Below, piece by piece: positions 1 through 64,000 of a stretch of DNA of 64,000 nt (position 1 is its first letter; each line of letters starts with the position of its first letter). The DNA is from Methylophilus rhizosphaerae (GTDB lineage Bacteria > Pseudomonadota > Gammaproteobacteria > Burkholderiales > Methylophilaceae): contig NZ_FNFX01000001.1 in the NCBI RefSeq assembly GCF_900100975.1, positions 127,820 to 191,819 of the forward strand. Direction: 5' to 3'. A model generated the notes under the pieces. The model saw only the letters and a list, made by a program, of their open reading frames with translations. It had not been told where the DNA came from and ran no database searches. Both the position numbers and the translations under genes were made by a program.

Positions 1-168
1 ACTGCAGGTAACAAATACACAGTGACTGCTTATGCCAACAACCTGTTTGACAAGCACTACCTGCAACACTCAACACCGTCATATAGCGCAGGACAGGGTG
101 TTTTTGGTGACAACATCATGCAAGGCAGCGTCAGAACGGTAGGTGTTTCTTTCGCAGCAGCGTTCTAG
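1..168 (+). CDS. TonB-dependent outer-membrane receptor, C-terminal fragment
   Basis: Reading frame 1 is open from the first base to a TAG at 166-168 (55 residues). It contains the strand motif YANNLFDKHYL, seen near the end of TonB-dependent receptor barrels, and finishes in Phe, as outer-membrane barrels do (GVSFAAAF). The bulk of the gene lies left of the window, so its ligand cannot be read. It directly precedes an ABC exporter pair and a DszB-like gene, and a tonB-exbB-exbD set lies at 17.5-19.6 kb. I infer that it brings an organosulfur compound across the outer membrane. Family assignment is good; substrate is inference. Confidence 0.85.
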   Translation, partial: TAGNKYTVTAYANNLFDKHYLQHSTPSYSAGQGVFGDNIMQGSVRTVGVSFAAAF

Positions 169-189
169 CGCCTGTAAAACTTCTGCCAG

Positions 190-222
190 CGCCAGTGCAT
201 CTCGTATGTCCTGGCGTTTTTT
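190..222 (+). terminator. Possible Rho-independent terminator after the receptor gene
   Basis: CGCCAG (190-195) pairs with CTGGCG (211-216) and is followed directly by six T. The stem is short and the loop long (15 nt), so it is only a moderate candidate. It would separate the receptor from the exporter genes. Confidence 0.45.
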
Positions 223-249
223 GCTTGACTCACCACTAAGGAGGACTGC

Positions 250-2094
250 TTGAAGTCCTACATCAATACTGAAGAGAATGGGGTATATGCGCCATCGTCG
301 CGCGCGCCCCTGTTTCAACTAAAACAACCATTGCTGCGTTGCCTGGCCTTGTATGCCCACATGCCGTGGCAATTCACCCTCACTGCCCTGCTGTTTATCC
401 TGGTCAATGCAGGGATGGCCTGGCAACTCTGGCTGGTAGGCCAGATAGTGCAATCCATTCACGTTGGCGAATTTGTCACGCGCAATATGCAGGGCCTGCC
501 TGATTTCACCAATGCGCGTCACTGGCTGATGCTGCTGATTGGTGTGGCAATTGGCCGTGGCATCCTGCAATATATTGGTGGCGTGATGTCACTGATTATT
601 GGCCAGGAACTGCTCTATATTCTGCGCGAACGCATTTTGCACCAGGTACAACGGTTAGACCTGGCCTATCACTGGCAACACGGCATCGGTGAAATTGTGA
701 CACGTACCACGCGTGATGCCGACAAAGTGCGTGATGCCCTGATCAATTTCTGGCGCCAGGTGTTTGAAGCCTCCATCTGGGTGCTGATCTCTGTCACCGT
801 TCTAAGCGTTTATCATCCGCTGATTGGCCTGGGCATCCTGCTGCTGGTCGTGGCTGGCATGTGCTTGTTTGTCAGGCATACCAATACTTTGGTCATCCTG
901 GACCGCGAAGTCGGCAACGCTTATGACCAGGTCAATCAGGAACTCAGTGAGGGCGTCAATGGCATACGCGTGATTAAAGCCTTTGGACTGGAATCTCCCC
1001 GTACCAAACACTTTGCCAGCCTGGTTGATACCTTTGTCAGCCATGCGCATACCGCGCTGGCCTTTGCCGCCAAAAGAATTCCTCTACCGCAGATGGTGAT
1101 TGGTTTTAGTCAGGTGTGGATCCTTGCCTTTGGCGCTTACCTGGTCAGCAAAGGTACATTGAATATCGGTCAGCTAGTGGCCGCTTTACTCATCGCGAAT
1201 GCCCTGGTGTTCCGCGTCGAAGGCATCGGCCGTGTCATGCAGGTATTTGCCGATGCACGCGCTTCTGCCAGCCGCATCTGGGAGTTGCTGGATGAAGAGC
1301 CACAGATCCTGTCCGGCTCTCACACGCTGGCGACACAAGCACTGGGTTTCCGCCTAACCAATGTCACTACCCAGGCACCTAACAGTGACCAGGTCATTTT
1401 GCATCATTGCAGCCTGGAGGTCAGCCCGGGCGAAACGGTGGCCATAGTCGGGGCAACGGGTGCCGGTAAGAGCTCATTGGCCGGGCTATTGCCGCGATTG
1501 CTGGATGCCAAACACGGTAGTGTGGAAATCGGCTCCGCCTGGGCAGGCTGGCATGACGTAAAAACCTTAAACCTGCAACAACTGCGCAAGTCTGTACATG
1601 TCGTGCCGCAGGAAAGTTTCTTGTTCTCGGACACACTGGCGGCCAATTTACGCCTGGCCAAACCCGATGCGACGGATGAAGAACTGTTGCAGGCTCTGCA
1701 TCTGGCAGCCGCCGATGAAGTACTGGAAAAACTCAGTGATGGCCTGCAGACCAAAATCGGTGACCGCGGCATTACATTGTCAGGTGGGCAACGCCAGCGC
1801 ATCAGCCTGGCGCGTGCCTTTTTATCGGCGCCTTCCATCCTGGTGCTGGATGACTCGACCAGTGCACTGGATGCCATTACCGAGCGCAAAGTACTGGATA
1901 ACATCCGTAACCTGCGCGATACCACCGGCAAAAACACCACGGTACTTATCATCGCCAGCAAGCTATCCACCATTTTGCTGGCAGATCGCGTCGCCATGCT
2001 GGCAGAAGGACGCATGATTGCCGAAGGAGCGCACGAGGACCTGATACAAGCACATTTCGCTTACCGCGAGTTAGTTGGAGTTCAACATGGCTGA
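250..2094 (+). CDS. Heterodimeric ABC exporter, subunit A1 (MdlA/SmdA-like)
   Basis: A 614-residue half-transporter: about six membrane helices (residues ~35-330), then a nucleotide-binding domain with Walker A GATGAGKSS (~401), signature LSGGQ (~510) and Walker B ILVLDDSTS (~530). The residue after the Walker B Asp is Asp rather than the catalytic Glu, so this subunit's ATP site is degenerate, as in one half of MdlAB or TM287/288 type exporters. The start is TTG at 250, preceded by a strong AAGGAGG (238-244); no in-frame ATG lies nearby. It overlaps the next gene by 8 nt. It probably exports an organic product from the inner membrane; the substrate is unknown. The minus-strand gene at 13988-15856 is its paralogue. 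Confidence 0.88.
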   Translation: MKSYINTEENGVYAPSSRAPLFQLKQPLLRCLALYAHMPWQFTLTALLFILVNAGMAWQLWLVGQIVQSIHVGEFVTRNMQGLPDFTNARHWLMLLIGVAIGRGILQYIGGVMSLIIGQELLYILRERILHQVQRLDLAYHWQHGIGEIVTRTTRDADKVRDALINFWRQVFEASIWVLISVTVLSVYHPLIGLGILLLVVAGMCLFVRHTNTLVILDREVGNAYDQVNQELSEGVNGIRVIKAFGLESPRTKHFASLVDTFVSHAHTALAFAAKRIPLPQMVIGFSQVWILAFGAYLVSKGTLNIGQLVAALLIANALVFRVEGIGRVMQVFADARASASRIWELLDEEPQILSGSHTLATQALGFRLTNVTTQAPNSDQVILHHCSLEVSPGETVAIVGATGAGKSSLAGLLPRLLDAKHGSVEIGSAWAGWHDVKTLNLQQLRKSVHVVPQESFLFSDTLAANLRLAKPDATDEELLQALHLAAADEVLEKLSDGLQTKIGDRGITLSGGQRQRISLARAFLSAPSILVLDDSTSALDAITERKVLDNIRNLRDTTGKNTTVLIIASKLSTILLADRVAMLAEGRMIAEGAHEDLIQAHFAYRELVGVQHG

Positions 2095-3928
2095 AAAATT
2101 AAGACAAGAGCGCGCGCTCAATGACATTGAGCTGGAACAGGCGCTGGCAAAAAAGAGCCTGGACCGCAATATGTTCTGGCGCCTGCTGCCGCTGCTGCAA
2201 CAGGTCTGGGGCAAAGTCACGGCAGTCATCCTGCTCGAAACCTTGCTGGTGGGCGTGATTTTTATCCGCCCCTGGTTTTTACGTGAGGTCATTGACCATG
2301 GTTTTCTGCAATCAGCGCAGGGTGTCATCCTCAACACGCCATTACTGGTGTGGATGAGCATAGGCATGGGTTTAAGCTGGATCGTACGCTTTGGTGTATC
2401 GGGGCTGTCGCAGTACCTGTCCGGCAGTGCTGCCGTGCATATCCTCAATAGCCTGCGTGTGCAGGTGTTTGCACACTTGCAACAATTGAGCATGCGCTAC
2501 TTTGACCAGACCAAGGCCGGCCGCATTATCTCTCGTGCCGACCGTGATATCGACGCCCTGGAACCACTGCTGATTCAAGGCCCGCCAGAACTGCTGTCCG
2601 CATTGTTGCGCTTTGTGGTGGCGAGTGTCGCGCTATGGATCATTTCGCCCAAACTATTATTGGCCTTGGCCAGTATCGTGCCGGTGCTGTTTGCTGCTAC
2701 CTGGTTATTCAAACGTATCTCGGAAAAAAACTGGGCCAAAGTGGCCGAGGCCAGGGCCCGCTTTACCGCGCACCTGGTCGAGACTGTGTCTGGCGTACGC
2801 ATTATCAAGCAAACCGTGATTGAGGACGATAATGCCACCCGCTACCGCGCGCTGTTGCATGACTTTAATACCACCTTAATCAAAGGCAACCTTAGATCCA
2901 GCTGGTTTTTACCGTTGACACAAGTGCTAAGCACGGTAGGTATGGCGTTTCTGCTGGCCACCGGCAGCCTGGGCATTGTCGAACACGAAATGACGGTCGG
3001 CCAAATCGCACAGAGCCTGTTTTATGTGCAGCTATTTTTAGGCCCATTGCAAGAATTGAATGACCTGTTTGAACGTTATTCTACGGGCGCATCCTCGGCA
3101 CAACGTATTTTCCTGCTGCTGGATACCGAGCCTGAAATTATCGATCCGGCAACACCGCAACTGCCGGCAGTGCGTGGCCATGTTGCCTTTAACAAGGTGC
3201 ATTTCAAATACAACCCGCAGGCGCCTGGCTATGTAATTCAGGATCTGAGCCTGGAAATCCCGGCCGGGCAAGTGCTGGCGATTGTCGGCCCGACCGGCCA
3301 CGGCAAGAGCACCATCGTGCAACTGCTGACGCGCTTTTATGAAGTGAATGCAGGCGAAGTGCTGGTCGATGGCGTCAATGTCAAAGACTACGAGCAAAGC
3401 AGCCTGCGGCGTAAAGTTGGCCTGGTATTACAGGACAATGTACTGTTCAGCGGCACCGTGCTGGAAAATTTGCGCCTGGCAGCACCCCAAGCCAGCGATG
3501 CTGAACTGATACATGCAGTGAAAGAACTGGGTGCTGACGAGATTCTGGAACGCCTGCCACAAGGTTATGCCACGCAAGTCGGGCCATTGGGTGCCTTCCT
3601 CAGCCACGGCCAGCGGCAACTGGTGTGCATTGTCAGGGCTTACCTGGCGAACCCGGCCATCCTGGTGCTGGACGAAGCCACCTCTGCGGTCGACCTGCAA
3701 ACAGAGCGTAAAATCCAGACTGCTTTCAGGCGTTTATGCGAAGGCCGTACCGCCATCATCATCGCGCATCGTTTATCGACCATCCGTGATGCGGATGCCA
3801 TTGCCGTGATTCGCGATGGACAGGTGGTAGAGAAAGGCTCGCATGGCCAGCTGATTGCGCTGGACGGTCATTATTCAGGGCTGTACAAAGCCTATCAGGA
3901 AGCCTCTGAAACCACCCTGGCCGCTTGA
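2087..3928 (+). CDS. Heterodimeric ABC exporter, subunit B1 (MdlB/SmdB-like)
   Basis: A 613-residue half-transporter with an N-terminal membrane domain and a nucleotide-binding domain: Walker A GPTGHGKST (~401), an altered signature LSHGQ (~504) and an intact Walker B with catalytic Glu, ILVLDEATS (~524). The degenerate signature here and the degenerate Walker B in the upstream subunit would meet in the same composite ATP site, so the two genes form one asymmetric transporter. ATG at 2087 is preferred over the in-frame TTG at 2075 because GGAG (2077-2080) is correctly spaced from it. The start lies inside the upstream gene, which suggests translational coupling. The paralogue is at 12148-14001. 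Substrate unknown; position next to a DszB-like gene suggests export of a desulfurised compound. Confidence 0.88.
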   Translation: MAEKLRQERALNDIELEQALAKKSLDRNMFWRLLPLLQQVWGKVTAVILLETLLVGVIFIRPWFLREVIDHGFLQSAQGVILNTPLLVWMSIGMGLSWIVRFGVSGLSQYLSGSAAVHILNSLRVQVFAHLQQLSMRYFDQTKAGRIISRADRDIDALEPLLIQGPPELLSALLRFVVASVALWIISPKLLLALASIVPVLFAATWLFKRISEKNWAKVAEARARFTAHLVETVSGVRIIKQTVIEDDNATRYRALLHDFNTTLIKGNLRSSWFLPLTQVLSTVGMAFLLATGSLGIVEHEMTVGQIAQSLFYVQLFLGPLQELNDLFERYSTGASSAQRIFLLLDTEPEIIDPATPQLPAVRGHVAFNKVHFKYNPQAPGYVIQDLSLEIPAGQVLAIVGPTGHGKSTIVQLLTRFYEVNAGEVLVDGVNVKDYEQSSLRRKVGLVLQDNVLFSGTVLENLRLAAPQASDAELIHAVKELGADEILERLPQGYATQVGPLGAFLSHGQRQLVCIVRAYLANPAILVLDEATSAVDLQTERKIQTAFRRLCEGRTAIIIAHRLSTIRDADAIAVIRDGQVVEKGSHGQLIALDGHYSGLYKAYQEASETTLAA

Positions 3929-3960
3929 TGCTGTCAAACCAACAGTTAGCCGGGAACGGA

Positions 3961-3976
3961 TGTTGCACAGGCAACA
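3961..3976 (+). promoter_or_regulatory. Upstream activator site for the dszB1 sigma-54 promoter
   Basis: TGTTGCACAGGCAACA is a perfect 6-4-6 dyad, 63 bp upstream of the -24 element at 4040. Near-copies occur upstream of the other four sigma-54 promoters of the island, so it is the best candidate binding site of the activator encoded at 23928-25058. It sits inside a wider imperfect dyad (GGGAACGGA at 3952-3960, TCCGCTCCC at 3982-3990), which could instead act as a stem-loop at the end of the exporter message. Confidence 0.65.
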
Positions 3977-4039
3977 AAGTGTCCGCTCCCGCGCACGACA
4001 AAAACCATTATATTATTGATTTTAAATAGAATTACCTGC

Positions 4040-4055
4040 TGGCACGCTTCCTGCA
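4040..4055 (+). promoter_or_regulatory. Sigma-54 promoter of dszB1
   Basis: TGGCACGCTTCCTGCA matches the -24/-12 consensus (TGGCACG-N4-TTGCW) with one difference; the GG and GC are 10 nt apart as required. Predicted transcript start is near 4066, giving a leader of about 37 nt before the ATG at 4103. Confidence 0.8.
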
Positions 4056-4102
4056 ATTGATTGAGCTCCCAAGTCGTATTTACTCACAATCAGGAGACAA
4101 AC

Positions 4103-5131
4103 ATGTCCACAGATAACAAAATTGACAGCATTTGGTACACCCGCTGCCCGGTACCCACCCCACTCGGCCTCGCCGCACGTGAAGGCTGGTTTAGCAGCGA
4201 ATTTGTGCAAGATGGCATCACCATCAATACCCTGCAGGAAACCCAGGACCCGGAGTTGCTGGAGTCACACTACGACCACCGCCTGCCGCACTCTTTCCGC
4301 CAGGGCGGCAACGTGCCAGCGATCTGGGCCAAAGCCAGAGGCACAGACACCAAAGTCATTGGCCTCAACTGGGTAGACGAAGCACAATTGATCGTGACGC
4401 TGCCAAATTCAGGTATTACAAAAGTTGAACAACTCAAGGGCAAACGTATTGCGCTGCCAGTACATGACATCAGCATTGATCACCAGCGTGCCAGCGCTTT
4501 ACGCGGCATTGTGGTGAGCCTGGAAGCCGCTGGATTAACACCGAAAGACGTAGAGCTGGTCGATATTCCAGTTGAGAAACAACCGCCAAGCATCAGCTGG
4601 GCATCAGGCACGCGTGCTGCTTATGCCGCGGAATACAAGGCATTAGAGAGCGGCCTCGTCGATGCCATTTATGTGAAAGGTGCCCGCGGTTATGAAAGCG
4701 CCAATGCCCATGGCGTCACCATTATCTACGATGTTCGTCAGCATCCCGATCCTATCGTGCGATCAAACAACAGCGCACCGCGTCCAATTACTGTCGACGC
4801 AGCATTGCTGCGAGACCGTCCAGACCTGGTAATCCGTTTTTTGAGCCGCATTGTAGATGTGGCTGAATGGGCAGCCAAACACGAAGCTGAAACTGTGGCC
4901 TATATCGCCAAAGAATCTGGTTCAACTGACGAGTGGGTACGCAAAGCCTACGGTGACGACGTGCATCTGCATCAAGGCACCAACCTGGATGCACAAGCGA
5001 TCGCCGGGCTGGAGGCCTACAAAAACTTCCTGCTGGAATGGGGTTTCCTCAAGGGCGACTTTGACGTCAACGCCTGGATCGACCCGGCACCGCTGGCAGA
5101 AGTGTTCCGCCTGAAGAGAAAAGCTGCTTGA
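4103..5131 (+). CDS. DszB-like cytoplasmic desulfinase-family protein, paralogue 1
   Basis: A 342-residue protein of the NMT1/SsuA-like two-lobed fold. It has no signal peptide, so it is unlikely to be the periplasmic binding protein that annotation pipelines would call. Its N-terminal half carries Cys15 (in WYTRCPVPTP), His56 and Arg66 (in FRQGGNVPAI). The His-Arg spacing of 10 and the C-P-V-P and R-x-G-G contexts match the catalytic Cys27/His60/Arg70 of DszB, 2'-hydroxybiphenyl-2-sulfinate desulfinase, as I recall that sequence. The expected reaction is release of sulfite from an organic sulfinate; the true substrate is unknown. ATG at 4103 follows AGGAG (4092-4096). It is driven by a sigma-54 promoter. 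Paralogues: 10730-11824 and 21835-22878. Confidence 0.78.
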   Translation: MSTDNKIDSIWYTRCPVPTPLGLAAREGWFSSEFVQDGITINTLQETQDPELLESHYDHRLPHSFRQGGNVPAIWAKARGTDTKVIGLNWVDEAQLIVTLPNSGITKVEQLKGKRIALPVHDISIDHQRASALRGIVVSLEAAGLTPKDVELVDIPVEKQPPSISWASGTRAAYAAEYKALESGLVDAIYVKGARGYESANAHGVTIIYDVRQHPDPIVRSNNSAPRPITVDAALLRDRPDLVIRFLSRIVDVAEWAAKHEAETVAYIAKESGSTDEWVRKAYGDDVHLHQGTNLDAQAIAGLEAYKNFLLEWGFLKGDFDVNAWIDPAPLAEVFRLKRKAA

Positions 5132-5140
5132 TTCATTAGC

Positions 5141-5178
5141 GCAGATCAGGTATTTCCAGGCGGAAATACCTGATCTGC
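5141..5178. repeat. Perfect 17-bp inverted repeat after dszB1
   Basis: GCAGATCAGGTATTTCC (5141-5157), a 4-nt loop, then its exact complement (5162-5178). No T-tract follows on either strand, so it is not a standard intrinsic terminator. It may stabilise the 3' end of the dszB1 message or act as an attenuator upstream of lsfA. Confidence 0.7.
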
Positions 5179-5202
5179 AACCAACTCGCCGACGCCAGTC
5201 AC

Positions 5203-5280
5203 ATGAACAACATCGAACGCTCTGTGTCCATTCTAGAACAACAAGCAGGCATGGCTCCGCCGCGTGCCCACTGTCATTAA
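5203..5280 (+). CDS. Possible 25-residue leader peptide ending in Ala-His-Cys-His
   Basis: A short frame runs from ATG 5203 to TAA 5280, in the gap between the 17-bp hairpin and the lsfA-like gene. It ends in PPRAHCH, with a single Cys two codons before the stop. Cys-containing leader peptides upstream of sulfur genes can sense cysteine supply by attenuation, which would suit this location. Against it: I see no clear ribosome-binding site and no obvious competing terminator before 5347. This is a candidate only. Confidence 0.28.
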   Translation: MNNIERSVSILEQQAGMAPPRAHCH

Positions 5281-5346
5281 GGCTGCGCGCTGCTGCCGGC
5301 CAGTCCCAACCACCGAACACCCATATCAAGCAAAAGGAGTTTTATC

Positions 5347-5985
5347 ATGACACTCAGACTAGGTGACATCGCCCCCGACTTTACCCAGCAATCCAGCCAG
5401 GGCGCTATTTCTTTCCACGAATGGCTGGGTGATAGCTGGGCCATCCTGTTTTCGCATCCGGCCGATTACACACCGGTGTGCACCACCGAGCTCGGCGCCA
5501 CCGCGAAACTGGCGCAGGAATTTAAAAAGCGTAACGTCAAAGCCATCGCACTGTCGGTAGACCCGGTTGAATCACATCAAGGCTGGATCAAGGACATCAA
5601 TGAAACACAATCCACGGATGTGCAGTTCCCCATCATTGCCGATGCTGACCGTAAGGTTTCGACCTTGTATGACCTGATCCACCCCAATGCCAGCACTACG
5701 GCCACCGTGCGATCTGTATTTATCATCGACCCGCACAAAAAAATCCGCCTGACGCTGACCTACCCGGCCAGCACCGGGCGTAATTTTAATGAGCTATTAC
5801 GCGTCATCGATTCATTGCAGCTAACCGAATACCACAGCGTGGCGACGCCAGCCAACTGGGAAGACGGCCAGGATGTCGTGATTTTGCCGTCAATCACAGA
5901 TCCGGTGGTGCTTGAAACCAAATTCCCCAAAGGCTATAAAACCGTCAAGCCCTACCTGCGCCTGACACCACAACCGAATAAATAA
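5347..5985 (+). CDS. lsfA: 1-Cys peroxiredoxin, Prx6/LsfA type
   Basis: A 212-residue AhpC/TSA-fold peroxidase with the active-site sequence PADYTPVCTTE (peroxidatic Cys ~45) and the long C-terminal region of Prx6 enzymes. It reduces hydrogen peroxide or organic peroxides with a thiol donor in the cytoplasm. LsfA of Pseudomonas is a Prx6 protein induced by sulfate starvation, and the location directly after a DszB-like gene fits that role here. ATG at 5347 follows AAGGAG (5334-5339). No separate promoter was recognised in the 215-nt gap, which holds the hairpin and the small frame. The family is certain; the lsfA name is an inference from context. Confidence 0.85.
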   Translation: MTLRLGDIAPDFTQQSSQGAISFHEWLGDSWAILFSHPADYTPVCTTELGATAKLAQEFKKRNVKAIALSVDPVESHQGWIKDINETQSTDVQFPIIADADRKVSTLYDLIHPNASTTATVRSVFIIDPHKKIRLTLTYPASTGRNFNELLRVIDSLQLTEYHSVATPANWEDGQDVVILPSITDPVVLETKFPKGYKTVKPYLRLTPQPNK

Positions 5986-6054
5986 GCGGTGGATACAACG
6001 GACCGGTCTTACCTCCGGTCCGCCCCACGCACACGTATTGCCGAGAACCTATTC

Positions 6055-7798
<1,744 letters not shown>

Positions 7799-7799
7799 C

Positions 7800-8507
7800 A
7801 TGCCTTACCTGATCTGGGACTTCGACAATACATTGGCATATCGACCAGGCCTATGGTCGCAATGTCTGGTTGACCTCGCGAAAGAGGCTTTTCCTGATAC
7901 CCGATTAACGCGTGAAGACCTGCTCCCGCACTTGTCACAAGGCTTTCCCTGGCATAGCGCTGAACATAGTCATCTGCATCTTAATCATCCCGATGCATGG
8001 TGGAATAACCTTTTACCGATGCTGGCCCGTGCGCTGATTTCCGGTGGCTCGATGGAAGCTCACGATGCAATACAAATTGCCAACCGTGTGCGCACCGAAT
8101 TTATCAACCCGTCAAAATGGGTAGTATTTGCAGACACCGTGGTTACGCTTAATGCGTTATCTGCACGCGGCTGGCGACATATTGCGTTATCCAATCATGT
8201 TCCAGAGTTGCCTCAATTGATGAAAGCGCTCCATCTTGACCATCACTTCGATCACATTGTGACATCCGCATTGCTCGGCTACGAAAAACCTCATCCTTTG
8301 GCATTTGAAGCGGCTATCGCTCTTATTCCTCAAAGTGAACATATCGTCATGGTTGGTGATAACTTTATCGCCGACTATCAAGGTGCCAAATCTGCAGGAT
8401 TGCCAGCCTATCTGGTGCGCAACTCAGATCCTGAATGCGAAACCGCTTTCCCGGATCTGGACACACTGCTACAACATCTTCTTTTACAATCAGAATCCCA
8501 TACTTGA
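7800..8507 (+). CDS. HAD-superfamily hydrolase
   Basis: 235 residues with HAD motif I DFDNTL at residues 7-12, a Ser/Asn motif II (ALSNH), a Lys motif III (GYEKPHP) and motif IV GDNFIAD. It is predicted to be a soluble phosphatase of the phosphoglycolate phosphatase/haloacid dehalogenase type. Its ATG begins one base after the stop of the Ddl-like gene, so the two are probably translated together. Substrate unknown; a phosphorylated intermediate linked to the upstream ligase is a guess. Confidence 0.82.
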   Translation: MPYLIWDFDNTLAYRPGLWSQCLVDLAKEAFPDTRLTREDLLPHLSQGFPWHSAEHSHLHLNHPDAWWNNLLPMLARALISGGSMEAHDAIQIANRVRTEFINPSKWVVFADTVVTLNALSARGWRHIALSNHVPELPQLMKALHLDHHFDHIVTSALLGYEKPHPLAFEAAIALIPQSEHIVMVGDNFIADYQGAKSAGLPAYLVRNSDPECETAFPDLDTLLQHLLLQSESHT

Positions 8508-8593
8508 TAGCGATTGGTCACTCAAACACAGAGCCCAGACTTGATAGAAAGTCATCGCTCACGATAAGGTTCGCCACATTGGTTTAGAAAAGA

Positions 8594-9319
8594 TTAAATC
8601 TTCTCATGAAAATTAGTCGTTCCCTTTTTCCAATAAGCAGCCGCTTTCATCAGTTCTGTTGGTTGGCCGCGTTCAATCAGCAACGCCCTCACCTGTAAAG
8701 CAAAACTATGCTCTCCGGCGACCCAACTGAAGCCATCGCCATCGGGTAATTGTATGGCCCTGACCATATCGATCAACGCTTGGTGAGAGTTAGCCCAGTG
8801 TATGTCTCTTGCGGGCACATGGCCGAAGTCGCGGCGGTCACTGTCGTGTTCCACCTGAATCAACGTAATCACCCTGGTATCTACCGGCAACTCTTCCAAC
8901 CGGCGAGCCACCGCAGGCAAACTGGAAGAATCCGCAATCAACAAATGCCAATCAAAATCCTTGGGAATAATTCTGGAACCTTTAGGCCCGGCAATGATGG
9001 CCTGGTCTCCTGGCTTGGCATTCCTGGCCCAATCCGAGGCATCCCCATTCGCATGCAATGCAAACTCAATAGCTAACTCGCACGAGGCGGTATCAAAACT
9101 GCGTGGCGTGTAATCGCGCCTGACCGTTTCGCCTTGGCTATTGGTAAAAATGAACGTGATATGATCATCAAACGACAGGCTGTTGAATTGCGCCAGCAAT
9201 GGCCCGGTAAAAGTCACCGTGACAAACCCTTCGCTTGTATGATCTACTTTCAACACTTCAACAGGTCTTTGTTGCAATTCAAAGCGGACTCTCTCAAACT
9301 GATGCTCTTTGATAAACAT
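8594..9319 (-). CDS. Siderophore-interacting protein (SIP/ViuB family) FAD oxidoreductase
   Basis: About 241 residues. The FAD-binding motif RDYTPRSFD and a C-terminal NAD(P)-binding lobe (WVAGEHSFALQVR) place it in the SIP family, cytoplasmic reductases that release iron from ferric siderophores or reduce related substrates. ATG 9319 is preferred because AAGGTG (9328-9333, minus strand) is then 8 nt away; ATG 9325 and GTG 9328 are also in frame. It is transcribed divergently from the adjacent MarR-type regulator and shares a promoter region with it. Confidence 0.85.
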   Translation of the reverse strand: MFIKEHQFERVRFELQQRPVEVLKVDHTSEGFVTVTFTGPLLAQFNSLSFDDHITFIFTNSQGETVRRDYTPRSFDTASCELAIEFALHANGDASDWARNAKPGDQAIIAGPKGSRIIPKDFDWHLLIADSSSLPAVARRLEELPVDTRVITLIQVEHDSDRRDFGHVPARDIHWANSHQALIDMVRAIQLPDGDGFSWVAGEHSFALQVRALLIERGQPTELMKAAAYWKKGTTNFHEKI

Positions 9320-9338
9320 TTCCATCACACCTTATTTA

Positions 9339-9353
9339 GTTGATAATATCAAC
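9339..9353. promoter_or_regulatory. Palindromic operator between SIP and MarR genes
   Basis: GTTGATAATATCAAC is a perfect 15-bp palindrome in the 35-bp divergent gap, ending one base before the MarR-family ATG. Its size and position fit a MarR dimer site that would control both genes. Confidence 0.65.
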
Positions 9354-9354
9354 C

Positions 9355-9828
9355 ATGATGACCAACAAAGTAGACATTGTCAACAATAATCCGGATGATA
9401 CGCATCAAGTTTTTGAAACCATCCACCGACTGATGCACATATTCCGCGCACGCCAATACCGCCTGATACAAGACAGTGGTGTCGACCTGACACATATGCA
9501 GCATAAAGTATTAGGTTACTTTGCACGGCACCCAGACGCGACTCTGAGTGATTTGGTAGCGGATTCTGGTAAAGATAAAGCGCAGATTGCACGGCTGATT
9601 ACCGAGGTGCGCGCGAAGGGTTTATTGGATGCAAAACCCGACAGAACAGACAAAAGGGTGACGAGGCTGAACCTGACTCAAACAGGCAAAGATATATTTG
9701 AAAGCCTGAAAAAAGCCGAAAGAGAACTATCCGATCTGGCAGTGCAAGGTCTCACGAAGGAAGAACGCAAAGTACTGCTCAAGCTTTTAGGCGATATTAA
9801 AAACAATTTATCAGGCTCAACGCCTTAA
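9355..9828 (+). CDS. MarR-family transcriptional regulator
   Basis: 157 residues from ATG 9355 (ATG 9358 also possible). The winged-helix core is visible: LTHMQHKVLGYFARHPDATLS, then the recognition region DKAQIARLITEVRAKGL and the wing with the DKRVTRLNLT sequence. MarR proteins bind as dimers and release DNA on binding small phenolic ligands or on oxidation. The start has no ribosome-binding site because the palindrome occupies that place, so translation may be leaderless or begin at the TTG at 9340. It probably represses itself and the divergent SIP gene. Confidence 0.85.
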   Translation: MMTNKVDIVNNNPDDTHQVFETIHRLMHIFRARQYRLIQDSGVDLTHMQHKVLGYFARHPDATLSDLVADSGKDKAQIARLITEVRAKGLLDAKPDRTDKRVTRLNLTQTGKDIFESLKKAERELSDLAVQGLTKEERKVLLKLLGDIKNNLSGSTP

Positions 9829-9858
9829 ACAAGGCCATATACGTTACAAATACCCCAC

Positions 9859-9889
9859 AAAAAACGGCCCGAGAATCAAACCCGGGCCG
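9859..9889 (-). terminator. Intrinsic terminator of the dodecin operon
   Basis: On the minus strand CGGCCCG pairs with CGGGCCG and is followed by six T. It lies 27 nt beyond the dodecin stop codon. Confidence 0.85.
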
Positions 9890-9915
9890 TGATCAAGACA
9901 CTACACTGGGTATTA

Positions 9916-10125
9916 TTATTCTTCGATTCTGAAGCCGACTTTAATCGTGACTTGAAAATGTGCGACTTTGCCATCCGCAATATGCCCACGCGTTTCGACG
10001 ACCTCAAACCAGTTAAGGTGATGTAAGGTTTTTGCCGCACGTTCAATGGCCTTCTTAATGGCATCATCACTGCTGATGGGGGAAGACCCGACCAGTTCAA
10101 CAACTTTATAAATATGCTCTGACAT
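9916..10125 (-). CDS. Dodecin, flavin-binding storage protein
   Basis: 69 residues starting [15 protein letters not shown] and containing the family's central [13 protein letters not shown], whose Trp stacks on bound flavin. Dodecins form hollow dodecamers that sequester FMN, riboflavin or lumichrome. The start at 10125 is chosen over an upstream in-frame Met (10188) because it gives the standard dodecin N-terminus. It is the third gene after dszB2 and the cupin, 47 nt from the latter, followed by a terminator. Flavin buffering would suit the FMN-dependent chemistry implied by the reductase at 25.1 kb. Confidence 0.92.
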
Positions 10126-10172
10126 GGCTCTGTCCTTGATATGGTTGAAGGATTTGCTTGACTGCCAGTTGA

Positions 10173-10676
10173 TTATACTGGCTGCCAAACACGTCCGGGC
10201 GCATTCTGGTTAGGATTTCCCTCAATGCGGATCAGCTTGGCCGGGCCATCACGGCGTGGCGAATGAATTTCGTTTTCGTTGTAGACGCGGACATTGCCAG
10301 GCCTCAACTCAATAGAATCGCGCAGTTTAACGGTGCCGGGCTTGCCACCTGGCTCTGCGGGCTCAATCACATCCCAGCCATCCATGGTCGTCACGCCAGC
10401 CACCTGGCCATAAATGGCCCAGGAAACACCGTGATCATGTGGTTGTGTTTTTCTGGCTTCTTTAAACACGTGGCCCAGAATGGCAAAGCCTAAATCGGTA
10501 TCTTCGTACAGTACGCGACGTTGTGGTTGGGCATCATCCAGGTATTGCTGTGCGAATGCCTGATCGGACACCACGTCTTGCAGATAGACGCGTACACGCT
10601 CGCGGCCAGCCGGACCTTTGTCCTCCAGCAAAAAGGTGCGCACCTGCTGCGCGACCGAATCAATTGTAAAAGCCAT
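10173..10676 (-). CDS. Cysteine-dioxygenase-like cupin
   Basis: 167 residues from ATG 10676, which follows AGGAG. It is a single cupin domain with His80 and His82 (QPHDHGVS) and His138 (NENEIHSP), the three-histidine iron site of thiol dioxygenases such as cysteine dioxygenase. The likely reaction is O2-dependent oxidation of a thiol to a sulfinic acid, whose product type is just what a DszB-like desulfinase consumes. It lies 53 nt downstream of dszB2 in the same direction. The substrate is inferred, not read. Confidence 0.75.
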
Positions 10677-10729
10677 GCTTGCTCCTGAAAAAGAAAGATG
10701 GCACGTGCAAGACACGCGCCATCATGGTG

Positions 10730-11824
10730 TTAGGCAGCCAGTTTGCCGCCCTGTTCGTTAGCCAACAGTTGTTGTAAGGCCTGCTGGGCATCGGCCAGTG
10801 GTCTGGTATCAATCCAGGCATCAAAGTCAAAGTCACGGTCCAGAATGCCATAGGTGAGCAGGAAGTTTTTCTGCTGACGGAACAGCTCGATACGTTCTGC
10901 TGACAAGTCAGGGGCCAGTGATAAGTGGAAATCGTTGCGATAAGCAGCCGCAACGCCTTCTGCCGTACCTCCGGTCTCGCTTTGCAGGATTTCATGCACC
11001 CCTGCCAGGTTGGTTTTAGCCCACTCTGCCGCGCGCAGGGTTTGGGTTAAAAAGCGCACCACGATGTCGTAGTGGTTTTCCAGCAGGTAACGGTGCACGG
11101 TGATCGGGCGCGGTGTGCCGTTATTCACACGGAAACGTTTTTCCGGCAACGCATCCAGGTCAATTCCCACCACCAGCCCCTGGTCGCGGGCCCCATCCTG
11201 CGCAGCAGCGCCTTTGACATACACGGCATCGACTTTGCCTTCAAGCAAGGCATTGAAACTGGATTGCCAGCCACCATAGCGACGACCAGAAGCAGTGACT
11301 TCGTTTTGGCCGACTTCTACCAGGTGGATATCATCCAGCGTCAGGCCGACTGAATCCAACGCGCCTTTGTAACCATGCAGGCTGCTATGACGCGTGATGG
11401 TACGGCCACGCTTGTTTTCAATCACGTCTTTTGGGTTATAAGCTGGTAATGCCAGGCGTTTGCCTTTGAGGTCTTCCGGGCGGTGGATATTTGAATCCGG
11501 GCGCACAATAATCGATTGAGACTCCTCAATCCAGGTCAGGCCGATCAAACTGGTATCGGCGCCTTGTGCCTTGGCCGGGATCGCAAACAAATTGCCACCC
11601 TCGCGGATTAGCGTTTGCAGGCCGTGATCGTAATGGTGATGCCTGAAGTCAGCGCTATCGTCATCCTGCAAGGCACGCAGGCGCAGATTGTCTTTGGAAA
11701 ACTCCTCTTGCAGCCAGCCCAGCTTAAACGCAATACCGGACGCTGTTGGCACGCCACCCTGGCCGTTACCGGCACAACGGGTGAACCAAAGTGTATTGTC
11801 TGGAAGTTGTTGTTGGTTACTCAT
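10730..11824 (-). CDS. DszB-like cytoplasmic desulfinase-family protein, paralogue 2
   Basis: 364 residues without a signal peptide. The DszB-type triad is at Cys17 (LWFTRCAGN), His64 (HHHYDHGL) and Arg74 (IREGGNLFAI), again with a His-Arg distance of 10. Compared with paralogues 1 and 3 it has extra residues after the Cys and lacks the C-P-V-P sequence (it reads CAGNGQGG), so its pocket is probably different. ATG 11824 follows AAAGGAA. A sigma-54 promoter lies at 12004-12019, leaving an unusually long leader of ~169 nt. It is followed by the cupin and dodecin genes. Predicted role: desulfination of an organic sulfinate; substrate unknown. Confidence 0.76.
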   Translation of the reverse strand: MSNQQQLPDNTLWFTRCAGNGQGGVPTASGIAFKLGWLQEEFSKDNLRLRALQDDDSADFRHHHYDHGLQTLIREGGNLFAIPAKAQGADTSLIGLTWIEESQSIIVRPDSNIHRPEDLKGKRLALPAYNPKDVIENKRGRTITRHSSLHGYKGALDSVGLTLDDIHLVEVGQNEVTASGRRYGGWQSSFNALLEGKVDAVYVKGAAAQDGARDQGLVVGIDLDALPEKRFRVNNGTPRPITVHRYLLENHYDIVVRFLTQTLRAAEWAKTNLAGVHEILQSETGGTAEGVAAAYRNDFHLSLAPDLSAERIELFRQQKNFLLTYGILDRDFDFDAWIDTRPLADAQQALQQLLANEQGGKLAA

Positions 11825-12003
11825 AGCATATTCCTTTAGTAAGTAAAATTATTTTCATGGCAGGTCAAATACGTTGCATTTGCCATGTCAGCAGGTCACA
11901 CATGATGACCTCTGCGAACACACACAAGACCCAGCTGGGAAGCTGCTCCTGCAGGACATTCCATATCAAATCCTGGGCTTGTTTAACAGTTCACCTAATC
12001 TTT
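11825..12003 (-). promoter_or_regulatory. Long structured leader of dszB2
   Basis: The predicted transcript starts near 11993 and the ATG is at 11824. Within this leader are a bulged hairpin (CATGGC 11856-11861 with AAAT 11867-11870, pairing with ATTTGCCATG 11878-11887) and a dyad AGGTCA-N7-TGACCT (11893-11911). The other sigma-54 leaders of the island are only 23-37 nt. The structure may regulate translation or message stability, but it matches no riboswitch class I know. Confidence 0.35.
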
Positions 12004-12019
12004 TGCATAAAATATGCCA
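12004..12019 (-). promoter_or_regulatory. Sigma-54 promoter of dszB2-cupin-dodecin
   Basis: Minus-strand TGGCATATTTTATGCA has GG and GC exactly 10 nt apart and matches the -24/-12 consensus apart from the C after TGGCA and one T of the -12 box. It is one of the weaker of the five sites, but has an upstream dyad at 12115-12130. Confidence 0.6.
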
Positions 12020-12114
12020 AATGCAGAAAAATTAAATAAAACCTATAATTCAATTACTTACATAAATAAATCAACCCTGGCAGAAATACGAATGTCCGTG
12101 ATTAAGCAGCCGGG

Positions 12115-12130
12115 TGATGAGATGGCAACA
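12115..12130 (-). promoter_or_regulatory. Upstream activator site for dszB2 promoter (diverged)
   Basis: Minus-strand TGTTGCCATCTCATCA keeps the complete TGTTGC half and the terminal CA of the island consensus TGTTGC-N4-GCNRCA but differs at two fixed positions. It is 96 bp upstream of the -24 element. Confidence 0.4.
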
Positions 12131-12147
12131 GTGGATCGTTTATTTCA

Positions 12148-14001
12148 TCAAAGCTGCTCACCCGCCTCATATGCGTGATATAGCTCGGCATATTTGCCCT
12201 GCCGCTGTATCAGTTGTGCGTGCGGACCCAGTTCGGCCAATTCACCATGATGAATGACGGCAATCAGGTCAGCATCACGTATGGTGGCCAGGCGGTGCGC
12301 GATAATAATGGCGGTGCGGCCTTCGCATAAACGGCGCAGTGCGTGCTGGATACGACGCTCGGTTTGTATGTCGACTGCCGACGTCGCTTCATCGAGAATA
12401 AGGATGGTGGGATTGGCCAGGTACGCGCGCAGCAAGCAAATTAATTGACGCTGGCCGTGGCTGAGGTGTGAGCCCAAGGCCCCAACCTCGGTGTGATAGC
12501 CGTGCGGCAAGCGGCGGATTAAATCATCAATGCCCAGCTCAGCAGCGGCCTGCTCAAAGTCGGCCAGCGTGGCCTGAGGTTTGGCCAGATGCAGGTTATC
12601 GACAATGCTGCCACTAAACAGCACATTATCTTGCAGTACCACGCCGACATGTTGACGCAGGTTACGCTGGCTAAGCTGGCGGATATCAACCTGGTCTATC
12701 AGTACCTGCCCTTGCTGCACATCATAAAAGCGCGTCAGCAGCTGGATTAAGGTGCTTTTTCCGTGGCCGGTGGGGCCAACAATCGCCAGCACATGCCCGG
12801 CCGGGACGGTCAAATTGAGGTGTTTAATGACTGGTTTGGACTGGTCTGGCAAATAAGAGAAACTGACATTTTTAAACGCAACTGCACCCTGAATGACCGG
12901 CAAGGCAATCGCATCTGCCTGGTCTACAATTTCTGGCTTGGTATCCAGTAATAAAAATACACGCTGTGCCGAGGCAACCCCATTGGTATAGCGCTCCACC
13001 AGGTCGCCCAACTCTTGCAATGGCCCCAAAAACATATAGACATAAAACAGGCTGGCGGCAAATTGGCCCAGGGTAAGATGGCCCAGGGTGACTTCTTCAC
13101 CACCGGCGACCAAAAGCAGCATCAGGCCCAGTATGGTCAACACGCCAGTGAAATGCGTAAACCAGCCCGAGGCAATATTACTGCGTACCAGTGAGTGAAT
13201 AAAGGCATTCACCAGCGTGCGGTAGCGATGCAAATTGCTGTCTTCCTGCACGGTCTGCTTGATAATGCGCACCCCGGCTACCGTCTCTACCAGATGCGCA
13301 GTAAAGCGCGTGCGGTTTTCGGCCACACGGGCAAAATGCTGGCTCGAAAGTCTGCGAAACAGGGTGCTGGACAATATCAGCAAGGGAATCACCAGCGCCA
13401 GGTGGTAAAACAGCGTGGGTGATACCCACAGCAAAATACCCGCCGCCATGACAAACCTCAGCAAAGCAGAAAATATCTCTGGCGGCCCCTGTATCAGCAA
13501 GGGTTCCAGGGCATCAATATCCCTATCGATTCGGGAAATAATGCGACCGGATTTGGTGCGATCAAAATAAGCCACACTCAATTGCTGCACGTGGCTGAAC
13601 AGGTCTATACGCAACTGGTTCAAAATGCGGATAGCCGCCGTGCCGGAAAAATATTGCGACAGGCCAGCCAGCACAAAACGTGCGGCCCACATACCTGCCA
13701 GCCCGATCATGGCCAGGTTGATTACATGCCAATTAAGGCCAACCACAGTAGTACGGTCAGCCGCTGACTCATAGAGCAAACCAGCATCAATGGCCTGCTG
13801 AATAAAGTAAGGTCGCAAAAACACGAAACAGACCAGGGCCAACTCCAGCAACATGGCAATAAAAATATAGTTTCGTACAGGCTTGAGCAGTGGTAGCAGG
13901 CGCCCGAACATGTTCCTATTCAGCTGCTGTTTGGCCAGGGTTTCTTCGAGTTCGATATCGGACAATGCCCTGACATTCGGGTTACGTTCAGCGGCCATCA
14001 T
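12148..14001 (-). CDS. Heterodimeric ABC exporter, subunit B2 (MdlB/SmdB-like)
   Basis: 617 residues, a paralogue of the 2087-3928 product (shared N-terminus with DIELE, HGQRQL signature region). Membrane domain, then Walker A GPTGHGKST, degenerate signature LSHGQ and intact Walker B ILILDEATSAVD. It starts with two successive ATGs (14001, 13998) inside the end of the upstream subunit gene, a 14-nt overlap that implies coupled translation. With subunit A2 it should form one asymmetric exporter. Like pair 1, it is followed in the same direction by a sigma-54-driven dszB-like gene. Confidence 0.88.
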   Translation of the reverse strand: MMAAERNPNVRALSDIELEETLAKQQLNRNMFGRLLPLLKPVRNYIFIAMLLELALVCFVFLRPYFIQQAIDAGLLYESAADRTTVVGLNWHVINLAMIGLAGMWAARFVLAGLSQYFSGTAAIRILNQLRIDLFSHVQQLSVAYFDRTKSGRIISRIDRDIDALEPLLIQGPPEIFSALLRFVMAAGILLWVSPTLFYHLALVIPLLILSSTLFRRLSSQHFARVAENRTRFTAHLVETVAGVRIIKQTVQEDSNLHRYRTLVNAFIHSLVRSNIASGWFTHFTGVLTILGLMLLLVAGGEEVTLGHLTLGQFAASLFYVYMFLGPLQELGDLVERYTNGVASAQRVFLLLDTKPEIVDQADAIALPVIQGAVAFKNVSFSYLPDQSKPVIKHLNLTVPAGHVLAIVGPTGHGKSTLIQLLTRFYDVQQGQVLIDQVDIRQLSQRNLRQHVGVVLQDNVLFSGSIVDNLHLAKPQATLADFEQAAAELGIDDLIRRLPHGYHTEVGALGSHLSHGQRQLICLLRAYLANPTILILDEATSAVDIQTERRIQHALRRLCEGRTAIIIAHRLATIRDADLIAVIHHGELAELGPHAQLIQRQGKYAELYHAYEAGEQL

Positions 14002-15856
14002 CCAACCCCATCAATTCGCGGTATTGCGCATTATTCTGTACCAGAGACGAATGCGTATCTGACGCTACAATATGGCCATCTGCCAGAAAAAGCACTTTAT
14101 CTGCCAGCAAAATGGTCGATAGCTTGCTGGCGATTACCAGCACCGTTGTCGCCCTGTCTTGCGCTTTCAGCGCGCGGATATTGTTTAATACATTACGCTC
14201 GGTCACGGCGTCCAGTGCACTGGTGGCATCATCCAGCACAAGGATGCGTGGCTGCCCGAGCAAGGCACGCGCCAGGCATACACGCTGGCGCTGACCGCCG
14301 GACAAAGTCACGCCGCGGTCCCCAATACGGGTTTCCAGGCCATCACTCAAGCTCTCCAGCAATTCTGATGCACTGGCCATTTTTAATGCCCATGCCAGGT
14401 CTTCATCAGTCGCCTCCGGTGCCGCCAGCCGCATATTGGCCGCCAGGCTATCAGAGAACAAGAAAGCTTCCTGTGGCACGGTATGCACCTGTTTGCGCAA
14501 CTCGGCCAGTTGCAGGTCTTTCACATCCAGCCAATGGCCGTCATCCCCGGCAATCGCGACCCGGCCATGGGTGACTTCCGCCAGCCTGGGCACTAGGCCG
14601 GCCAGCGTGCTTTTACCTGAACCCGTGGTGCCTACCAGCGCCACAATCTCACCAGCGCCAATTTCAAACGTGCAATCGCTGAGTACCGGATTACCTCCTT
14701 CTGGCGGTAATACCGACACCTGCTCAAAACGCAGGGATAAAGGCCCCCCTGGTAAAGCTTGAGTGCCAGAGTGTATTTCTGGCTCGGCATCCAATAAATC
14801 CCAGATACGCGCTGCCGACGAGCGGGCATCGGCAAACACCTGTATCACCCGACCGACCCCCTCTACGCGGAAAACCAGCGTATTCACCATCAGCAAGGCG
14901 GCAATCAACTGCCCAAGATTCAGCGCCTGTGTGTACACCAGGTGACAGCCAAAACCCAGCACCCACACTTGCCCCAGGGCGACCACAAACTGCGGCAAAG
15001 GGATACGCGAGGTATAAAACGACAGGGCAGCAAACGCCTGCGCCATGAAGCGCTGCACCTGTTGCTCAAAACGCTTGATACGGCTGTCTTCGAGCGCAAA
15101 GGCCTTGATCACGCGTACGCCGTTAACGCCTTCTGTCAGGTCCTGGTTCACTGCATCGTAGGCTTCGCCCACCGCCCGATCAAGTTTAACCAGGTGTTCG
15201 GTTTGCAACAGCAAAATGCCAAAGCCCAGCAAACACAGCAGCAGTGGCACCACGCCTAGCCAGAAGTGATACCAGAATAAAAAGCCCATGGCCGCGCTGA
15301 CCACCAGTGAGGTATCGACCACCTGGCGCCAAAAGCTGATGAGTGCATCCCGCAGCTTGTCAGAATCGCGCGTAGTACGCGTCACCAGTTCGCCTGCTCC
15401 GTGTTGCCAGTGGTAGCTTTGGTCCAGTCGCTGCACCTGAATCAGGATACGCTCACGCAAATGGCCAATCAGGTTCTGCTGGATAACCAGTGATAGCCAG
15501 CCGACAAAATACAAGATTGCAGCACGCGCCAGCGCAATGCCGACAATGATCAGTAGCCAGTGCCAGGCCACTTCGCTATCCAGGGTGCCAGTGACCGTGC
15601 GCACGATGGCTTTGCCATGCTGCACATCATCAATGGCACGCGCAATCAACCCTTGCTGTAGCGCCAGCATGACATTCGCTGCCGCAAACAGGCCGGTACA
15701 AATCCAGAACCTGACTGGTGTTCTGCTATATAGCAGCAGGCAGCGCATCAATGGGTAATCGCGCAGGTTAAATGCCATCAAAGCAGGCCAGCGACGCTTG
15801 CCTGGCTGCGTGAATACAGGTTTTTCTTCAAGGGAGGCTTCAGTCAATCGATTCAA
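13988..15856 (-). CDS. Heterodimeric ABC exporter, subunit A2 (MdlA/SmdA-like)
   Basis: 622 residues, paralogous to the 250-2094 product. Membrane domain, then Walker A GTTGSGKST, normal signature LSGGQRQR and a Walker B (ILVLDDATSALD) with Asp in place of the catalytic Glu. As in pair 1, this degenerate Walker B complements the degenerate signature of the partner. The frame opens with TTG at 15856, which gives an N-terminus of the same length class as A1; internal ATG starts would remove residues upstream of the first helix. It lies 90 nt after the second permease gene, across an 8-bp dyad, so it may or may not belong to that operon. Confidence 0.86.
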   Translation of the reverse strand: MNRLTEASLEEKPVFTQPGKRRWPALMAFNLRDYPLMRCLLLYSRTPVRFWICTGLFAAANVMLALQQGLIARAIDDVQHGKAIVRTVTGTLDSEVAWHWLLIIVGIALARAAILYFVGWLSLVIQQNLIGHLRERILIQVQRLDQSYHWQHGAGELVTRTTRDSDKLRDALISFWRQVVDTSLVVSAAMGFLFWYHFWLGVVPLLLCLLGFGILLLQTEHLVKLDRAVGEAYDAVNQDLTEGVNGVRVIKAFALEDSRIKRFEQQVQRFMAQAFAALSFYTSRIPLPQFVVALGQVWVLGFGCHLVYTQALNLGQLIAALLMVNTLVFRVEGVGRVIQVFADARSSAARIWDLLDAEPEIHSGTQALPGGPLSLRFEQVSVLPPEGGNPVLSDCTFEIGAGEIVALVGTTGSGKSTLAGLVPRLAEVTHGRVAIAGDDGHWLDVKDLQLAELRKQVHTVPQEAFLFSDSLAANMRLAAPEATDEDLAWALKMASASELLESLSDGLETRIGDRGVTLSGGQRQRVCLARALLGQPRILVLDDATSALDAVTERNVLNNIRALKAQDRATTVLVIASKLSTILLADKVLFLADGHIVASDTHSSLVQNNAQYRELMGLDDGR

Positions 15857-15946
15857 CTTCTATCTAGTATTCACCTTACCGCAAAGTGGTACAGCGTTTA
15901 GCGGTAAGTCTATGTAGGTTTATTGGGATGGCAGGCAACAGCTGGC

Positions 15947-16720
15947 TTAGCCCACTTGCCGCCACTTGAACAGGTGGGCACTCGCCAGCTTGATCAGCAA
16001 GGACATCAGGTACCCCAGCACACCAATGACAAACGTCACGATAATCAGGATATCCATGCGCGAGGCTTCCTGCGCGTTCATCATTAAATTGCCCAGGCCT
16101 GCGCCGGCAGTGAATAGCAGCTCGCTACCGATGGTGGATAGCCAGGCAAACGCCAGTGCCAGTGAAAAGCCGGTAAATACCTGCGGCAAGGCGGCTGGCA
16201 AAGTGATGCGGCGATAGATTTGCCAGCGGCTCAATCGATAGACCTGCCCGACTTCCCGAAACTTGCTATCCACCTGCAACATGCCTTCAAAGGTGGATAG
16301 CACCACCGGGTAAAACGCCGACAGGCTGACGACGATCAGCTTTGAGGTATCGCCATTACCAAACCACAAGGCGAACAAGGGCACCAGGCCTAATAAAGGC
16401 ACCTGGCGGATCGCATGGTAAACCGGCGTAATCAGGATATTGGCTGTGCGCGACACAGCCACCAGTGAGCCAATAAGGAAACCGGCACTTGCGCCCAGCA
16501 ACAGGCCGGTGAGCGCACGCTGCACACTGGCCTGCACATTGACCAGCAACTCGCCACTGCGACTGAGCTCAACCACGCCCGCCCAGATCTGCCCCAATGA
16601 AGCAAAAGCATAAGCATGATTGGCATCCAGGCGCGACATCGCATCCCAGGCCAGAATAACTAATATCGGCAATACCCAGCCACGCCAGTCGGGGATCCAT
16701 TTATAAAAAGAATTTTGCAT
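15947..16720 (-). CDS. Sulfonate/taurine-type ABC permease 2 (SsuC/TauC-like)
   Basis: 257 residues, multi-spanning inner-membrane protein with the binding-protein-dependent permease (EAA) loop in the form ITLPAALPQVFTGFSLALAF. It closely resembles SsuC/TauC/NrtB permeases. It is preceded, 37 nt away, by a second, different permease of the same family; only one ATPase (19580-20449) and one periplasmic binding protein (20684-21757) are present, so the two permeases may form a heterodimer or serve two binding proteins. The specific substrate is not visible. Confidence 0.85.
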   Translation of the reverse strand: MQNSFYKWIPDWRGWVLPILVILAWDAMSRLDANHAYAFASLGQIWAGVVELSRSGELLVNVQASVQRALTGLLLGASAGFLIGSLVAVSRTANILITPVYHAIRQVPLLGLVPLFALWFGNGDTSKLIVVSLSAFYPVVLSTFEGMLQVDSKFREVGQVYRLSRWQIYRRITLPAALPQVFTGFSLALAFAWLSTIGSELLFTAGAGLGNLMMNAQEASRMDILIIVTFVIGVLGYLMSLLIKLASAHLFKWRQVG

Positions 16721-16757
16721 GCGGATGTCTATCTACTTATTTGCTGTGAATGGATGA

Positions 16758-17525
16758 CTATGCTTTTACCGCGGGCTGCCAGGGAATCAGGCGGATCTCG
16801 GCCCACTTAAAGATTTTGTCTATGCTAAAACCAACCAGGCCGGTGATGACGACACCAACCATGACTATATCCAGGCGGAACATTTCGCGCCCTAATTGCA
16901 TCATTTGGCCGATGCCGCTATCGGCGGCCAGCAATTCCGCCGCGACCAGGATAGTCCAGGAGCGTGAAAAGGCGATCCTGAGCCCGGTGAAGACCGGTGG
17001 CGTAATGGCCGGAATAATCAGCTTGCGATACAGCGTCGTTTTGGGCAGGTGATAAATACGCGCGACTTCAAAATAGTTGCGGGATACCCCCTTGGTCGCA
17101 TCATAGGCCGCCAAAGCCACGGTCAGGAAAGCTGCCTTGACCACGATAATGACCTTGAAACTCTCATCTACGCCCAGTAACAGAATCAGGATAGGAATCA
17201 AGGCGATGGTAGGTACCTGACGCAACCCCTGGAACGTGGGCAGTACAAACGCTTCCACCCGCGGTGAAATGGCCATCCAGATACCAAACAGCACGCCAGT
17301 CACGGCGCCTGTGCCAAAGCCGATCAATAGCCGCAAGAAGCTGGTTTTGAGGTGCAACGCCAGCTCGCCACTAGCTACCAGTTCCTGCAATGTCGCCAGC
17401 ACCGCAGCCGGCGAGACCAGCACATCGTCAGAATACCAGCCGGCTGCAGTTGCCCACCACCAGACCACCAGTAACAGCAGCGGTGATATCAGGAAAGGAA
17501 GGAATCGTTTCCAATCACGTGTCAT
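16758..17525 (-). CDS. Sulfonate/taurine-type ABC permease 1 (SsuC/TauC-like)
   Basis: 255 residues, same family as the next gene, with several membrane helices and the EAA-loop sequence LIIPAITPPVFTGLRIAFSR. Begins 21 nt after exbD, in the same run as ssuB-tonB-exbB-exbD. It is an inner-membrane channel subunit for import of an organosulfur-type anion; the sequence does not reveal which one. Confidence 0.85.
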   Translation of the reverse strand: MTRDWKRFLPFLISPLLLLVVWWWATAAGWYSDDVLVSPAAVLATLQELVASGELALHLKTSFLRLLIGFGTGAVTGVLFGIWMAISPRVEAFVLPTFQGLRQVPTIALIPILILLLGVDESFKVIIVVKAAFLTVALAAYDATKGVSRNYFEVARIYHLPKTTLYRKLIIPAITPPVFTGLRIAFSRSWTILVAAELLAADSGIGQMMQLGREMFRLDIVMVGVVITGLVGFSIDKIFKWAEIRLIPWQPAVKA

Positions 17526-17546
17526 GAATTATTGCCCTTATACTTG

Positions 17547-17951
17547 CTACTCACCCTGCGTCAGCACCGCCACCCGCGTAATGCCGGCCCGTTCTATCGC
17601 CGCCATCACTTTGGCCACCTTGCCATAATTGACAGCTTCATCAGAACTCAGGTGCAAAGTTACATCCGGGTTATGGTCATGCAATTGCTTGAGCGCAGGC
17701 TCTATCTTTTCCAGGGGATATTCCTCACGGTCAATAAACAGCTTGCCCGCCGCATCCACTGACACCGTGACCGGTTTTTTCGGCTCAGGTGCCTTGGTGG
17801 CTGCAGTCTTGGGCAGGTTGACCTGGATCGCATTGTTCATCAATGGCGCGGTGACAATAAAAGCCACCAGCAGTACCAGCATGACATCAACCAGGGGCGT
17901 GACATTGATTTCACTCAGTACATCATCTTCAGCACTTGTTGAAATAGCCAT
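17547..17951 (-). CDS. exbD: ExbD, TonB energy-transduction subunit
   Basis: 134 residues: short N-terminus, one membrane helix with the essential Asp (LVDVMLVLLVAFIV) and a periplasmic domain. It uses proton-motive force with ExbB to power TonB. Its start overlaps the exbB stop by one base (TAATG). The set is located within a sulfur ABC importer operon, which suggests dedicated service to a receptor for the same nutrient. Confidence 0.92.
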   Translation of the reverse strand: MAISTSAEDDVLSEINVTPLVDVMLVLLVAFIVTAPLMNNAIQVNLPKTAATKAPEPKKPVTVSVDAAGKLFIDREEYPLEKIEPALKQLHDHNPDVTLHLSSDEAVNYGKVAKVMAAIERAGITRVAVLTQGE

Positions 17952-18694
17952 TATGCAGTTGCTCCTTTGAGGTTACGCACCACTGCAGACGTCCCAGAGG
18001 CAACGAACTCGCCCGGCCTGGTCGCATCGGTTGCTTTTCTGAATGTCACGCGGCGGGAAACTTTAATCAGGTCTTCGGCAAAATCATCCAGGTTATTACT
18101 ACTTGTCTTTAAGCGACGCAGGAAGAAGTTGTAAGCCAGCACGGCAGGGACCGCTACGGCAATACCAATGGCAGTGGCGACCAGTGCTTCACCAATCGGG
18201 CCAGCAACAGCTTCCAGGCTGGCGGTGCCCAGTTTACTGATGTCAGTCAGCGCATGCATGATGCCCCATACCGTGCCCAGCAAGCCGACAAACGGCGCGG
18301 TACTACCGATACTGGCCAAAACGACCAGGCCAGCTTCGCGCAAGACTTTTTCTTTCTGGATTTGCTGGCGTAAGGCCCGCTCCAGCACTTCCTGGCGGTC
18401 ACCGCTATGACGCAAGTCATCCGCGGATTCGGCATCCAGGTCTTTCAGCGTTTCAAAGCCGATCTGGGCAACGCGGTAAGCAGGGCCATTATGCCCTTCC
18501 AACGTCGCAGCTTCCTGCAGGCTCTTGGCGCCCCAGAAGGCTGCCCTGAATTTGACGTTCTGCTTTCTGATCAGCCAGACCTGGAAAGACTTGGCCAGGA
18601 TAATTGTCCAGGTGACACCAGATGCCACCAGTAAAGTAATCAATACACCAAGCACCACAGGGGATGCACTTTGATAGGTTTCCAAACTAAACAT
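17951..18694 (-). CDS. exbB: ExbB, MotA/TolQ/ExbB proton channel subunit
   Basis: 247 residues with an N-terminal helix, a cytoplasmic loop and two C-terminal helices containing the conserved ASIGSTAPFVGLLGTVWGIM sequence of the family. ATG 18694 follows AAGGAA. It forms the proton channel with ExbD that energises TonB. It lies 28 nt after tonB. Confidence 0.93.
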   Translation of the reverse strand: MFSLETYQSASPVVLGVLITLLVASGVTWTIILAKSFQVWLIRKQNVKFRAAFWGAKSLQEAATLEGHNGPAYRVAQIGFETLKDLDAESADDLRHSGDRQEVLERALRQQIQKEKVLREAGLVVLASIGSTAPFVGLLGTVWGIMHALTDISKLGTASLEAVAGPIGEALVATAIGIAVAVPAVLAYNFFLRRLKTSSNNLDDFAEDLIKVSRRVTFRKATDATRPGEFVASGTSAVVRNLKGATA

Positions 18695-18722
18695 GTTATT
18701 TCCTTCTCTTCAAATTAAAAAA

Positions 18723-19562
18723 TTACTGCAGCCTGAACTCAACCGGGAATACTGCCCAACCTTCAACGGGTGTATTTCCACGCTTTGCCGGTGTAAATGC
18801 CCATTTTTTTGCTGCAGCAACCGCAGCATCATCCAGCAAACTGAAACCACTGGATTTCTTAACCTTAACTTCTGCAGGTTTGCCGTTCGGCAGGACCTTT
18901 ACTCTCAGAATAACCGTGCCTTCACTGCCTTGATCTGCTGCAAACTCAGGATATTCCGGTGGTGGATTGTTTAAATGGCCAACACCGCCTTTGGCCTCTA
19001 CCAATGGCTCTTCTTTCACCACCGGTGGCGCAGGTGGGGCGGGCTCTGGTGCCGGATCGGCAACTACAGGCCCGGTGGTTTTGGCGGCGGTAGTGTTTTC
19101 CTGCACTACCATGTCATTTGGCGCAATATTTTGCTCGGCCGGTGCCGTTTTCAGCGCCGCTGGCTTGGGTGCCACTTTAGGCGGCGGCTCGGCATGCTGC
19201 ACCTTGGGCGGCGGTGGAGGTAATGGTTTGGGTGGTTCAATCACCGGGGGTGGTTCAATTTCGGGTTTCACAAACTCGACAATGACTTCGGTTTTTTTGG
19301 GCTTGACGATGCCAGGCTGCTTCAAGGCATTGATAAAACCTGTGAGCCCCAGGATATGCGCCAGCACCACCACAGCGATAAGTACCAGCAATTTGTTGCG
19401 TGGGATAATCTGCTCTACATGATGCAATTTGCTAACCACACGCTCAGATAATTTGTCAAAATCCTCGCTGGTGGCAACCAACTTCCTGGCCTTGCTTTTA
19501 TCCGTCAGGGAATCCCAGATCGTGGAATGCTGCGCTGGCGTTTTTAGTGCCGTTGTTGACAT
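18723..19562 (-). CDS. tonB: TonB
   Basis: 279 residues: an unusually long (~55-residue) cytoplasmic N-terminus, one membrane anchor (LLVLIAVVVLAHILGLTGF), a Pro/Glu/Lys-rich periplasmic spacer and a C-terminal TonB domain (NPPPEYPEFAADQGSEGTV). It transmits energy to outer-membrane receptors such as the one ending at 168. The gene lies 17 nt downstream of ssuB, in one transcription unit with it. Confidence 0.92.
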   Translation of the reverse strand: MSTTALKTPAQHSTIWDSLTDKSKARKLVATSEDFDKLSERVVSKLHHVEQIIPRNKLLVLIAVVVLAHILGLTGFINALKQPGIVKPKKTEVIVEFVKPEIEPPPVIEPPKPLPPPPPKVQHAEPPPKVAPKPAALKTAPAEQNIAPNDMVVQENTTAAKTTGPVVADPAPEPAPPAPPVVKEEPLVEAKGGVGHLNNPPPEYPEFAADQGSEGTVILRVKVLPNGKPAEVKVKKSSGFSLLDDAAVAAAKKWAFTPAKRGNTPVEGWAVFPVEFRLQ

Positions 19563-19579
19563 ACAAACTCCTAATGACT

Positions 19580-20449
19580 CTAACTAATCTCGATGAAGTC
19601 ACTTAGGACATCATCCTTAATACGTTGAAACTCGGCTGAAGTGCGGTGCCGCGGCCTAGGCAAATCTACCTCCACCACACGCTTGATACGCCCTGGATTC
19701 GCCTCCATGACCACCACGCGGTCCCCCAGGAACACAGCTTCCTCGACATCATGTGTGACCAGAATGGAGGTCGTGCCTTCGGTTTCCCACAAGCGTTGCA
19801 ACTCCTGCTGCATTTTGAGCCTGGTCAACGCATCCAATGCCCCGAACGGTTCATCCAGCAATAACAACCTGGGTTTAAGCACCAGCGCCCTTGCAATCGC
19901 CACGCGTTGTGACATGCCACCCGAAATCTGATGAGGGTATGCATTTGCAAAGCCGCTCAACCCAACCAGCTCAATCTGGTGGGTCACCCTCGTTTTCACT
20001 TCATCCGGCGTTAAACCGGAAGATTCCAGCGCCAGCGCGACGTTTTCCCTGACAGTCAACCAGGGGAACAGGCGGTGCTCCTGAAATATCAGGCCGCGAT
20101 CAAGCGAAGGCCCCACCACTGTTGAGCTCAACCAGGCAATGCTGCCGTCATACACCGTATCCAGCCCGGCAATCAATCTCAATAATGTAGATTTACCGCA
20201 ACCGCTGCTGCCAACGATAGAAATGAACTCCCCCTTCACAACTTGCAGGGAAAAGTCGGAAAGTACATTCAAGGGCTTGCCATTTAACTGAAAAGTCTTG
20301 GAAACACCACCCACATCAAGCACTGTGGTTGTACTAGCCAAGGCCAGATGGCTTACGCCATTTAATTGCGCAACGGGTGCTGTAGCATGATCAAGATCGC
20401 TGATACTTTCCTGATCCAGGTAATTTAAAGCGGCTTTGGTACGACCCAT
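19580..20449 (-). CDS. ssuB: Sulfonate-type ABC importer ATPase (SsuB/TauB-like)
   Basis: 289 residues from ATG 20449 (AGGAAG upstream); the frame extends to 20470 but that would lie upstream of the predicted transcript start. Walker A GSSGCGKST, signature ISGGMSQR, Walker B LLLLDEPFGALD and the VTHDVEEAV switch are typical of SsuB/TauB/NrtD ATPases. An N-terminal extension of ~45 residues precedes the domain. First gene after the sigma-54 promoter at 20483-20498; drives import through the permeases at 15.9-17.5 kb. Confidence 0.88.
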   Translation of the reverse strand: MGRTKAALNYLDQESISDLDHATAPVAQLNGVSHLALASTTTVLDVGGVSKTFQLNGKPLNVLSDFSLQVVKGEFISIVGSSGCGKSTLLRLIAGLDTVYDGSIAWLSSTVVGPSLDRGLIFQEHRLFPWLTVRENVALALESSGLTPDEVKTRVTHQIELVGLSGFANAYPHQISGGMSQRVAIARALVLKPRLLLLDEPFGALDALTRLKMQQELQRLWETEGTTSILVTHDVEEAVFLGDRVVVMEANPGRIKRVVEVDLPRPRHRTSAEFQRIKDDVLSDFIEIS

Positions 20450-20482
20450 GACTCTTCCTGTACAAAACAATAGTTCTATATA

Positions 20483-20498
20483 GGCAAGCCCTATGCCA
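20483..20498 (-). promoter_or_regulatory. Sigma-54 promoter of ssuB-tonB-exbBD-permease operon
   Basis: Minus-strand TGGCATAGGGCTTGCC: intact TGGCA and TTGC elements with correct GG-GC spacing. Predicted start near 20472, 23 nt before the ssuB ATG. Confidence 0.75.
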
Positions 20499-20603
20499 AG
20501 TTTGAGATAATTAAATTTCCCTTTAAAAACAGATAACTATGAATATCTTGTTAAATATGGACAGTTAAGAATGTTGTATATCAATCATTTGAGTGATCGC
20601 TGG

Positions 20604-20619
20604 TGCTGTTATAGCAACA
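20604..20619. promoter_or_regulatory. Upstream activator site for the ssuB promoter
   Basis: TGCTGTTATAGCAACA; its complement TGTTGC-TATA-ACAGCA differs from the island consensus at one position. It lies 106 bp upstream of the -24 box. Confidence 0.5.
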
Positions 20620-20624
20620 GACAT

Positions 20625-20654
20625 AAAAAAACAGATGGAAGGTATCCATCTGTT
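20625..20654 (-). terminator. Intrinsic terminator after the binding-protein gene
   Basis: On the minus strand AACAGATGGA pairs with TCCATCTGTT around a short loop and runs into a T-tract. It ends the aldolase-dszB3-binding protein operon, separating it from ssuB, which has its own promoter. Confidence 0.85.
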
Positions 20655-20683
20655 AATAGTGAAATTGCCCGGAAGCAAGAATA

Positions 20684-21757
20684 TTATTGTTTTGATGCAA
20701 TCTGGGATGGCGCCCAGAAGGTTTCCAGTTTCAACTCTTTTAAAGCTTTGTCGACAAAGCTCGCATTCAAGAGCTGGTTGATGTTGATCTCATTGCGGAT
20801 CAGCCCTGACTCACGTGCATAGGCTGCAGCCCGTTTATAGTGATCAATCAGGGCCTGGTCGTACAGGGGGGACCAACGGTCACGCCAGCTGACACTATCC
20901 TCTTCATAATCACGCCTGGCCACACTCTCGGGCTGCACCACGCTTGCATATTCTTTCAAGTAAGTTTCCTTATGTGCTTCTTGCGCAGCCCAGTGGTTGG
21001 CCTTGATAAACGAAGTGACAATTGCCTGGGTTAATTCCGGGTATTGCTGCACAAAATCATTGCGTGCCCACAAGCCTCCCATCAGTTTCCAGTCCGGCGG
21101 AGCGTTTTTAGTCGACCAGATGATCTTGCCCACCTTTTTATCCACCAGGTTATAAGCGTCACTCAGGGAATAAAAAGCATCCACGGAACCACTGGCCAGT
21201 GCAGCTGCGCCGACTTGTGGATTCACATTCACAATTTTAAAATCAGTGAGTTTGAAGCCGTTTTTTTGCACCAGGTTGGCAAACGCGATTTCCCATGGCC
21301 GTCCCCGGTGCAAGGCAATGCGTTTCCCCTTGAGGTCTGCAATATTTTTTGCAGTGGAATTTGCCGGGACAACAAGATACGAATTGCCACTGCGTCCCCA
21401 GGGCGCTACGAGCTGCACCCGTGGTTTGGAGCCATTGAGGATAATCGGTGGCAGATCACCATAGGCGGCAAAATCGATGGTTTTATTGGCAAACGCTTCG
21501 TTGATAATCGGCCCGACCATGGCGGTGGCTGCAGGCACCCACTCGACTTTTACCCCCCGCTTTGCCAGCTCGGCATCCAAACCGGTTTCTGTGACTAATT
21601 CCGTACTGCCCAAGTAGCGGGTTTTACCGTTGACGTTATATGCAACGGTTGCAATACGGACGACTTTCGGTTCGTTTTCCATACTATAAGCATCGGTTGT
21701 GCCAAAGAAGAACGCCAGTACCGATATTGAAAAACCATATTGTAAAAACTTAATCAT
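20684..21757 (-). CDS. Periplasmic sulfonate-type ABC binding protein (SsuA-like)
   Basis: 357 residues from ATG 21757 (AGGAG upstream), with a signal peptide at the N-terminus (hydrophobic ISVLAFFFGTTDA). The mature protein shows the SsuA/NMT1 pattern, including DLKGKRIALHRGRPWE and a C-terminal QALIDHYKRAAAYARESGLI. Unlike the three DszB-like paralogues it is exported and lacks their Cys-His-Arg triad, so it is the real binding protein of the importer. The frame extends upstream to 21838 without a plausible start. Likely ligand class: sulfonates or related organosulfur anions. Confidence 0.83.
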   Translation of the reverse strand: MIKFLQYGFSISVLAFFFGTTDAYSMENEPKVVRIATVAYNVNGKTRYLGSTELVTETGLDAELAKRGVKVEWVPAATAMVGPIINEAFANKTIDFAAYGDLPPIILNGSKPRVQLVAPWGRSGNSYLVVPANSTAKNIADLKGKRIALHRGRPWEIAFANLVQKNGFKLTDFKIVNVNPQVGAAALASGSVDAFYSLSDAYNLVDKKVGKIIWSTKNAPPDWKLMGGLWARNDFVQQYPELTQAIVTSFIKANHWAAQEAHKETYLKEYASVVQPESVARRDYEEDSVSWRDRWSPLYDQALIDHYKRAAAYARESGLIRNEININQLLNASFVDKALKELKLETFWAPSQIASKQ

Positions 21758-21834
21758 GCTTACTCCTATAAACTGCAAGCCATCACGTTCATCCCGTGAT
21801 GACTTATTTGCAACGATTCCAGACACCCAAAGGG

Positions 21835-22878
21835 TCAAGCGACAGCTGCATATTGATGCAATAACTGCCCTGCTTCACGCAACGGCCTGTCATCCACCCA
21901 TGCATCCAGGTCAAAATCCTTGTCCAGGAGCCCATGTACTAACATGAACTGCTTTTGCTGCCTGAACAATTCGATACGCTCTCTGGATAAATCCGGGGCC
22001 AGGTGCAAATGGAATTCCTCACCATAGGCCGTGGCCACGCCCTCTTCACCGGAACGCGTCTCCGATTCAAGAATGTCGCGCACGCCTTTAAGGTTATTTT
22101 TGGCCCAGTCCGCTGCCCGCAGGGTCTGGTATAAAAACCTGACGACCAGGTCAAAATGATTTTCCAATAGGTCCTCATGGACAGTAATCGGCCTGGGTGT
22201 ACCGTTGTTCACGCGTGTAGATAAATCCGGAAAGCTATCCAGGTCAATGCCGACAACAGCACCTACCCGTTTTGCGGCATCCACGGCGGAGGCACCTTTC
22301 ACGTAGACGGCATCCACATGCCCGGCGATCAGGGCATCCAGGCCAGCCCATAACTCACCCAGCCCGTTACGGTTACCGCGGCCGGAAGCCACTTCAACCA
22401 GGGTGACATCATCCAGCGTCAATCCGGCAATCTTAAGTGCTCCCTTGTAACCGTGCAGACTCATGCCACGTGCAATACTGCTGCCGCGCACATGGCTGGG
22501 GATGGGGTGATCAATAAATGCCGGCAAGGCAAGACGCAAACCTTTCAAATGCTCAGGCTTGCTGATGCCGCTGTCCGGCCTGACCAGAATGGCCTGCCAC
22601 TCATCAATCCAGGTCAACCCGATCAATCTGGTTGGTGCACCCTGGGCCCTGGCTGCCAGGGCCAGCAAATTGCCGCCTTCACGGATCAGGCTGTTTAACT
22701 CATGATCGTAATGGTGTTTTGATAATTCTTTTGGCGCCTCTTGCAAGGTCGCTATCCTGATATTGTCACGCGCAAATTCATCGGTCAGCCAGCCTAATTT
22801 ATAAGCCAGCCCGGTTGCAGTCGGTACCGGGCAGCGCGTGAACCAGATTTGATCAATATTTTGTTGGGTGGTAGTCAC
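21835..22878 (-). CDS. DszB-like cytoplasmic desulfinase-family protein, paralogue 3
   Basis: 347 residues, no signal peptide, starting at GTG 22878 with AAGGGA upstream. Triad Cys16 (IWFTRCPVPTA), His56 (HHYDHEL) and Arg66 (IREGGNLLAL), His-Arg distance 10. It is closest in its N-terminus to paralogue 1 (C-P-V-P kept) and elsewhere to paralogue 2 (GLTWIDEW/GLTWIEES, YGAL-type HGYKGAL sequence). Second gene of the aldolase-dszB3-SsuA-like operon under the sigma-54 promoter at 23663-23678. Predicted to release sulfite from an organic sulfinate in the cytoplasm; substrate unknown. Confidence 0.77.
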   Translation of the reverse strand: MTTTQQNIDQIWFTRCPVPTATGLAYKLGWLTDEFARDNIRIATLQEAPKELSKHHYDHELNSLIREGGNLLALAARAQGAPTRLIGLTWIDEWQAILVRPDSGISKPEHLKGLRLALPAFIDHPIPSHVRGSSIARGMSLHGYKGALKIAGLTLDDVTLVEVASGRGNRNGLGELWAGLDALIAGHVDAVYVKGASAVDAAKRVGAVVGIDLDSFPDLSTRVNNGTPRPITVHEDLLENHFDLVVRFLYQTLRAADWAKNNLKGVRDILESETRSGEEGVATAYGEEFHLHLAPDLSRERIELFRQQKQFMLVHGLLDKDFDLDAWVDDRPLREAGQLLHQYAAVA

Positions 22879-22894
22879 AATTTTTCCCTTGCTG

Positions 22895-23617
22895 TTACAG
22901 GTCGGAAGGACGCAGCAGCCCTTCTTCTTTCGCCTGGTCGTATAGTTTGGCCATTTTCCATTGCTGTTTCAGCACCCCGGGACCGTACTCTCTTGAACCA
23001 CCCAGCGCTTCTGCAAGTGTCTGTAATTTGGCACCTTCTTCAAGCAATAAAATAAACTCGGCTAATTTACGTACACCTTGTTTACCCCAGACCGTGGAGC
23101 CACCATTGGCTTCGAGGATGGCAGTATTGTGAGGATTGATGGCAATCTGATCCAGGATGAAATCAACTTCCTGCTGGCGGCGGTCAATATAGATAGGCAA
23201 TTCCTTAATCAATTGAAAGCGCTGGACAGGCACATAACGGATAGGTAACGTGCGATGTGTTTGTGCCCATGCCCCCAGGTAAACGGAGTGGACATGCGAA
23301 ATGGTGGTGACGTCAGGATGCGCCTGGAATAACTTCAAATAGCGATTAACTGCTGCACCGTTGCCCTTGCCTGCATAGACAACGCCATCAAAATCAGCGA
23401 CTAATGCTTCAATCGGTTTATTTTTATTAAATGGGCCCGGGTCGTTCACGATAATCAACTTCTCCTGGCTAGGCACCCTGTGCACAAAGCCAACCGTACC
23501 ATTGGCAGTAATGGTGCCAGTTTCCCGGAACACCTCGAATGCCAGTTTGGCCTCGGCAACGGTTTCTTCAATGTAACGATCCAGATCCAGCTCTGTATTC
23601 ACTGTTACGACTGTCAT
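22895..23617 (-). CDS. Class II aldolase/adducin-family protein with altered metal site
   Basis: 240 residues. The zinc-binding pair HVHS of class II aldolases (FucA, AraD) is present at mid-protein. The third zinc histidine, which normally sits in a 'NHG' sequence, is absent: the aligned stretch reads EANGGSTVWG. Metal binding and aldolase chemistry may therefore be changed or lost. First gene of the operon with dszB3 and the binding protein; it may process the carbon part of the imported compound. ATG 23617 lies about 35 nt after the predicted transcript start. Confidence 0.72.
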   Translation of the reverse strand: MTVVTVNTELDLDRYIEETVAEAKLAFEVFRETGTITANGTVGFVHRVPSQEKLIIVNDPGPFNKNKPIEALVADFDGVVYAGKGNGAAVNRYLKLFQAHPDVTTISHVHSVYLGAWAQTHRTLPIRYVPVQRFQLIKELPIYIDRRQQEVDFILDQIAINPHNTAILEANGGSTVWGKQGVRKLAEFILLLEEGAKLQTLAEALGGSREYGPGVLKQQWKMAKLYDQAKEEGLLRPSDL

Positions 23618-23662
23618 TTCCCAACCCTTTCTTTTTTCATTCGGAATTTCATCCCTGATGGT

Positions 23663-23678
23663 GGCAAAGAATGTGCCA
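23663..23678 (-). promoter_or_regulatory. Sigma-54 promoter of the aldolase-dszB3-binding protein operon
   Basis: Minus-strand TGGCACATTCTTTGCC has intact TGGCAC and TTGC boxes, the best -24 element with 4040. Predicted start near 23652. Confidence 0.82.
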
Positions 23679-23754
23679 CTTTATTAAATTTAAAATTACC
23701 CTTTAAAATCATATGTTTAACTATTTTTCGTTTCATCATTAAGGGTTGAAATCA

Positions 23755-23770
23755 TGTTGCGGATGCAGCA
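23755..23770 (+). promoter_or_regulatory. Upstream activator site in the divergent region
   Basis: TGTTGCGGATGCAGCA matches TGTTGC-N4-GCARCA completely and differs at one base from the perfect dyad at 3961. It is 77 bp upstream of the -24 box and lies between the operon and the activator gene, so it could also serve autoregulation. Confidence 0.65.
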
Positions 23771-23868
23771 GGTGTTTAAATTGAGTCAGTGAAATGTTGA
23801 ATATCTAACTGGCAACCATCGCTATCATATTTATAACAATATGGAATATAAATATAATTTATAGAACT

Positions 23869-23898
23869 TTGACTTATTAATGATAAATATAATATATT
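23869..23898 (+). promoter_or_regulatory. Possible sigma-70 promoter of the activator gene
   Basis: TTGACT (23869-23874) and TATATT (23893-23898), 18 nt apart, 30 nt before the ATG at 23928. The region is so AT-rich that other pairings are possible. Confidence 0.35.
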
Positions 23899-23927
23899 GA
23901 CTCGCCTGTTAAGTGAGGGAGTCAAAA

Positions 23928-25058
23928 ATGAGCGCACAACGCTGGGATATCCGTGATTCATACACAGAACGTGTTGATCATGTGATTACTCACCCAAACC
24001 CGTCCGCTGTCAGCTTGTCTGTTCGTGCAAGCGCACTGGTCTTCAGCGACCCGAAATCGCAAAACCTGCTTTCTTTAATCGAAAGAATTGCCACCAGCGA
24101 TGCGACAGCATTAATTATTGGTGAAACTGGGACGGGTAAAGAGTTAATTGCGAGACACATCCACTCGTTAAGCAACAGGCGAAATGGGCCTTTTCAGGCA
24201 ATCAACTGCGGGGCATTCTCGGAAACGCTGGTTGAAAGTGAGTTATTTGGGTATGAAAAAGGCGCTTTTACCGGAGCCAATACTTCAAAAATCGGCTGGT
24301 TTGAAACAGCGAATGGTGGCACGTTGTTTTTAGATGAGATCGGTGATTTACCGCAGTCCACGCAGGTGAAACTGCTTAGAGTATTACAGGAACGGGAAGT
24401 AGTGCGCGTCGGTTCCAGAAAACCGGTTCCCATTGATGTGAGGCTGATTGCAGCGACCAACGTCAATCTGGAAGAAGCAGTCAAAGCTGGCAGATTTAGA
24501 GAGGATTTATACTATCGCATCAAAGTCGTGCCTGTTGATTTACTGCCTTTAAGAGAACGGCGTGGAGATATTCTGCCTCTGGTTGAACACTTTCTAAATG
24601 TTTACCGCAGCAAGTTAAATACCTCAAAACACACGCTGTCGCCAGAGACTACTTCATTATTAATGGAGTATGCATGGCCCGGCAACATCCGCGAACTGGA
24701 AAATGTCATTCATCGTGCAGTGTTGGTCAGTACGTCAGATACATTGTCGCCAAAGGACTTGAATTTACCCAAGCTCAGCCTTAATACCCAGCATGCACCC
24801 AGTGAAGATGACCGGCATGTTTCTATCGTTGCCAATAAAATCAGCTTTGAACAACAGAGTACGCTCTACAAATTGGAAAATGTACTTGAAGAACTATTCG
24901 AACAAGCCCCTGATAACCTGTATGAGCTGATTAATGGGTCTACTGTCAGAAAAGCTTATGAACATAGCAAGAATAACCAGGTGCATACAGCTAAACTATT
25001 AGGCATTAGCAGAAATATCTTGCGTGCCAGGCTTAAAGAACTAAACCTCATTGCATAA
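23928..25058 (+). CDS. Sigma-54 activator without sensor domain (SfnR-like)
   Basis: 376 residues from ATG 23928 (GAGGGAG upstream; a GTG at 23913 is less likely). After ~40 N-terminal residues with no recognisable sensor, the AAA+ domain has Walker A GETGTGKE (~65), the sigma-54 contact loop GAFTGA (~112) and Walker B GGTLFLDEIGD. A Fis-type helix-turn-helix (HTAKLLGISRNILRARL) ends the protein. Absence of a receiver or GAF domain is as in PspF and SfnR; SfnR controls sulfone use in Pseudomonas putida under sulfur limitation. It sits amid five sigma-54 promoters with shared upstream dyads and is their likely activator. Control is presumably through its synthesis or a partner protein. Confidence 0.88.
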   Translation: MSAQRWDIRDSYTERVDHVITHPNPSAVSLSVRASALVFSDPKSQNLLSLIERIATSDATALIIGETGTGKELIARHIHSLSNRRNGPFQAINCGAFSETLVESELFGYEKGAFTGANTSKIGWFETANGGTLFLDEIGDLPQSTQVKLLRVLQEREVVRVGSRKPVPIDVRLIAATNVNLEEAVKAGRFREDLYYRIKVVPVDLLPLRERRGDILPLVEHFLNVYRSKLNTSKHTLSPETTSLLMEYAWPGNIRELENVIHRAVLVSTSDTLSPKDLNLPKLSLNTQHAPSEDDRHVSIVANKISFEQQSTLYKLENVLEELFEQAPDNLYELINGSTVRKAYEHSKNNQVHTAKLLGISRNILRARLKELNLIA

Positions 25059-25080
25059 AAGGGGCCGATGGCCCTTTTTA
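25057..25080. terminator. Bidirectional intrinsic terminator
   Basis: AAAAGGGGCC-GAT-GGCCCTTTTT between the convergent activator and FMN reductase genes; A/T runs on both sides let it work in both directions. Confidence 0.85.
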
Positions 25081-25090
25081 TGCATATTGA

Positions 25091-25642
25091 TTATGCGACC
25101 AACGCCTCAGCTAAATGCTGTTTGATTAATACACTTGCCTGCTCTAACGCCTGATCAATCCGTTGCTCGATTAACGGACTTTCCAATTGATAATCCTTGA
25201 ACTCAATATCTTTGGCGTAGATAGTAGTAGGAATAGTATAAATGCCAAAAAAGCTCGCCAGGCTCCGCAGGTGGGATTCCAACACTAGTGCATGATGATC
25301 GCTGCCACCTGTAGCCACCAATATAGCCACTTTTCCCGTCAGTTTCTTGGGGTCGATTAAGTCAAAAAAGTGTTTAAGCAAGCCGGTATAAGAGGCTTTA
25401 TAGATGGGGGTGCCGATTACAATCAAATCGGATTGATGCAGTTTCTCATATACTTGCGTCAAACTGGCGGGAAAATTATTAAATGATACTGTAGGCCCCA
25501 AATCTTCAGCGATCTGAGCAATATCAATCACATCGCCAGGGCTATGAAACTTTTGGCTCGCTCTTGTGACAACAGCATTTACTAATGAAAGCGTTCTGGA
25601 TGGGGTCGTGATATTTCCTGATATTCCAATAATTTTTGGCAT
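25091..25642 (-). CDS. NAD(P)H-dependent FMN reductase (SsuE/MsuE-like)
   Basis: 183 residues with the flavodoxin-like N-terminus KIIGISGNITTPSRT and the GTPIYKASYTGLLKHFFDL sequence characteristic of SsuE/MsuE. These enzymes supply FMNH2 to two-component monooxygenases that desulfonate alkanesulfonates. No such monooxygenase (SsuD/MsuD type) is encoded in the window, so its partner must be elsewhere. It has its own sigma-54 promoter (25678-25693) and two activator sites, tying it to the island regulon. ATG 25642 follows AGGAAAT. Confidence 0.88.
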   Translation of the reverse strand: MPKIIGISGNITTPSRTLSLVNAVVTRASQKFHSPGDVIDIAQIAEDLGPTVSFNNFPASLTQVYEKLHQSDLIVIGTPIYKASYTGLLKHFFDLIDPKKLTGKVAILVATGGSDHHALVLESHLRSLASFFGIYTIPTTIYAKDIEFKDYQLESPLIEQRIDQALEQASVLIKQHLAEALVA

Positions 25643-25677
25643 TTCAATTTCCTAAGTGATATATGCAATACATCAAT

Positions 25678-25693
25678 AGCAAATTAAATGCCA
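25678..25693 (-). promoter_or_regulatory. Sigma-54 promoter of the FMN reductase gene
   Basis: Minus-strand TGGCATTTAATTTGCT with intact TGGCA and TTGCT; predicted start near 25667, 25 nt before the ATG. Confidence 0.72.
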
Positions 25694-25732
25694 TTTATTT
25701 GTTTATTAGAAATCAATCAATTAGAATTTTAA

Positions 25733-25781
25733 TGTTGCTATCGCTGCATAGCAGGCAGCATTTAGTGTTGCTTAGCGTGCA
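25733..25781 (+). promoter_or_regulatory. Two tandem activator sites for the FMN reductase promoter
   Basis: TGTTGCTATCGCTGCA (25733-25748) and TGTTGCTTAGCGTGCA (25766-25781) share the TGTTGC half and final TGCA. Their start points are 33 bp apart, about three helical turns, so bound activators would lie on one face of the DNA. Confidence 0.55.
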
Positions 25782-25814
25782 GTACATATTCTTTATTACA
25801 GCAAATCTCGAAGT

Positions 25815-25834
25815 TTGTATCTGAACAGATACAA
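25815..25834. promoter_or_regulatory. 20-bp palindrome, possible repressor operator of the RND operon
   Basis: TTGTATCTGAACAGATACAA is a perfect 8-4-8 palindrome 247 bp before the RND operon. The size fits a TetR/AcrR-family operator, which often controls such pumps, but no repressor gene is adjacent. Confidence 0.4.
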
Positions 25835-26080
25835 CTTAAAGCTTTGAATGAAGCTCAGATAAAACATAGCATGACGGAGTATAAAGGAAGTTCCCTCAAG
25901 AATGCTTTGGCCGGTGCCCCAGAAATGGCATGCTTTCTGCTAACCGCATGCAGCCAGTGACAGACGGGGAATACCAAGACTATTTCATCAAATAGTGAAG
26001 ATTTTTTGCCTGTCTGGCAACATAATAGATGCCGCTAAAATAAACCTTAGCATTAGATGATTAACTGACTGTGTAATTTG

Positions 26081-27385
26081 ATGCCTTTTAAAAAACTACT
26101 CATTAATATCTCAATTGCTGTGTTCGTAATCGTTAGCGGAATATGGCTCTGGGGAAAGATACATCCAGGCGATACTGAAGCTCAAACAGAGGCAATTCCG
26201 GAACAGTCGGGCACAGGCAGAAAATATGGTCATGCCGGTGCGGGCGGCCCTCATGGTGACAAGGCCGTACCGGTATTGGCCGCTCAAGTCACCAAAGCGG
26301 ACATTCCGGTGATCTACACGGCACTGGGCACTGCGACACCTTCGGCAGTGGTCACCGTGACCAGCCGTATTGACGGGCAGCTGATACAGGTGCTGTTCCA
26401 GGAGGGCCAACTGGTGAAACAGGGGCAGTTACTGGCCAAAATTGACCCGCGCCCGTTTGAAACGGCACTGGGCCAGATCCAGGGGCAGGCAGCGCGTAAC
26501 CAGGCCTTGCTGAAAAACAGCCAGATTGACCTGGAACGATTTAAAACCTTGCAATCCCAGGATTCCATCGCTTCGCAGCAAGTGGACTCCCAGGCCTCAC
26601 TGGTACAGCAATACCAGGGTACTGTGCAGGCGGACCACGCATCACTGGAAAGTGCCAAACTGCAACTGGCCTTCACCAATGTGACAGCGCCCATTAGTGG
26701 TCGTATCGGCTTGCGCCAGGTGGATTCCGGCAATAACATCACAAGCGCCAACCCGATTGCCATCATCAATGCCGTGCATCCTATCCACGTGGTATTCACC
26801 TTGCCGGAAGACAAAATCGCCAGCCTGATCAAGCACTCACAGAATGACGGCAACGCACGCAAACTCACGGTGGAAGCCTGGGATAAATCGAATACCAGAT
26901 TACTATCCACAGGCGTGCTGGCCAGTATTGATAACCAGATTGATACGACCTCCGGCACTATCAGGCTCAAGGCTGAATTTTCCAACCAGGATAACCAGTT
27001 GTTCCCCAACCAGTTTGTCAATGTCAGGTTACACAGCGACACCCTGCGGGATGCCAGTGTGATCCCGGTGAATGCCGTGCAACATGGCGCCCAGGGTGCC
27101 TTTGTCTACCTGATTAACAGCAGTGACAAGGGAGACGAAGTGACCTTGCAGCCAGTTACGGTCGCTTATAGTGATGGCGAGCGCGCTGCCATCTCGCAAG
27201 GGCTGAATGCCGGGGCGCGAGTGGTCAGCGGTGGTACGGACAAATTGAAAGACCATGCCAAAGTCACCGTCAAGGACCCATCACGAGGTTCAGGGGCAGA
27301 TGCTGGCGCAGAGAAAGAAACAACAGCGCATACATCGGCAAACCAGCCGTCAGGCCGCCAGCATCGCCGTGCTGCGGCTGAATAA
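26081..27385 (+). CDS. mdtA: RND efflux periplasmic adaptor (MdtA-like)
   Basis: 434 residues from ATG 26081 (a TTG at 26078 is also in frame). N-terminal membrane anchor (LLINISIAVFVIVSGIWLW), barrel-sandwich/lipoyl half (RIDGQLIQVLFQEGQLVKQG), a coiled-coil hairpin (~125-185) and beta-barrel domain. It bridges the inner-membrane RND pump and the outer-membrane channel. First gene of mdtA-mdtB-mdtC-OMF; the C-terminal ~35 residues are a polar tail. Confidence 0.85.
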   Translation: MPFKKLLINISIAVFVIVSGIWLWGKIHPGDTEAQTEAIPEQSGTGRKYGHAGAGGPHGDKAVPVLAAQVTKADIPVIYTALGTATPSAVVTVTSRIDGQLIQVLFQEGQLVKQGQLLAKIDPRPFETALGQIQGQAARNQALLKNSQIDLERFKTLQSQDSIASQQVDSQASLVQQYQGTVQADHASLESAKLQLAFTNVTAPISGRIGLRQVDSGNNITSANPIAIINAVHPIHVVFTLPEDKIASLIKHSQNDGNARKLTVEAWDKSNTRLLSTGVLASIDNQIDTTSGTIRLKAEFSNQDNQLFPNQFVNVRLHSDTLRDASVIPVNAVQHGAQGAFVYLINSSDKGDEVTLQPVTVAYSDGERAAISQGLNAGARVVSGGTDKLKDHAKVTVKDPSRGSGADAGAEKETTAHTSANQPSGRQHRRAAAE

Positions 27386-27405
27386 TTGAGGCTACATTCG
27401 TTGTC

Positions 27406-30400
27406 ATGAATCCTTCGCGCATTTTCATTATGCGTCCGGTAGCGACTTCGCTACTGATGATTGCAATTTTCCTGGCTGGTATCCTGGCATATACACTGTT
27501 ACCAAAAGCTGCTTTACCGCAAGTCGATTACCCCACGATCCAGGTAGTGACGCTGTATCCGGGGGCCAGCGCCGAAGTCATGGCCATGAATGTCTCTTCC
27601 CCGCTGGAGCGTCAGTTTGGTTCCATGTCAGGGCTGGCGCATATGTCTTCGGCCAGTTCCGGCGGCGTGTCCGTGATTACGCTGCAATTCACGCTGAAAA
27701 ACAGCCTGGATGTGGCGGTGCAATCGGTACAGGCCGCCATTAATGCCGCCAGCAGTTTCCTGCCGGCCGACCTGCCCTCGCCGCCCATCTACAATAAGGT
27801 CAACCCGGCAGATGCGCCAGTCCTGACCCTCGCAGTGACTTCATCGACGCTGGCCTTGCCCAAACTGAGGGACCTGGTGGATACGCATATGGCGCAGAAG
27901 ATAGCCCAGGTCAATGGCGTCGGCCAGGTCAGTGTCGATGGTGGCCAGAAACCGGCTATCCGCATCCAGGTCAACCCGGCAGCGCTGGCGGCCTACGGCC
28001 TGGGTTTTGATGATCTCCGCACCGTGATCGACAATGCCAACTCCAACCAGGCAAAAGGCAATATCGACGGCCCCTTGCTGGCTTATGAACTGGAAGCCAA
28101 CAGCCAGCTCAGCTCGCCTGAAGAGTACCGCGACCTGATTATTGCCAATGTTGCCGATCACCCGGTACGCCTGCGCGACATTGCCGAAGTCAGGGAAGCA
28201 CAGGAAGACAAATACCTGGCGGCGTGGGCCAACCGTAGCCCGGCCATCCTGGTCAATATCAAGCGCCAGCCTGGCGCCAATGTGATCGAAGTCGTCGAGC
28301 AGATCCATAACCGCCTGCCTTCCCTGACCGCAGGGCTACCGGCAGACGTGACTGTGACCGAATTGACCAACCGCACCCACACCATACGCAGCGCCCTGGA
28401 AGATGTACAGTTTGAAATGATGCTGGCCATCGCGCTGGTGGTGATGGTGATTTTCCTGTTCCTGCGCACGGCAGCCGGTACCATTATCCCCAGCCTGACG
28501 GTGCCGCTCTCGCTGGTGGGCACTTTCAGCATCATGTATGCCGCCGGCTTCAGCATCAACAACCTGACCTTGATGGCCCTGACCATTGCCACCGGCTTTG
28601 TGGTGGATGATGCCATTGTTATGATCGAAAATATCGCCCGCCATATCGAGGAAGGCGAAACACCCATGAATGCGGCACTGAAAGGCGCGCGCCAGATTGG
28701 CTTCACCATTATCTCGCTGACCTTTTCGCTGATTGCGGTCCTGATCCCGCTGCTATTTATGGGCGATGTGATCGGCAGACTGTTTCGTGAATTTGCCGTG
28801 ACCCTGGCGGTGGCCATCCTGATTTCGGCCTTCATCTCACTGACCCTGACACCCATGTTGTGCGCCAGGTTGCTGAAACCGCATACCGAGCCGCCACCAA
28901 ATGCCAAAAAAACCAGCCTGATGGATCGTGTTGTGCAACTATATAGCCAGGGGCTGGCCGTGGCATTAAAACACCAGCCACTGGTGTTACTGATTGCCGC
29001 CGGATCACTGGCACTGACGGTATTCCTCACCGTGGTGATTCCCAAAAGCCTGTTTCCGGTGCAGGATACCGGCCTGATACAGGTGATGACCGAAGCTTCC
29101 GGCGCAGCCTCTTTCCAGCAAGTGAGTGCGGCACAGCAGAAAGTGGTGCATAAGATACTGCGCGACCCAGATGTCGCCAGCGTGTCATCCATCGCGGGTG
29201 TCGACGGCGTCAACACCACGCATAATAGCGGCCGCCTGCTGGTGAACCTGAAGCCTTACCCGCAGCGTGCCATCACGGCTGAAGCCGTCATTGCACGCCT
29301 GCAACGCACGCTGGCAGGCAGTGCAGACATCCGGCTGTATATGCAACCGGTACAGGACCTGACCTTGTCAGACCGCATCAGCAGCACGCAATACCAGTAT
29401 TTACTGACCGGTACCGACCTCGCCGCGCTGGATGAACTGTTACCGGTGTTCCTGGAAAAAATGCGTGACTTGCCACAACTCACTGATGTGGTCAGCAACC
29501 AGCATGATGACGGCTTGCGTGCGGCCATTGAAGTCGACCGCGACAATGCCGGCCGCCTGGGCATTACCATGGCCGATGTCGATAATGCCTTATACAGTGC
29601 ATTTGGCCAGCGCATGATTTCCACCATATTCACCCAGGCCAACCAGTATCGCGTCATCCTGGAAGCACAATTGTCGCAAACACCCGGCCTTGCCGCCCTG
29701 CAACAGGTGTATGTCAGCAGCAGCAATGGCAAGCAGGTACCGCTGGCCACCATTGCCACCATCACGGAAAAACCCGCCTCACTGGTGGTACACCGCGAGG
29801 ACCAGTTGCCTTCTGTAGAAATCGGTTTCAACCTGGCGCCTGGCTATGCGCTGGGCGATGCCGTCAGCGCCATCGACCGTATCCAGCAGACACTGGATGT
29901 GCCACCTACCGTGATCACACGCTTCCAGGGCGCGGCTTCCGCATTTGAATCGGCCCTCAGTAACGAGCTGTTTTTAATGATTGCAGCCGTGCTCACCATG
30001 TATATCGTGCTGGGTATCCTGTATGAAAGCTATATCCACCCGCTGACCATCCTGTCCACCCTGCCCTCTGCCGGCATAGGCGCCTTGCTGGGCCTGATGC
30101 TGACCCAGCATCCGCTCAGTGTGATTGCCATTATCGGCGTAATCCTGCTGATAGGTATTGTGCAGAAAAATGCCATCATGATGATCGACTTTGCGCTGGA
30201 AGCGGAAAGAACGCGCGGCATGCCAGCACAGGAAGCCATTTACCAGGCCTGCCTGTTGCGTTTCCGCCCTATCCTGATGACCACGCTGGCTGCACTGCTG
30301 AGTGCCATCCCGCTGGTCACCGGCGATGGGCCCGGCTCGGAATTGCGTGCGCCGCTGGGCATTGCTATGATAGGCGGTTTACTGGTCAGCCAGTTACTGA

Positions 30401-30492
30401 CACTGTTTACCACGCCTGTAATTTACCTGGCCTTTGACAAGCTGGCACGCCGCTGGCAACCCGCGCCCGCCAGCCCGGAGGCCCTGCACTGA
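27406..30492 (+). CDS. mdtB: RND multidrug transporter subunit (MdtB-like)
   Basis: 1028 residues, HAE1-family proton-driven pump with 12 membrane helices and two large periplasmic loops. The Asp pair of the proton relay in helix 4 (ATGFVVDDAIVMIEN) and the helix 10 Lys (GIVQKNAIMMIDFAL) are intact. Two different RND subunits follow the adaptor, as in MdtABC, which works as an MdtB2C heterotrimer. It starts 20 nt after mdtA and overlaps mdtC by one base (TGATG). Substrates such as bile salts or novobiocin are known for E. coli MdtABC but cannot be read here. Confidence 0.88.
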   Translation: MNPSRIFIMRPVATSLLMIAIFLAGILAYTLLPKAALPQVDYPTIQVVTLYPGASAEVMAMNVSSPLERQFGSMSGLAHMSSASSGGVSVITLQFTLKNSLDVAVQSVQAAINAASSFLPADLPSPPIYNKVNPADAPVLTLAVTSSTLALPKLRDLVDTHMAQKIAQVNGVGQVSVDGGQKPAIRIQVNPAALAAYGLGFDDLRTVIDNANSNQAKGNIDGPLLAYELEANSQLSSPEEYRDLIIANVADHPVRLRDIAEVREAQEDKYLAAWANRSPAILVNIKRQPGANVIEVVEQIHNRLPSLTAGLPADVTVTELTNRTHTIRSALEDVQFEMMLAIALVVMVIFLFLRTAAGTIIPSLTVPLSLVGTFSIMYAAGFSINNLTLMALTIATGFVVDDAIVMIENIARHIEEGETPMNAALKGARQIGFTIISLTFSLIAVLIPLLFMGDVIGRLFREFAVTLAVAILISAFISLTLTPMLCARLLKPHTEPPPNAKKTSLMDRVVQLYSQGLAVALKHQPLVLLIAAGSLALTVFLTVVIPKSLFPVQDTGLIQVMTEASGAASFQQVSAAQQKVVHKILRDPDVASVSSIAGVDGVNTTHNSGRLLVNLKPYPQRAITAEAVIARLQRTLAGSADIRLYMQPVQDLTLSDRISSTQYQYLLTGTDLAALDELLPVFLEKMRDLPQLTDVVSNQHDDGLRAAIEVDRDNAGRLGITMADVDNALYSAFGQRMISTIFTQANQYRVILEAQLSQTPGLAALQQVYVSSSNGKQVPLATIATITEKPASLVVHREDQLPSVEIGFNLAPGYALGDAVSAIDRIQQTLDVPPTVITRFQGAASAFESALSNELFLMIAAVLTMYIVLGILYESYIHPLTILSTLPSAGIGALLGLMLTQHPLSVIAIIGVILLIGIVQKNAIMMIDFALEAERTRGMPAQEAIYQACLLRFRPILMTTLAALLSAIPLVTGDGPGSELRAPLGIAMIGGLLVSQLLTLFTTPVIYLAFDKLARRWQPAPASPEALH

Positions 30493-33400
30493 TGGCCTGG
30501 TATACCGTTTTCATCAGCCGTCCGGTAGCAACTTCACTGCTGGCGCTGGCGATTGCACTGATGGGTATAGGTGCATATTTCGGCCTGCCGATTGCTTCCC
30601 TGCCGCAAGTGGAAATGCCCAGCATTGATGTCAACGCCCGCTTGCCGGGGGCCAGTGCCGAAACCATGGCCTCGTCGGTGGCCGCGCCGCTGGAACGCTC
30701 GCTGGGCACCATTGCCGGCGTCAATGAAATGACCTCCAACAGCAGCAAGGGACAAACACGCATCAGCCTGCAATTCGACCTGAACCGCAATGCAGACAGT
30801 GCTGCCCGCGATGTACAGGCAGCCATCAATGCCGCCATTCCCTTATTGCCGTCCGGCATGCAGAGCAACCCGACCTGGCGCAAAACCGGGCCGACCATGA
30901 TCATGCATATTGCGTTGACCTCCAGCCGCTACAGCCAGCTGGAGTTGTATGACGTGGCATTCACCCTGCTGGGCCAGCGCATCGCGCAGGTGGATGGCGT
31001 CGGCCAGGTCAATGTCAATGGCAGTTCACTGCGCTCGGTCAGGGTAGAAGTCAACCCGACCATTGCCAACCAGTACAATGTGACCATGGAGCAAATCCGC
31101 AGCGTGATCGCCAACACCAACGCGCACCTGCCCAAAGGCTTTATTGAAAGCCCGCAGAAACGCTGGCAGATCGATGTCAACGACACCGGCACGCGCGCGG
31201 TGGACTTTAAAGACCTGATAGTCGCCTGGCGCAATGGCGCACCTGTCCGTCTGCACGATCTTGCGGAAGTCAAGGACTCTGTCCAGGAGCTGCGCAGCAT
31301 GGGGACCGTCAATGGCAAGCCCGGCGTGGTCATTTCGGTCAACAATATTCCCGGCGCGAATATCGTGGCCACCGTCGATGGCATCAAGGCCTTATTACCC
31401 CAACTGAAGCCGCTATTGCCGCCCGGCATCGAGATGGAGGTGCTGATCGACAGGAGCACCATTGTCAGGAAATCGCTGCAAGAGGTACAACACACTCTGC
31501 TCATTTCCATAGGCCTGGTCATCCTGGTCACTTATATTTTCCTGCGCAGCGGTCGTGCTGCCCTGATTCCCAGCATTGCCATCCCGGTATCGCTCCTGGG
31601 CACCCTGGCGGTCATTTACCTGTGCGGATTCAGCCTGAACAACCTGACCCTGATGGCCCTGATCATTTCCACCGGTTTTGTGGTGGATGATGCCATTGTG
31701 ATTGTGGAAAACACCACCCGCCATATTGAAGAAGGCCTGGCGCCGCTAGCCGCGGCATTGCAAGCCATGCGCGAAGTCTCGTTTACGGTGATTGCCATGA
31801 GCGTGTCGCTGGTGGCGGTATTTATTCCGCTGCTGTTCATGGATGGTGTGGTCGGCCGCATGTTCAGCGAGTTTTCCATCACGCTGGCCAGTGCCGTGAT
31901 GATTTCATTGTTCATCACGCTGACGCTGACGCCCATGCTATCTTCCCGCCTGCTCAAGGCTTACCAGCCACCGGCAGGCCTGACCGCCTGGCTGGCACGC
32001 GGCTTTGCCTGGCCGCAACAGCATTACCGCACTGTGCTGCACATTGCCCTGCGCCATCGCTTTGTCGTGTTGTTGCTGTTCCTGGCGGCGATTGGCTGTA
32101 ATGTTTATTTATATTCCATCGTCCCCAAAGGTTTTTTCCCGCTACAGGATACCGGCCGCCTGCAAGGCAATTTTGAGGGCGACCAGAATATGTCTTTCTG
32201 GGCCATGCGCACCAAAGTGGACCAGTTCATGCGGATTATTGCCCGGGATCCCGACATTGAAACCTATTATGAATATACCGGCGGCTTCGGTGGTGGCCAG
32301 TCGAATACAGGGATGATGAATGCCCGCCTGAAACCACGCGCTGAACGCCAGGCCTCGGCGCAGGAAATTGTGGATAGACTGCGGCCCAAACTGGATAAAG
32401 TGGCCGGCGCATCCCTGCGCCTGCGCCCCCAGCAGGAATTTAATATGGGACTGCGGGCCAGCTCGGCCGAATTCCAGTACACCATGCTGTCTACCAGTGT
32501 CGAGGACTTGCGCAGTTTCTCGCCCAAACTGCGCGAGGCGATGTCCCGGTTACCGCAGCTCACCGATGTCAGCACCGATGCGCAGGACAAGGGGCTGCAG
32601 GTCAACCTGATTGTAGACCGCGCCGCGGCGACCCGTTTTGGCATCACCCAGCGCCAGATTGATACTGCGCTTAATGACGCGTTCGGCCAACGCACGGTGT
32701 CGACCATTTATGAACCACTCAACCAGTATTATGTGGTGTTGAGTGTAGCTGCGCGTTTTGCCGAAGGCCCGGAATCACTGGCACAAGTGTATGTCACCGG
32801 CAGCAATAGCCAACGTATCCCGCTGGCCAGTTTTTCCCATTGGGAATTGCAAAATACGCCGCTTTCCGTCAACCACCAGGGGCAATTTGCCGCCGCAACC
32901 GTTTCATTTAACCTGGCGCAAGGCGTATCGCTGGAAGCGGCCAGCCAGGCCATCGAAACTGCTTTTGCCACGCTGGATCCACCCGCCACCATCCACGGCA
33001 CCTTTGCCGGCAAAGCCAAGGCATTCCAGGATTCCATGAATAGTCAGCCCTGGCTGATCCTGACCGCACTGATTACCATTTATATCGTGCTGGGCATGCT
33101 GTATGAAAGCCTGATCCATCCGCTGACCATCCTGTCCACCCTGCCTTCTGCCGGGATAGGCGCCTTGCTGGCGCTGATCTGGTTTGGTAGCGAACTCTCC
33201 ATCATCGCCATGATAGGCATCATTCTGCTGATCGGTATTGTCATGAAAAATGCCATCATGATGATTGATGCCGCGCGCTATATTGAACAAACCCAGGGCC
33301 TGGTGCCGGAACAGGCCATTGTAGAAGCCTGTTTGCAGCGTTTCCGCCCTATCCTGATGACCACGTTTGCCGCGGTGCTGGGTGCCACTCCCCTGCTGTT

Positions 33401-33602
33401 TGGCGTAGGTGACGGTGCAGAAATCCGGCAGCCGTTGGGTGTTTCCATTGTCGGCGGCCTGCTACTCGGCCAGATACTCACCCTGTTTACCACGCCGGTG
33501 GTTTATATTTACCTGGATAAACTCAGCCAGCGCAGCCACCACTGGCTGCGCCGCCTGTCTTTGACATTACACGCAAAACCACACACGTATGAGCATGATT
33601 AA
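30492..33602 (+). CDS. mdtC: RND multidrug transporter subunit (MdtC-like)
   Basis: 1036 residues, second HAE1-family subunit, clearly paralogous to the previous gene. It keeps the Asp pair (STGFVVDDAIVIVEN) and the helix 10 Lys (GIVMKNAIMMIDAA). The start overlaps the mdtB stop (TGATG). The last bases overlap the start of the outer-membrane channel gene by 14 nt. Expected to form the heterotrimeric pump with MdtB. Confidence 0.88.
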   Translation: MAWYTVFISRPVATSLLALAIALMGIGAYFGLPIASLPQVEMPSIDVNARLPGASAETMASSVAAPLERSLGTIAGVNEMTSNSSKGQTRISLQFDLNRNADSAARDVQAAINAAIPLLPSGMQSNPTWRKTGPTMIMHIALTSSRYSQLELYDVAFTLLGQRIAQVDGVGQVNVNGSSLRSVRVEVNPTIANQYNVTMEQIRSVIANTNAHLPKGFIESPQKRWQIDVNDTGTRAVDFKDLIVAWRNGAPVRLHDLAEVKDSVQELRSMGTVNGKPGVVISVNNIPGANIVATVDGIKALLPQLKPLLPPGIEMEVLIDRSTIVRKSLQEVQHTLLISIGLVILVTYIFLRSGRAALIPSIAIPVSLLGTLAVIYLCGFSLNNLTLMALIISTGFVVDDAIVIVENTTRHIEEGLAPLAAALQAMREVSFTVIAMSVSLVAVFIPLLFMDGVVGRMFSEFSITLASAVMISLFITLTLTPMLSSRLLKAYQPPAGLTAWLARGFAWPQQHYRTVLHIALRHRFVVLLLFLAAIGCNVYLYSIVPKGFFPLQDTGRLQGNFEGDQNMSFWAMRTKVDQFMRIIARDPDIETYYEYTGGFGGGQSNTGMMNARLKPRAERQASAQEIVDRLRPKLDKVAGASLRLRPQQEFNMGLRASSAEFQYTMLSTSVEDLRSFSPKLREAMSRLPQLTDVSTDAQDKGLQVNLIVDRAAATRFGITQRQIDTALNDAFGQRTVSTIYEPLNQYYVVLSVAARFAEGPESLAQVYVTGSNSQRIPLASFSHWELQNTPLSVNHQGQFAAATVSFNLAQGVSLEAASQAIETAFATLDPPATIHGTFAGKAKAFQDSMNSQPWLILTALITIYIVLGMLYESLIHPLTILSTLPSAGIGALLALIWFGSELSIIAMIGIILLIGIVMKNAIMMIDAARYIEQTQGLVPEQAIVEACLQRFRPILMTTFAAVLGATPLLFGVGDGAEIRQPLGVSIVGGLLLGQILTLFTTPVVYIYLDKLSQRSHHWLRRLSLTLHAKPHTYEHD

Positions 33603-34983
33603 ACCGCTAAGCCTGATCACCGCCAGCCTGCTGCTCAGCAGTTGCAGCGTCTGGGAGGCCTATACCCGCCCATCCATGGCCCTGCCGGATCACTTCAAGG
33701 AAGCCGAGCAATTTGCCGGCTGGAAAACCGCCACGCCAGGAACGCCGGAGATTTCCGGGCGCTGGTGGCAACGTTACCAGGATCCGCTGTTAACCTCCCT
33801 GCTGGAGGAAGTGAATCAGGCCAACTTCACCATCCAGATTGCTGAAGCCAATTATCGCCAGGGGGTAGCGCTGGCTAGGGCCAGCCGTGCCCCATTACTG
33901 CCAGCGGTGAATGGTCAATCTTCCATCACCCGTGCAAAAAGTGGCCGCGACAGTGCCGATACCGAATATGCATTAGGGCTCAATGCCAGCTGGGAAATAG
34001 ACCTCTGGGGCCGTATCCGCAACAGTATTGCCTCCGGCGAAGCCAATGCAGAAGCCACTGCAGCCGACCTGAATGATGCCAGGCTGTCCGTGCAGTCTGT
34101 ACTGGCACAAACCTATTTCCAGTTACGCATCCTGGACTCACAAAAACTGTTGCTGGATAACACGGCGCAGAATTTTGAACGTTCGCTGACACTGACCACC
34201 AACCGCTACAATGTCGGCCTGGCATCACGTACTGAAATTGCCCAGGCCGAAACCCAGTTACGCAATACGCGCGCGCAAGCCATTGACATCACCGCTTCAA
34301 GGGCACAACTGGAACATGCCATTGCCGTGCTGCTGGGCAAAACACCGGCAGAGTTTTCCATCCCCGATAGTGCTTATCCCAAAACCACCGGCATCACGCT
34401 GCCCATTGCCAACGCCAGCCTGCCAGCATCACTGCTGGAGCGCAGGCCTGATATTGCAGCGGCAGAACGCCGTGTTGCCGTCGCCAATGCGCAAATCGGC
34501 ATTGCGCGGGCAGCGCTTTTCCCTACCCTGACACTGGGCGCCGGATTAGGTTACAGCAATAGCACAGTGAGTGATCTGCTTTCCCTGCCTAGCCGGGTAT
34601 GGTCCATAGGACCAGCCCTGGCGGGACCAATTTTTGATAACCAGCTGCGCAAATCACAGACAGATGCGGCCATCGCGCGCTATGACGCAGCGGTTTCCAC
34701 CTACAAGCAAACGGTGATTAATGGCGTGCGTGAAGTGGAAGATAACCTGGCACTGTTACGTATCCTGGCGGCAGAAGCCACGGAACAGGAAATCGCGGTT
34801 AAATTTGCCAGGGAAGCGGTGGAACAGACTGAGAATCGCTACCGGGCCGGCATCAGTGAATACCAGAACGTGGTGATTGTGCAGTCAGCCCTGCTGAGTG
34901 CAGAACGTAACCTGCTTTCCATCATGGGGAGGCGCCTGAATGCCAGTGTGGCCTTGATGGTCGCGCTGGGCGGCACTTATTAG
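33589..34983 (+). CDS. RND outer-membrane channel lipoprotein (OprM/NodT family)
   Basis: 464 residues with a lipoprotein signal (LITASLLLSSC, Cys at ~19-20) and two TolC-type repeats, e.g. LGLNASWEIDLWGRIRNSI and the second-half ERRPDIAAAERRVAVANAQI. It forms the trimeric exit duct for the RND pump upstream. ATG 33589 is used; ATG 33595 is also in frame. A strong bidirectional terminator follows at 35025. Confidence 0.9.
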   Translation: MSMIKPLSLITASLLLSSCSVWEAYTRPSMALPDHFKEAEQFAGWKTATPGTPEISGRWWQRYQDPLLTSLLEEVNQANFTIQIAEANYRQGVALARASRAPLLPAVNGQSSITRAKSGRDSADTEYALGLNASWEIDLWGRIRNSIASGEANAEATAADLNDARLSVQSVLAQTYFQLRILDSQKLLLDNTAQNFERSLTLTTNRYNVGLASRTEIAQAETQLRNTRAQAIDITASRAQLEHAIAVLLGKTPAEFSIPDSAYPKTTGITLPIANASLPASLLERRPDIAAAERRVAVANAQIGIARAALFPTLTLGAGLGYSNSTVSDLLSLPSRVWSIGPALAGPIFDNQLRKSQTDAAIARYDAAVSTYKQTVINGVREVEDNLALLRILAAEATEQEIAVKFAREAVEQTENRYRAGISEYQNVVIVQSALLSAERNLLSIMGRRLNASVALMVALGGTY

Positions 34984-35024
34984 CTGGTTAAACGGCCCGG
35001 CGCTACCAACTGGCGTATAGCCAA

Positions 35025-35058
35025 TAAAAAAAGCTGTGTCTCTCGACACAGCTTTTTT
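35025..35058. terminator. Bidirectional intrinsic terminator
   Basis: A-run, AAGCTGTGTC, loop TCTC, GACACAGCTT, T-run. It lies between the convergent channel gene and the BamE-like gene. Confidence 0.9.
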
Positions 35059-35074
35059 CGTCATATTCCCGGCA

Positions 35075-35446
35075 TTAACGGTTATTGAAATAACCGATAT
35101 TCATCACCTTGTCGTTTACAAACGTTACTTCTGTTTCCTTGTACGTGTGCTTGTCATCATATTTCACCAGGTTTTTGTAGTACCACATTTCCACCTGTAC
35201 CGGCTTGGAGTTCTGCTCCTGCCTGGCTCCACCAGGAACCATGTTATCGGCATTGCTGGGTTTGACAGACTGCTGTTTCCTGGCAGGCTCGCCCAGTTTT
35301 TCCAGAACCAGCTTCTTGGGCTTGCCGCTGAAGTTGTTGATAAACTCGTCTTCCGTATACGTCTTGCCGGCAAACGCTGAAGCAGCGCCAGCCAACATCA
35401 CCAATGCAACAATAGCAGCCGAGATTTGTGAGTAAAGCTTCATCAT
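35075..35446 (-). CDS. Small exported protein, BamE/SmpA-like
   Basis: 123 residues with a signal peptide (AAIVALVMLAGAASAFA) and a mature domain of ~95 residues whose pattern (KKLVLEKLGEPAR ... VEMWYYKN ... VTFVNDKVMNIGYF) resembles the BamE/OmlA fold. It has no lipobox, so it is probably periplasmic. Start ATG 35446 or the next codon. The similarity is by pattern only; function unknown. Confidence 0.6.
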   Translation of the reverse strand: MMKLYSQISAAIVALVMLAGAASAFAGKTYTEDEFINNFSGKPKKLVLEKLGEPARKQQSVKPSNADNMVPGGARQEQNSKPVQVEMWYYKNLVKYDDKHTYKETEVTFVNDKVMNIGYFNNR

Positions 35447-35548
35447 TCCTGATCCTAAATCAAATGTTTTAATAATGCCTGTAGGCGAAAGTATAACTGT
35501 TTATATGCCTGTTCGGTTGACTGCCTGTTTGCCCTGGCATGCATTGGC

Positions 35549-36310
35549 TCAAACCTGTAGTTGCAGGCCATCGTAGCCGGCCACCACATGCGCTGGCAGC
35601 CTGGCCTGCAAGGCATGGTACTCCAGCTCATGCGTCATGTGGATCAGCACATTGCATTTGGCAGCTATACGCTCAATCAGCGCCAGCGACTGCGCCAGGC
35701 TGACGTGCGTGGGATGTGGTGTTTCGCGCAGGCAATCAATCAGCAGCACCTCCACCCCTTGCAGCAACTCAAAAGAAGTCTCGGGAATCTCCGATACATC
35801 GGTCATATACACCAGGTTGCCGATACGGTAGGCATAAATGCGTATCTTGCCATGCATGACCGGCACCGGAATCACCGTCTGGCCGCAGACCTCGAATGGC
35901 GCCTCGACCACATGCGCTGCCAGCACGGGTAAATCCCAGAAATCGCAGGGCTCACGCAGGGTGTAGCCAAATTTTTCGCGGATATGCTGAATCGCTTCCG
36001 GGTAACTGTAGAGCGGAATCTGGCAACGGTTAAGCTGGCAGAAGGCACGTAAATCATCAATACCATGCAGGTGGTCGGCATGCGTATGTGTATACAGTAC
36101 GGCATCCACGCGCTGCATGTGTTCGCGCAAGGCCTGCTGGCGCAAATCGGGGGAAGTATCAATCAGGATCACCTGCCCGTCGTCCAGCGTCACCATGCTG
36201 GAACAGCGGCTGCGTTTATTGCGGGCATCTGTGGACAGGCAAGTCGCGCAGCGGCAACCAACCGCCGGCGTACCAGCGCTGGAACCAGCCCCTAAAATCG
36301 TCAGCTGCAT
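35549..36310 (-). CDS. Metallo-beta-lactamase-fold hydrolase, PhnP-like
   Basis: 253 residues beginning ILGAGSSAGTPAVGCRCATC, the PhnP-type N-terminus with a Cys cluster, then the metal motif HTHADHLHG. PhnP is a phosphodiesterase acting on cyclic phosphoribosyl compounds; no phn genes occur here, so a cyclic nucleotide or other phosphodiester is equally possible. Last gene of the pabC-to-tatD run, overlapping tatD by 10 nt. Confidence 0.82.
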   Translation of the reverse strand: MQLTILGAGSSAGTPAVGCRCATCLSTDARNKRSRCSSMVTLDDGQVILIDTSPDLRQQALREHMQRVDAVLYTHTHADHLHGIDDLRAFCQLNRCQIPLYSYPEAIQHIREKFGYTLREPCDFWDLPVLAAHVVEAPFEVCGQTVIPVPVMHGKIRIYAYRIGNLVYMTDVSEIPETSFELLQGVEVLLIDCLRETPHPTHVSLAQSLALIERIAAKCNVLIHMTHELEYHALQARLPAHVVAGYDGLQLQV

Positions 36311-37077
36311 GGCTGCGCGTGCTTGAACAGGCTGAAGAAGTTACGCGTGGTCGATTCCATCACTTGCGACAGCGGAATCTCGCGCAAACGTGCTATTTCT
36401 TCGGCCACATGCCGTACATACGCCGGCTGATTGGTTTTACCGCGGAAAGGAATAGGTGCCAGGTAAGGCGAGTCCGTTTCAATCAGCATGGCCTCCAGCG
36501 GGACTTTCTGTGCGACTTCTTTAAGGGCCTGCGCATTCTTGAAAGTCACGATGCCGGAAAACGAGATATAAAACCCCATTTCTATCGCGGCCTGCGCTAC
36601 TTCCCAGCTCTCGGTAAAGCAGTGCATGACGCCACCAATCTCGGCCGCGCCCTCTTCCTGCATCAGACGGAGCGTATCCTGCGCAGCATTGCGGGTATGG
36701 ATAATCAGCGGTTTGCCGCTTGTCCGGGCCGCGCGGATATGGGTGCGGAAACGCTCGCGCTGCCAGTTCAAATCACCAGTCAGCCTGAAATAATCCAGGC
36801 CGGTTTCACCGATGGCCACCACACGCGGATGATCTGCCAGCGCCACCAGCCCGGCCACCGTCGGCTCCTGGATGTCTTCATAATCCGGATGCACGCCAAC
36901 CGAGGCGTACATATTCGGGTATTGCTCGGCAATGGCCAACACTTCCGGAAACTTGTCCAGCGTCACCGATACGCACAATGCATGCCCGACCTCATTGGCC
37001 TGCATGCTGGCACGTACCTGGTCCATATTGGTGGCCAGTTCCGGAAAGTTAAGATGGCAATGTGAATCTACAAACAT
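36301..37077 (-). CDS. tatD: TatD-family metal-dependent deoxyribonuclease
   Basis: 258 residues, TIM-barrel amidohydrolase fold with N-terminal DSHCHLNFPEL metal site, ETGLDYFR, and the C-terminal LIETDSPYLAPIPFRGK. The TatD/YcfH family has 3'-5' DNase activity. It lies after pilZ in the usual betaproteobacterial order. Confidence 0.93.
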   Translation of the reverse strand: MFVDSHCHLNFPELATNMDQVRASMQANEVGHALCVSVTLDKFPEVLAIAEQYPNMYASVGVHPDYEDIQEPTVAGLVALADHPRVVAIGETGLDYFRLTGDLNWQRERFRTHIRAARTSGKPLIIHTRNAAQDTLRLMQEEGAAEIGGVMHCFTESWEVAQAAIEMGFYISFSGIVTFKNAQALKEVAQKVPLEAMLIETDSPYLAPIPFRGKTNQPAYVRHVAEEIARLREIPLSQVMESTTRNFFSLFKHAQPCS

Positions 37078-37097
37078 GAAAACCTGTCTATCAAATA

Positions 37098-37460
37098 CTA
37101 AATGGTATGGGTGGGCCGGCTGGATTTGAGCGCCGCACCAAGAATGTTCTCTATGCGCTTTTTTGCTTCTGCGCCACCATCGCGGTCACTGAATTGTATG
37201 CCTATGCCCTGTGGTTTGTTATTGACTGTTTGTGGCGTGATCCAGATCACTTTACCCACAATCTTGAGCTTGTGCGGGTCATCCAGCAAGGTCAGCAGCA
37301 TGAACACCTCTTCCCCCATCTTGAACGGTTTGCTGGTCGGGATAAACAGGCCACCATTTTTCACAAATGGCATATAGGCCGCAAACAAGGCAGCTTTTTC
37401 GCGAATCGCCAGCGATAGCACACCAGGCTTGGCAGAGATTGTTTGTGGTGCGTCACTCAT
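37098..37460 (-). CDS. PilZ-domain protein (type IV pilus type)
   Basis: 120 residues matching the short PilZ proteins encoded between holB and tatD in many beta- and gammaproteobacteria (LSLAIREKAALFAAYMPFV ... GGLFIPTSKPF). The N-terminal arginine motif needed to bind cyclic di-GMP in YcgR-type PilZ domains is not evident, as in P. aeruginosa PilZ, which acts in pilus assembly. Role inferred from family and location. Confidence 0.85.
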   Translation of the reverse strand: MSDAPQTISAKPGVLSLAIREKAALFAAYMPFVKNGGLFIPTSKPFKMGEEVFMLLTLLDDPHKLKIVGKVIWITPQTVNNKPQGIGIQFSDRDGGAEAKKRIENILGAALKSSRPTHTI

Positions 37461-37498
37461 GCATGGGCTCCTGACAGTCCGGCAACACCCGCTAGGGC

Positions 37499-38494
37499 CT
37501 AGCCGAATAATTTCTTGTATTGCAACAGCAGTTGTTCCAGTTGCAGTTCCTGGTTCAGCGAATGCTGCGCAGTCATTTTAAAACGATTCAGCTGCTGTTG
37601 AAATGCCAGCAGCCTGGTGACGTCCAGTTTTGCCGCCAGCATCTGCAATGTGTTCGCCTCGGATGGATGATAGCGCAACGGCTGCGCATGACGCGCCAGC
37701 CATATATCCAGCAACCATTTCTGCAATACCTGGATCGCATGTTCCATGCCCTGCTTAAGCAGGACCGGACCGGCCGCCACAATATCCATCGCACTGCCGC
37801 GTGACAAGTGCGGACTCCACTGCTGGTACCACACATACCAGTCCAGGTCTTCCTGCTGCACAGAGGTCGGCGCACCGCCACTGTAATGCCAAATCCATTC
37901 CGGCTGCGTCACCGACTGCGCCTGCAGCCATTGTAGTCCCTGCTCACGTGTGGGCACCGGCATATCCACCTGCATGCAGCGACTGAGGATGGTCGGCAAC
38001 AGGGCCTGCCGCTGGTGCGAGACCAGCAGGAACTGCGTGCGCTGCGGTGGCTCTTCCAGCAGCTTCAGCAGGGCATTGGATGCCGCCACATTCATCGCTT
38101 CCAGCGGGTGGATCAGTACCACGCGCATGCCATCGACACGATGGCTGGTCAAAGCCAGGTAATCATTTAAAGCCCGGATCTGGTCGATCAGTATCTGCTG
38201 CCGCTTGCGTGTTTTTTTCTTGCTGCCATCCGCATTGTCGTCATCTTCCGGCGTGATTTCCCTGAAATCCGGGTGTGCCCCTTCGGATAACCAGTGGCAG
38301 GACCCGCACTCTCCGCACGCCATAGCATTGGCTTGCGGTTGCAGGCACAGCAGGCTGGCCGCCATGGCCTGTGCAAATGCCAGTTTGCCTATGCCGGCCT
38401 TGCCGTGGAGTAGCAGGGCATGATGGCGCGCTGTACCGGCATGCATCCACTGCGAGAACAAAGCCTCTTGCCAAGGATATATATTATTAATCAT
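37499..38494 (-). CDS. holB: DNA polymerase III delta' subunit
   Basis: 331 residues. The N-terminal AAA-type domain shows [16 protein letters not shown], a four-cysteine zinc module (CGECGSCHW) and the sensor sequence SRCMQVD, with [13 protein letters not shown] typical of clamp-loader delta'. Its start overlaps the tmk stop by 4 nt. It is part of the clamp loader complex. Confidence 0.93.
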
Positions 38495-39096
38495 AAAGAT
38501 AGAATAATTTCCTCAACTGATTTCTTCACTTCATCCAAAGGGCGATGGGAATCTATGACACGAAAACGCTGCGGGTATTCCGCCGCACGTGCCAGGTATT
38601 GTGTACGCAACCTGGCAAAAAACTCCACGCCCTGCGCTTCGAATTTATCCGGCGTACGGGCGCCTGCCAGCCGTGCCAAGCTGACCTCTACCGGTACATC
38701 AAACAGCAGGGTCAGGTCCGGCTGCAAACTGCCTTGAACCCAGGTTTCCAGCGCCTGCATCTTGTCCAGTGGCAAACCGCGGGCGCCGCACTGGTAGGCA
38801 TACGATGCATCGGTAAACCGGTCAGACACCACAATAGCATTGCGTTGCAATGCCGGCAGGATGACCTGGTGCAAATGCTCGGCGCGCGCGGCAAACATCA
38901 GCAGGGATTCTGTTTCCACATGCATCTCTTCATGCAGCAGCAATTCACGCAATGTTTCGCCCAGCGGCGTACCGCCTGGCTCGCGCGTGACGACCACTTC
39001 ACGGCCCGTCTTCGCCAGCAACTGCAAAATGGCCGGGATATGCGTGCTCTTGCCTGCGCCATCCATGCCTTCCAGTGTGATAAACAACCCTGCCAT
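38491..39096 (-). CDS. tmk: Thymidylate kinase
   Basis: 201 residues. P-loop [11 protein letters not shown] near the N-terminus, [11 protein letters not shown] (dTMP-binding) and [11 protein letters not shown] are diagnostic. It phosphorylates dTMP to dTDP. Located between mltG and holB. Confidence 0.96.
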
Positions 39097-39137
39097 GACT
39101 TCTTATTCCCGGTTTTTCCAGTGTTTTTTTCAGTTGG

Positions 39138-40145
39138 TTAGTGCTTTTTCAATTGATAAGTGCGCACAGCTTTATTATGTTCTTCCAGCGAGCTGGTGAA
39201 CACATGGCTGCCCTGCCCGTTCGCCACAAAATACAGCGCCCGGGTATTGGCCGGATGCAAGGCCGCCTGAATAGATGCCAGTCCAGGCAAGGCAATCGGC
39301 GTGGGTGGCAAGCCGCTGCGCGTATAGGTATTGTACGGCGTATCTGTGAGCAGGTCGCTGCGGCTGATATTGCCATGATAACGGCTGCCCATGCCATAAA
39401 TAACGGTGGGGTCGGTCTGCAGGCGCATGCCCAGGCGCAAACGGTTGACAAACACGCCGGCGATCTGCGGACGCTCGATCTCCACACCGGTCTCTTTCTC
39501 CACAATCGATGCCATAATCAGCGCTTCATAAGGTGTCTGGTAAGGCAGGCCAGCCTGGCGGGCTTCCCAGGCGGCAGACAGGTATTGCTGCATTTTCTGG
39601 TAGGCACGCTTGTACAGGTCAATATCGCTGCTTTGCGTATCAATAAAGTAAGTGTCCGGGAAAAACCAGCCTTCCGGTTGCGCCAGTTCGCCGCTGACCA
39701 GTTGCATCAGCTCCATGTCTGACATATTCAGCGTGTCATGCCGTATGCCCGGCATTTCTGCAAGTTTCTGCCGTAAATCGGCAAACGTCTTGCCTTCGGT
39801 CAGTTGCAGCTTGAACTGGTCAAACGTGCCATGCTGCAACAGATCTATCAGGCCCAGCACCTGCAAGGGCGCATTAAAGGCATAATCTCCGGCCTGCAGG
39901 CGGCTGCCGCTACCGGTTAATTTGACAATCGCCAGGAAACTGTATGGCTCGCGCAATATGCCAGCCGTGACCAGCTGATCGGCAATACTGCGCACACTGG
40001 CACCAGCCGGAATCTGCATGCCTATGGTTTCTGCAGTCATCGGCAGGGGCCGGATGGTGAAAATGACCAGCCAGAGTGCCAGCGCCAGTCCGGAGATGCC
40101 CAGCAACGCCGCTACATATTTCAAACATTGCTTGATAAACCGCAT
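39138..40145 (-). CDS. mltG: Endolytic peptidoglycan transglycosylase MltG
   Basis: 335 residues: N-terminal membrane anchor (ALLGISGLALALWLVIFTI), LysM-like region, and a YceG catalytic domain with the Glu-containing motif IMASIVEKETG and the following NRLRLGMRLQTDPTVIYG. It cuts nascent glycan strands in the periplasm. Begins 5 nt after pabC. Confidence 0.95.
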   Translation of the reverse strand: MRFIKQCLKYVAALLGISGLALALWLVIFTIRPLPMTAETIGMQIPAGASVRSIADQLVTAGILREPYSFLAIVKLTGSGSRLQAGDYAFNAPLQVLGLIDLLQHGTFDQFKLQLTEGKTFADLRQKLAEMPGIRHDTLNMSDMELMQLVSGELAQPEGWFFPDTYFIDTQSSDIDLYKRAYQKMQQYLSAAWEARQAGLPYQTPYEALIMASIVEKETGVEIERPQIAGVFVNRLRLGMRLQTDPTVIYGMGSRYHGNISRSDLLTDTPYNTYTRSGLPPTPIALPGLASIQAALHPANTRALYFVANGQGSHVFTSSLEEHNKAVRTYQLKKH

Positions 40146-40150
40146 AATTC

Positions 40151-40990
40151 CTAATGAATGATGTAATGAAGATGTGACCTGAGTTCTTTTGCCCAGTGAT
40201 CGGTCGCCATGACGTGGTCATCAATCTGCGTGACCTGTAACACGCCATACACGCTGTTGGCGATCACGACCGCATCTGCCGCCAGCAACTGCTCCAGTGA
40301 GATGGCCGTCACCGCCACCGGTTGGCCATGCGTCCTGTACCAATCCATGATTTTCTGCCGCATCACCCCCGCCACACCGCACTGGTCCAGTGCCGGCGTC
40401 ATGATGACATTTTCCTTCTGTATCAGCAGGTTGCCGCTCACGGCTTCAATCACATGCCCGTCATAATCGCGTAGCAAGCCATCGAAAAAGCGCGGATCTT
40501 TCAGTTCTGCGCGGGCCAGTACATTTTCCAGGCGATTCAAGTGCTTGATGCCCGCCAGCAAAGGCTGCTGGGCTAAGCGCGTCTGGCAGGTATACAGTGC
40601 TACCCCTTGTTGGTAAATCGCGGCCGGGTAAACCGGAAGCGGGCTTTGTACCAGCACCCGCGTCGGCTCACAAATGGCCGGTGGCGCATAGCCACGCGCA
40701 CCTTCCCCGCGGGTAATGATGATTTTGATGATACCGGACGCGGCCTCTTCCGCTGCTGCGGATGAGACCAGGAGCCTGAAATCCTGCATCAGCAAGTCGG
40801 CAGAAGGACACACAATCTGGATTTTGCTGCAATCGGCCACCAGCGTCTGGTAGTGCTGCGGCCAATCCTGCAATTCGCCATCCAGCAGGCGCATGGTACG
40901 GAACACGCCATCGCCATAGGCAAAGCCGCGATTGGTAGGTGCAATGCCACTCACCAGTTTGCCATTGATGCAATAGCGGACAGTTGTCAT
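40151..40990 (-). CDS. pabC: Aminodeoxychorismate lyase
   Basis: 279 residues of the class IV PLP aminotransferase fold. N-terminal NRGFAYGDGVFRTMR, PLP lysine in LLAGIKHLNRLENVL, C-terminal cofactor loop. Converts 4-amino-4-deoxychorismate to p-aminobenzoate and pyruvate for folate. First gene of the pabC-mltG-tmk-holB-pilZ-tatD-MBL run. Confidence 0.92.
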   Translation of the reverse strand: MTTVRYCINGKLVSGIAPTNRGFAYGDGVFRTMRLLDGELQDWPQHYQTLVADCSKIQIVCPSADLLMQDFRLLVSSAAAEEAASGIIKIIITRGEGARGYAPPAICEPTRVLVQSPLPVYPAAIYQQGVALYTCQTRLAQQPLLAGIKHLNRLENVLARAELKDPRFFDGLLRDYDGHVIEAVSGNLLIQKENVIMTPALDQCGVAGVMRQKIMDWYRTHGQPVAVTAISLEQLLAADAVVIANSVYGVLQVTQIDDHVMATDHWAKELRSHLHYIIH

Positions 40991-41194
40991 CTCGAATAAA
41001 TCTGAAAAGTCATGGATTCTAACAAGGCTGAAACCTTACCATAAATCCGGGCTGGCCGAGCCATCCCGTGGCATTAATTGACCACGGCCAAACAGGGGTG
41101 AGCCGAGAAATAAACGATTTTCCAAAGTTTATTGTCAGGATAGCACGGGCCACATCAGGCGTATGGTATCTGCATTATTCCCAGGAACGCCAAT

Positions 41195-41635
41195 ATGTCA
41201 CTTTCCACCATCCAGGCCAATATCGCAGCCATCCTGAACAAGGCTTATGGCGCCGATACCGGCACAGTCGCCGCCAGCACTGATACCAGCAACGAAACCA
41301 AGCCAGTTTCAAATGATAATAACGAAACGGCATCTGCCAGCACCGAAGTGACGCTGGGCGAAGGTGGCAATACCACCGAAATCTATACCGCACAGGGTTT
41401 GCTGCAACAGATGCGCCAGATCCAGCTCAGCAATACGCAGTTATTATTCGGCAGTAACGGGGACAGCAGTGATGATAACAACAGCCTGTTCGGCCTGTCA
41501 GGCAACGCGGGCAGTGATGGCCTTGAAAGCGCTAGCCAGGACTGGGTACAAAGCATCAGCCAGAACCCTGGCAAAGCCGCCGTGATGGTGGAAAGCGCCA
41601 AAAACACTTCCCTGACCACCATTCTGGGCAATTAG
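41195..41635 (+). CDS. Uncharacterised Ser/Asn-rich small protein
   Basis: 146 residues, acidic, with a low-complexity Ser/Thr/Asn/Asp centre and amphipathic ends (IQANIAAILNKAYG; GLLQQMRQIQLSNTQLLFG). No signal peptide, membrane helix or known motif. A weak AGGA precedes ATG 41195. Composition recalls secreted or filament-associated proteins, but I do not recognise it. It stands alone, divergent from pabC across ~200 bp that contain a CCGTGG-N10-CCACGG dyad (41066-41087). Confidence 0.55.
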   Translation: MSLSTIQANIAAILNKAYGADTGTVAASTDTSNETKPVSNDNNETASASTEVTLGEGGNTTEIYTAQGLLQQMRQIQLSNTQLLFGSNGDSSDDNNSLFGLSGNAGSDGLESASQDWVQSISQNPGKAAVMVESAKNTSLTTILGN

Positions 41636-41640
41636 ATAAC

Positions 41641-41664
41641 GAAAAATCCAGGCCCGCCTGGATT
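41641..41664 (-). terminator. Intrinsic terminator overlapping the YbaK stop codon
   Basis: Minus-strand AATCCAGG-CGGG-CCTGGATT followed by T-tract; the stem begins within the stop codon of the YbaK-like gene. Confidence 0.65.
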
Positions 41665-42163
41665 AGCTGTCGGCCTTGACGAAGCTGCCCTGCGCCTTGT
41701 CCGCCAATAACTTGAGCAAATCGGCCGATTTCAGCGCCAGCGCATACCCCAGCACACCGCTACCAATCACCACGTTTTCATAACCGGCTACGCTGTTATC
41801 CACCAGCACACGCAAACTGGCAGGCAAAGCCACCGGCGGCACAGCGCCCACCACATAACCGGTTGCTTCAGGTACTTCGTCATAGTCGGCCATGCGGCAT
41901 TTACGCTCATTCAAATGCGCACGCAACAAGGCCCAGTCAGCACGGCCGCCACCCGCGACAGCCAGCAGGCAAAAGCCGCTGGTTTCGCCCTTGAACACCA
42001 CGCTACGCACCACCGAGGCCGGATCCAGGCCTTGCGCGCTTAACAGTTCTTCCAGGTTGCGGATAGGCTTACTGTCTTCGCTTAAGGGAATTTCAATGAC
42101 CTGGAAAGCAATAGTGTGCTGTTGCAGTAATTCCGTCACTGGGGAAGTGATTGTCGTCGCCAT
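41663..42163 (-). CDS. YbaK/EbsC-family aminoacyl-tRNA deacylase
   Basis: 166 residues with the YbaK fold pattern: VVRSVVFKGETSGFCLLAVAGGGRADW and the C-terminal GSGVLGYALALKSADLL. The family includes ProX/YbaK editing domains that hydrolyse mischarged tRNA. The exact tRNA target is not readable. Last gene of the RNB-to-YbaK run. Confidence 0.82.
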   Translation of the reverse strand: MATTITSPVTELLQQHTIAFQVIEIPLSEDSKPIRNLEELLSAQGLDPASVVRSVVFKGETSGFCLLAVAGGGRADWALLRAHLNERKCRMADYDEVPEATGYVVGAVPPVALPASLRVLVDNSVAGYENVVIGSGVLGYALALKSADLLKLLADKAQGSFVKADS

Positions 42164-42203
42164 TATTCATTTCCTATAAAATACTTTAAATAATAAAATT
42201 AAC

Positions 42204-42557
42204 TTATTGATATTTAGTATATTTATCGTTACTTCCCTTGCATTTCTCTACCGGGTATTTCTGTGCATTGAGGGCAATTTTGGCATTGGTCGCCGCAATC
42301 AGGTCTATCCCGCACACTTCGGCGATACGCATCAGGTAGACAAAAGTATCTGCCAGCTCCTGCCCTACTTGTTCCCTGGTGTCAGCCGCCAGCTGGCGGC
42401 TGTCCGCCTCAGTCATCCACTGGAAATGCTCGACCACTTCAGCCGCTTCCACGATCATGGCCATAGCCAGGTTTTTGGGGGAATGGAACTGCGCCCAGTC
42501 ACGCTCCTCGACAAACTGGTTCACACGGGCGCGTAAGGCATCAATGGAATCTGGCAT
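42204..42557 (-). CDS. MazG-like nucleotide pyrophosphohydrolase
   Basis: 117 residues, all-alpha NTP-PPase with the Glu/Asp metal motif (IVEAAEVVEHFQW then ELADTFVYLMRIAE). It is similar to short dCTPase/RS21-type enzymes that sanitise nucleotide pools. It lies 18 nt after the methyltransferase gene. Confidence 0.85.
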   Translation of the reverse strand: MPDSIDALRARVNQFVEERDWAQFHSPKNLAMAMIVEAAEVVEHFQWMTEADSRQLAADTREQVGQELADTFVYLMRIAEVCGIDLIAATNAKIALNAQKYPVEKCKGSNDKYTKYQ

Positions 42558-42575
42558 GGGGTTCCCTATCGTTAT

Positions 42576-43757
42576 TTAGCTGTTTGGTGACTGCTGTGCT
42601 GCCGAGGCTGGTTTATCGCGACGGTTACTGCCGGCCACCATCCTGATTTCAAACAGGCGGCACTCCAGCGGGCCATTAAACAACGGTGTTTTTTTGCTCG
42701 GGCTCAGGCGCATCAGCTTGGGCATGCGTAAATCATTAGTCAGGAAATAAGTGTTCCAGCCACTGAATTTCTGCTTGAGCGTGGCCGCCATCTGCGGATA
42801 CAACTCAGCCAGCGTGTCATCTTCACCGATACGCACGCCATAAGGGGGGTTGGCTACCAGCACACCGCTGTCCGCAGGCGGAACCACCTGCGTGAATTCC
42901 CAGTGTGTCAGTTGCACCGCCTCCAGCCAGCCAGCCATTTCCAGATTCTGTTTGGTCACCCGTACCGCACGCAAATCCATATCCGAACCATAAATGCCCT
43001 GGAAACTGACTGGTTTCATCGCTTTGGCCGCCGCATTGCGGATTTTCCTGAAAGTGTCGGATTCAAAGTTTTTCAGTTTTTCGAAACCAAAATTGCGGTT
43101 CAGGCCAGGCGCGATATTCAGCGCCATCATCACTGCTTCCAGTAAAAAGGTGCCACTGCCACACATGGGGTCGAGCAAGACCTGTCCCGGCTGCCAGCCG
43201 GTCAGCTTCAGGATGCCAGCCGCCAGGTTTTCACGCAAGGGCGCTTCTATGCTGTTTTTGCGGTTGCCGCGCTGGTATAGCGGATTACCGGACGTATCCA
43301 CGTAAAGCTGGTAACGGTCACTGGTCAGGTACACGTGCACGCGTACCGCAGGTTCACGCGTATCAATATTCGGCCGGCTGCCCACTACCTGGCGGAATTT
43401 GTCGCAAATCGCATCCTTGACGCGCAAGGTGATAAATTCCAGGCTTTTCAGCGGACTGCGCACGGCGGTCACCTTGACCATCATGCTGTGCCTGACATCA
43501 AACCAGTTCGGCCAGTTGATTTTCAGTGCGCCCTGGTAAATATCGTCTTCTTTAACGTATTTACCGCTGCCGACCTGCATCAGTACACGGGTGGCCACAC
43601 GTGAATGCAGGTTGATGTGGTAGCACACGGCTAAGTCACCGCTGAAGCTGGCACCGCCGTCGGTCGGTTTGATATCACGCGCCCCGCTCTGCTTGAGCTC
43701 TTCGACAAGCAGGGTTTCCAGGCCGCGCGGGCAAGTGACAAAATAATGGTTATGCAT
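42576..43757 (-). CDS. rlmL: THUMP-domain 23S rRNA methyltransferase (RlmL-like)
   Basis: 393 residues. N-terminal THUMP region (FVTCPRGLETLLVEEL ... INLHSRVATRVLMQVG), SAM motif LLDPMCGSGTFLLEA and the N6/N2-methyltransferase motif VLVANPPYGVRIG. It corresponds to the N-terminal half of E. coli RlmKL, which methylates G2445 of 23S rRNA. It lacks the RlmK half. Confidence 0.85.
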   Translation of the reverse strand: MHNHYFVTCPRGLETLLVEELKQSGARDIKPTDGGASFSGDLAVCYHINLHSRVATRVLMQVGSGKYVKEDDIYQGALKINWPNWFDVRHSMMVKVTAVRSPLKSLEFITLRVKDAICDKFRQVVGSRPNIDTREPAVRVHVYLTSDRYQLYVDTSGNPLYQRGNRKNSIEAPLRENLAAGILKLTGWQPGQVLLDPMCGSGTFLLEAVMMALNIAPGLNRNFGFEKLKNFESDTFRKIRNAAAKAMKPVSFQGIYGSDMDLRAVRVTKQNLEMAGWLEAVQLTHWEFTQVVPPADSGVLVANPPYGVRIGEDDTLAELYPQMAATLKQKFSGWNTYFLTNDLRMPKLMRLSPSKKTPLFNGPLECRLFEIRMVAGSNRRDKPASAAQQSPNS

Positions 43758-43783
43758 AAGTGGTGATGTCCTGATCGGGCGGA

Positions 43784-44578
43784 TTAATCTCTGCCCAGGG
43801 TGAAAACTTTACCATCATTGGGGTTGGCGCTCTGCAGGCGGTCAATCAAATCCGGGAAGGGAATGTGGTGTGTCTGTGTCGCCTCCTGCGCCCGTTTACG
43901 TAAGGTCGCCAGGTCAGGGATAGCCAGTTCCGGCTTGAAGCCGAACACAATGATATTGCCTGGTTTGCCAGTCGGCATCATCAGTACGCGCTGTTCAAAA
44001 CTCTGCTCCATGCGCTGCATATAGATATCGAATTTCTTGTCCGAGCCCCACAGGTTAATCGCAAACAGGCCGTCCGGCGGCAAGGCGTCGGCACATTCAT
44101 CAAAAAATGCCTGCGTGCAGAAATCTGGCGGCAGGCCATTGCTGCCGAACGCATCCATCATCAGCCAATCGCAACTGCCGGGATGCTGGCGGATATAAGC
44201 GATGCCGTCACCTTCAACGATGGCCAGGCGCTCATCATCGTCAGGCACGTAAAAATGGCTGCGCGCCACTTGTATCACTTGCGGGTTCAGTTCAATCACG
44301 GTTTGCTGAATCTGCGGGCAGTATTGCCAGATATATTTGGCAATGGAACCGCCGCCCAGGCCGACCAGCACGGTATTGCGGATTGCCGGCTTGAACAGCA
44401 GGCTGCCCAGCATGCCCCAGGAATACGCCAGCACCAGCGCATAAGGATCCTTGACCTTCATACTGCTCTGTATAGTGGGCGAACCCAGGTGCATGGAACG
44501 CACACCATCGGTTTCGGTGACTTCCACCATTTCGAAATCGGAAACGGCTTTGTGGATTTTACGATTCAGTTTAAACAT
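43784..44578 (-). CDS. Spermidine-synthase-like methyltransferase-fold protein
   Basis: 264 residues with a Rossmann SAM-binding-type core (NTVLVGLGGGSIAKYIWQ, VIELNPQVIQVA, DWLMMDAFGSNGLP). It resembles the SpeE family but the polyamine pocket is not clearly conserved, so it is named by fold only. Its start overlaps the RNB gene stop by one base (TAATG). Confidence 0.75.
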   Translation of the reverse strand: MFKLNRKIHKAVSDFEMVEVTETDGVRSMHLGSPTIQSSMKVKDPYALVLAYSWGMLGSLLFKPAIRNTVLVGLGGGSIAKYIWQYCPQIQQTVIELNPQVIQVARSHFYVPDDDERLAIVEGDGIAYIRQHPGSCDWLMMDAFGSNGLPPDFCTQAFFDECADALPPDGLFAINLWGSDKKFDIYMQRMEQSFEQRVLMMPTGKPGNIIVFGFKPELAIPDLATLRKRAQEATQTHHIPFPDLIDRLQSANPNDGKVFTLGRD

Positions 44579-46479
44579 TATGTACTTTCCACCATGGCCA
44601 CCGGCGGGTCACCCGCTGCATCAGCCGCAGTTTCTTCGCCTGTTTCTTCAATCAGGCGCAGGAACTTGCAATCAAGCTCCATCAGCAAGGTATCCACGTG
44701 CTGGATGGCCAGTTGCACTCTGCTGCCAGGTTTTAGTACTGGCAGGCTATGTACTTTGGTCATATAAGGCAGGTCTTTCAGGCGCACCAGGTTTTCACGC
44801 CAGACGGTGCCCTCCACTTCTGCCATATCTTCCTGGATCAGGTATTGCAAACACCAGTAACGCTCCATGCGGGTCTGGAACTCGTTATAGGCATTATAAG
44901 TCAGGTCAAACTGGCGCATATGGCCGGTAATTTCATCGCCATTCGCAGCGTAAACCGGTGGTTGCAATGTCAGTACACTGATAATTTGCCGCTGGTTAAT
45001 CAAATCCACCGCACGGCGCAGTGGCGACGTACACCAGGCATATTGTGCGACGCCCAGGCCCTGGTGAGCCTCAGCCTTGGTGGTCATATATACCTTGCCG
45101 CCGTTCTGTGCACGGTAGATGCCAGGCACGCCGTGCTCAGCCAGCAATAATCCCCACTGGCTATTGGCAGCTATCATGAGCTCAGCCACCAGTTTGTCCA
45201 TGGGAGAGCCACGCTGGCGGTTGACAATGCTGACAATGCCTTCGGTGACATAAAAATTATAGTCCACCGGTTGTGGCCGGGTCGGGTCATATTTGCCACG
45301 CGCCTTTTCCAGGCTTTCGGCAAAGCGGAACAGGAGCACCAGTGGCGCCCATAAGGGATGACCGCTGTCCTGCTCCAGTACGGTTTCGTTGAAGTAGGGT
45401 TCCAGTGTATCGTGGCGCAGATTGTCAGCGATACGCACACGCTCCAGGCAGCTGCGCTGGCTGACGATGGTGAAATCCGCCGCCACTTCCAGGTACAAGG
45501 ACAAGGCTGGCTTGGTTTCACCGGCATCCAGGCTGAACGGCCGGATGGCCACTTCCGGCAACATGGTGATTTTATGTCCCGGCATATACACCGTAGACAA
45601 ACGTTTCATGACTTCATGATCCAGTGCTTCACGCGGAGAAATACCTAGTGACGGAGCAGCAATATGGATACCGACCTGCGTATGCCCATTCGCCAATGGC
45701 GTCACCGACAAGGCATCATCAATTTCAGTGGTGGTACTGTCATCAATACTGAACGCCTGCACTTCGGACAAAGGCAACTCAGCAGGCAATTCCGCCAGGG
45801 AAAATGCGGGGAATGTCGTGCCACGCGTAAAATATTCGCGCAGGAACGCACCCAGGTGATAATCATGGATGGAAGGGATCGCGCCCGCAGCATGCAATAT
45901 CTGCACGGGCAGTTTTTTCAGCTCGCTGGCAGCCTGGTCCAGCGCTTTCCACTCCAGGGAGTTCTTGTCCGGTGCATATAGCAACTGGTCCAGTTTGCCT
46001 GCCATGCTATCAGGCAACTGTTTTGCTTTGAGCTGTTCGACCATCCGCGCCATGAATTCTGCCTGCTGGCGCTTTTTCTCCATCCCGGCCAGCGCCGCTT
46101 TCAAAGTGTCATCTGGCGCAGCCTTGTAATGGCCCTTGCCTTTGCGGTAAAAATACATGGGCGCGCCATGCAGCTTGATCGCAATCGCCGCGGCCTGCTG
46201 ACGGCTGGGCTTGCCACCATAATACTCTTCAGCCAGCGCCTCAAACCCGAACTCGGCTTCCCCGCAGCATTCCCACAGGAAATCAGTGTCCAGCGTGTCG
46301 GCTTCTGCCTGCGCCGCTTCCATAAAGCCAGCCAGGCTGGCGTCAAACCGCATCAGGACGTTCGCTGTCTTGATCTTGCTGCGCTTACCGCTGCTGGATT
46401 CGACCTGCATGCTGCTGTCCGCTTCGGACATGATGGAAGCGATTTTGAAGCCACCGTCTTCTTCGTAAAAAACATTCAT
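44578..46479 (-). CDS. RNB-domain exoribonuclease (RNase II family)
   Basis: 633 residues. The RNB catalytic region contains FSIDDSTTTEIDDALS with the clustered metal-binding Asp residues, and the C-terminal half has AWCTSPLRRAVDLINQRQI typical of RNase II/R. The N-terminus is not a standard cold-shock domain, so this is the proteobacterial RNase II-like branch rather than RNase R. It degrades RNA 3' to 5'. First gene of a five-gene minus-strand run. Confidence 0.88.
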   Translation of the reverse strand: MNVFYEEDGGFKIASIMSEADSSMQVESSSGKRSKIKTANVLMRFDASLAGFMEAAQAEADTLDTDFLWECCGEAEFGFEALAEEYYGGKPSRQQAAAIAIKLHGAPMYFYRKGKGHYKAAPDDTLKAALAGMEKKRQQAEFMARMVEQLKAKQLPDSMAGKLDQLLYAPDKNSLEWKALDQAASELKKLPVQILHAAGAIPSIHDYHLGAFLREYFTRGTTFPAFSLAELPAELPLSEVQAFSIDDSTTTEIDDALSVTPLANGHTQVGIHIAAPSLGISPREALDHEVMKRLSTVYMPGHKITMLPEVAIRPFSLDAGETKPALSLYLEVAADFTIVSQRSCLERVRIADNLRHDTLEPYFNETVLEQDSGHPLWAPLVLLFRFAESLEKARGKYDPTRPQPVDYNFYVTEGIVSIVNRQRGSPMDKLVAELMIAANSQWGLLLAEHGVPGIYRAQNGGKVYMTTKAEAHQGLGVAQYAWCTSPLRRAVDLINQRQIISVLTLQPPVYAANGDEITGHMRQFDLTYNAYNEFQTRMERYWCLQYLIQEDMAEVEGTVWRENLVRLKDLPYMTKVHSLPVLKPGSRVQLAIQHVDTLLMELDCKFLRLIEETGEETAADAAGDPPVAMVEST

Positions 46480-46621
46480 TGCGGGAAATTACGGCGTGCG
46501 ACCACACGCCAACAGAATTCAAAAGCGTATTTTACCCGAGAAGCATGGACTTTTTTGGCGCGCACTGAACTTTCACCCCGGAATCACTCCCCAAACTGGC
46601 AATAGGCACTAAAATACCCGT

Positions 46622-48208
46622 ATGCACCCGTTAATCTTCGATAATCGCTTTATCCGCGAACTGCCGGGCGACCCGGTAAAAGACAACTACACCCGCCAGG
46701 TGAGTGACAGCCTGTGGTCTGCCGTACAACCGACGCCGGTCCGGCAGCCTGAAATGCTCGCTTACAGTCAGGAGGTCGCCCACATGCTGGGGCTGAGCGA
46801 AGCCGATATGCAGGATCCCGCCATGATACAAACGCTGGGCGGCAATGGCGCCTTGCAGGGCATGTTTACCTATGCCACGCGCTATGGCGGCCACCAGTTT
46901 GGCCACTGGGCCGGCCAGCTGGGCGACGGGCGTGCCATTTACCTGGGCGAGCTGATACACAATCAGCAGCGCTTCGAATTGCAGCTCAAGGGCGCCGGGG
47001 AAACACCCTACTCGCGCTCTGCCGATGGCCGCGCCGTGCTGCGCTCCAGTCTGCGCGAATTTTTGTGCTCCGAAGCCATGCATCACCTGGGCATCCCGAC
47101 CACCCGCGCCTTAAGCCTGGTGACCACGGGCGAGCCTGTGGTGCGTGACATGTTTTATGACGGCAACCCGCAATTTGAACCCGGTGCCATCGTCTGCCGG
47201 GTCGCACCTTCGTTTACGCGTTTCGGCCATTTTGAACTACTGGCCAGCCGCGATGAGCTGCCCTTGCTCAAGCGCTTTATCGGCTTCACCCTGGACCGCG
47301 ATTTTGCCGACTGGTGGCCAAAAACCGGACTGTTACTGGATATTGATCATCCTGGGCAAGCCCTGATAGAAGCCTGGTTTGCCGAAATCTGCACACGCAC
47401 CGCCATCATGATTGCGCACTGGATGCGCATCGGTTTCGTGCACGGCGTGATGAATACCGACAATATGTCCATCCTGGGCCTGACCATAGATTACGGCCCC
47501 TATGGCTGGATAGATAACTTTGACCCTGGCTGGACACCGAATACCACCGATGCACAAGGCCGCCGTTACTGCTATGGCCGTCAGCCGGATATTGCGCGCT
47601 GGAACCTCGAGCGCCTGGCAGAAGCACTGGCAACCATCCTGCCGGACAGTCATGGTCTGGCACAGGGTTTAAGCCAGTTTGACCAGGTCTATATTCGTGA
47701 ATTGTCCACTGCCCTGGCCAGCAAATTCGGCCTGGATAACTGGCAGGCAAACGATGGCGAGCTGATCAATGCCGTGTTTGAACTGATGCAGCGCGCCGAG
47801 GTTGACCAGACCCTGTTTTTCACGCACCTCAAACAACTGGATATCTCCCAGCCACAGCTTTCCACCTTGCAGGCGGCTTTTTATACCGAGCAGGGTTATC
47901 AACAGTTCGGGCAGGATGTTCAGGCCTGGCTGGATCGCTACAGCCAGCGCGTGCAGCAGTCCGCCCTAACCCCAGCGCAGCGGTTGCAACGCATGTCAGA
48001 AAACAATCCTGTCTATGTACTGCGCAACTACATGGCGCAGGAAGCGATAGATTTAGCGGCACAAGGCGACAACACGCGCCTGCTGGCCCTGCTGGAAGTG
48101 TTGCGTCATCCATATACCGAGCAGGCCGGTATGGAAGAGTTTGCGAAAAAGCGCCCGGACTGGGCACGCCAGAAAGCCGGTTGCTCCATGTTGTCCTGCA
48201 GTTCATAA
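46622..48208 (+). CDS. selO: Protein adenylyltransferase SelO (YdiU)
   Basis: 528 residues. Pseudokinase-fold AMPylator with the recognisable sequences RYGGHQFGHWAGQLGDGRA, LQLKGAGETPYSRSADGRAV, and GVMNTDNMSILGLTIDYGPY. The C-terminus CSMLSCSS corresponds to the redox tail that carries selenocysteine in animals and Cys in bacteria. It transfers AMP to protein hydroxyl side chains in redox defence. It is transcribed divergently from the RNB gene. Confidence 0.95.
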   Translation: MHPLIFDNRFIRELPGDPVKDNYTRQVSDSLWSAVQPTPVRQPEMLAYSQEVAHMLGLSEADMQDPAMIQTLGGNGALQGMFTYATRYGGHQFGHWAGQLGDGRAIYLGELIHNQQRFELQLKGAGETPYSRSADGRAVLRSSLREFLCSEAMHHLGIPTTRALSLVTTGEPVVRDMFYDGNPQFEPGAIVCRVAPSFTRFGHFELLASRDELPLLKRFIGFTLDRDFADWWPKTGLLLDIDHPGQALIEAWFAEICTRTAIMIAHWMRIGFVHGVMNTDNMSILGLTIDYGPYGWIDNFDPGWTPNTTDAQGRRYCYGRQPDIARWNLERLAEALATILPDSHGLAQGLSQFDQVYIRELSTALASKFGLDNWQANDGELINAVFELMQRAEVDQTLFFTHLKQLDISQPQLSTLQAAFYTEQGYQQFGQDVQAWLDRYSQRVQQSALTPAQRLQRMSENNPVYVLRNYMAQEAIDLAAQGDNTRLLALLEVLRHPYTEQAGMEEFAKKRPDWARQKAGCSMLSCSS

Positions 48209-48215
48209 TTGAAAT

Positions 48216-48674
48216 ATGCAAACTGCCGAACAATTGATGACCGATGCTGGCTTACGCCCGACCAAAGCCAGGACTGCGGTTTTAAATACCCTGTTACACT
48301 CCACCACCGCGCTCAGCCACCCCGAGATCCTGGCCGCCCTGCAAGGCATTAAAGAAATAGACAGGGTCACCGTCTATCGTGTGCTGGACTGGTTACTGGA
48401 AAATACCCTGATCCATAAAATTTCCACCGATGACCGCGCCTGGAAATTTCAACTGAACGCCCCAAAACGTAACTACCGGGCCGCAGACCCCTCAAACAAC
48501 ACCAGCCTGTTAAGTAGCCATGGTCATGCGCATTTGCATTGCCAGCGCTGCGGAACAGTACTCTGTATTCACGAACTGGCCGCCCATATCCCGCAAACAA
48601 TTTTTGATACCTACCAGGTCTCCCAAATCGACATCAGCCTAAAAGGGCTGTGCCCGGACTGTCAGCAGACATAA
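48216..48674 (+). CDS. zur: Fur-family regulator, probable zinc-uptake regulator (Zur)
   Basis: 152 residues. Winged-helix N-terminus (LRPTKARTAVLNTLL ... IDRVTVYRVLDWLLE), then a His-rich metal region HGHAHLHCQRCG and a second CxxC (GLCPDC) for structural zinc. It lies directly upstream of a zinc-independent DksA and a CobW GTPase, both classical Zur targets, which is why zinc rather than iron is proposed. It starts 7 nt after selO without a strong ribosome-binding site. Confidence 0.78.
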   Translation: MQTAEQLMTDAGLRPTKARTAVLNTLLHSTTALSHPEILAALQGIKEIDRVTVYRVLDWLLENTLIHKISTDDRAWKFQLNAPKRNYRAADPSNNTSLLSSHGHAHLHCQRCGTVLCIHELAAHIPQTIFDTYQVSQIDISLKGLCPDCQQT

Positions 48675-48754
48675 ACTGCATACTCTTGCGCTGGAACATT
48701 CAAGCAACACCCTCATTCCGGCACCTTAAGCTCTCCGTTTTACTGCCCCAATAA

Positions 48755-48822
48755 TGCAACATAGTTGCAAATAAAATTTGCACACATTAAAATGCAACTT
48801 TATTGCAATGCAATAAAGTTGC
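48755..48822. promoter_or_regulatory. Tandem palindrome array, candidate Zur operators
   Basis: Three complete dyads of the type TGCAA...TTGCA occur in 68 bp: TGCAACATAGTTGCA (48755-48769), TGCAAATAAAATTTGCA (48766-48782) and TGCAACTTTATTGCA (48793-48807). The last is itself mirrored by 48809-48822, making a 29-bp palindrome. They fill the dksA2 promoter and stop 6 bp before its ATG, as expected for repressor sites. Confidence 0.7.
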
Positions 48823-48828
48823 TTCTAA

Positions 48829-49233
48829 ATGCTCAATACATCTGAACTCCTCGCCATGCCTGAAGATGCCTATATGAATAAGGCTCAGCTCGCATTCTTC
48901 AAACAACTGCTACAAGCGCAATTACAGGCACTACAAGGCAATATGCAGTCGACCAGTAAGCATTTGCTCGATCAGCAGGAAACGCCTGACCCTGCAGACC
49001 GGGCGACCCAGGAGGAAACACAAAGCCTGGAGCTACGCACGCGGGAGCGGGAACGCAAACATGTCAAAACCATCCATGCAGCGCTGCTACGCATTGAACA
49101 TGGTGATTATGGCTACTGCGAAGAAACCGGCGAACCGATTGGCCTGGCACGGTTGCTAGCCAGGCCCACCACCAAACTATGCCTGGAAGCACAAGAGCGT
49201 CATGAGCGCCGCGAACGGCAATTCAACCATTAA
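48829..49233 (+). CDS. dksA2: DksA2, zinc-independent DksA-type RNA polymerase factor
   Basis: 134 residues. Coiled-coil region, then a TraR/DksA finger in which two of the four zinc Cys are replaced: C-E-E-T and C-L-E-A instead of CxxC pairs, exactly the pattern of P. aeruginosa DksA2. The N-terminus ([12 protein letters not shown]) also fits that protein and supports the start at 48829. DksA2 replaces zinc-containing DksA under zinc starvation, with ppGpp at RNA polymerase. It is coupled to cobW 11 nt downstream. Confidence 0.9.
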
Positions 49234-49244
49234 GGAACCTTCAC

Positions 49245-50480
49245 ATGAAAAAACTCCCAGTGACAGTACTGTCCGGTTTTCTGGGCGCAGGGAAAACTAC
49301 CCTGCTCAATCATATTTTGAATAATCGCGAAGGCCTGCGCGTTGCGGTGATCGTCAACGATATGTCCGAAGTCAATATCGATGCGCAACTGGTGCGCGAT
49401 GGCGGCGCTGAATTATCCCGGCAGGAAGAGAAATTGGTTGAGATGAGCAATGGCTGTATCTGCTGCACCTTGCGCGAAGACTTGCTGGTAGAAATTACGC
49501 GCCTGGCGAGGGAAAACCGCTTCGACTATTTGCTGATTGAAACAACCGGCATTTCCGAACCGTTGCCCATTGCGGAAACATTTACTTTTGCCGATGAAGA
49601 AGGCATGTCACTCAGCGATATCGCGCAACTGGATACCATGGTGACTGTCGTCGATGGTTACAACTTCCTGCAAGACTACAGCTCACAGGATATGCTCACC
49701 AGCCGTGGCGAATCCCTGGGCGAAGAAGATGAACGCACAGTGGTGGATTTGCTCATTGAACAAATCGAGTTTTGCGATGTGTTAATCCTCAACAAGACTG
49801 ACCTGATGACGCTGGGCGAAATCTCCCGCCTGGAAGGCATCCTCAAGACACTGAATCCACGGGCGCAAATCATCCACAGCACATTTGGCAAAGTCCCGCT
49901 TACCCGTATTATGAATACGGAACTGTTTGATTTTGACCAAGCAGCAGAAGCCTCTGGCTGGTTACAGGCCTTGCGCGGCGAACATATACCGGAGACTGAG
50001 GAATACGGGATTTCCAGTTTTGTTTACCGCGCCCGCAAACCATTCCATCCCCAGCGTTTATGGCAATGGATGAATAGCGAGTGGCCAGGGGTTGTGCGCT
50101 CCAAAGGGCGTTACTGGATCGCCTCCCGTCCCGAATTCTGCGCCATGTGGTCACAGGCGGGTGCCGTGACCAGGACTGAACTGGCAGGTATGTGGTGGGC
50201 GGCTACGCCAGAAGAATTCTGGCCTGAAGATGCAGAGAGCCTGCAACATATCCGTTCCCGCATGCAAACGCCTTATGGTGACCGCCAGCAGGAACTGGTA
50301 GTTATCGGTATGCATATGGATCAACAAGCCCTTCAAGCCCGTTTTGATGCCTGCCTACTGACTGAAGCGGAGCTTGCCTCAGGCATGGCTGCCTGGAAAA
50401 AACTGCCGGACCCGTTTCCACACTGGGCAATACAGGCGTCAGTGGCGCCGGGGGAAGAGGAAGTGATTACGCAGCTTTAA
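49245..50480 (+). CDS. CobW/COG0523 G3E GTPase, probable zinc metallochaperone
   Basis: 411 residues. P-loop [14 protein letters not shown], the metal-binding signature [12 protein letters not shown] and the G4 motif NKTDL identify a COG0523 GTPase, with a C-terminal CobW_C domain. Members encoded next to dksA2 and zur (ZigA/ZagA type) deliver zinc to enzymes under zinc shortage. AAGGAA precedes ATG 49245. Confidence 0.87.
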
Positions 50481-50522
50481 TGTATGCGCATGGTTCAGGT
50501 GCATTTCAGGCCTGATTAAACT

Positions 50523-50549
50523 ACGTAAAATCATGAGTAGATTTTACGT
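50523..50549. repeat. Perfect 10-bp inverted repeat upstream of pqqA
   Basis: ACGTAAAATC (50523-50532), 7-nt spacer, GATTTTACGT (50540-50549). No T-tract follows, so it looks more like a regulator site for pqqA than a terminator for the CobW gene. Confidence 0.55.
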
Positions 50550-50647
50550 GATCACCGCAGGGAGCAATTGAAACACCGGCGTATAGTAGCAGTCATACAA
50601 GTACATCACCGGGATGCACTTCAACTAACAACCAAAAGGAGATCATC

Positions 50648-50719
50648 ATGTGGACTAAACCAGCTGCAACAGAAATGCGTTTTGGCTTTGAAGTGACCAT
50701 GTACGTCATGAACAAATAA
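50648..50719 (+). CDS. pqqA: PqqA, precursor peptide of coenzyme PQQ (orphan copy)
   Basis: A 23-residue gene. The product begins MWTKPAATEMRFGFEV and contains the conserved Glu-x3-Tyr pair (E15-V-T-M-Y19) that is cross-linked by PqqE and cut out to build PQQ. AAGGAG (50636-50641) is well spaced from the ATG and an intrinsic terminator follows at 50740, so it is a complete monocistronic unit. No pqqBCDE genes are in the window. PQQ serves methanol dehydrogenase in methylotrophs, and scattered extra pqqA copies are known in that group. Confidence 0.92.
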   Translation: MWTKPAATEMRFGFEVTMYVMNK

Positions 50720-50739
50720 TCAGCCAGCGCTGAACAGAA

Positions 50740-50766
50740 AACCGCCGGTCTCCCGGCGGTTTTTTT
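50740..50766 (+). terminator. Intrinsic terminator of pqqA
   Basis: ACCGCCGG-TCT-CCCGGCGGT followed by seven T, directly after pqqA. Confidence 0.9.
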
Positions 50767-50771
50767 ATGGC

Positions 50772-53771
50772 TTAATGCGTACCAGTGCGAAACTGGGTTT
50801 TAAACGGGGCATGCGCCTGTAGCCCTGGTACCTTTGACGCAGGCGATTGATGGCTGTACGCATGGATATGGCTGACAGTGGCATGCCGGTCAGCCTCTCT
50901 TTCGTTGCCTAGCCTGAACGCATTCACAGCCCTCACCAGGGTTTCCGCCTGCTCGACCAGCGACTCCGAAGCCGCGGCGGCCTGCTCTACCAGGGCGGCA
51001 TTCTGCTGTGTGACATCATCCATGGACATGACGGCCTGGTTGACCTGGCTAATCCCCGTGCTTTGCTCTACCGAAGCAGCCGCAATTTCACTCATGATAC
51101 CGGTGACTTGCTGCACCGCTGTGACCACCTCGTTCATGGTTCTGCCGGCCTGTCCCACCAGCTGGCTACCTTGAGCGGTTTTGCTGGCAGAATCGTCAAT
51201 CAGGCCCTTGATTTCCTTGGCAGCGGAAGCCGAGCGCTGGGCCAGGTTGCGTACTTCCGCTGCAACAACGGAGAACCCTCGCCCCTGCTCACCGGCCCTC
51301 GCAGCCTCAACGGCGGCATTGAGCGCCAGGATATTGGTCTGGAATGCGATACCGTCAATCACAGAGATGATTGCTTCAATCCGTTTGGCACTCTCATTGA
51401 TTGCATGCATGGTTGCCACCACCTCATCCACCACGGCCCCGCCTTTCAGCGCCACCTCAGAAGCGGAAGCGGCAAGCTGGCTGGCCTGTTTGGCATGATC
51501 CGCATTCTGTTTCACGGTAGAAGCCAGCTCTTCCATACTGGCCGCAGTTTGTTCCAGGCTGGATGCCTGCTGCTCGGTACGGCTGGACAGGTCATTGTTA
51601 CCGCCCGAGATTTCAGATGCCGCCGTATTAATCGTAGCCGATGCCTCACGTACCTGCAGGATGACTTCTGCCATTTTGTCCATCAGGGCATTCACGCCAT
51701 CACATAAGGCCGCAATATCCCCGGTTTTCCCCGCAATGGAAACGCGGTTACTTAAATCACCGGCTTTGGCTGCTTCAATCATCGCCCTGGTTTCTTCCAC
51801 GGCACTGGTCAGTGCCAGTGCACTTTCGTGCTGCGTGGTGATATCCGTCACATAACTTACGACTTTGAAAGGCTGGCCATTCATATCCAGGATAGGGTTA
51901 TAAAGCGCCTGTAGCCACATGGTCGTGCCATCTTTCCTCACCCGCTTCACCTGGCCGGCCTGCGCCTCGCCACGACGCAAGGCATTCCAGAACGCCTGGT
52001 ATTCCATGCTGGAGCGATAGCTTGCCTCCACCAGCATGCCATGGTTTTTGCCTGCAATTTCATCTTCGGCATAGCCGGATACCTTCAGGAACAACGCATT
52101 GGCGGAGAGGATAGTGCCATCAAGCGTAAAGGCAACCACCCCCTGGCTTTGATGGATACCCGAGATCTGGCCTGCATTATCCGCGGCAATCAGCCTGGAT
52201 TCCGTAATATCCATAGTGTAATTCACGATCTTGCACGGCTGTCCCTTCAAATCGTAGATCGGGTGGTAAGAAGCCTGAATCCAGACTTCGCGCCCATCCC
52301 TGGCAATCCGCTTGTACTGACCCATATCAGAACCGCCATTCACCAGCTTGTTCCACAAGGCAGTGCAGGCCGCACTGCCGACAAATGCCGGATCCAGCAC
52401 CTTGGTCATGCTGTGGCCCACCAGCTCGCTTTCAGTGTAATCCAGCATGTCCAGGTAGGTTTGATTGACCTTGAGCACCGTGCCATCCAGGCCAATCTCA
52501 ATCACGCCCTGGGATTTCCCGATGGCGGTAATCTGACTTTCGAAATCGGCATTCTTCAGCTTCTGCTCCGTGATATCCGTGGCATATTTGACCACCTTGT
52601 AAGGCTTGCCATCCGCATCCAGAATCGGATTATAAGTGGCATCCAGCCAGATTTCCCGGCCATCTTTGCCGATCCGCAAAAACTCACCCTTGATAGATTC
52701 GCCACAGTTCAAGCGCTGCCAGAATGCCTGGTAAGCGCCGCTGTCCACAAAGGCTGGCTCCACCAGCTGGTGATGGCTCATGCCCAGGAGCTCACTGCGC
52801 GTATAGCCCAGCACGGACAGGAAAATATCATTCACTGCCATCACCGTCCCATCCAGGCTGAACTCTATGGCACCCGTCGATCTCTGGATGGCGGCCAGTT
52901 CATTCTCGAACAATGCCGCTTGCTGCCGGGTTTCTACGGCAGATTCTTTCAGGGTGTTTTCGTTGACACTCAGCAATGTCTGCATTTTTTTCAGTGCCTG
53001 CAGCACTTCGCCCAACTCGTTGCTACCCTGCGCATCAATACAAGTGGTGTAATTACCAAGGGTGATTGCCCTGACCGCGCCCATGGTGCTGGCGAGGGGG
53101 CGTGTGATTGAGCGGGAAACCAGCAGGCCGCTTCCCATGATTGCAAGTATGGCCAGGCCCGCACCGGCATAAGCCATGACAGGCGCAAACGTGAACACCC
53201 CTGCCGCGCCTGCGCCAGCCAATCCTGCCAGGCAGGCAATCGCCAGTACAACCATGCCCATCAGCCGCTGCCGGAGGGTGATATTTCCCAGCAAGCGGAC
53301 ACATGAGCGAAAAGGTGACTCTTTGACGACCTTGCCGTCCACGATAGCCAGGCCGCTGGCCTGGCCGGTTTTAAACAACTGGTAGGCCGTTGCTGCTTCG
53401 TTAATCTGCTCACGTGTCGGTTTTCTGCGGGCAGACAAATAGCCCACCACCTGGTCATTCTCGGTCACCGGCGTGATATTGGCCACCACCCAATAGAAAT
53501 CTCCCTGCTTGGTGCGGTTTTTCACCAGCCCGGCCCAGGGCTTGCCCGCTTTCAGGCTACGCCACATATCGGCAAATGCCTCCCCGGGCATATCGGGGTG
53601 ACGCACGATATTATGGCTGCTGCCTACCAGTTCCGAGGCGCTAAACCCGCTGGTCTGGATAAAATCCTTGTTGGCGTAAGTAATGATGCCCTTGAGGTTG
53701 GTCCTGGTCAGCATGAACTGATCATCATCGAACTGAATTTCCGTGCTAGTGACTGGCAAATTTATTTTCAT
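50772..53771 (-). CDS. Methyl-accepting chemotaxis protein with four PAS domains
   Basis: 999 residues. An Aer-type N-terminal PAS (~15-125), a membrane hairpin (~175-220), a HAMP-like region, three mutually similar PAS/PAC repeats of ~122 residues (~300-660; each has the form GY-SEL ... DG-EIWL-A-YNPI-D--GKP-KVV-Y-TDIT), then a receptor signalling domain with [20 protein letters not shown]. Little or no periplasmic ligand domain is present, so it probably senses internal redox or small molecules through PAS-bound flavin or haem. No sigma-28 promoter was recognised upstream. Confidence 0.92.
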
Positions 53772-54109
53772 ACTGCGCTCTATCCCTTTATCAAGATATC
53801 AATGTGTACTGACATCCATTTTGTCTGTTGTTTATGACGGTATTTGTCCTACAAAAAAGATTATTTTCTCTTTTTTATACAATAACTTAATGAATAATTG
53901 CCAGTATTGAGCCAGATCAAATCAAGATGAATCAATCAGCTGATCGAATGACGCCTGGAAACCTGCCGCTCTTTTAAGGCACAGGAACCTAATGCCGTTG
54001 CGGTTTACTAAACACACAACATAGCCACCTGGCAGCAAACGGCGAATATCCGGCCAGATGGCGATATAATGAGCCACATCTCTGTTATTACATTTTCATG
54101 GAGTCATGC
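53772..54109. other. Intergenic region, receptor / coiled-coil gene
   Basis: 338 bases between divergent genes. AT-rich near 53850-53895; I see no RNA gene, repeat array or convincing promoter. Confidence 0.5.
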
Positions 54110-54427
54110 ATGCGCGTACACCCCCTCCTCCTGGTTTTATTACTCCTGCCTGCGCTGGGCCAGCCAGCGTTTGCCAGGTCCATCCTGACCGAACAGAATG
54201 ATGCAGCAAGTGCGCGTGATGCCTATGGTGACGCCATCAGCAAACTGGATGATATCCGGCAGAAAATCAAATCCCAGCAGGAGCTGGTCAATCGGGAGCA
54301 GGAAAAATTAAAACAGTACCAGGCAGATGAAGTACAGGCGCAACAAGACCTGGAAACAAAAAAATCCACCTTTGAACAAAAATCCAAAACCCTGGATAAC
54401 GCCTGGAAGCAGCGCAACGATTATTAA
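54110..54427 (+). CDS. Small exported coiled-coil protein
   Basis: 105 residues from ATG 54110 (GGAG at 54100-54103 fits it better than the in-frame ATG 54098). Signal peptide (LLLVLLLLPALGQPAFA), then an almost wholly helical, Gln/Lys/Glu-rich coiled coil (IRQKIKSQQELVNREQEKL). Probably periplasmic. No family recognised. Followed by its own terminator. Confidence 0.65.
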   Translation: MRVHPLLLVLLLLPALGQPAFARSILTEQNDAASARDAYGDAISKLDDIRQKIKSQQELVNREQEKLKQYQADEVQAQQDLETKKSTFEQKSKTLDNAWKQRNDY

Positions 54428-54452
54428 CCGGACTACCGCAACATCCTTCGCC

Positions 54453-54487
54453 AATACCCGCGCCTGCCGCGGGTATTTTGCTTTCTT
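54453..54487 (+). terminator. Intrinsic terminator of the coiled-coil gene
   Basis: AATACCCGCG (54453-54462), 5-nt loop, CGCGGGTATT (54468-54477), then a T-rich run. Confidence 0.75.
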
Positions 54488-54643
54488 CTCCCCCATTTCC
54501 TGCCAGCCTGGCGACGCTCACCACAAAACTGTCCTGAATTGACGTGCGTCAATACCGGGGTTTATGCACCCTCCTACAATGCGCCCATATTCAACGCATG
54601 ACCAATCAGCATCTTCAAATTCAAGACAAATGGAGTGAGAACA

Positions 54644-55345
54644 ATGAAAAAAACCGTAATCAGTTTAATGTTGGCCGCCTTGCTGCCTGCCATGCACGTG
54701 CAGGCTGAAGAAGGTGACTGGGTAGTCCGCCTGCGCGCCACCAATATCAGCCCGAACGAAAGCAGCCGCCTGGGCAGCACCGTGAATAAAGCAGTCGGGG
54801 CCGCCGTGATGACGCCCGGTGCAGACCTAAAAGTTGACAGTAACACTATTCCGGAGCTGGATATCAGTTACTACTGGACCAAGAATATCGCCACCGAACT
54901 GATCCTGGCCCTGGGTACCAGACATGATGTCAAAATCAGCGGGGACAGTGCCGGTGTCGTGGGTAACCAGCATCTGGGCAGCGTCAACTTGCTGCCGCCT
55001 ACCTTGACGGCACAGTGGCACTTCAATCCTGACCAGACCTTTGACCCTTATGTGGGTGCCGGCATCAATGCCACATTCATGCTGGACCGCAATTTGCGTT
55101 TCGAATCCGGCGCCACTGCCGGTGAGAAAATCAAAATTGACCGCAACAGCTTCGGCCCTGCACTGCAAGCCGGTATTGATGTCAACCTGAAAGATGGCTG
55201 GTTGCTTAACGCAGACGTGAAATATGTATGGATGGATACCGATGTGGAAATGAAGAGCGCCACCACAGGTAACCGCTGGGCAAAAATTGATTCGCTGGAT
55301 ATCAATCCCTGGGTCATCAGTCTGGGCATAGGCAAACGTTTCTAA
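54644..55345 (+). CDS. ompW: OmpW-family outer-membrane protein
   Basis: 233 residues with a signal peptide (ISLMLAALLPAMHVQA) and an eight-stranded-barrel pattern: WVVRLRATNISPNE near the N-terminus, TLTAQWHFNPDQTFDPYVGAGINAT-type strand pair, and a C-terminal Phe (SLGIGKRF). OmpW is a small hydrophobic-compound channel. ATG 54644 follows GGAGTGAG. Own terminator at 55386. Confidence 0.92.
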   Translation: MKKTVISLMLAALLPAMHVQAEEGDWVVRLRATNISPNESSRLGSTVNKAVGAAVMTPGADLKVDSNTIPELDISYYWTKNIATELILALGTRHDVKISGDSAGVVGNQHLGSVNLLPPTLTAQWHFNPDQTFDPYVGAGINATFMLDRNLRFESGATAGEKIKIDRNSFGPALQAGIDVNLKDGWLLNADVKYVWMDTDVEMKSATTGNRWAKIDSLDINPWVISLGIGKRF

Positions 55346-55385
55346 TCAAATAACGTCTCTTCCCTGGGGCATGACGCTCCAACTC

Positions 55386-55419
55386 GCCTCTGGTATCCCA
55401 TGTACCAGAGGCTTTTTTT
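55386..55419 (+). terminator. Intrinsic terminator of ompW
   Basis: GCCTCTGGTA, 7-nt loop, TACCAGAGGC, then seven T. Confidence 0.92.
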
Positions 55420-55474
55420 ATGCTGATTGCCCACGCTCCGCTGGCGCACCTGGCAGCCATGCTTGCCTATTTGC

Positions 55475-56326
55475 CTAGTCAGTCAGGTTAAACCGCGCTG
55501 CCAGGCTGGTCAGGTTCAGCTGCTCCATCAATTGCTGGCCACGTTCGCGGGCACTGCGCTTTTTCTGGCCGGTATACCTGGCGATGATCAGCTCGTTTTT
55601 CATCGAGTGCTCCCAGCCAACTAATTCTGTCACGGTCACCTGGTAACCATGGGCTTCCAGTTCCAGGCAACGCAGCACATTGGTCACATGACTACCGAAT
55701 TCGCGTGTATGGATAGGATGCCGCCATAACTCACCGAGAAAAGTCCTGGAGAGGGATTCTGCCTTGTGCTGGCGCATGGTTTCTGCAACTTCGGCCTGGC
55801 AACATGGCACCAGCACCATGTATTGCGCCTGTTTCTGCAGGCCGAACTGGATGGCGTCATCGGTAGCGGTGTTGCAGGCATGCAAAGCCGTGACAATATC
55901 GACGTTGCCCGGCAATTGTGCAGCATCCATGGCTTCTGCCACGGTCAAATGTTCAAACTGCATGCGTTCAAATCCGCATTCTTCGGCCAGTTGCCGGGAT
56001 TTTTCAATCAGTTCGAGACGACTTTCAATACCGATCACCCGACCACCTGCGTGTTGTTTAAGCAACAGGTCATACAGGATAAAACCAAGATAGGATTTAC
56101 CTGCACCGTGATCCACCAGCACCGGGGCCGGTTGATTCGTCATCACCGCCTGCATCAGCGGTTCGATAAAATTGACCAGGTGGTAAACCTGCTTGAGCTT
56201 GCGACGACTATCCTGGTTGAGCTTGCCATCCCGCGTCAGGATATGCAGCGCCTGCAACAAGGGCAGGGATTGGCCCGGTTTTACCTCGGGCGGTAATGTT
56301 GAAAGCGGCAATATTGGGTTGACCAT
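55475..56326 (-). CDS. SAM-dependent methyltransferase (Methyltransf_32 type)
   Basis: 283 residues. SAM-binding motif LVDHGAGKSYLGFILYD, acidic motif VIGIESRLELIEKS, a TALHACNTATDDAI sequence and a Cys pair VPCCQAE, which together resemble the GSTCD/TRM13-like methyltransferase group. Substrate unknown, possibly RNA. It is a stand-alone gene with no obvious partner. Confidence 0.75.
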   Translation of the reverse strand: MVNPILPLSTLPPEVKPGQSLPLLQALHILTRDGKLNQDSRRKLKQVYHLVNFIEPLMQAVMTNQPAPVLVDHGAGKSYLGFILYDLLLKQHAGGRVIGIESRLELIEKSRQLAEECGFERMQFEHLTVAEAMDAAQLPGNVDIVTALHACNTATDDAIQFGLQKQAQYMVLVPCCQAEVAETMRQHKAESLSRTFLGELWRHPIHTREFGSHVTNVLRCLELEAHGYQVTVTELVGWEHSMKNELIIARYTGQKKRSARERGQQLMEQLNLTSLAARFNLTD

Positions 56327-56581
56327 GCGTTTGACTGCTTTAAAATAGCAAACGCGTAGTTTAGCAGCATACGCCCCTGCCCGGCATCTGCCATGATGAG
56401 GCGCAGATCTGCGGGAACTCGGGTATGTTTTTGCTGACTACCTATCAGGCTGGGCAATCTTGGCGCCATGCCCCTGTTTTCCCGGGGTGCGCTTGCCAGC
56501 CGCACAGCCATGCCAGTTCATGACTGTATTCAATTCGCCGTCACCCGGCGCGAAGTTGTTCAAACGCATCAGGGAGTATGT

Positions 56582-57652
56582 ATGTCATCCAAGTCAGCCA
56601 GCATGGTTTTTATCCAGCTGGAGAAATTCCGCAGGGTTTGCCTGTTCCTCCTCATGGTCATCTACGCCTTATGTTCAGGCCATGCATTTGCCGACAGTGT
56701 ACGACTGAAAAATGGTGACAGGATCACCGGCACACTGGTCATCAAGGTCACCGACCAACTGGTGATTAAAACCAGCTATGCCGGCGACATCAAGCTGAAG
56801 TGGGCCGAAATCCAGAGCGTGGATGCAGACAAACCGCTAGTGATGATGCTTGCGGATGGCAGCCTGGTCACTGGCCGTCTCCAGCATGGCGAGCAGGGCC
56901 AGATTATCCTGGATGAGGAAACCAACGCACCGCTGATAGACACCGAACTGGCCGAGATCCAGTATATCAATCCGTCCCGCGATTTGATCGGTGAAGGCTA
57001 TGTCTGGAGCGGCAACCTCAACCTGGGCGGCACCTTTAATAATGGCAATAGCAAAAACCGCAATATGCAGCTCAATGGCGAGTCCATCACGCGCGGACTG
57101 GAAGATCGTTATACCGTGCAGGGCTATTACTACTGGACAGAAGATAACGGCGAGCAAACACAAAATGATGCCCGCGTCCGTGGCCAGTATGACCATTTTT
57201 TCACACCCAAATGGTTCAGCTACCTCAACACCATCCAGGAAAAAGACCGCTTCCGCGATATCAAACTGCGCAGCACCTATGGTGCGGGTACCGGTTACCA
57301 GATGTTTGAAGGAGAAAAGCTGAACCTCTCCCTGGAAGGCGGCCTCTCCTGGATTACCCAGGATTATTACCAGGAAAATGATGAAAATCATGCCGCATTA
57401 CGCTGGGCAGTCAACTACAACCAGTTCCTGTTTGATTCATTTGTGCAGGTATTCCACCGGCATGAAGTCATGTATACACCGAGGGCACCATCACAGATCC
57501 TGCTCTATAGTTCCACCGGCCTGCGCTTCCCTTTCCTGCTGGGACTGAATGCCACCACCCAGCTGGATTACAACTACGACAGCCGCCCGGTAGACGACCA
57601 GAGAAAAGGCGATACGCGTGCGCTGTTCACGCTCGGCTACAGTTGGAAGTAG
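56582..57652 (+). CDS. DUF481-family outer-membrane beta-barrel protein
   Basis: 356 residues from ATG 56582 (GGGAG upstream); the frame is open further left but lacks an export signal there. Signal region RVCLFLLMVIYALCSGHAFA, an SH3-like N-terminal part (RLKNGDRITGTLVIKVTDQ), then a DUF481 barrel starting near YVWSGNLNLGGTFNNGNSKN. These proteins are outer-membrane barrels of unknown function, some salt- or stress-induced. Confidence 0.82.
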   Translation: MSSKSASMVFIQLEKFRRVCLFLLMVIYALCSGHAFADSVRLKNGDRITGTLVIKVTDQLVIKTSYAGDIKLKWAEIQSVDADKPLVMMLADGSLVTGRLQHGEQGQIILDEETNAPLIDTELAEIQYINPSRDLIGEGYVWSGNLNLGGTFNNGNSKNRNMQLNGESITRGLEDRYTVQGYYYWTEDNGEQTQNDARVRGQYDHFFTPKWFSYLNTIQEKDRFRDIKLRSTYGAGTGYQMFEGEKLNLSLEGGLSWITQDYYQENDENHAALRWAVNYNQFLFDSFVQVFHRHEVMYTPRAPSQILLYSSTGLRFPFLLGLNATTQLDYNYDSRPVDDQRKGDTRALFTLGYSWK

Positions 57653-57732
57653 TGACTGCACAAGCGGCCATGCGCGCGAGAACATCGCGGCAATGTTAAA
57701 ATACGGCTTTATGGCAGAATTTGAGGTGTAAG

Positions 57733-58671
57733 GTGGCGATACAATGGTTTCCGGGGCATATGACATCCGCCCGCAAAAAGGCGGAAGAAACTCTGGAGCA
57801 TATCGATGTCGTGATTGAAGTGCTGGATGCACGCGTGCCGGCAGCCAGCCATAATCCCATGATTGAGGAGATGCGCAATTTCCGCCAGCGTCCCAACCTG
57901 AAAATCCTCAACAAGGCCGACCTGGCCGACCCGCAAATCACGCAAGCCTGGCTTAATCACTTCAACAGCCAGCCCAATACCAAAGCCGTCGCTCTCTCGT
58001 GCAAAAAAGCCGGCGATGCAAAAAAAATCCCCGGCCTGTGCCGCCAGCTGGCACCGCATCGGGGCAGCCCGCTCAAGCCCTTGCGCATGATGATCATGGG
58101 CATCCCCAACGTCGGCAAATCCACCCTCATGAATGCCCTGCTCAACCGCCGCGCGGCCAAAGTCGGCGACGAACCGGCCGTGACCAAAAGCCAGCAACGC
58201 TTTGAACTGAGCGACAGCCTGAATATCACCGACACGCCCGGCATGATGTGGCCAAAAATCGAGCATGAATCCGATGGCTACCTGCTGGCCGCCAGCCACG
58301 CCATTGGCCGTAACGCCGTCATTGATGAGGATGTAGCGGAATTTCTCGGCAACTTACTGCTGGAACAATACCCGGCCCTGCTCAACATCCGCTACAAGCT
58401 TGATGTGATGAAACTGGATGTGCAACAGATGGACGGTATAGATCTGCTGGAAGCCATCGCCAGACGCCGCGCCTATAAACGCACCGACGGTGCATGGGAT
58501 ATGGAACGCACCGCCATGGCATTGCTGACCGATTATCGCAGCGGTGCCATCGGCAGGGTTAGTCTGGAATCGCCGAAAAGCCGCGCTGACATGCTGGCGC
58601 ACGCCGCCGCCCTGCTGCGCGAACAAGCCTCACAAGTGGGCACTGCCCCAGAAGAAACCGATAGCCTTTAA
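57733..58671 (+). CDS. rbgA: Ribosome biogenesis GTPase RbgA (YlqF)
   Basis: 312 residues, starting at GTG 57733, preceded by GAGGTGTAAG, which yields the standard N-terminus MAIQWFPGHMTSARKK. The GTPase motifs are circularly permuted: NKADL (G4) precedes GIPNVGKSTLMN (G1) and DTPGMMWP (G3). It assists late 50S subunit assembly. Convergent with the GGDEF gene. Confidence 0.93.
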   Translation: MAIQWFPGHMTSARKKAEETLEHIDVVIEVLDARVPAASHNPMIEEMRNFRQRPNLKILNKADLADPQITQAWLNHFNSQPNTKAVALSCKKAGDAKKIPGLCRQLAPHRGSPLKPLRMMIMGIPNVGKSTLMNALLNRRAAKVGDEPAVTKSQQRFELSDSLNITDTPGMMWPKIEHESDGYLLAASHAIGRNAVIDEDVAEFLGNLLLEQYPALLNIRYKLDVMKLDVQQMDGIDLLEAIARRRAYKRTDGAWDMERTAMALLTDYRSGAIGRVSLESPKSRADMLAHAAALLREQASQVGTAPEETDSL

Positions 58672-58681
58672 GGGAAACAGC

Positions 58682-59950
58682 TTACGCAATCACGCGGGCG
58701 TGCCGTTTGGCAGGCCTGCTGATTTCGCGCGGCAGCTGGGTCATCAGCAGTTCCATATTGCTGGCCACGCGGTTGCGGCCATGCTGCTTGGCTTTATACA
58801 GGTTCTGGTCTGCCGCAGCGAACATGCCATCCAGTGCGTAACCCACGGTTTCAGAACTCACCGCGCCCACACTGACCGTGCATTTGATCGCCCGGGTATC
58901 GTCATGCATGCTCTCTACCCCTGCAATACTGACCGGTGTCTTTTCTATGGTCCGGCGTATACGCTCGGCCAGCACCATGGCCTCCTGCTCACCGGTATTG
59001 GGTAACAGGATGCAGAACTCCTCGCCACCATACCGGCCGATTACATCGCCACCGCGCAAGGCGGAGCGTATGGTCGCGGCACAGGATGTCAGCACCACAT
59101 CCCCCACCAGGTGGCCATAGACATCATTCACTTTCTTGAAATAATCCAGGTCGACAATCAGCATACCCATGGGCAAGGCCATACGTTGTGACACGGCCTG
59201 CATGCGGTTGGCCGAATCCTGCAAGCCACGGCGGTTCAGCGTACCAGTCAGGCTATCCATAGTTGCCATGGCCTGTAACCCCGCCTGGGTGCGGATATTC
59301 ATGACCAGCAATAACAGGCTGGTCACTGCCATCAGCACCAGTACAGTCGCCGCCGCCATATAGGCATGTACCGGCCAGGCTAAAAAGCTGGCCAGATCGG
59401 CTTCATCTGCCAGTACCACTTCCAGCATCAGGAATACCAGCCACAGGCTGAGGCTGGCAAACAGGCTGCAGCACAACCAGAACACCTGCGCCACAAAATC
59501 GGTACCATAACCAGCCAGGCTGCGGCAGCCATATACAAACACCCAGACCAGGATAAACAGGTTGCCCAGGATCAGCCACCTGACCGGCGCATGCAAATTC
59601 AGCATCACCGTATTGCAGCTCAGCAAAATGGTCATGACCAGCAGGGAGCGGTAACGGTAGACGCGATAGCCACGCAGCATGCGGATGCCGTTGACATAAA
59701 TACTGATACCCAGCGCCGCCAGGGTCATCGCCAGCGCGGCATAGCCCGGGCGCACCCCATCCATATCCACCACGCGTGAAATGAAATACAGGCTATAGCC
59801 GCCGCCCAGCGTCAACAGGCCGCCTGCCCAGCGCATCACCGGCGCTTTCTGCTGGTATGCACCAAACACCAGCAGTACCAGTACCAGGGTCAAGGCAAGG
59901 CCGATTGATGATAGAATGACGCTATTGAGATCCAGCACAGGGAAGGTCAA
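58682..59950 (-). CDS. Membrane-bound diguanylate cyclase
   Basis: 422 residues: about six N-terminal membrane helices (~10-215) and a C-terminal GGDEF domain with active site GGEEF and an intact inhibitory RxxD site (RGGD, five residues earlier). It should make cyclic di-GMP from GTP. The membrane part has no known ligand motif. Divergent from rep. Confidence 0.92.
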   Translation of the reverse strand: MTFPVLDLNSVILSSIGLALTLVLVLLVFGAYQQKAPVMRWAGGLLTLGGGYSLYFISRVVDMDGVRPGYAALAMTLAALGISIYVNGIRMLRGYRVYRYRSLLVMTILLSCNTVMLNLHAPVRWLILGNLFILVWVFVYGCRSLAGYGTDFVAQVFWLCCSLFASLSLWLVFLMLEVVLADEADLASFLAWPVHAYMAAATVLVLMAVTSLLLLVMNIRTQAGLQAMATMDSLTGTLNRRGLQDSANRMQAVSQRMALPMGMLIVDLDYFKKVNDVYGHLVGDVVLTSCAATIRSALRGGDVIGRYGGEEFCILLPNTGEQEAMVLAERIRRTIEKTPVSIAGVESMHDDTRAIKCTVSVGAVSSETVGYALDGMFAAADQNLYKAKQHGRNRVASNMELLMTQLPREISRPAKRHARVIA

Positions 59951-60074
59951 AAGAAGTTACCTGAACAGTCAGAATTACGATAGTTGTGCGACTATACTCA
60001 TATAAATGAACGGGTTAAATAGTCCATACAGGCTAATTTCCCTCCCTGTTTGCGTTACCAATTCCTGAAGTTCC

Positions 60075-62108
60075 ATGCAACATCTGTTAAACCCTCCACA
60101 ACGTGAAGCCATCCATTACCTGGACGGTCCCCTGCTGGTGCTGGCCGGAGCTGGCAGCGGCAAAACCCGCGTCATCACGCAAAAAATCGCCTATCTGGTC
60201 AACCAGGCCGGCTACAAAGCCTCGCAGATTGCCGCCATCACCTTTACCAATAAAGCCGCGCGTGAAATGCAGGAAAGGGTCACACCGCTGCTGGAAGGCA
60301 AAAGCGGCAAGGGCCTGACCGTCACCACGTTCCATTCGCTGGGCTTGCAGATCCTACGCCAGGAAGCCGCCCTGCTCGGCTACAAACCGCAGTTCTCCAT
60401 CCTGGATGCTTCCGACAGTTTTAAAATCCTCAGCGATATCCTGGCTACCACCGACAAACAGTTACTGCGCAAAACGCAATGGCAGATTTCCGGCTGGAAG
60501 AATGCCTTTGTCAACCCAGACCAAGCCAAAGCCCAGGCGGACGAAGAACTCACGCATGCCGCAGCGCGTGTCTACCAGCTTTACCAGCAAACCCTGCGTG
60601 CCTACCAGGCAGTCGATTTTGATGACCTGATCAAAGTCCCGGTTGAACTGTTTGACCAGCACAGTGACATGCTGGACAGATGGCAACGCAAACTGCACTA
60701 CCTGCTGATAGACGAATACCAGGATACCAACGCCTGCCAGTACAAACTGATCAAGCAACTGACCGGCCTGCGTGGCCAGTTCACCGCCGTGGGCGACGAT
60801 GACCAGGCCATTTATGGCTGGCGTGGTGCCGACGTCGAAAACCTGCGCCAGCTGACCGTGGACTTCAGCAAACTTAAAGTCATCAAGCTGGAGCAGAACT
60901 ACCGTTCCACCGTGAGGATTCTGCGCGCCGCTAACCATGTGATCGCCAATAACCCCAAATTGTTCGAAAAAAAGCTGTGGAGCGAACACGGCACCGGTGA
61001 CCTGATCCATGTCACGGCGACGCAAAGCGAAGAACATGAAGCCGAAACCGTGGTCATGAAACTGCAAGCGCACAAGTTCGAGCACCGCACGACCTACAAG
61101 GATTACGCCATCCTCTACCGCAGCAACCACCAGGCACGCATCATCGAGCAGTTCTTACGTAACCATAAAATCCCCTACACCATTTCCGGCGGACAATCTT
61201 TCTTTGACAAGGCCGAAATCAAGGATATCACCAGCTACCTGCGCCTGATCGCCAACGAAGACGACGACCCGGCGTTTATCCGTGCTGCCACCACGCCGAA
61301 AAAAGGCATAGGCAACACCACGCTGGAACGGCTGGGTGAATACGCCAGTGCGCACAAAATGTCCTTGTTCGCAGCCGCCTTCGAGGGAGAATTTCAGCAC
61401 GAAGTCGGTGCCAAGCAATTGGATGACCTGTTAACCTTCTGCCGCTATATCCAGACCCTGCAAGGCCGCGCAGTCAAAGACCCGGCCAATGAAGTATTAA
61501 ACGACCTGCTGACCGCCATCCAGTATGAAACTTATTTATACGATGGTGAAGAAGCACGTGCCGCCGAAACACGCTGGGGCAATGTGCAGGAATTCGTCGC
61601 CTGGCTGAGTAAAAAAGGCGAAGCCTCGACCGAATACGGTAACGAATCAGATGGTAAAAACCTGCTGGAACTGACACAACTGGTATCACTGATTACCATG
61701 CTGGAAGGCCGTGAAGACGGCGAACCGGACGCTGTCAAGCTCTCCACCCTGCACGCCTCCAAAGGCCTGGAATACGGCCATGTATTCCTGATCGGCTGCG
61801 AAGACGGCATCCTGCCGCACACCAACTCTATCGACAGCGACCAGATCGAAGAAGAACGCCGCCTGATGTATGTAGGCATCACCCGTGCCCAAAAATCGCT
61901 CAACATCACCTGGTGCAAAAAACGCAAACGCGCCGGCGAGATGCAAGCCTGCGAACCCAGCCGTTTTATCGCAGAGCTACCCAAGGACGACGTCAAACAC
62001 TTCGGCAACCCATTTAATAGCGCCGACCAATCCGTCAGCAAGGAGTATGGTAAAAGTAAGATGGCGAATATCAAAGCTATGCTTGGCCAGAAACAGTCGT
62101 CAGAATAA
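60075..62108 (+). CDS. rep: ATP-dependent DNA helicase Rep
   Basis: 677 residues, superfamily 1A helicase. LNPPQREAIHYLDGPLLVLA (Q motif), Walker A AGAGSGKTR, motif II LLIDEYQDTN, QAIYGWRGA (III), motif V TLHASKGLEYGHVFLIG and motif VI EEERRLMYVGITRA. Length and C-terminus fit Rep rather than UvrD. It assists replication forks past protein blocks. Confidence 0.94.
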   Translation: MQHLLNPPQREAIHYLDGPLLVLAGAGSGKTRVITQKIAYLVNQAGYKASQIAAITFTNKAAREMQERVTPLLEGKSGKGLTVTTFHSLGLQILRQEAALLGYKPQFSILDASDSFKILSDILATTDKQLLRKTQWQISGWKNAFVNPDQAKAQADEELTHAAARVYQLYQQTLRAYQAVDFDDLIKVPVELFDQHSDMLDRWQRKLHYLLIDEYQDTNACQYKLIKQLTGLRGQFTAVGDDDQAIYGWRGADVENLRQLTVDFSKLKVIKLEQNYRSTVRILRAANHVIANNPKLFEKKLWSEHGTGDLIHVTATQSEEHEAETVVMKLQAHKFEHRTTYKDYAILYRSNHQARIIEQFLRNHKIPYTISGGQSFFDKAEIKDITSYLRLIANEDDDPAFIRAATTPKKGIGNTTLERLGEYASAHKMSLFAAAFEGEFQHEVGAKQLDDLLTFCRYIQTLQGRAVKDPANEVLNDLLTAIQYETYLYDGEEARAAETRWGNVQEFVAWLSKKGEASTEYGNESDGKNLLELTQLVSLITMLEGREDGEPDAVKLSTLHASKGLEYGHVFLIGCEDGILPHTNSIDSDQIEEERRLMYVGITRAQKSLNITWCKKRKRAGEMQACEPSRFIAELPKDDVKHFGNPFNSADQSVSKEYGKSKMANIKAMLGQKQSSE

Positions 62109-62144
62109 ACTTATCATAACAAAGAAAATAAAATACATAACTCA

Positions 62145-62172
62145 TTGACTTTATTATAAATATAAATAGAAT
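62145..62172 (+). promoter_or_regulatory. Sigma-70 promoter of the HipH-like gene
   Basis: TTGACT (62145-62150), 16-nt spacer, TAGAAT (62167-62172). Predicted start (~62179) falls inside the palindrome at 62171-62198. Confidence 0.6.
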
Positions 62173-62198
62173 TATCTTATTATAACTTATAAGATAAT
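62171..62198. promoter_or_regulatory. Palindromic operator in front of the HipH-like gene
   Basis: ATTATCTTAT, 8-nt spacer, ATAAGATAAT: a perfect 10-bp dyad overlapping the predicted transcription start, 6 bp before the ATG. Fits autorepression by the product's own helix-turn-helix. Confidence 0.65.
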
Positions 62199-62204
62199 AG
62201 CGGA

Positions 62205-63590
62205 ATGCGCCCACAAAACGAGAGTGCCCGTGCCCGGTTGAGTCAAATCCTGCGCGTAAGGGGATGGAGCTCAGCCTCCTCATTAGCCCAAACCCTTGGT
62301 ATCAGCATTCCCACCCTGCACCGTATCCTGCAAGAACACGAAACCAACATTGTCCGCACAGGTGTGACCAAGTACGCACGCTATGCCTGGCGCAGGGCAC
62401 TACGCGGCACCTACGACCCGATTCCCGTCTACGCCATTGATGCGCACGGACAAGGTCAAGCACTCGACTTTCTGCATCTGGTCGAACCGCAAGGCAGCGT
62501 GTTTAATCTCGTGCCCTCTGCCTGGCCTATAGATCGCGAACACCTTTCCGGCGCATGGGAGGGACTTCCCTATCCGCTTTACGATATGCGCCCACAAGGT
62601 TATCTGGGGCGAAAATTTGCCAGGGCCTTTTCTACAGACCTTGATGTGCCTACCGATCCGGAAGCATGGTCAGATGACCATATCGTGTACGCACTCAGCC
62701 GCCGTGGCAACGATACGCCAGGTAATCTAATTATCGGCTACCATGCCTATCAACAGTGGCTGGAGAATATCGCCCATCCTGAAACCATCATTCCTCCCGA
62801 TCAATTACCCAACCACTATGCAGCACTGGCCACTGAGGCCATTTCACTTTCCGGCAGCGGATCCAGTGCTGGTGGCGAATTTCCAAAATTTACTGCCCAG
62901 CGAGCATTGCCAGGCAGCACAACACCGCATGTCATTGTGAAGTTTTCTGGTGCAGATGCCTCCCTTCCTGTCCAGCGCTGGGCAGACTTGCTCGTATGTG
63001 AACATCTGGCACTGGAAACCCTGAAAAAAAACAGACACCTCAAAGCAGCGAGCAGCCGCATCATTCAATCTGCAGGCAGGACTTTTCTTGAAGTCGAGCG
63101 ATTTGACCGCTGTGGCACACATGGCCGCCTTCCACTAATCTCGTTAACCAGCCTGGATGCTGTTTTTTCCGGCAAAGGCAGCGGTGACTGGCCCACACTG
63201 GTACAGCCCCTGATAAAAAACGGACTATTGCCAGAGACCTTGTTGCTGGAAGTCGAAACCCTATGGTGGTTTGGTCGCCTGATCGCAAACAATGATATGC
63301 ATCCGGGCAACCTGTCATTCCAACTCATAATGGGCGAACCCCTGCACCTCTCCCCTGCCTACGACATGCTCCCCATGCTCTATGCCCCTCTGTCAGGAGG
63401 AGAAATACCACCACGGCAATTTGCCCCAACACTTCCCCATCCACACCAGACCCAAGCCTGGGAAGCTGCTTATCCTATCGCCCTGGATTTCTGGCAGTCC
63501 GCTGCCAGTGATGACCGCATTAGTCCGTCATTCAGAAAAATCTGCCAGGAAAACCTGCAACAACTTCATCGGCTCTCAACACGCCCCTAA
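62205..63590 (+). CDS. HipA-family serine/threonine kinase with fused HTH (HipH/YjjJ-like)
   Basis: 461 residues. N-terminal helix-turn-helix (SASSLAQTLGISIPTLHRIL), then a HipA kinase fold: a Ser/Gly-rich loop (SGSGSSAGGEFPK), ATP-binding Lys in HVIVKFSG, catalytic NNDMHPGNLSF and metal-binding SPAYDML. E. coli YjjJ/HipH has the same layout: a HipA-like toxin without a separate HipB antitoxin gene. No hipB-like gene is adjacent here. All catalytic residues appear intact. Its promoter carries a palindrome suited to self-repression. Confidence 0.85.
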   Translation: MRPQNESARARLSQILRVRGWSSASSLAQTLGISIPTLHRILQEHETNIVRTGVTKYARYAWRRALRGTYDPIPVYAIDAHGQGQALDFLHLVEPQGSVFNLVPSAWPIDREHLSGAWEGLPYPLYDMRPQGYLGRKFARAFSTDLDVPTDPEAWSDDHIVYALSRRGNDTPGNLIIGYHAYQQWLENIAHPETIIPPDQLPNHYAALATEAISLSGSGSSAGGEFPKFTAQRALPGSTTPHVIVKFSGADASLPVQRWADLLVCEHLALETLKKNRHLKAASSRIIQSAGRTFLEVERFDRCGTHGRLPLISLTSLDAVFSGKGSGDWPTLVQPLIKNGLLPETLLLEVETLWWFGRLIANNDMHPGNLSFQLIMGEPLHLSPAYDMLPMLYAPLSGGEIPPRQFAPTLPHPHQTQAWEAAYPIALDFWQSAASDDRISPSFRKICQENLQQLHRLSTRP

Positions 63591-63773
63591 TGAATCAAGA
63601 AACTATCCGCTTCTCGCTGAATTTCGGCTAAAAAGGATTAAGAGATAATCAGTACACCTTCTATTGAATTCCCTGCATTCGGTCATACAAAGGCAACATG
63701 CTGATATCAAGCCATGCAACCAGGAAAACACCGCAGCATCACACCAATCCAACACTGGTTACTGCGCCGCACA

Positions 63774-63782
63774 TGCTATAAT
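63774..63782 (+). promoter_or_regulatory. Extended -10 promoter of gmd
   Basis: TGCTATAAT, an extended -10 element 31 nt before the gmd ATG. No good -35 box is seen. Confidence 0.45.
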
Positions 63783-63813
63783 CCGAACACTTTTTAACCC
63801 AGCAATGCAAACC

Positions 63814-64000
63814 ATGTCACAAAAAATCGCATTAATTACCGGCATCACAGGACAAGATGGTGCCTACCTCGCAGAACTATTGCTGGGCAAAGGCTATATT
63901 GTGCATGGTATCAAGCGCAGGGCCTCACTATTCAACACCGACAGGATCGACCATCTGTACCAGGACCCGCATATCGAGCACCAGAATTTCATTCTGCATT
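63814..64000 (+). CDS. gmd: GDP-mannose 4,6-dehydratase, 5' part
   Basis: The first 62 residues are present; the frame runs off the window. [20 protein letters not shown] is the Rossmann NADP-binding start of Gmd, followed by [19 protein letters not shown], highly characteristic of the enzyme. It converts GDP-mannose to the 4-keto-6-deoxy sugar for GDP-fucose, rhamnose or related residues of surface polysaccharides. An in-frame ATG at 63805 is an alternative start. Confidence 0.95.

Follow-up and report, generated by a model that had tools for sequence, protein, structure and literature searches.

Cytosolic DszB-like desulfinase candidates in a sulfur-poor gene island of Methylophilus rhizosphaerae

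Three proteins encoded in the analysed window, a stretch of 64,000 nucleotides of Methylophilus rhizosphaerae DNA (contig C10, 127820-191819), likely belong to the DszB family of desulfinases, act in the cytosol under sulfate starvation and are not transport binding proteins (probability roughly 0.75). Homology to DszB, the fold (two of the three were modelled), conserved residues, an N-terminus that is not hydrophobic, gene context and a depletion in Cys and Met were observed, and on sequence grounds the proteins add members to a family that is itself already known. From this we infer catalysis and, likewise, the order of steps, the substrates and the regulation by starvation. The gene set around them looks like a sulfate-starvation island, and the proteins probably help their methanol-using host to scavenge sulfur at low sulfate.

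Table 1. Features of the island in window coordinates, with the fourth copy given on its contig.
Feature	Position	Strand	Basis or remarks
Exporter-type ABC half-transporter pair, upstream of DszB-like 1	250..3928	+	generic exporter matches
DszB-like protein 1 (P0001, 342 aa)	4103..5131	+	PDB phmmer match, motif
DszB-like protein 1, codons	Cys15 4145-4147, His56 4268-4270, Arg66 4298-4300	+	worked out by hand
1-Cys peroxiredoxin	5347..5985	+	domain match
Small protein adjoining DszB-like 2	10173..10676	-	'CDO-like' label by eye
DszB-like protein 2 (P0002, 364 aa)	10730..11824	-	Cys17, His64, Arg74
Second exporter-type ABC half-transporter pair, upstream of DszB-like 2	12148..15856	-	resembles the first by eye
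Two SsuC-type permeases	15947..17525 (16758-17525, 15947-16720)	-	translations, by eye
ExbB-like protein	17951..18694	-	translation, by eye
TonB-like protein	18723..19562	-	translation, by eye
SsuB-type ABC importer ATPase	19580..20470	-	translation, by eye
SsuA, sulfonate-binding, signal-like N-terminus	20684..21757	-	PDB 3uif E 1.9e-148
DszB-like protein 3 (P0003, 347 aa, GTG start)	21835..22878	-	Cys16, His56, Arg66
Class II aldolase/adducin-family protein, adjoins DszB-like 3	22895..23617	-	Pfam PF00596 E 6.7e-14
Sigma-54-dependent regulator	23913..25058	+	domain match
NAD(P)H-dependent FMN reductase	25091..25642	-	PF03358 E 2e-27
Fourth copy (P0005), outside the window	contig C10 123844-124857		Cys19, His60, Arg70

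All three open reading frames were recovered where the preliminary description had placed them, and the residues it had picked out were exact: each protein has a single Cys (15, 17 and 16 in proteins 1, 2 and 3), a His (56, 64, 56) and, at a spacing of exactly 10 from it, an Arg (66, 74, 66) that begins R-x-G-G. The DszB site with which these had been equated, Cys27-His60-Arg70, agrees with excerpts of two papers (PMC6100217, PMC12168087). The residues and their spacing are present in all four copies of the genome, the fourth included; in the alignments, protein 2 has six residues more between the Cys and a conserved V-P-T (C-AGNGQGG-VPT against C-P-VPT). Scanned over the open reading frames of 78 fetched loci, the pattern C-x(25,60)-H-x9-R-x-G-G matched 139 of 173 DszB-like, 0 of 59 SsuA-like and 16 of 7113 other frames, and the motif thus exceeds chance in DszB-like frames.

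DszB was the best PDB match of each protein by phmmer (E 2.8e-12, 3e-6 and 4e-11 for proteins 1, 2 and 3), and the family profile matched it with E 2.5e-29 as against 3.1e-9 for the local SsuA. The phmmer alignment puts the Cys of proteins 1 and 3 on Cys27 of DszB, while the corresponding match for protein 2 is drawn from the family alignment, because the phmmer alignment lacks its N-terminus. Register with Cys27, His60, Arg70 and R-x-G-G was found by phmmer for proteins 1 and 3 and by MAFFT for all copies; hhalign, in contrast, opened a two-residue gap that sets His60 of DszB opposite Lys54 of protein 3, which phmmer and MAFFT both place on His56. Models of proteins 2 and 3 share the fold over 311-319 residues aligned to DszB, with an identity of only 22-24%. 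For both of them DszB came out nearer in fold than the binding proteins, whereas the Foldseek TM-scores nearly tie (protein 3: DszB 0.73-0.76, SsuA 3uif 0.72; protein 2: 0.68-0.72 and 0.70).

A phylogeny with DszB and SsuA, which had been proposed as a check, was calculated from 88 rows, comprising 61 of 165 full-length homologues plus references. A split with support of 100/100 sets 11 binding proteins apart from DszB, which falls together with the genome's four copies and the remaining homologues; the exact position of DszB is unsure, since its single row forms a long branch. Protein 1 clusters with Methylovorus and the fourth copy, at a weak support of 93/59, with a row from Myxococcaceae; a third large clade contains proteins 2 and 3, each in a subclade of its own. 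As the copies fall in separate clades together with other genera, they appear to be old subfamilies gathered in one island, and a recent duplication was rejected. Of the preliminary picture, kinship to DszB over binding proteins was borne out by sequence, profile comparison, fold and tree. The suggestion of three paralogues for different substrates holds in part: the genome has four copies, these come from separate old subfamilies, and a difference in substrates is conjectural.

Next to the fourth copy stand a TonB receptor gene, a class II aldolase-like gene and two DszA-like genes that score above the TIGR03860 (NtaA/DmoA) cut-off; two SsuD-like genes, under curated cut-offs, lie farther away from it, also outside the window. 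An aldolase-like gene adjoins two of the four copies, and an exporter-type ABC pair stands upstream of two of the four; an import role for these half-transporter pairs is unsupported, their matches being generic exporters only. The aldolase of the window found no PDB match by sequence, and the small protein adjoining protein 2 has no match in Pfam and NCBIfam, while its homologue stays beside the protein 2 homologue in loci L032-L034. The one DszA-like protein compared has YtnJ and MoxC as its nearest solved relatives, with DszA sixth in the list. No SfnB/DszC-like gene was found in the genome, either by a family search with controls or by a protein search without a positive control. The full 4S pathway (dszA, dszB and dszC) was therefore rejected as a description of the island: DszA-like genes are present, and the genome yields no DszC-like match.

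Under sulfate starvation, organosulfur compounds would be imported through the island's TonB and ABC systems, and FMN-dependent monooxygenases (two of the DszA-like and two of the SsuD-like type, encoded a short way beyond the window) together with the FMN reductase would convert a part of them to sulfinates. Each DszB-like protein might then close over a sulfinate gripped by the R-x-G-G arginine and the histidine, whereupon the single Cys would give a proton to carbon and sulfite would be freed without a cofactor. If DszB chemistry applies, aryl or alkenyl sulfinates would be likelier substrates than plain alkyl ones.

A sulfur-saving composition fits such a role. Sulfur-acquisition proteins, DszB among them, are described as poor in Cys and Met in passages of two papers (PMC8557817, PMC7661421). 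Against a baseline of 27 local proteins picked by eye (3.53% Cys+Met, start Met excluded), 12-13 such residues would be expected in each DszB-like copy; proteins 1 and 2 contain a single one each, protein 3 contains 3 and the fourth copy 2, and the TonB receptor has 1 versus 28.9. All 16 island proteins tested fall under expectation (P 5e-12 to 0.018); depletion is weaker, at 1.5-2.9%, in the island's membrane (ABC) and oligopeptide transport proteins. No second Cys occurs in 121 of 136 Cys-type homologues, and the lone Cys kept in these sulfur-poor proteins is the predicted catalytic one.

Several other readings have to be weighed against this. The proteins could be cytosolic binders or sensors of sulfinates or sulfonates without turnover, the site serving for binding and the Cys reporting redox state or ligand. 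Among the 165 full-length homologues the Cys position is held by Ser in 23, Gly in 5 and Arg in 1, so that with 29 Cys-less members the family is not catalytic throughout; on the tree this trait requires at least four changes, as counted only against 15 rows of other named groups. His and Arg are retained in 21 of the Ser forms, which speaks for binding, and of these 18 are from Pseudomonas and three from Methylovorus. All 18 Pseudomonas forms are paired in tandem with a Cys form on the same strand, and they are conserved better than their Cys partners (mean identity between loci 91% vs 83%, higher in 145 of 153 locus pairs), which again favours a binder or sensor and indicates that the Ser forms are not decaying. 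A Ser/Cys tandem pair is also found in four of the six foreign family-bearing genomes of the phylum sample, all four belonging to one family. Each of the 29 loci that contain a Cys-less copy has a Cys-type copy too, but this is given no weight here, since a protein-3-type hit had led to every locus in the first place; tandem order and the phylum sample were relied on instead. On the other side, the window proteins retain their Cys while island proteins shed Cys and Met, and C27S abolishes DszB activity according to a part of PMC6100217; a role in binding or sensing is thus considered unlikely.

If the three were ordinary SsuA-type binding proteins whose signal is weak or atypical, this would explain why Pfam NMT1 matches above its cut-off, why NCBIfam SsuA_fam matches at all, though under its cut-off, why homologues elsewhere carry a binding-protein annotation and why TM-scores to 3uif almost equal those to DszB. 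With TIGR01728 scores of 89, 54.4 and 53.9 bits the three stay under the cut-off of 163.5, which does not discriminate here, because the true SsuA (107.3) is also below it. By the best 12-residue Kyte-Doolittle mean over the first 40 residues, proteins 1, 2 and 3 reach 0.62, 0.95 and 0.56 as against 1.92 for SsuA; simple hydropathy thus upholds the earlier view that they lack a signal-like N-terminus, although the measure is crude and a high value is no proof of export, since Mycobacterium DszB scores 1.8. The SsuA of the locus has, as had been said, none of the Cys/His/Arg triad. In its simple form this explanation was rejected on account of the tree, VIA Z, the motif and hydropathy, and overall it is very improbable. 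THI5, MqnD and dihydroxyphthalate decarboxylase, which the structure models also match, share the fold common to all; for this reason, DszB-fold enzymes with another chemistry, such as a C-C/C-N lyase or a decarboxylase acting on a sulfur compound, were considered as well. Class II aldolase-like genes, common around the family (59 of 70 long loci), would suit them, and we regard this option as rather improbable beside desulfination.

The family is rare and patchy: it occurs in 7 genomes of an even phylum sample (398 in all) and in 4 of 22 genus genomes, own genome counted in both. Within the genus, three genomes hold both DszB-like and DszA-like genes, one (G010) only the former and one (G002) only the latter. 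When each species was represented by one genome, the pattern matched 578 times, and 537 of these matches were relatives; the best 80 yielded 78 loci from Methylophilaceae, Pseudomonas, Oxalobacteraceae, sphingomonads and others. Protein 3 has its nearest named relatives in Methylophilus (87 and 85% identity), in line with the methylotrophic host assumed before. In the 70 family-bearing loci of at least 16 kb, with genes assigned by their best phmmer hit at 100 bits or more, FMN-monooxygenase-like genes occur in 57, exporter-type ABC genes in 45, SsuABC-type genes in 38 and TonB receptors in 34. The suspected mis-annotation is real: among the matches listed, 18 of 60 plasmid rows bear the name 'ABC transporter substrate-binding protein', a single one of the 18 (H57) groups with true binding proteins in the tree, and most of the remaining rows are unannotated at the match. 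On two rhizobial plasmids and one Paracoccus plasmid, a homologue with this label adjoins an acyl-CoA-dehydrogenase-type (DszC-like) gene; in other records it adjoins an LLM oxidoreductase or has transport genes close by.

As a tentative and rather doubtful extension, Proteobacteria may possess a wide and so far unnamed range of desulfinases that cleave sulfinates without a cofactor, go under the name 'substrate-binding protein' and serve organosulfur assimilation through a sulfinate route next to SsuD/TauD, with the Pseudomonas enzyme consisting of a Cys-type subunit and an obligate Cys-less (Ser27) partner that binds sulfinate and does not cleave it. DszB is slow and known chiefly from fuel desulfurisation. 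If its relatives are widespread in Proteobacteria, they would give pointers to natural sulfinate substrates and new catalysts; an annotation error in sulfur-starvation islands, where transport-protein labels are attached, would be corrected, and natural Ser27 forms offer a direct test of the purpose of the catalytic Cys.

The PAO1 gene PA2594 may be a member of the family. Its protein was enriched alongside sulfate-starvation proteins in a bfd mutant, according to a part of PMC7760384, and it does not appear in the excerpt of PMC12581299. DszB peptides were claimed for Chelatococcus grown on dibenzothiophene in a passage of PMC4839641, and the open-access literature searched revealed no Gram-negative DszB-like family beyond the 4S pathway.

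With DszB (PDB 2de2, 2de3) the proteins share the fold, the Cys/His/Arg/Gly site with R-x-G-G, a Ser/Thr two before the Cys, sulfur poverty and FMN-monooxygenase-like genes often close by, but they differ in their low identity, their separate clades, the lack of a DszC-like find in this genome, the import-system and aldolase neighbours and the longer stretch after the Cys of protein 2. The sulfonate and taurine binders SsuA/TauA (2x26, 3uif, 6ssy) have in common with them the periplasmic-binding-protein fold and a sulfonate-type context, whereas the SsuA of the locus has a signal-like N-terminus and SsuA-like frames lack the motif and form their own branch. In Gordonia terrae C-6, the desulfinase bdsA, analogous to DszB, shares the operon bdsABC with two monooxygenases, and the genes with adjacent locus numbers encode ABC transporters of the sulfonate type (PMC3868597, in part); likened here by its description, it differs in its benzothiophene context and its actinobacterial host. 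Rhodococcus qingshengii IGTS8_peg4802, entered as 'SsuA/DszB' in a table excerpt of PMC8557817 with SsuA, SsuB and SsuD as neighbours, stands above the heading for dibenzothiophene-lowered proteins and was therefore apparently raised; by this table entry, it resembles the proteins described here as a DszB-like gene with SsuA/SsuB/SsuD neighbours.

A class II aldolase-like gene was found in 59 of the 70 long loci (16 kb or more) among those fetched with DszB-like homologues. Such genes adjoin DszB-like genes in the window and at locus L010, where a fourth DszB-like copy also neighbours two DszA-like genes. The same locus encodes a TonB receptor (8531-10987) of 818 residues, with cysteine and methionine together numbering one beyond the start.

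Each exporter-type ABC half-transporter pair of the window sits upstream of one DszB-like gene. The small protein beside DszB-like 2 (window 10173-10676) is retained there in three related genomes and gave no match in Pfam and NCBIfam searches.

Regarding the putative active site, a Sphingobium copy (L011:12471-13523) carries Asp in place of His, retaining Cys and Arg. In Pseudomonas, the tandem of Ser-for-Cys and Cys-type genes recurs in 17 loci besides L104, the Ser-for-Cys gene being more conserved than its partner.

Coordinates of DszB-like genes and neighbouring features
Feature	Position	Remark
Fourth DszB-like gene	L010:6805-7884; contig C10 (NZ_FNFX01000001.1) 123844-124857	A short distance left of window
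Ser-for-Cys and Cys-type DszB-like tandem pair	L104:728-1783 and 1910-2956	
Class II aldolase-like genes adjoining DszB-like genes	window 22895-23617; L010:6076-6780	
Exporter-type ABC half-transporters, two pairs	window 250-3928; window 12148-15856
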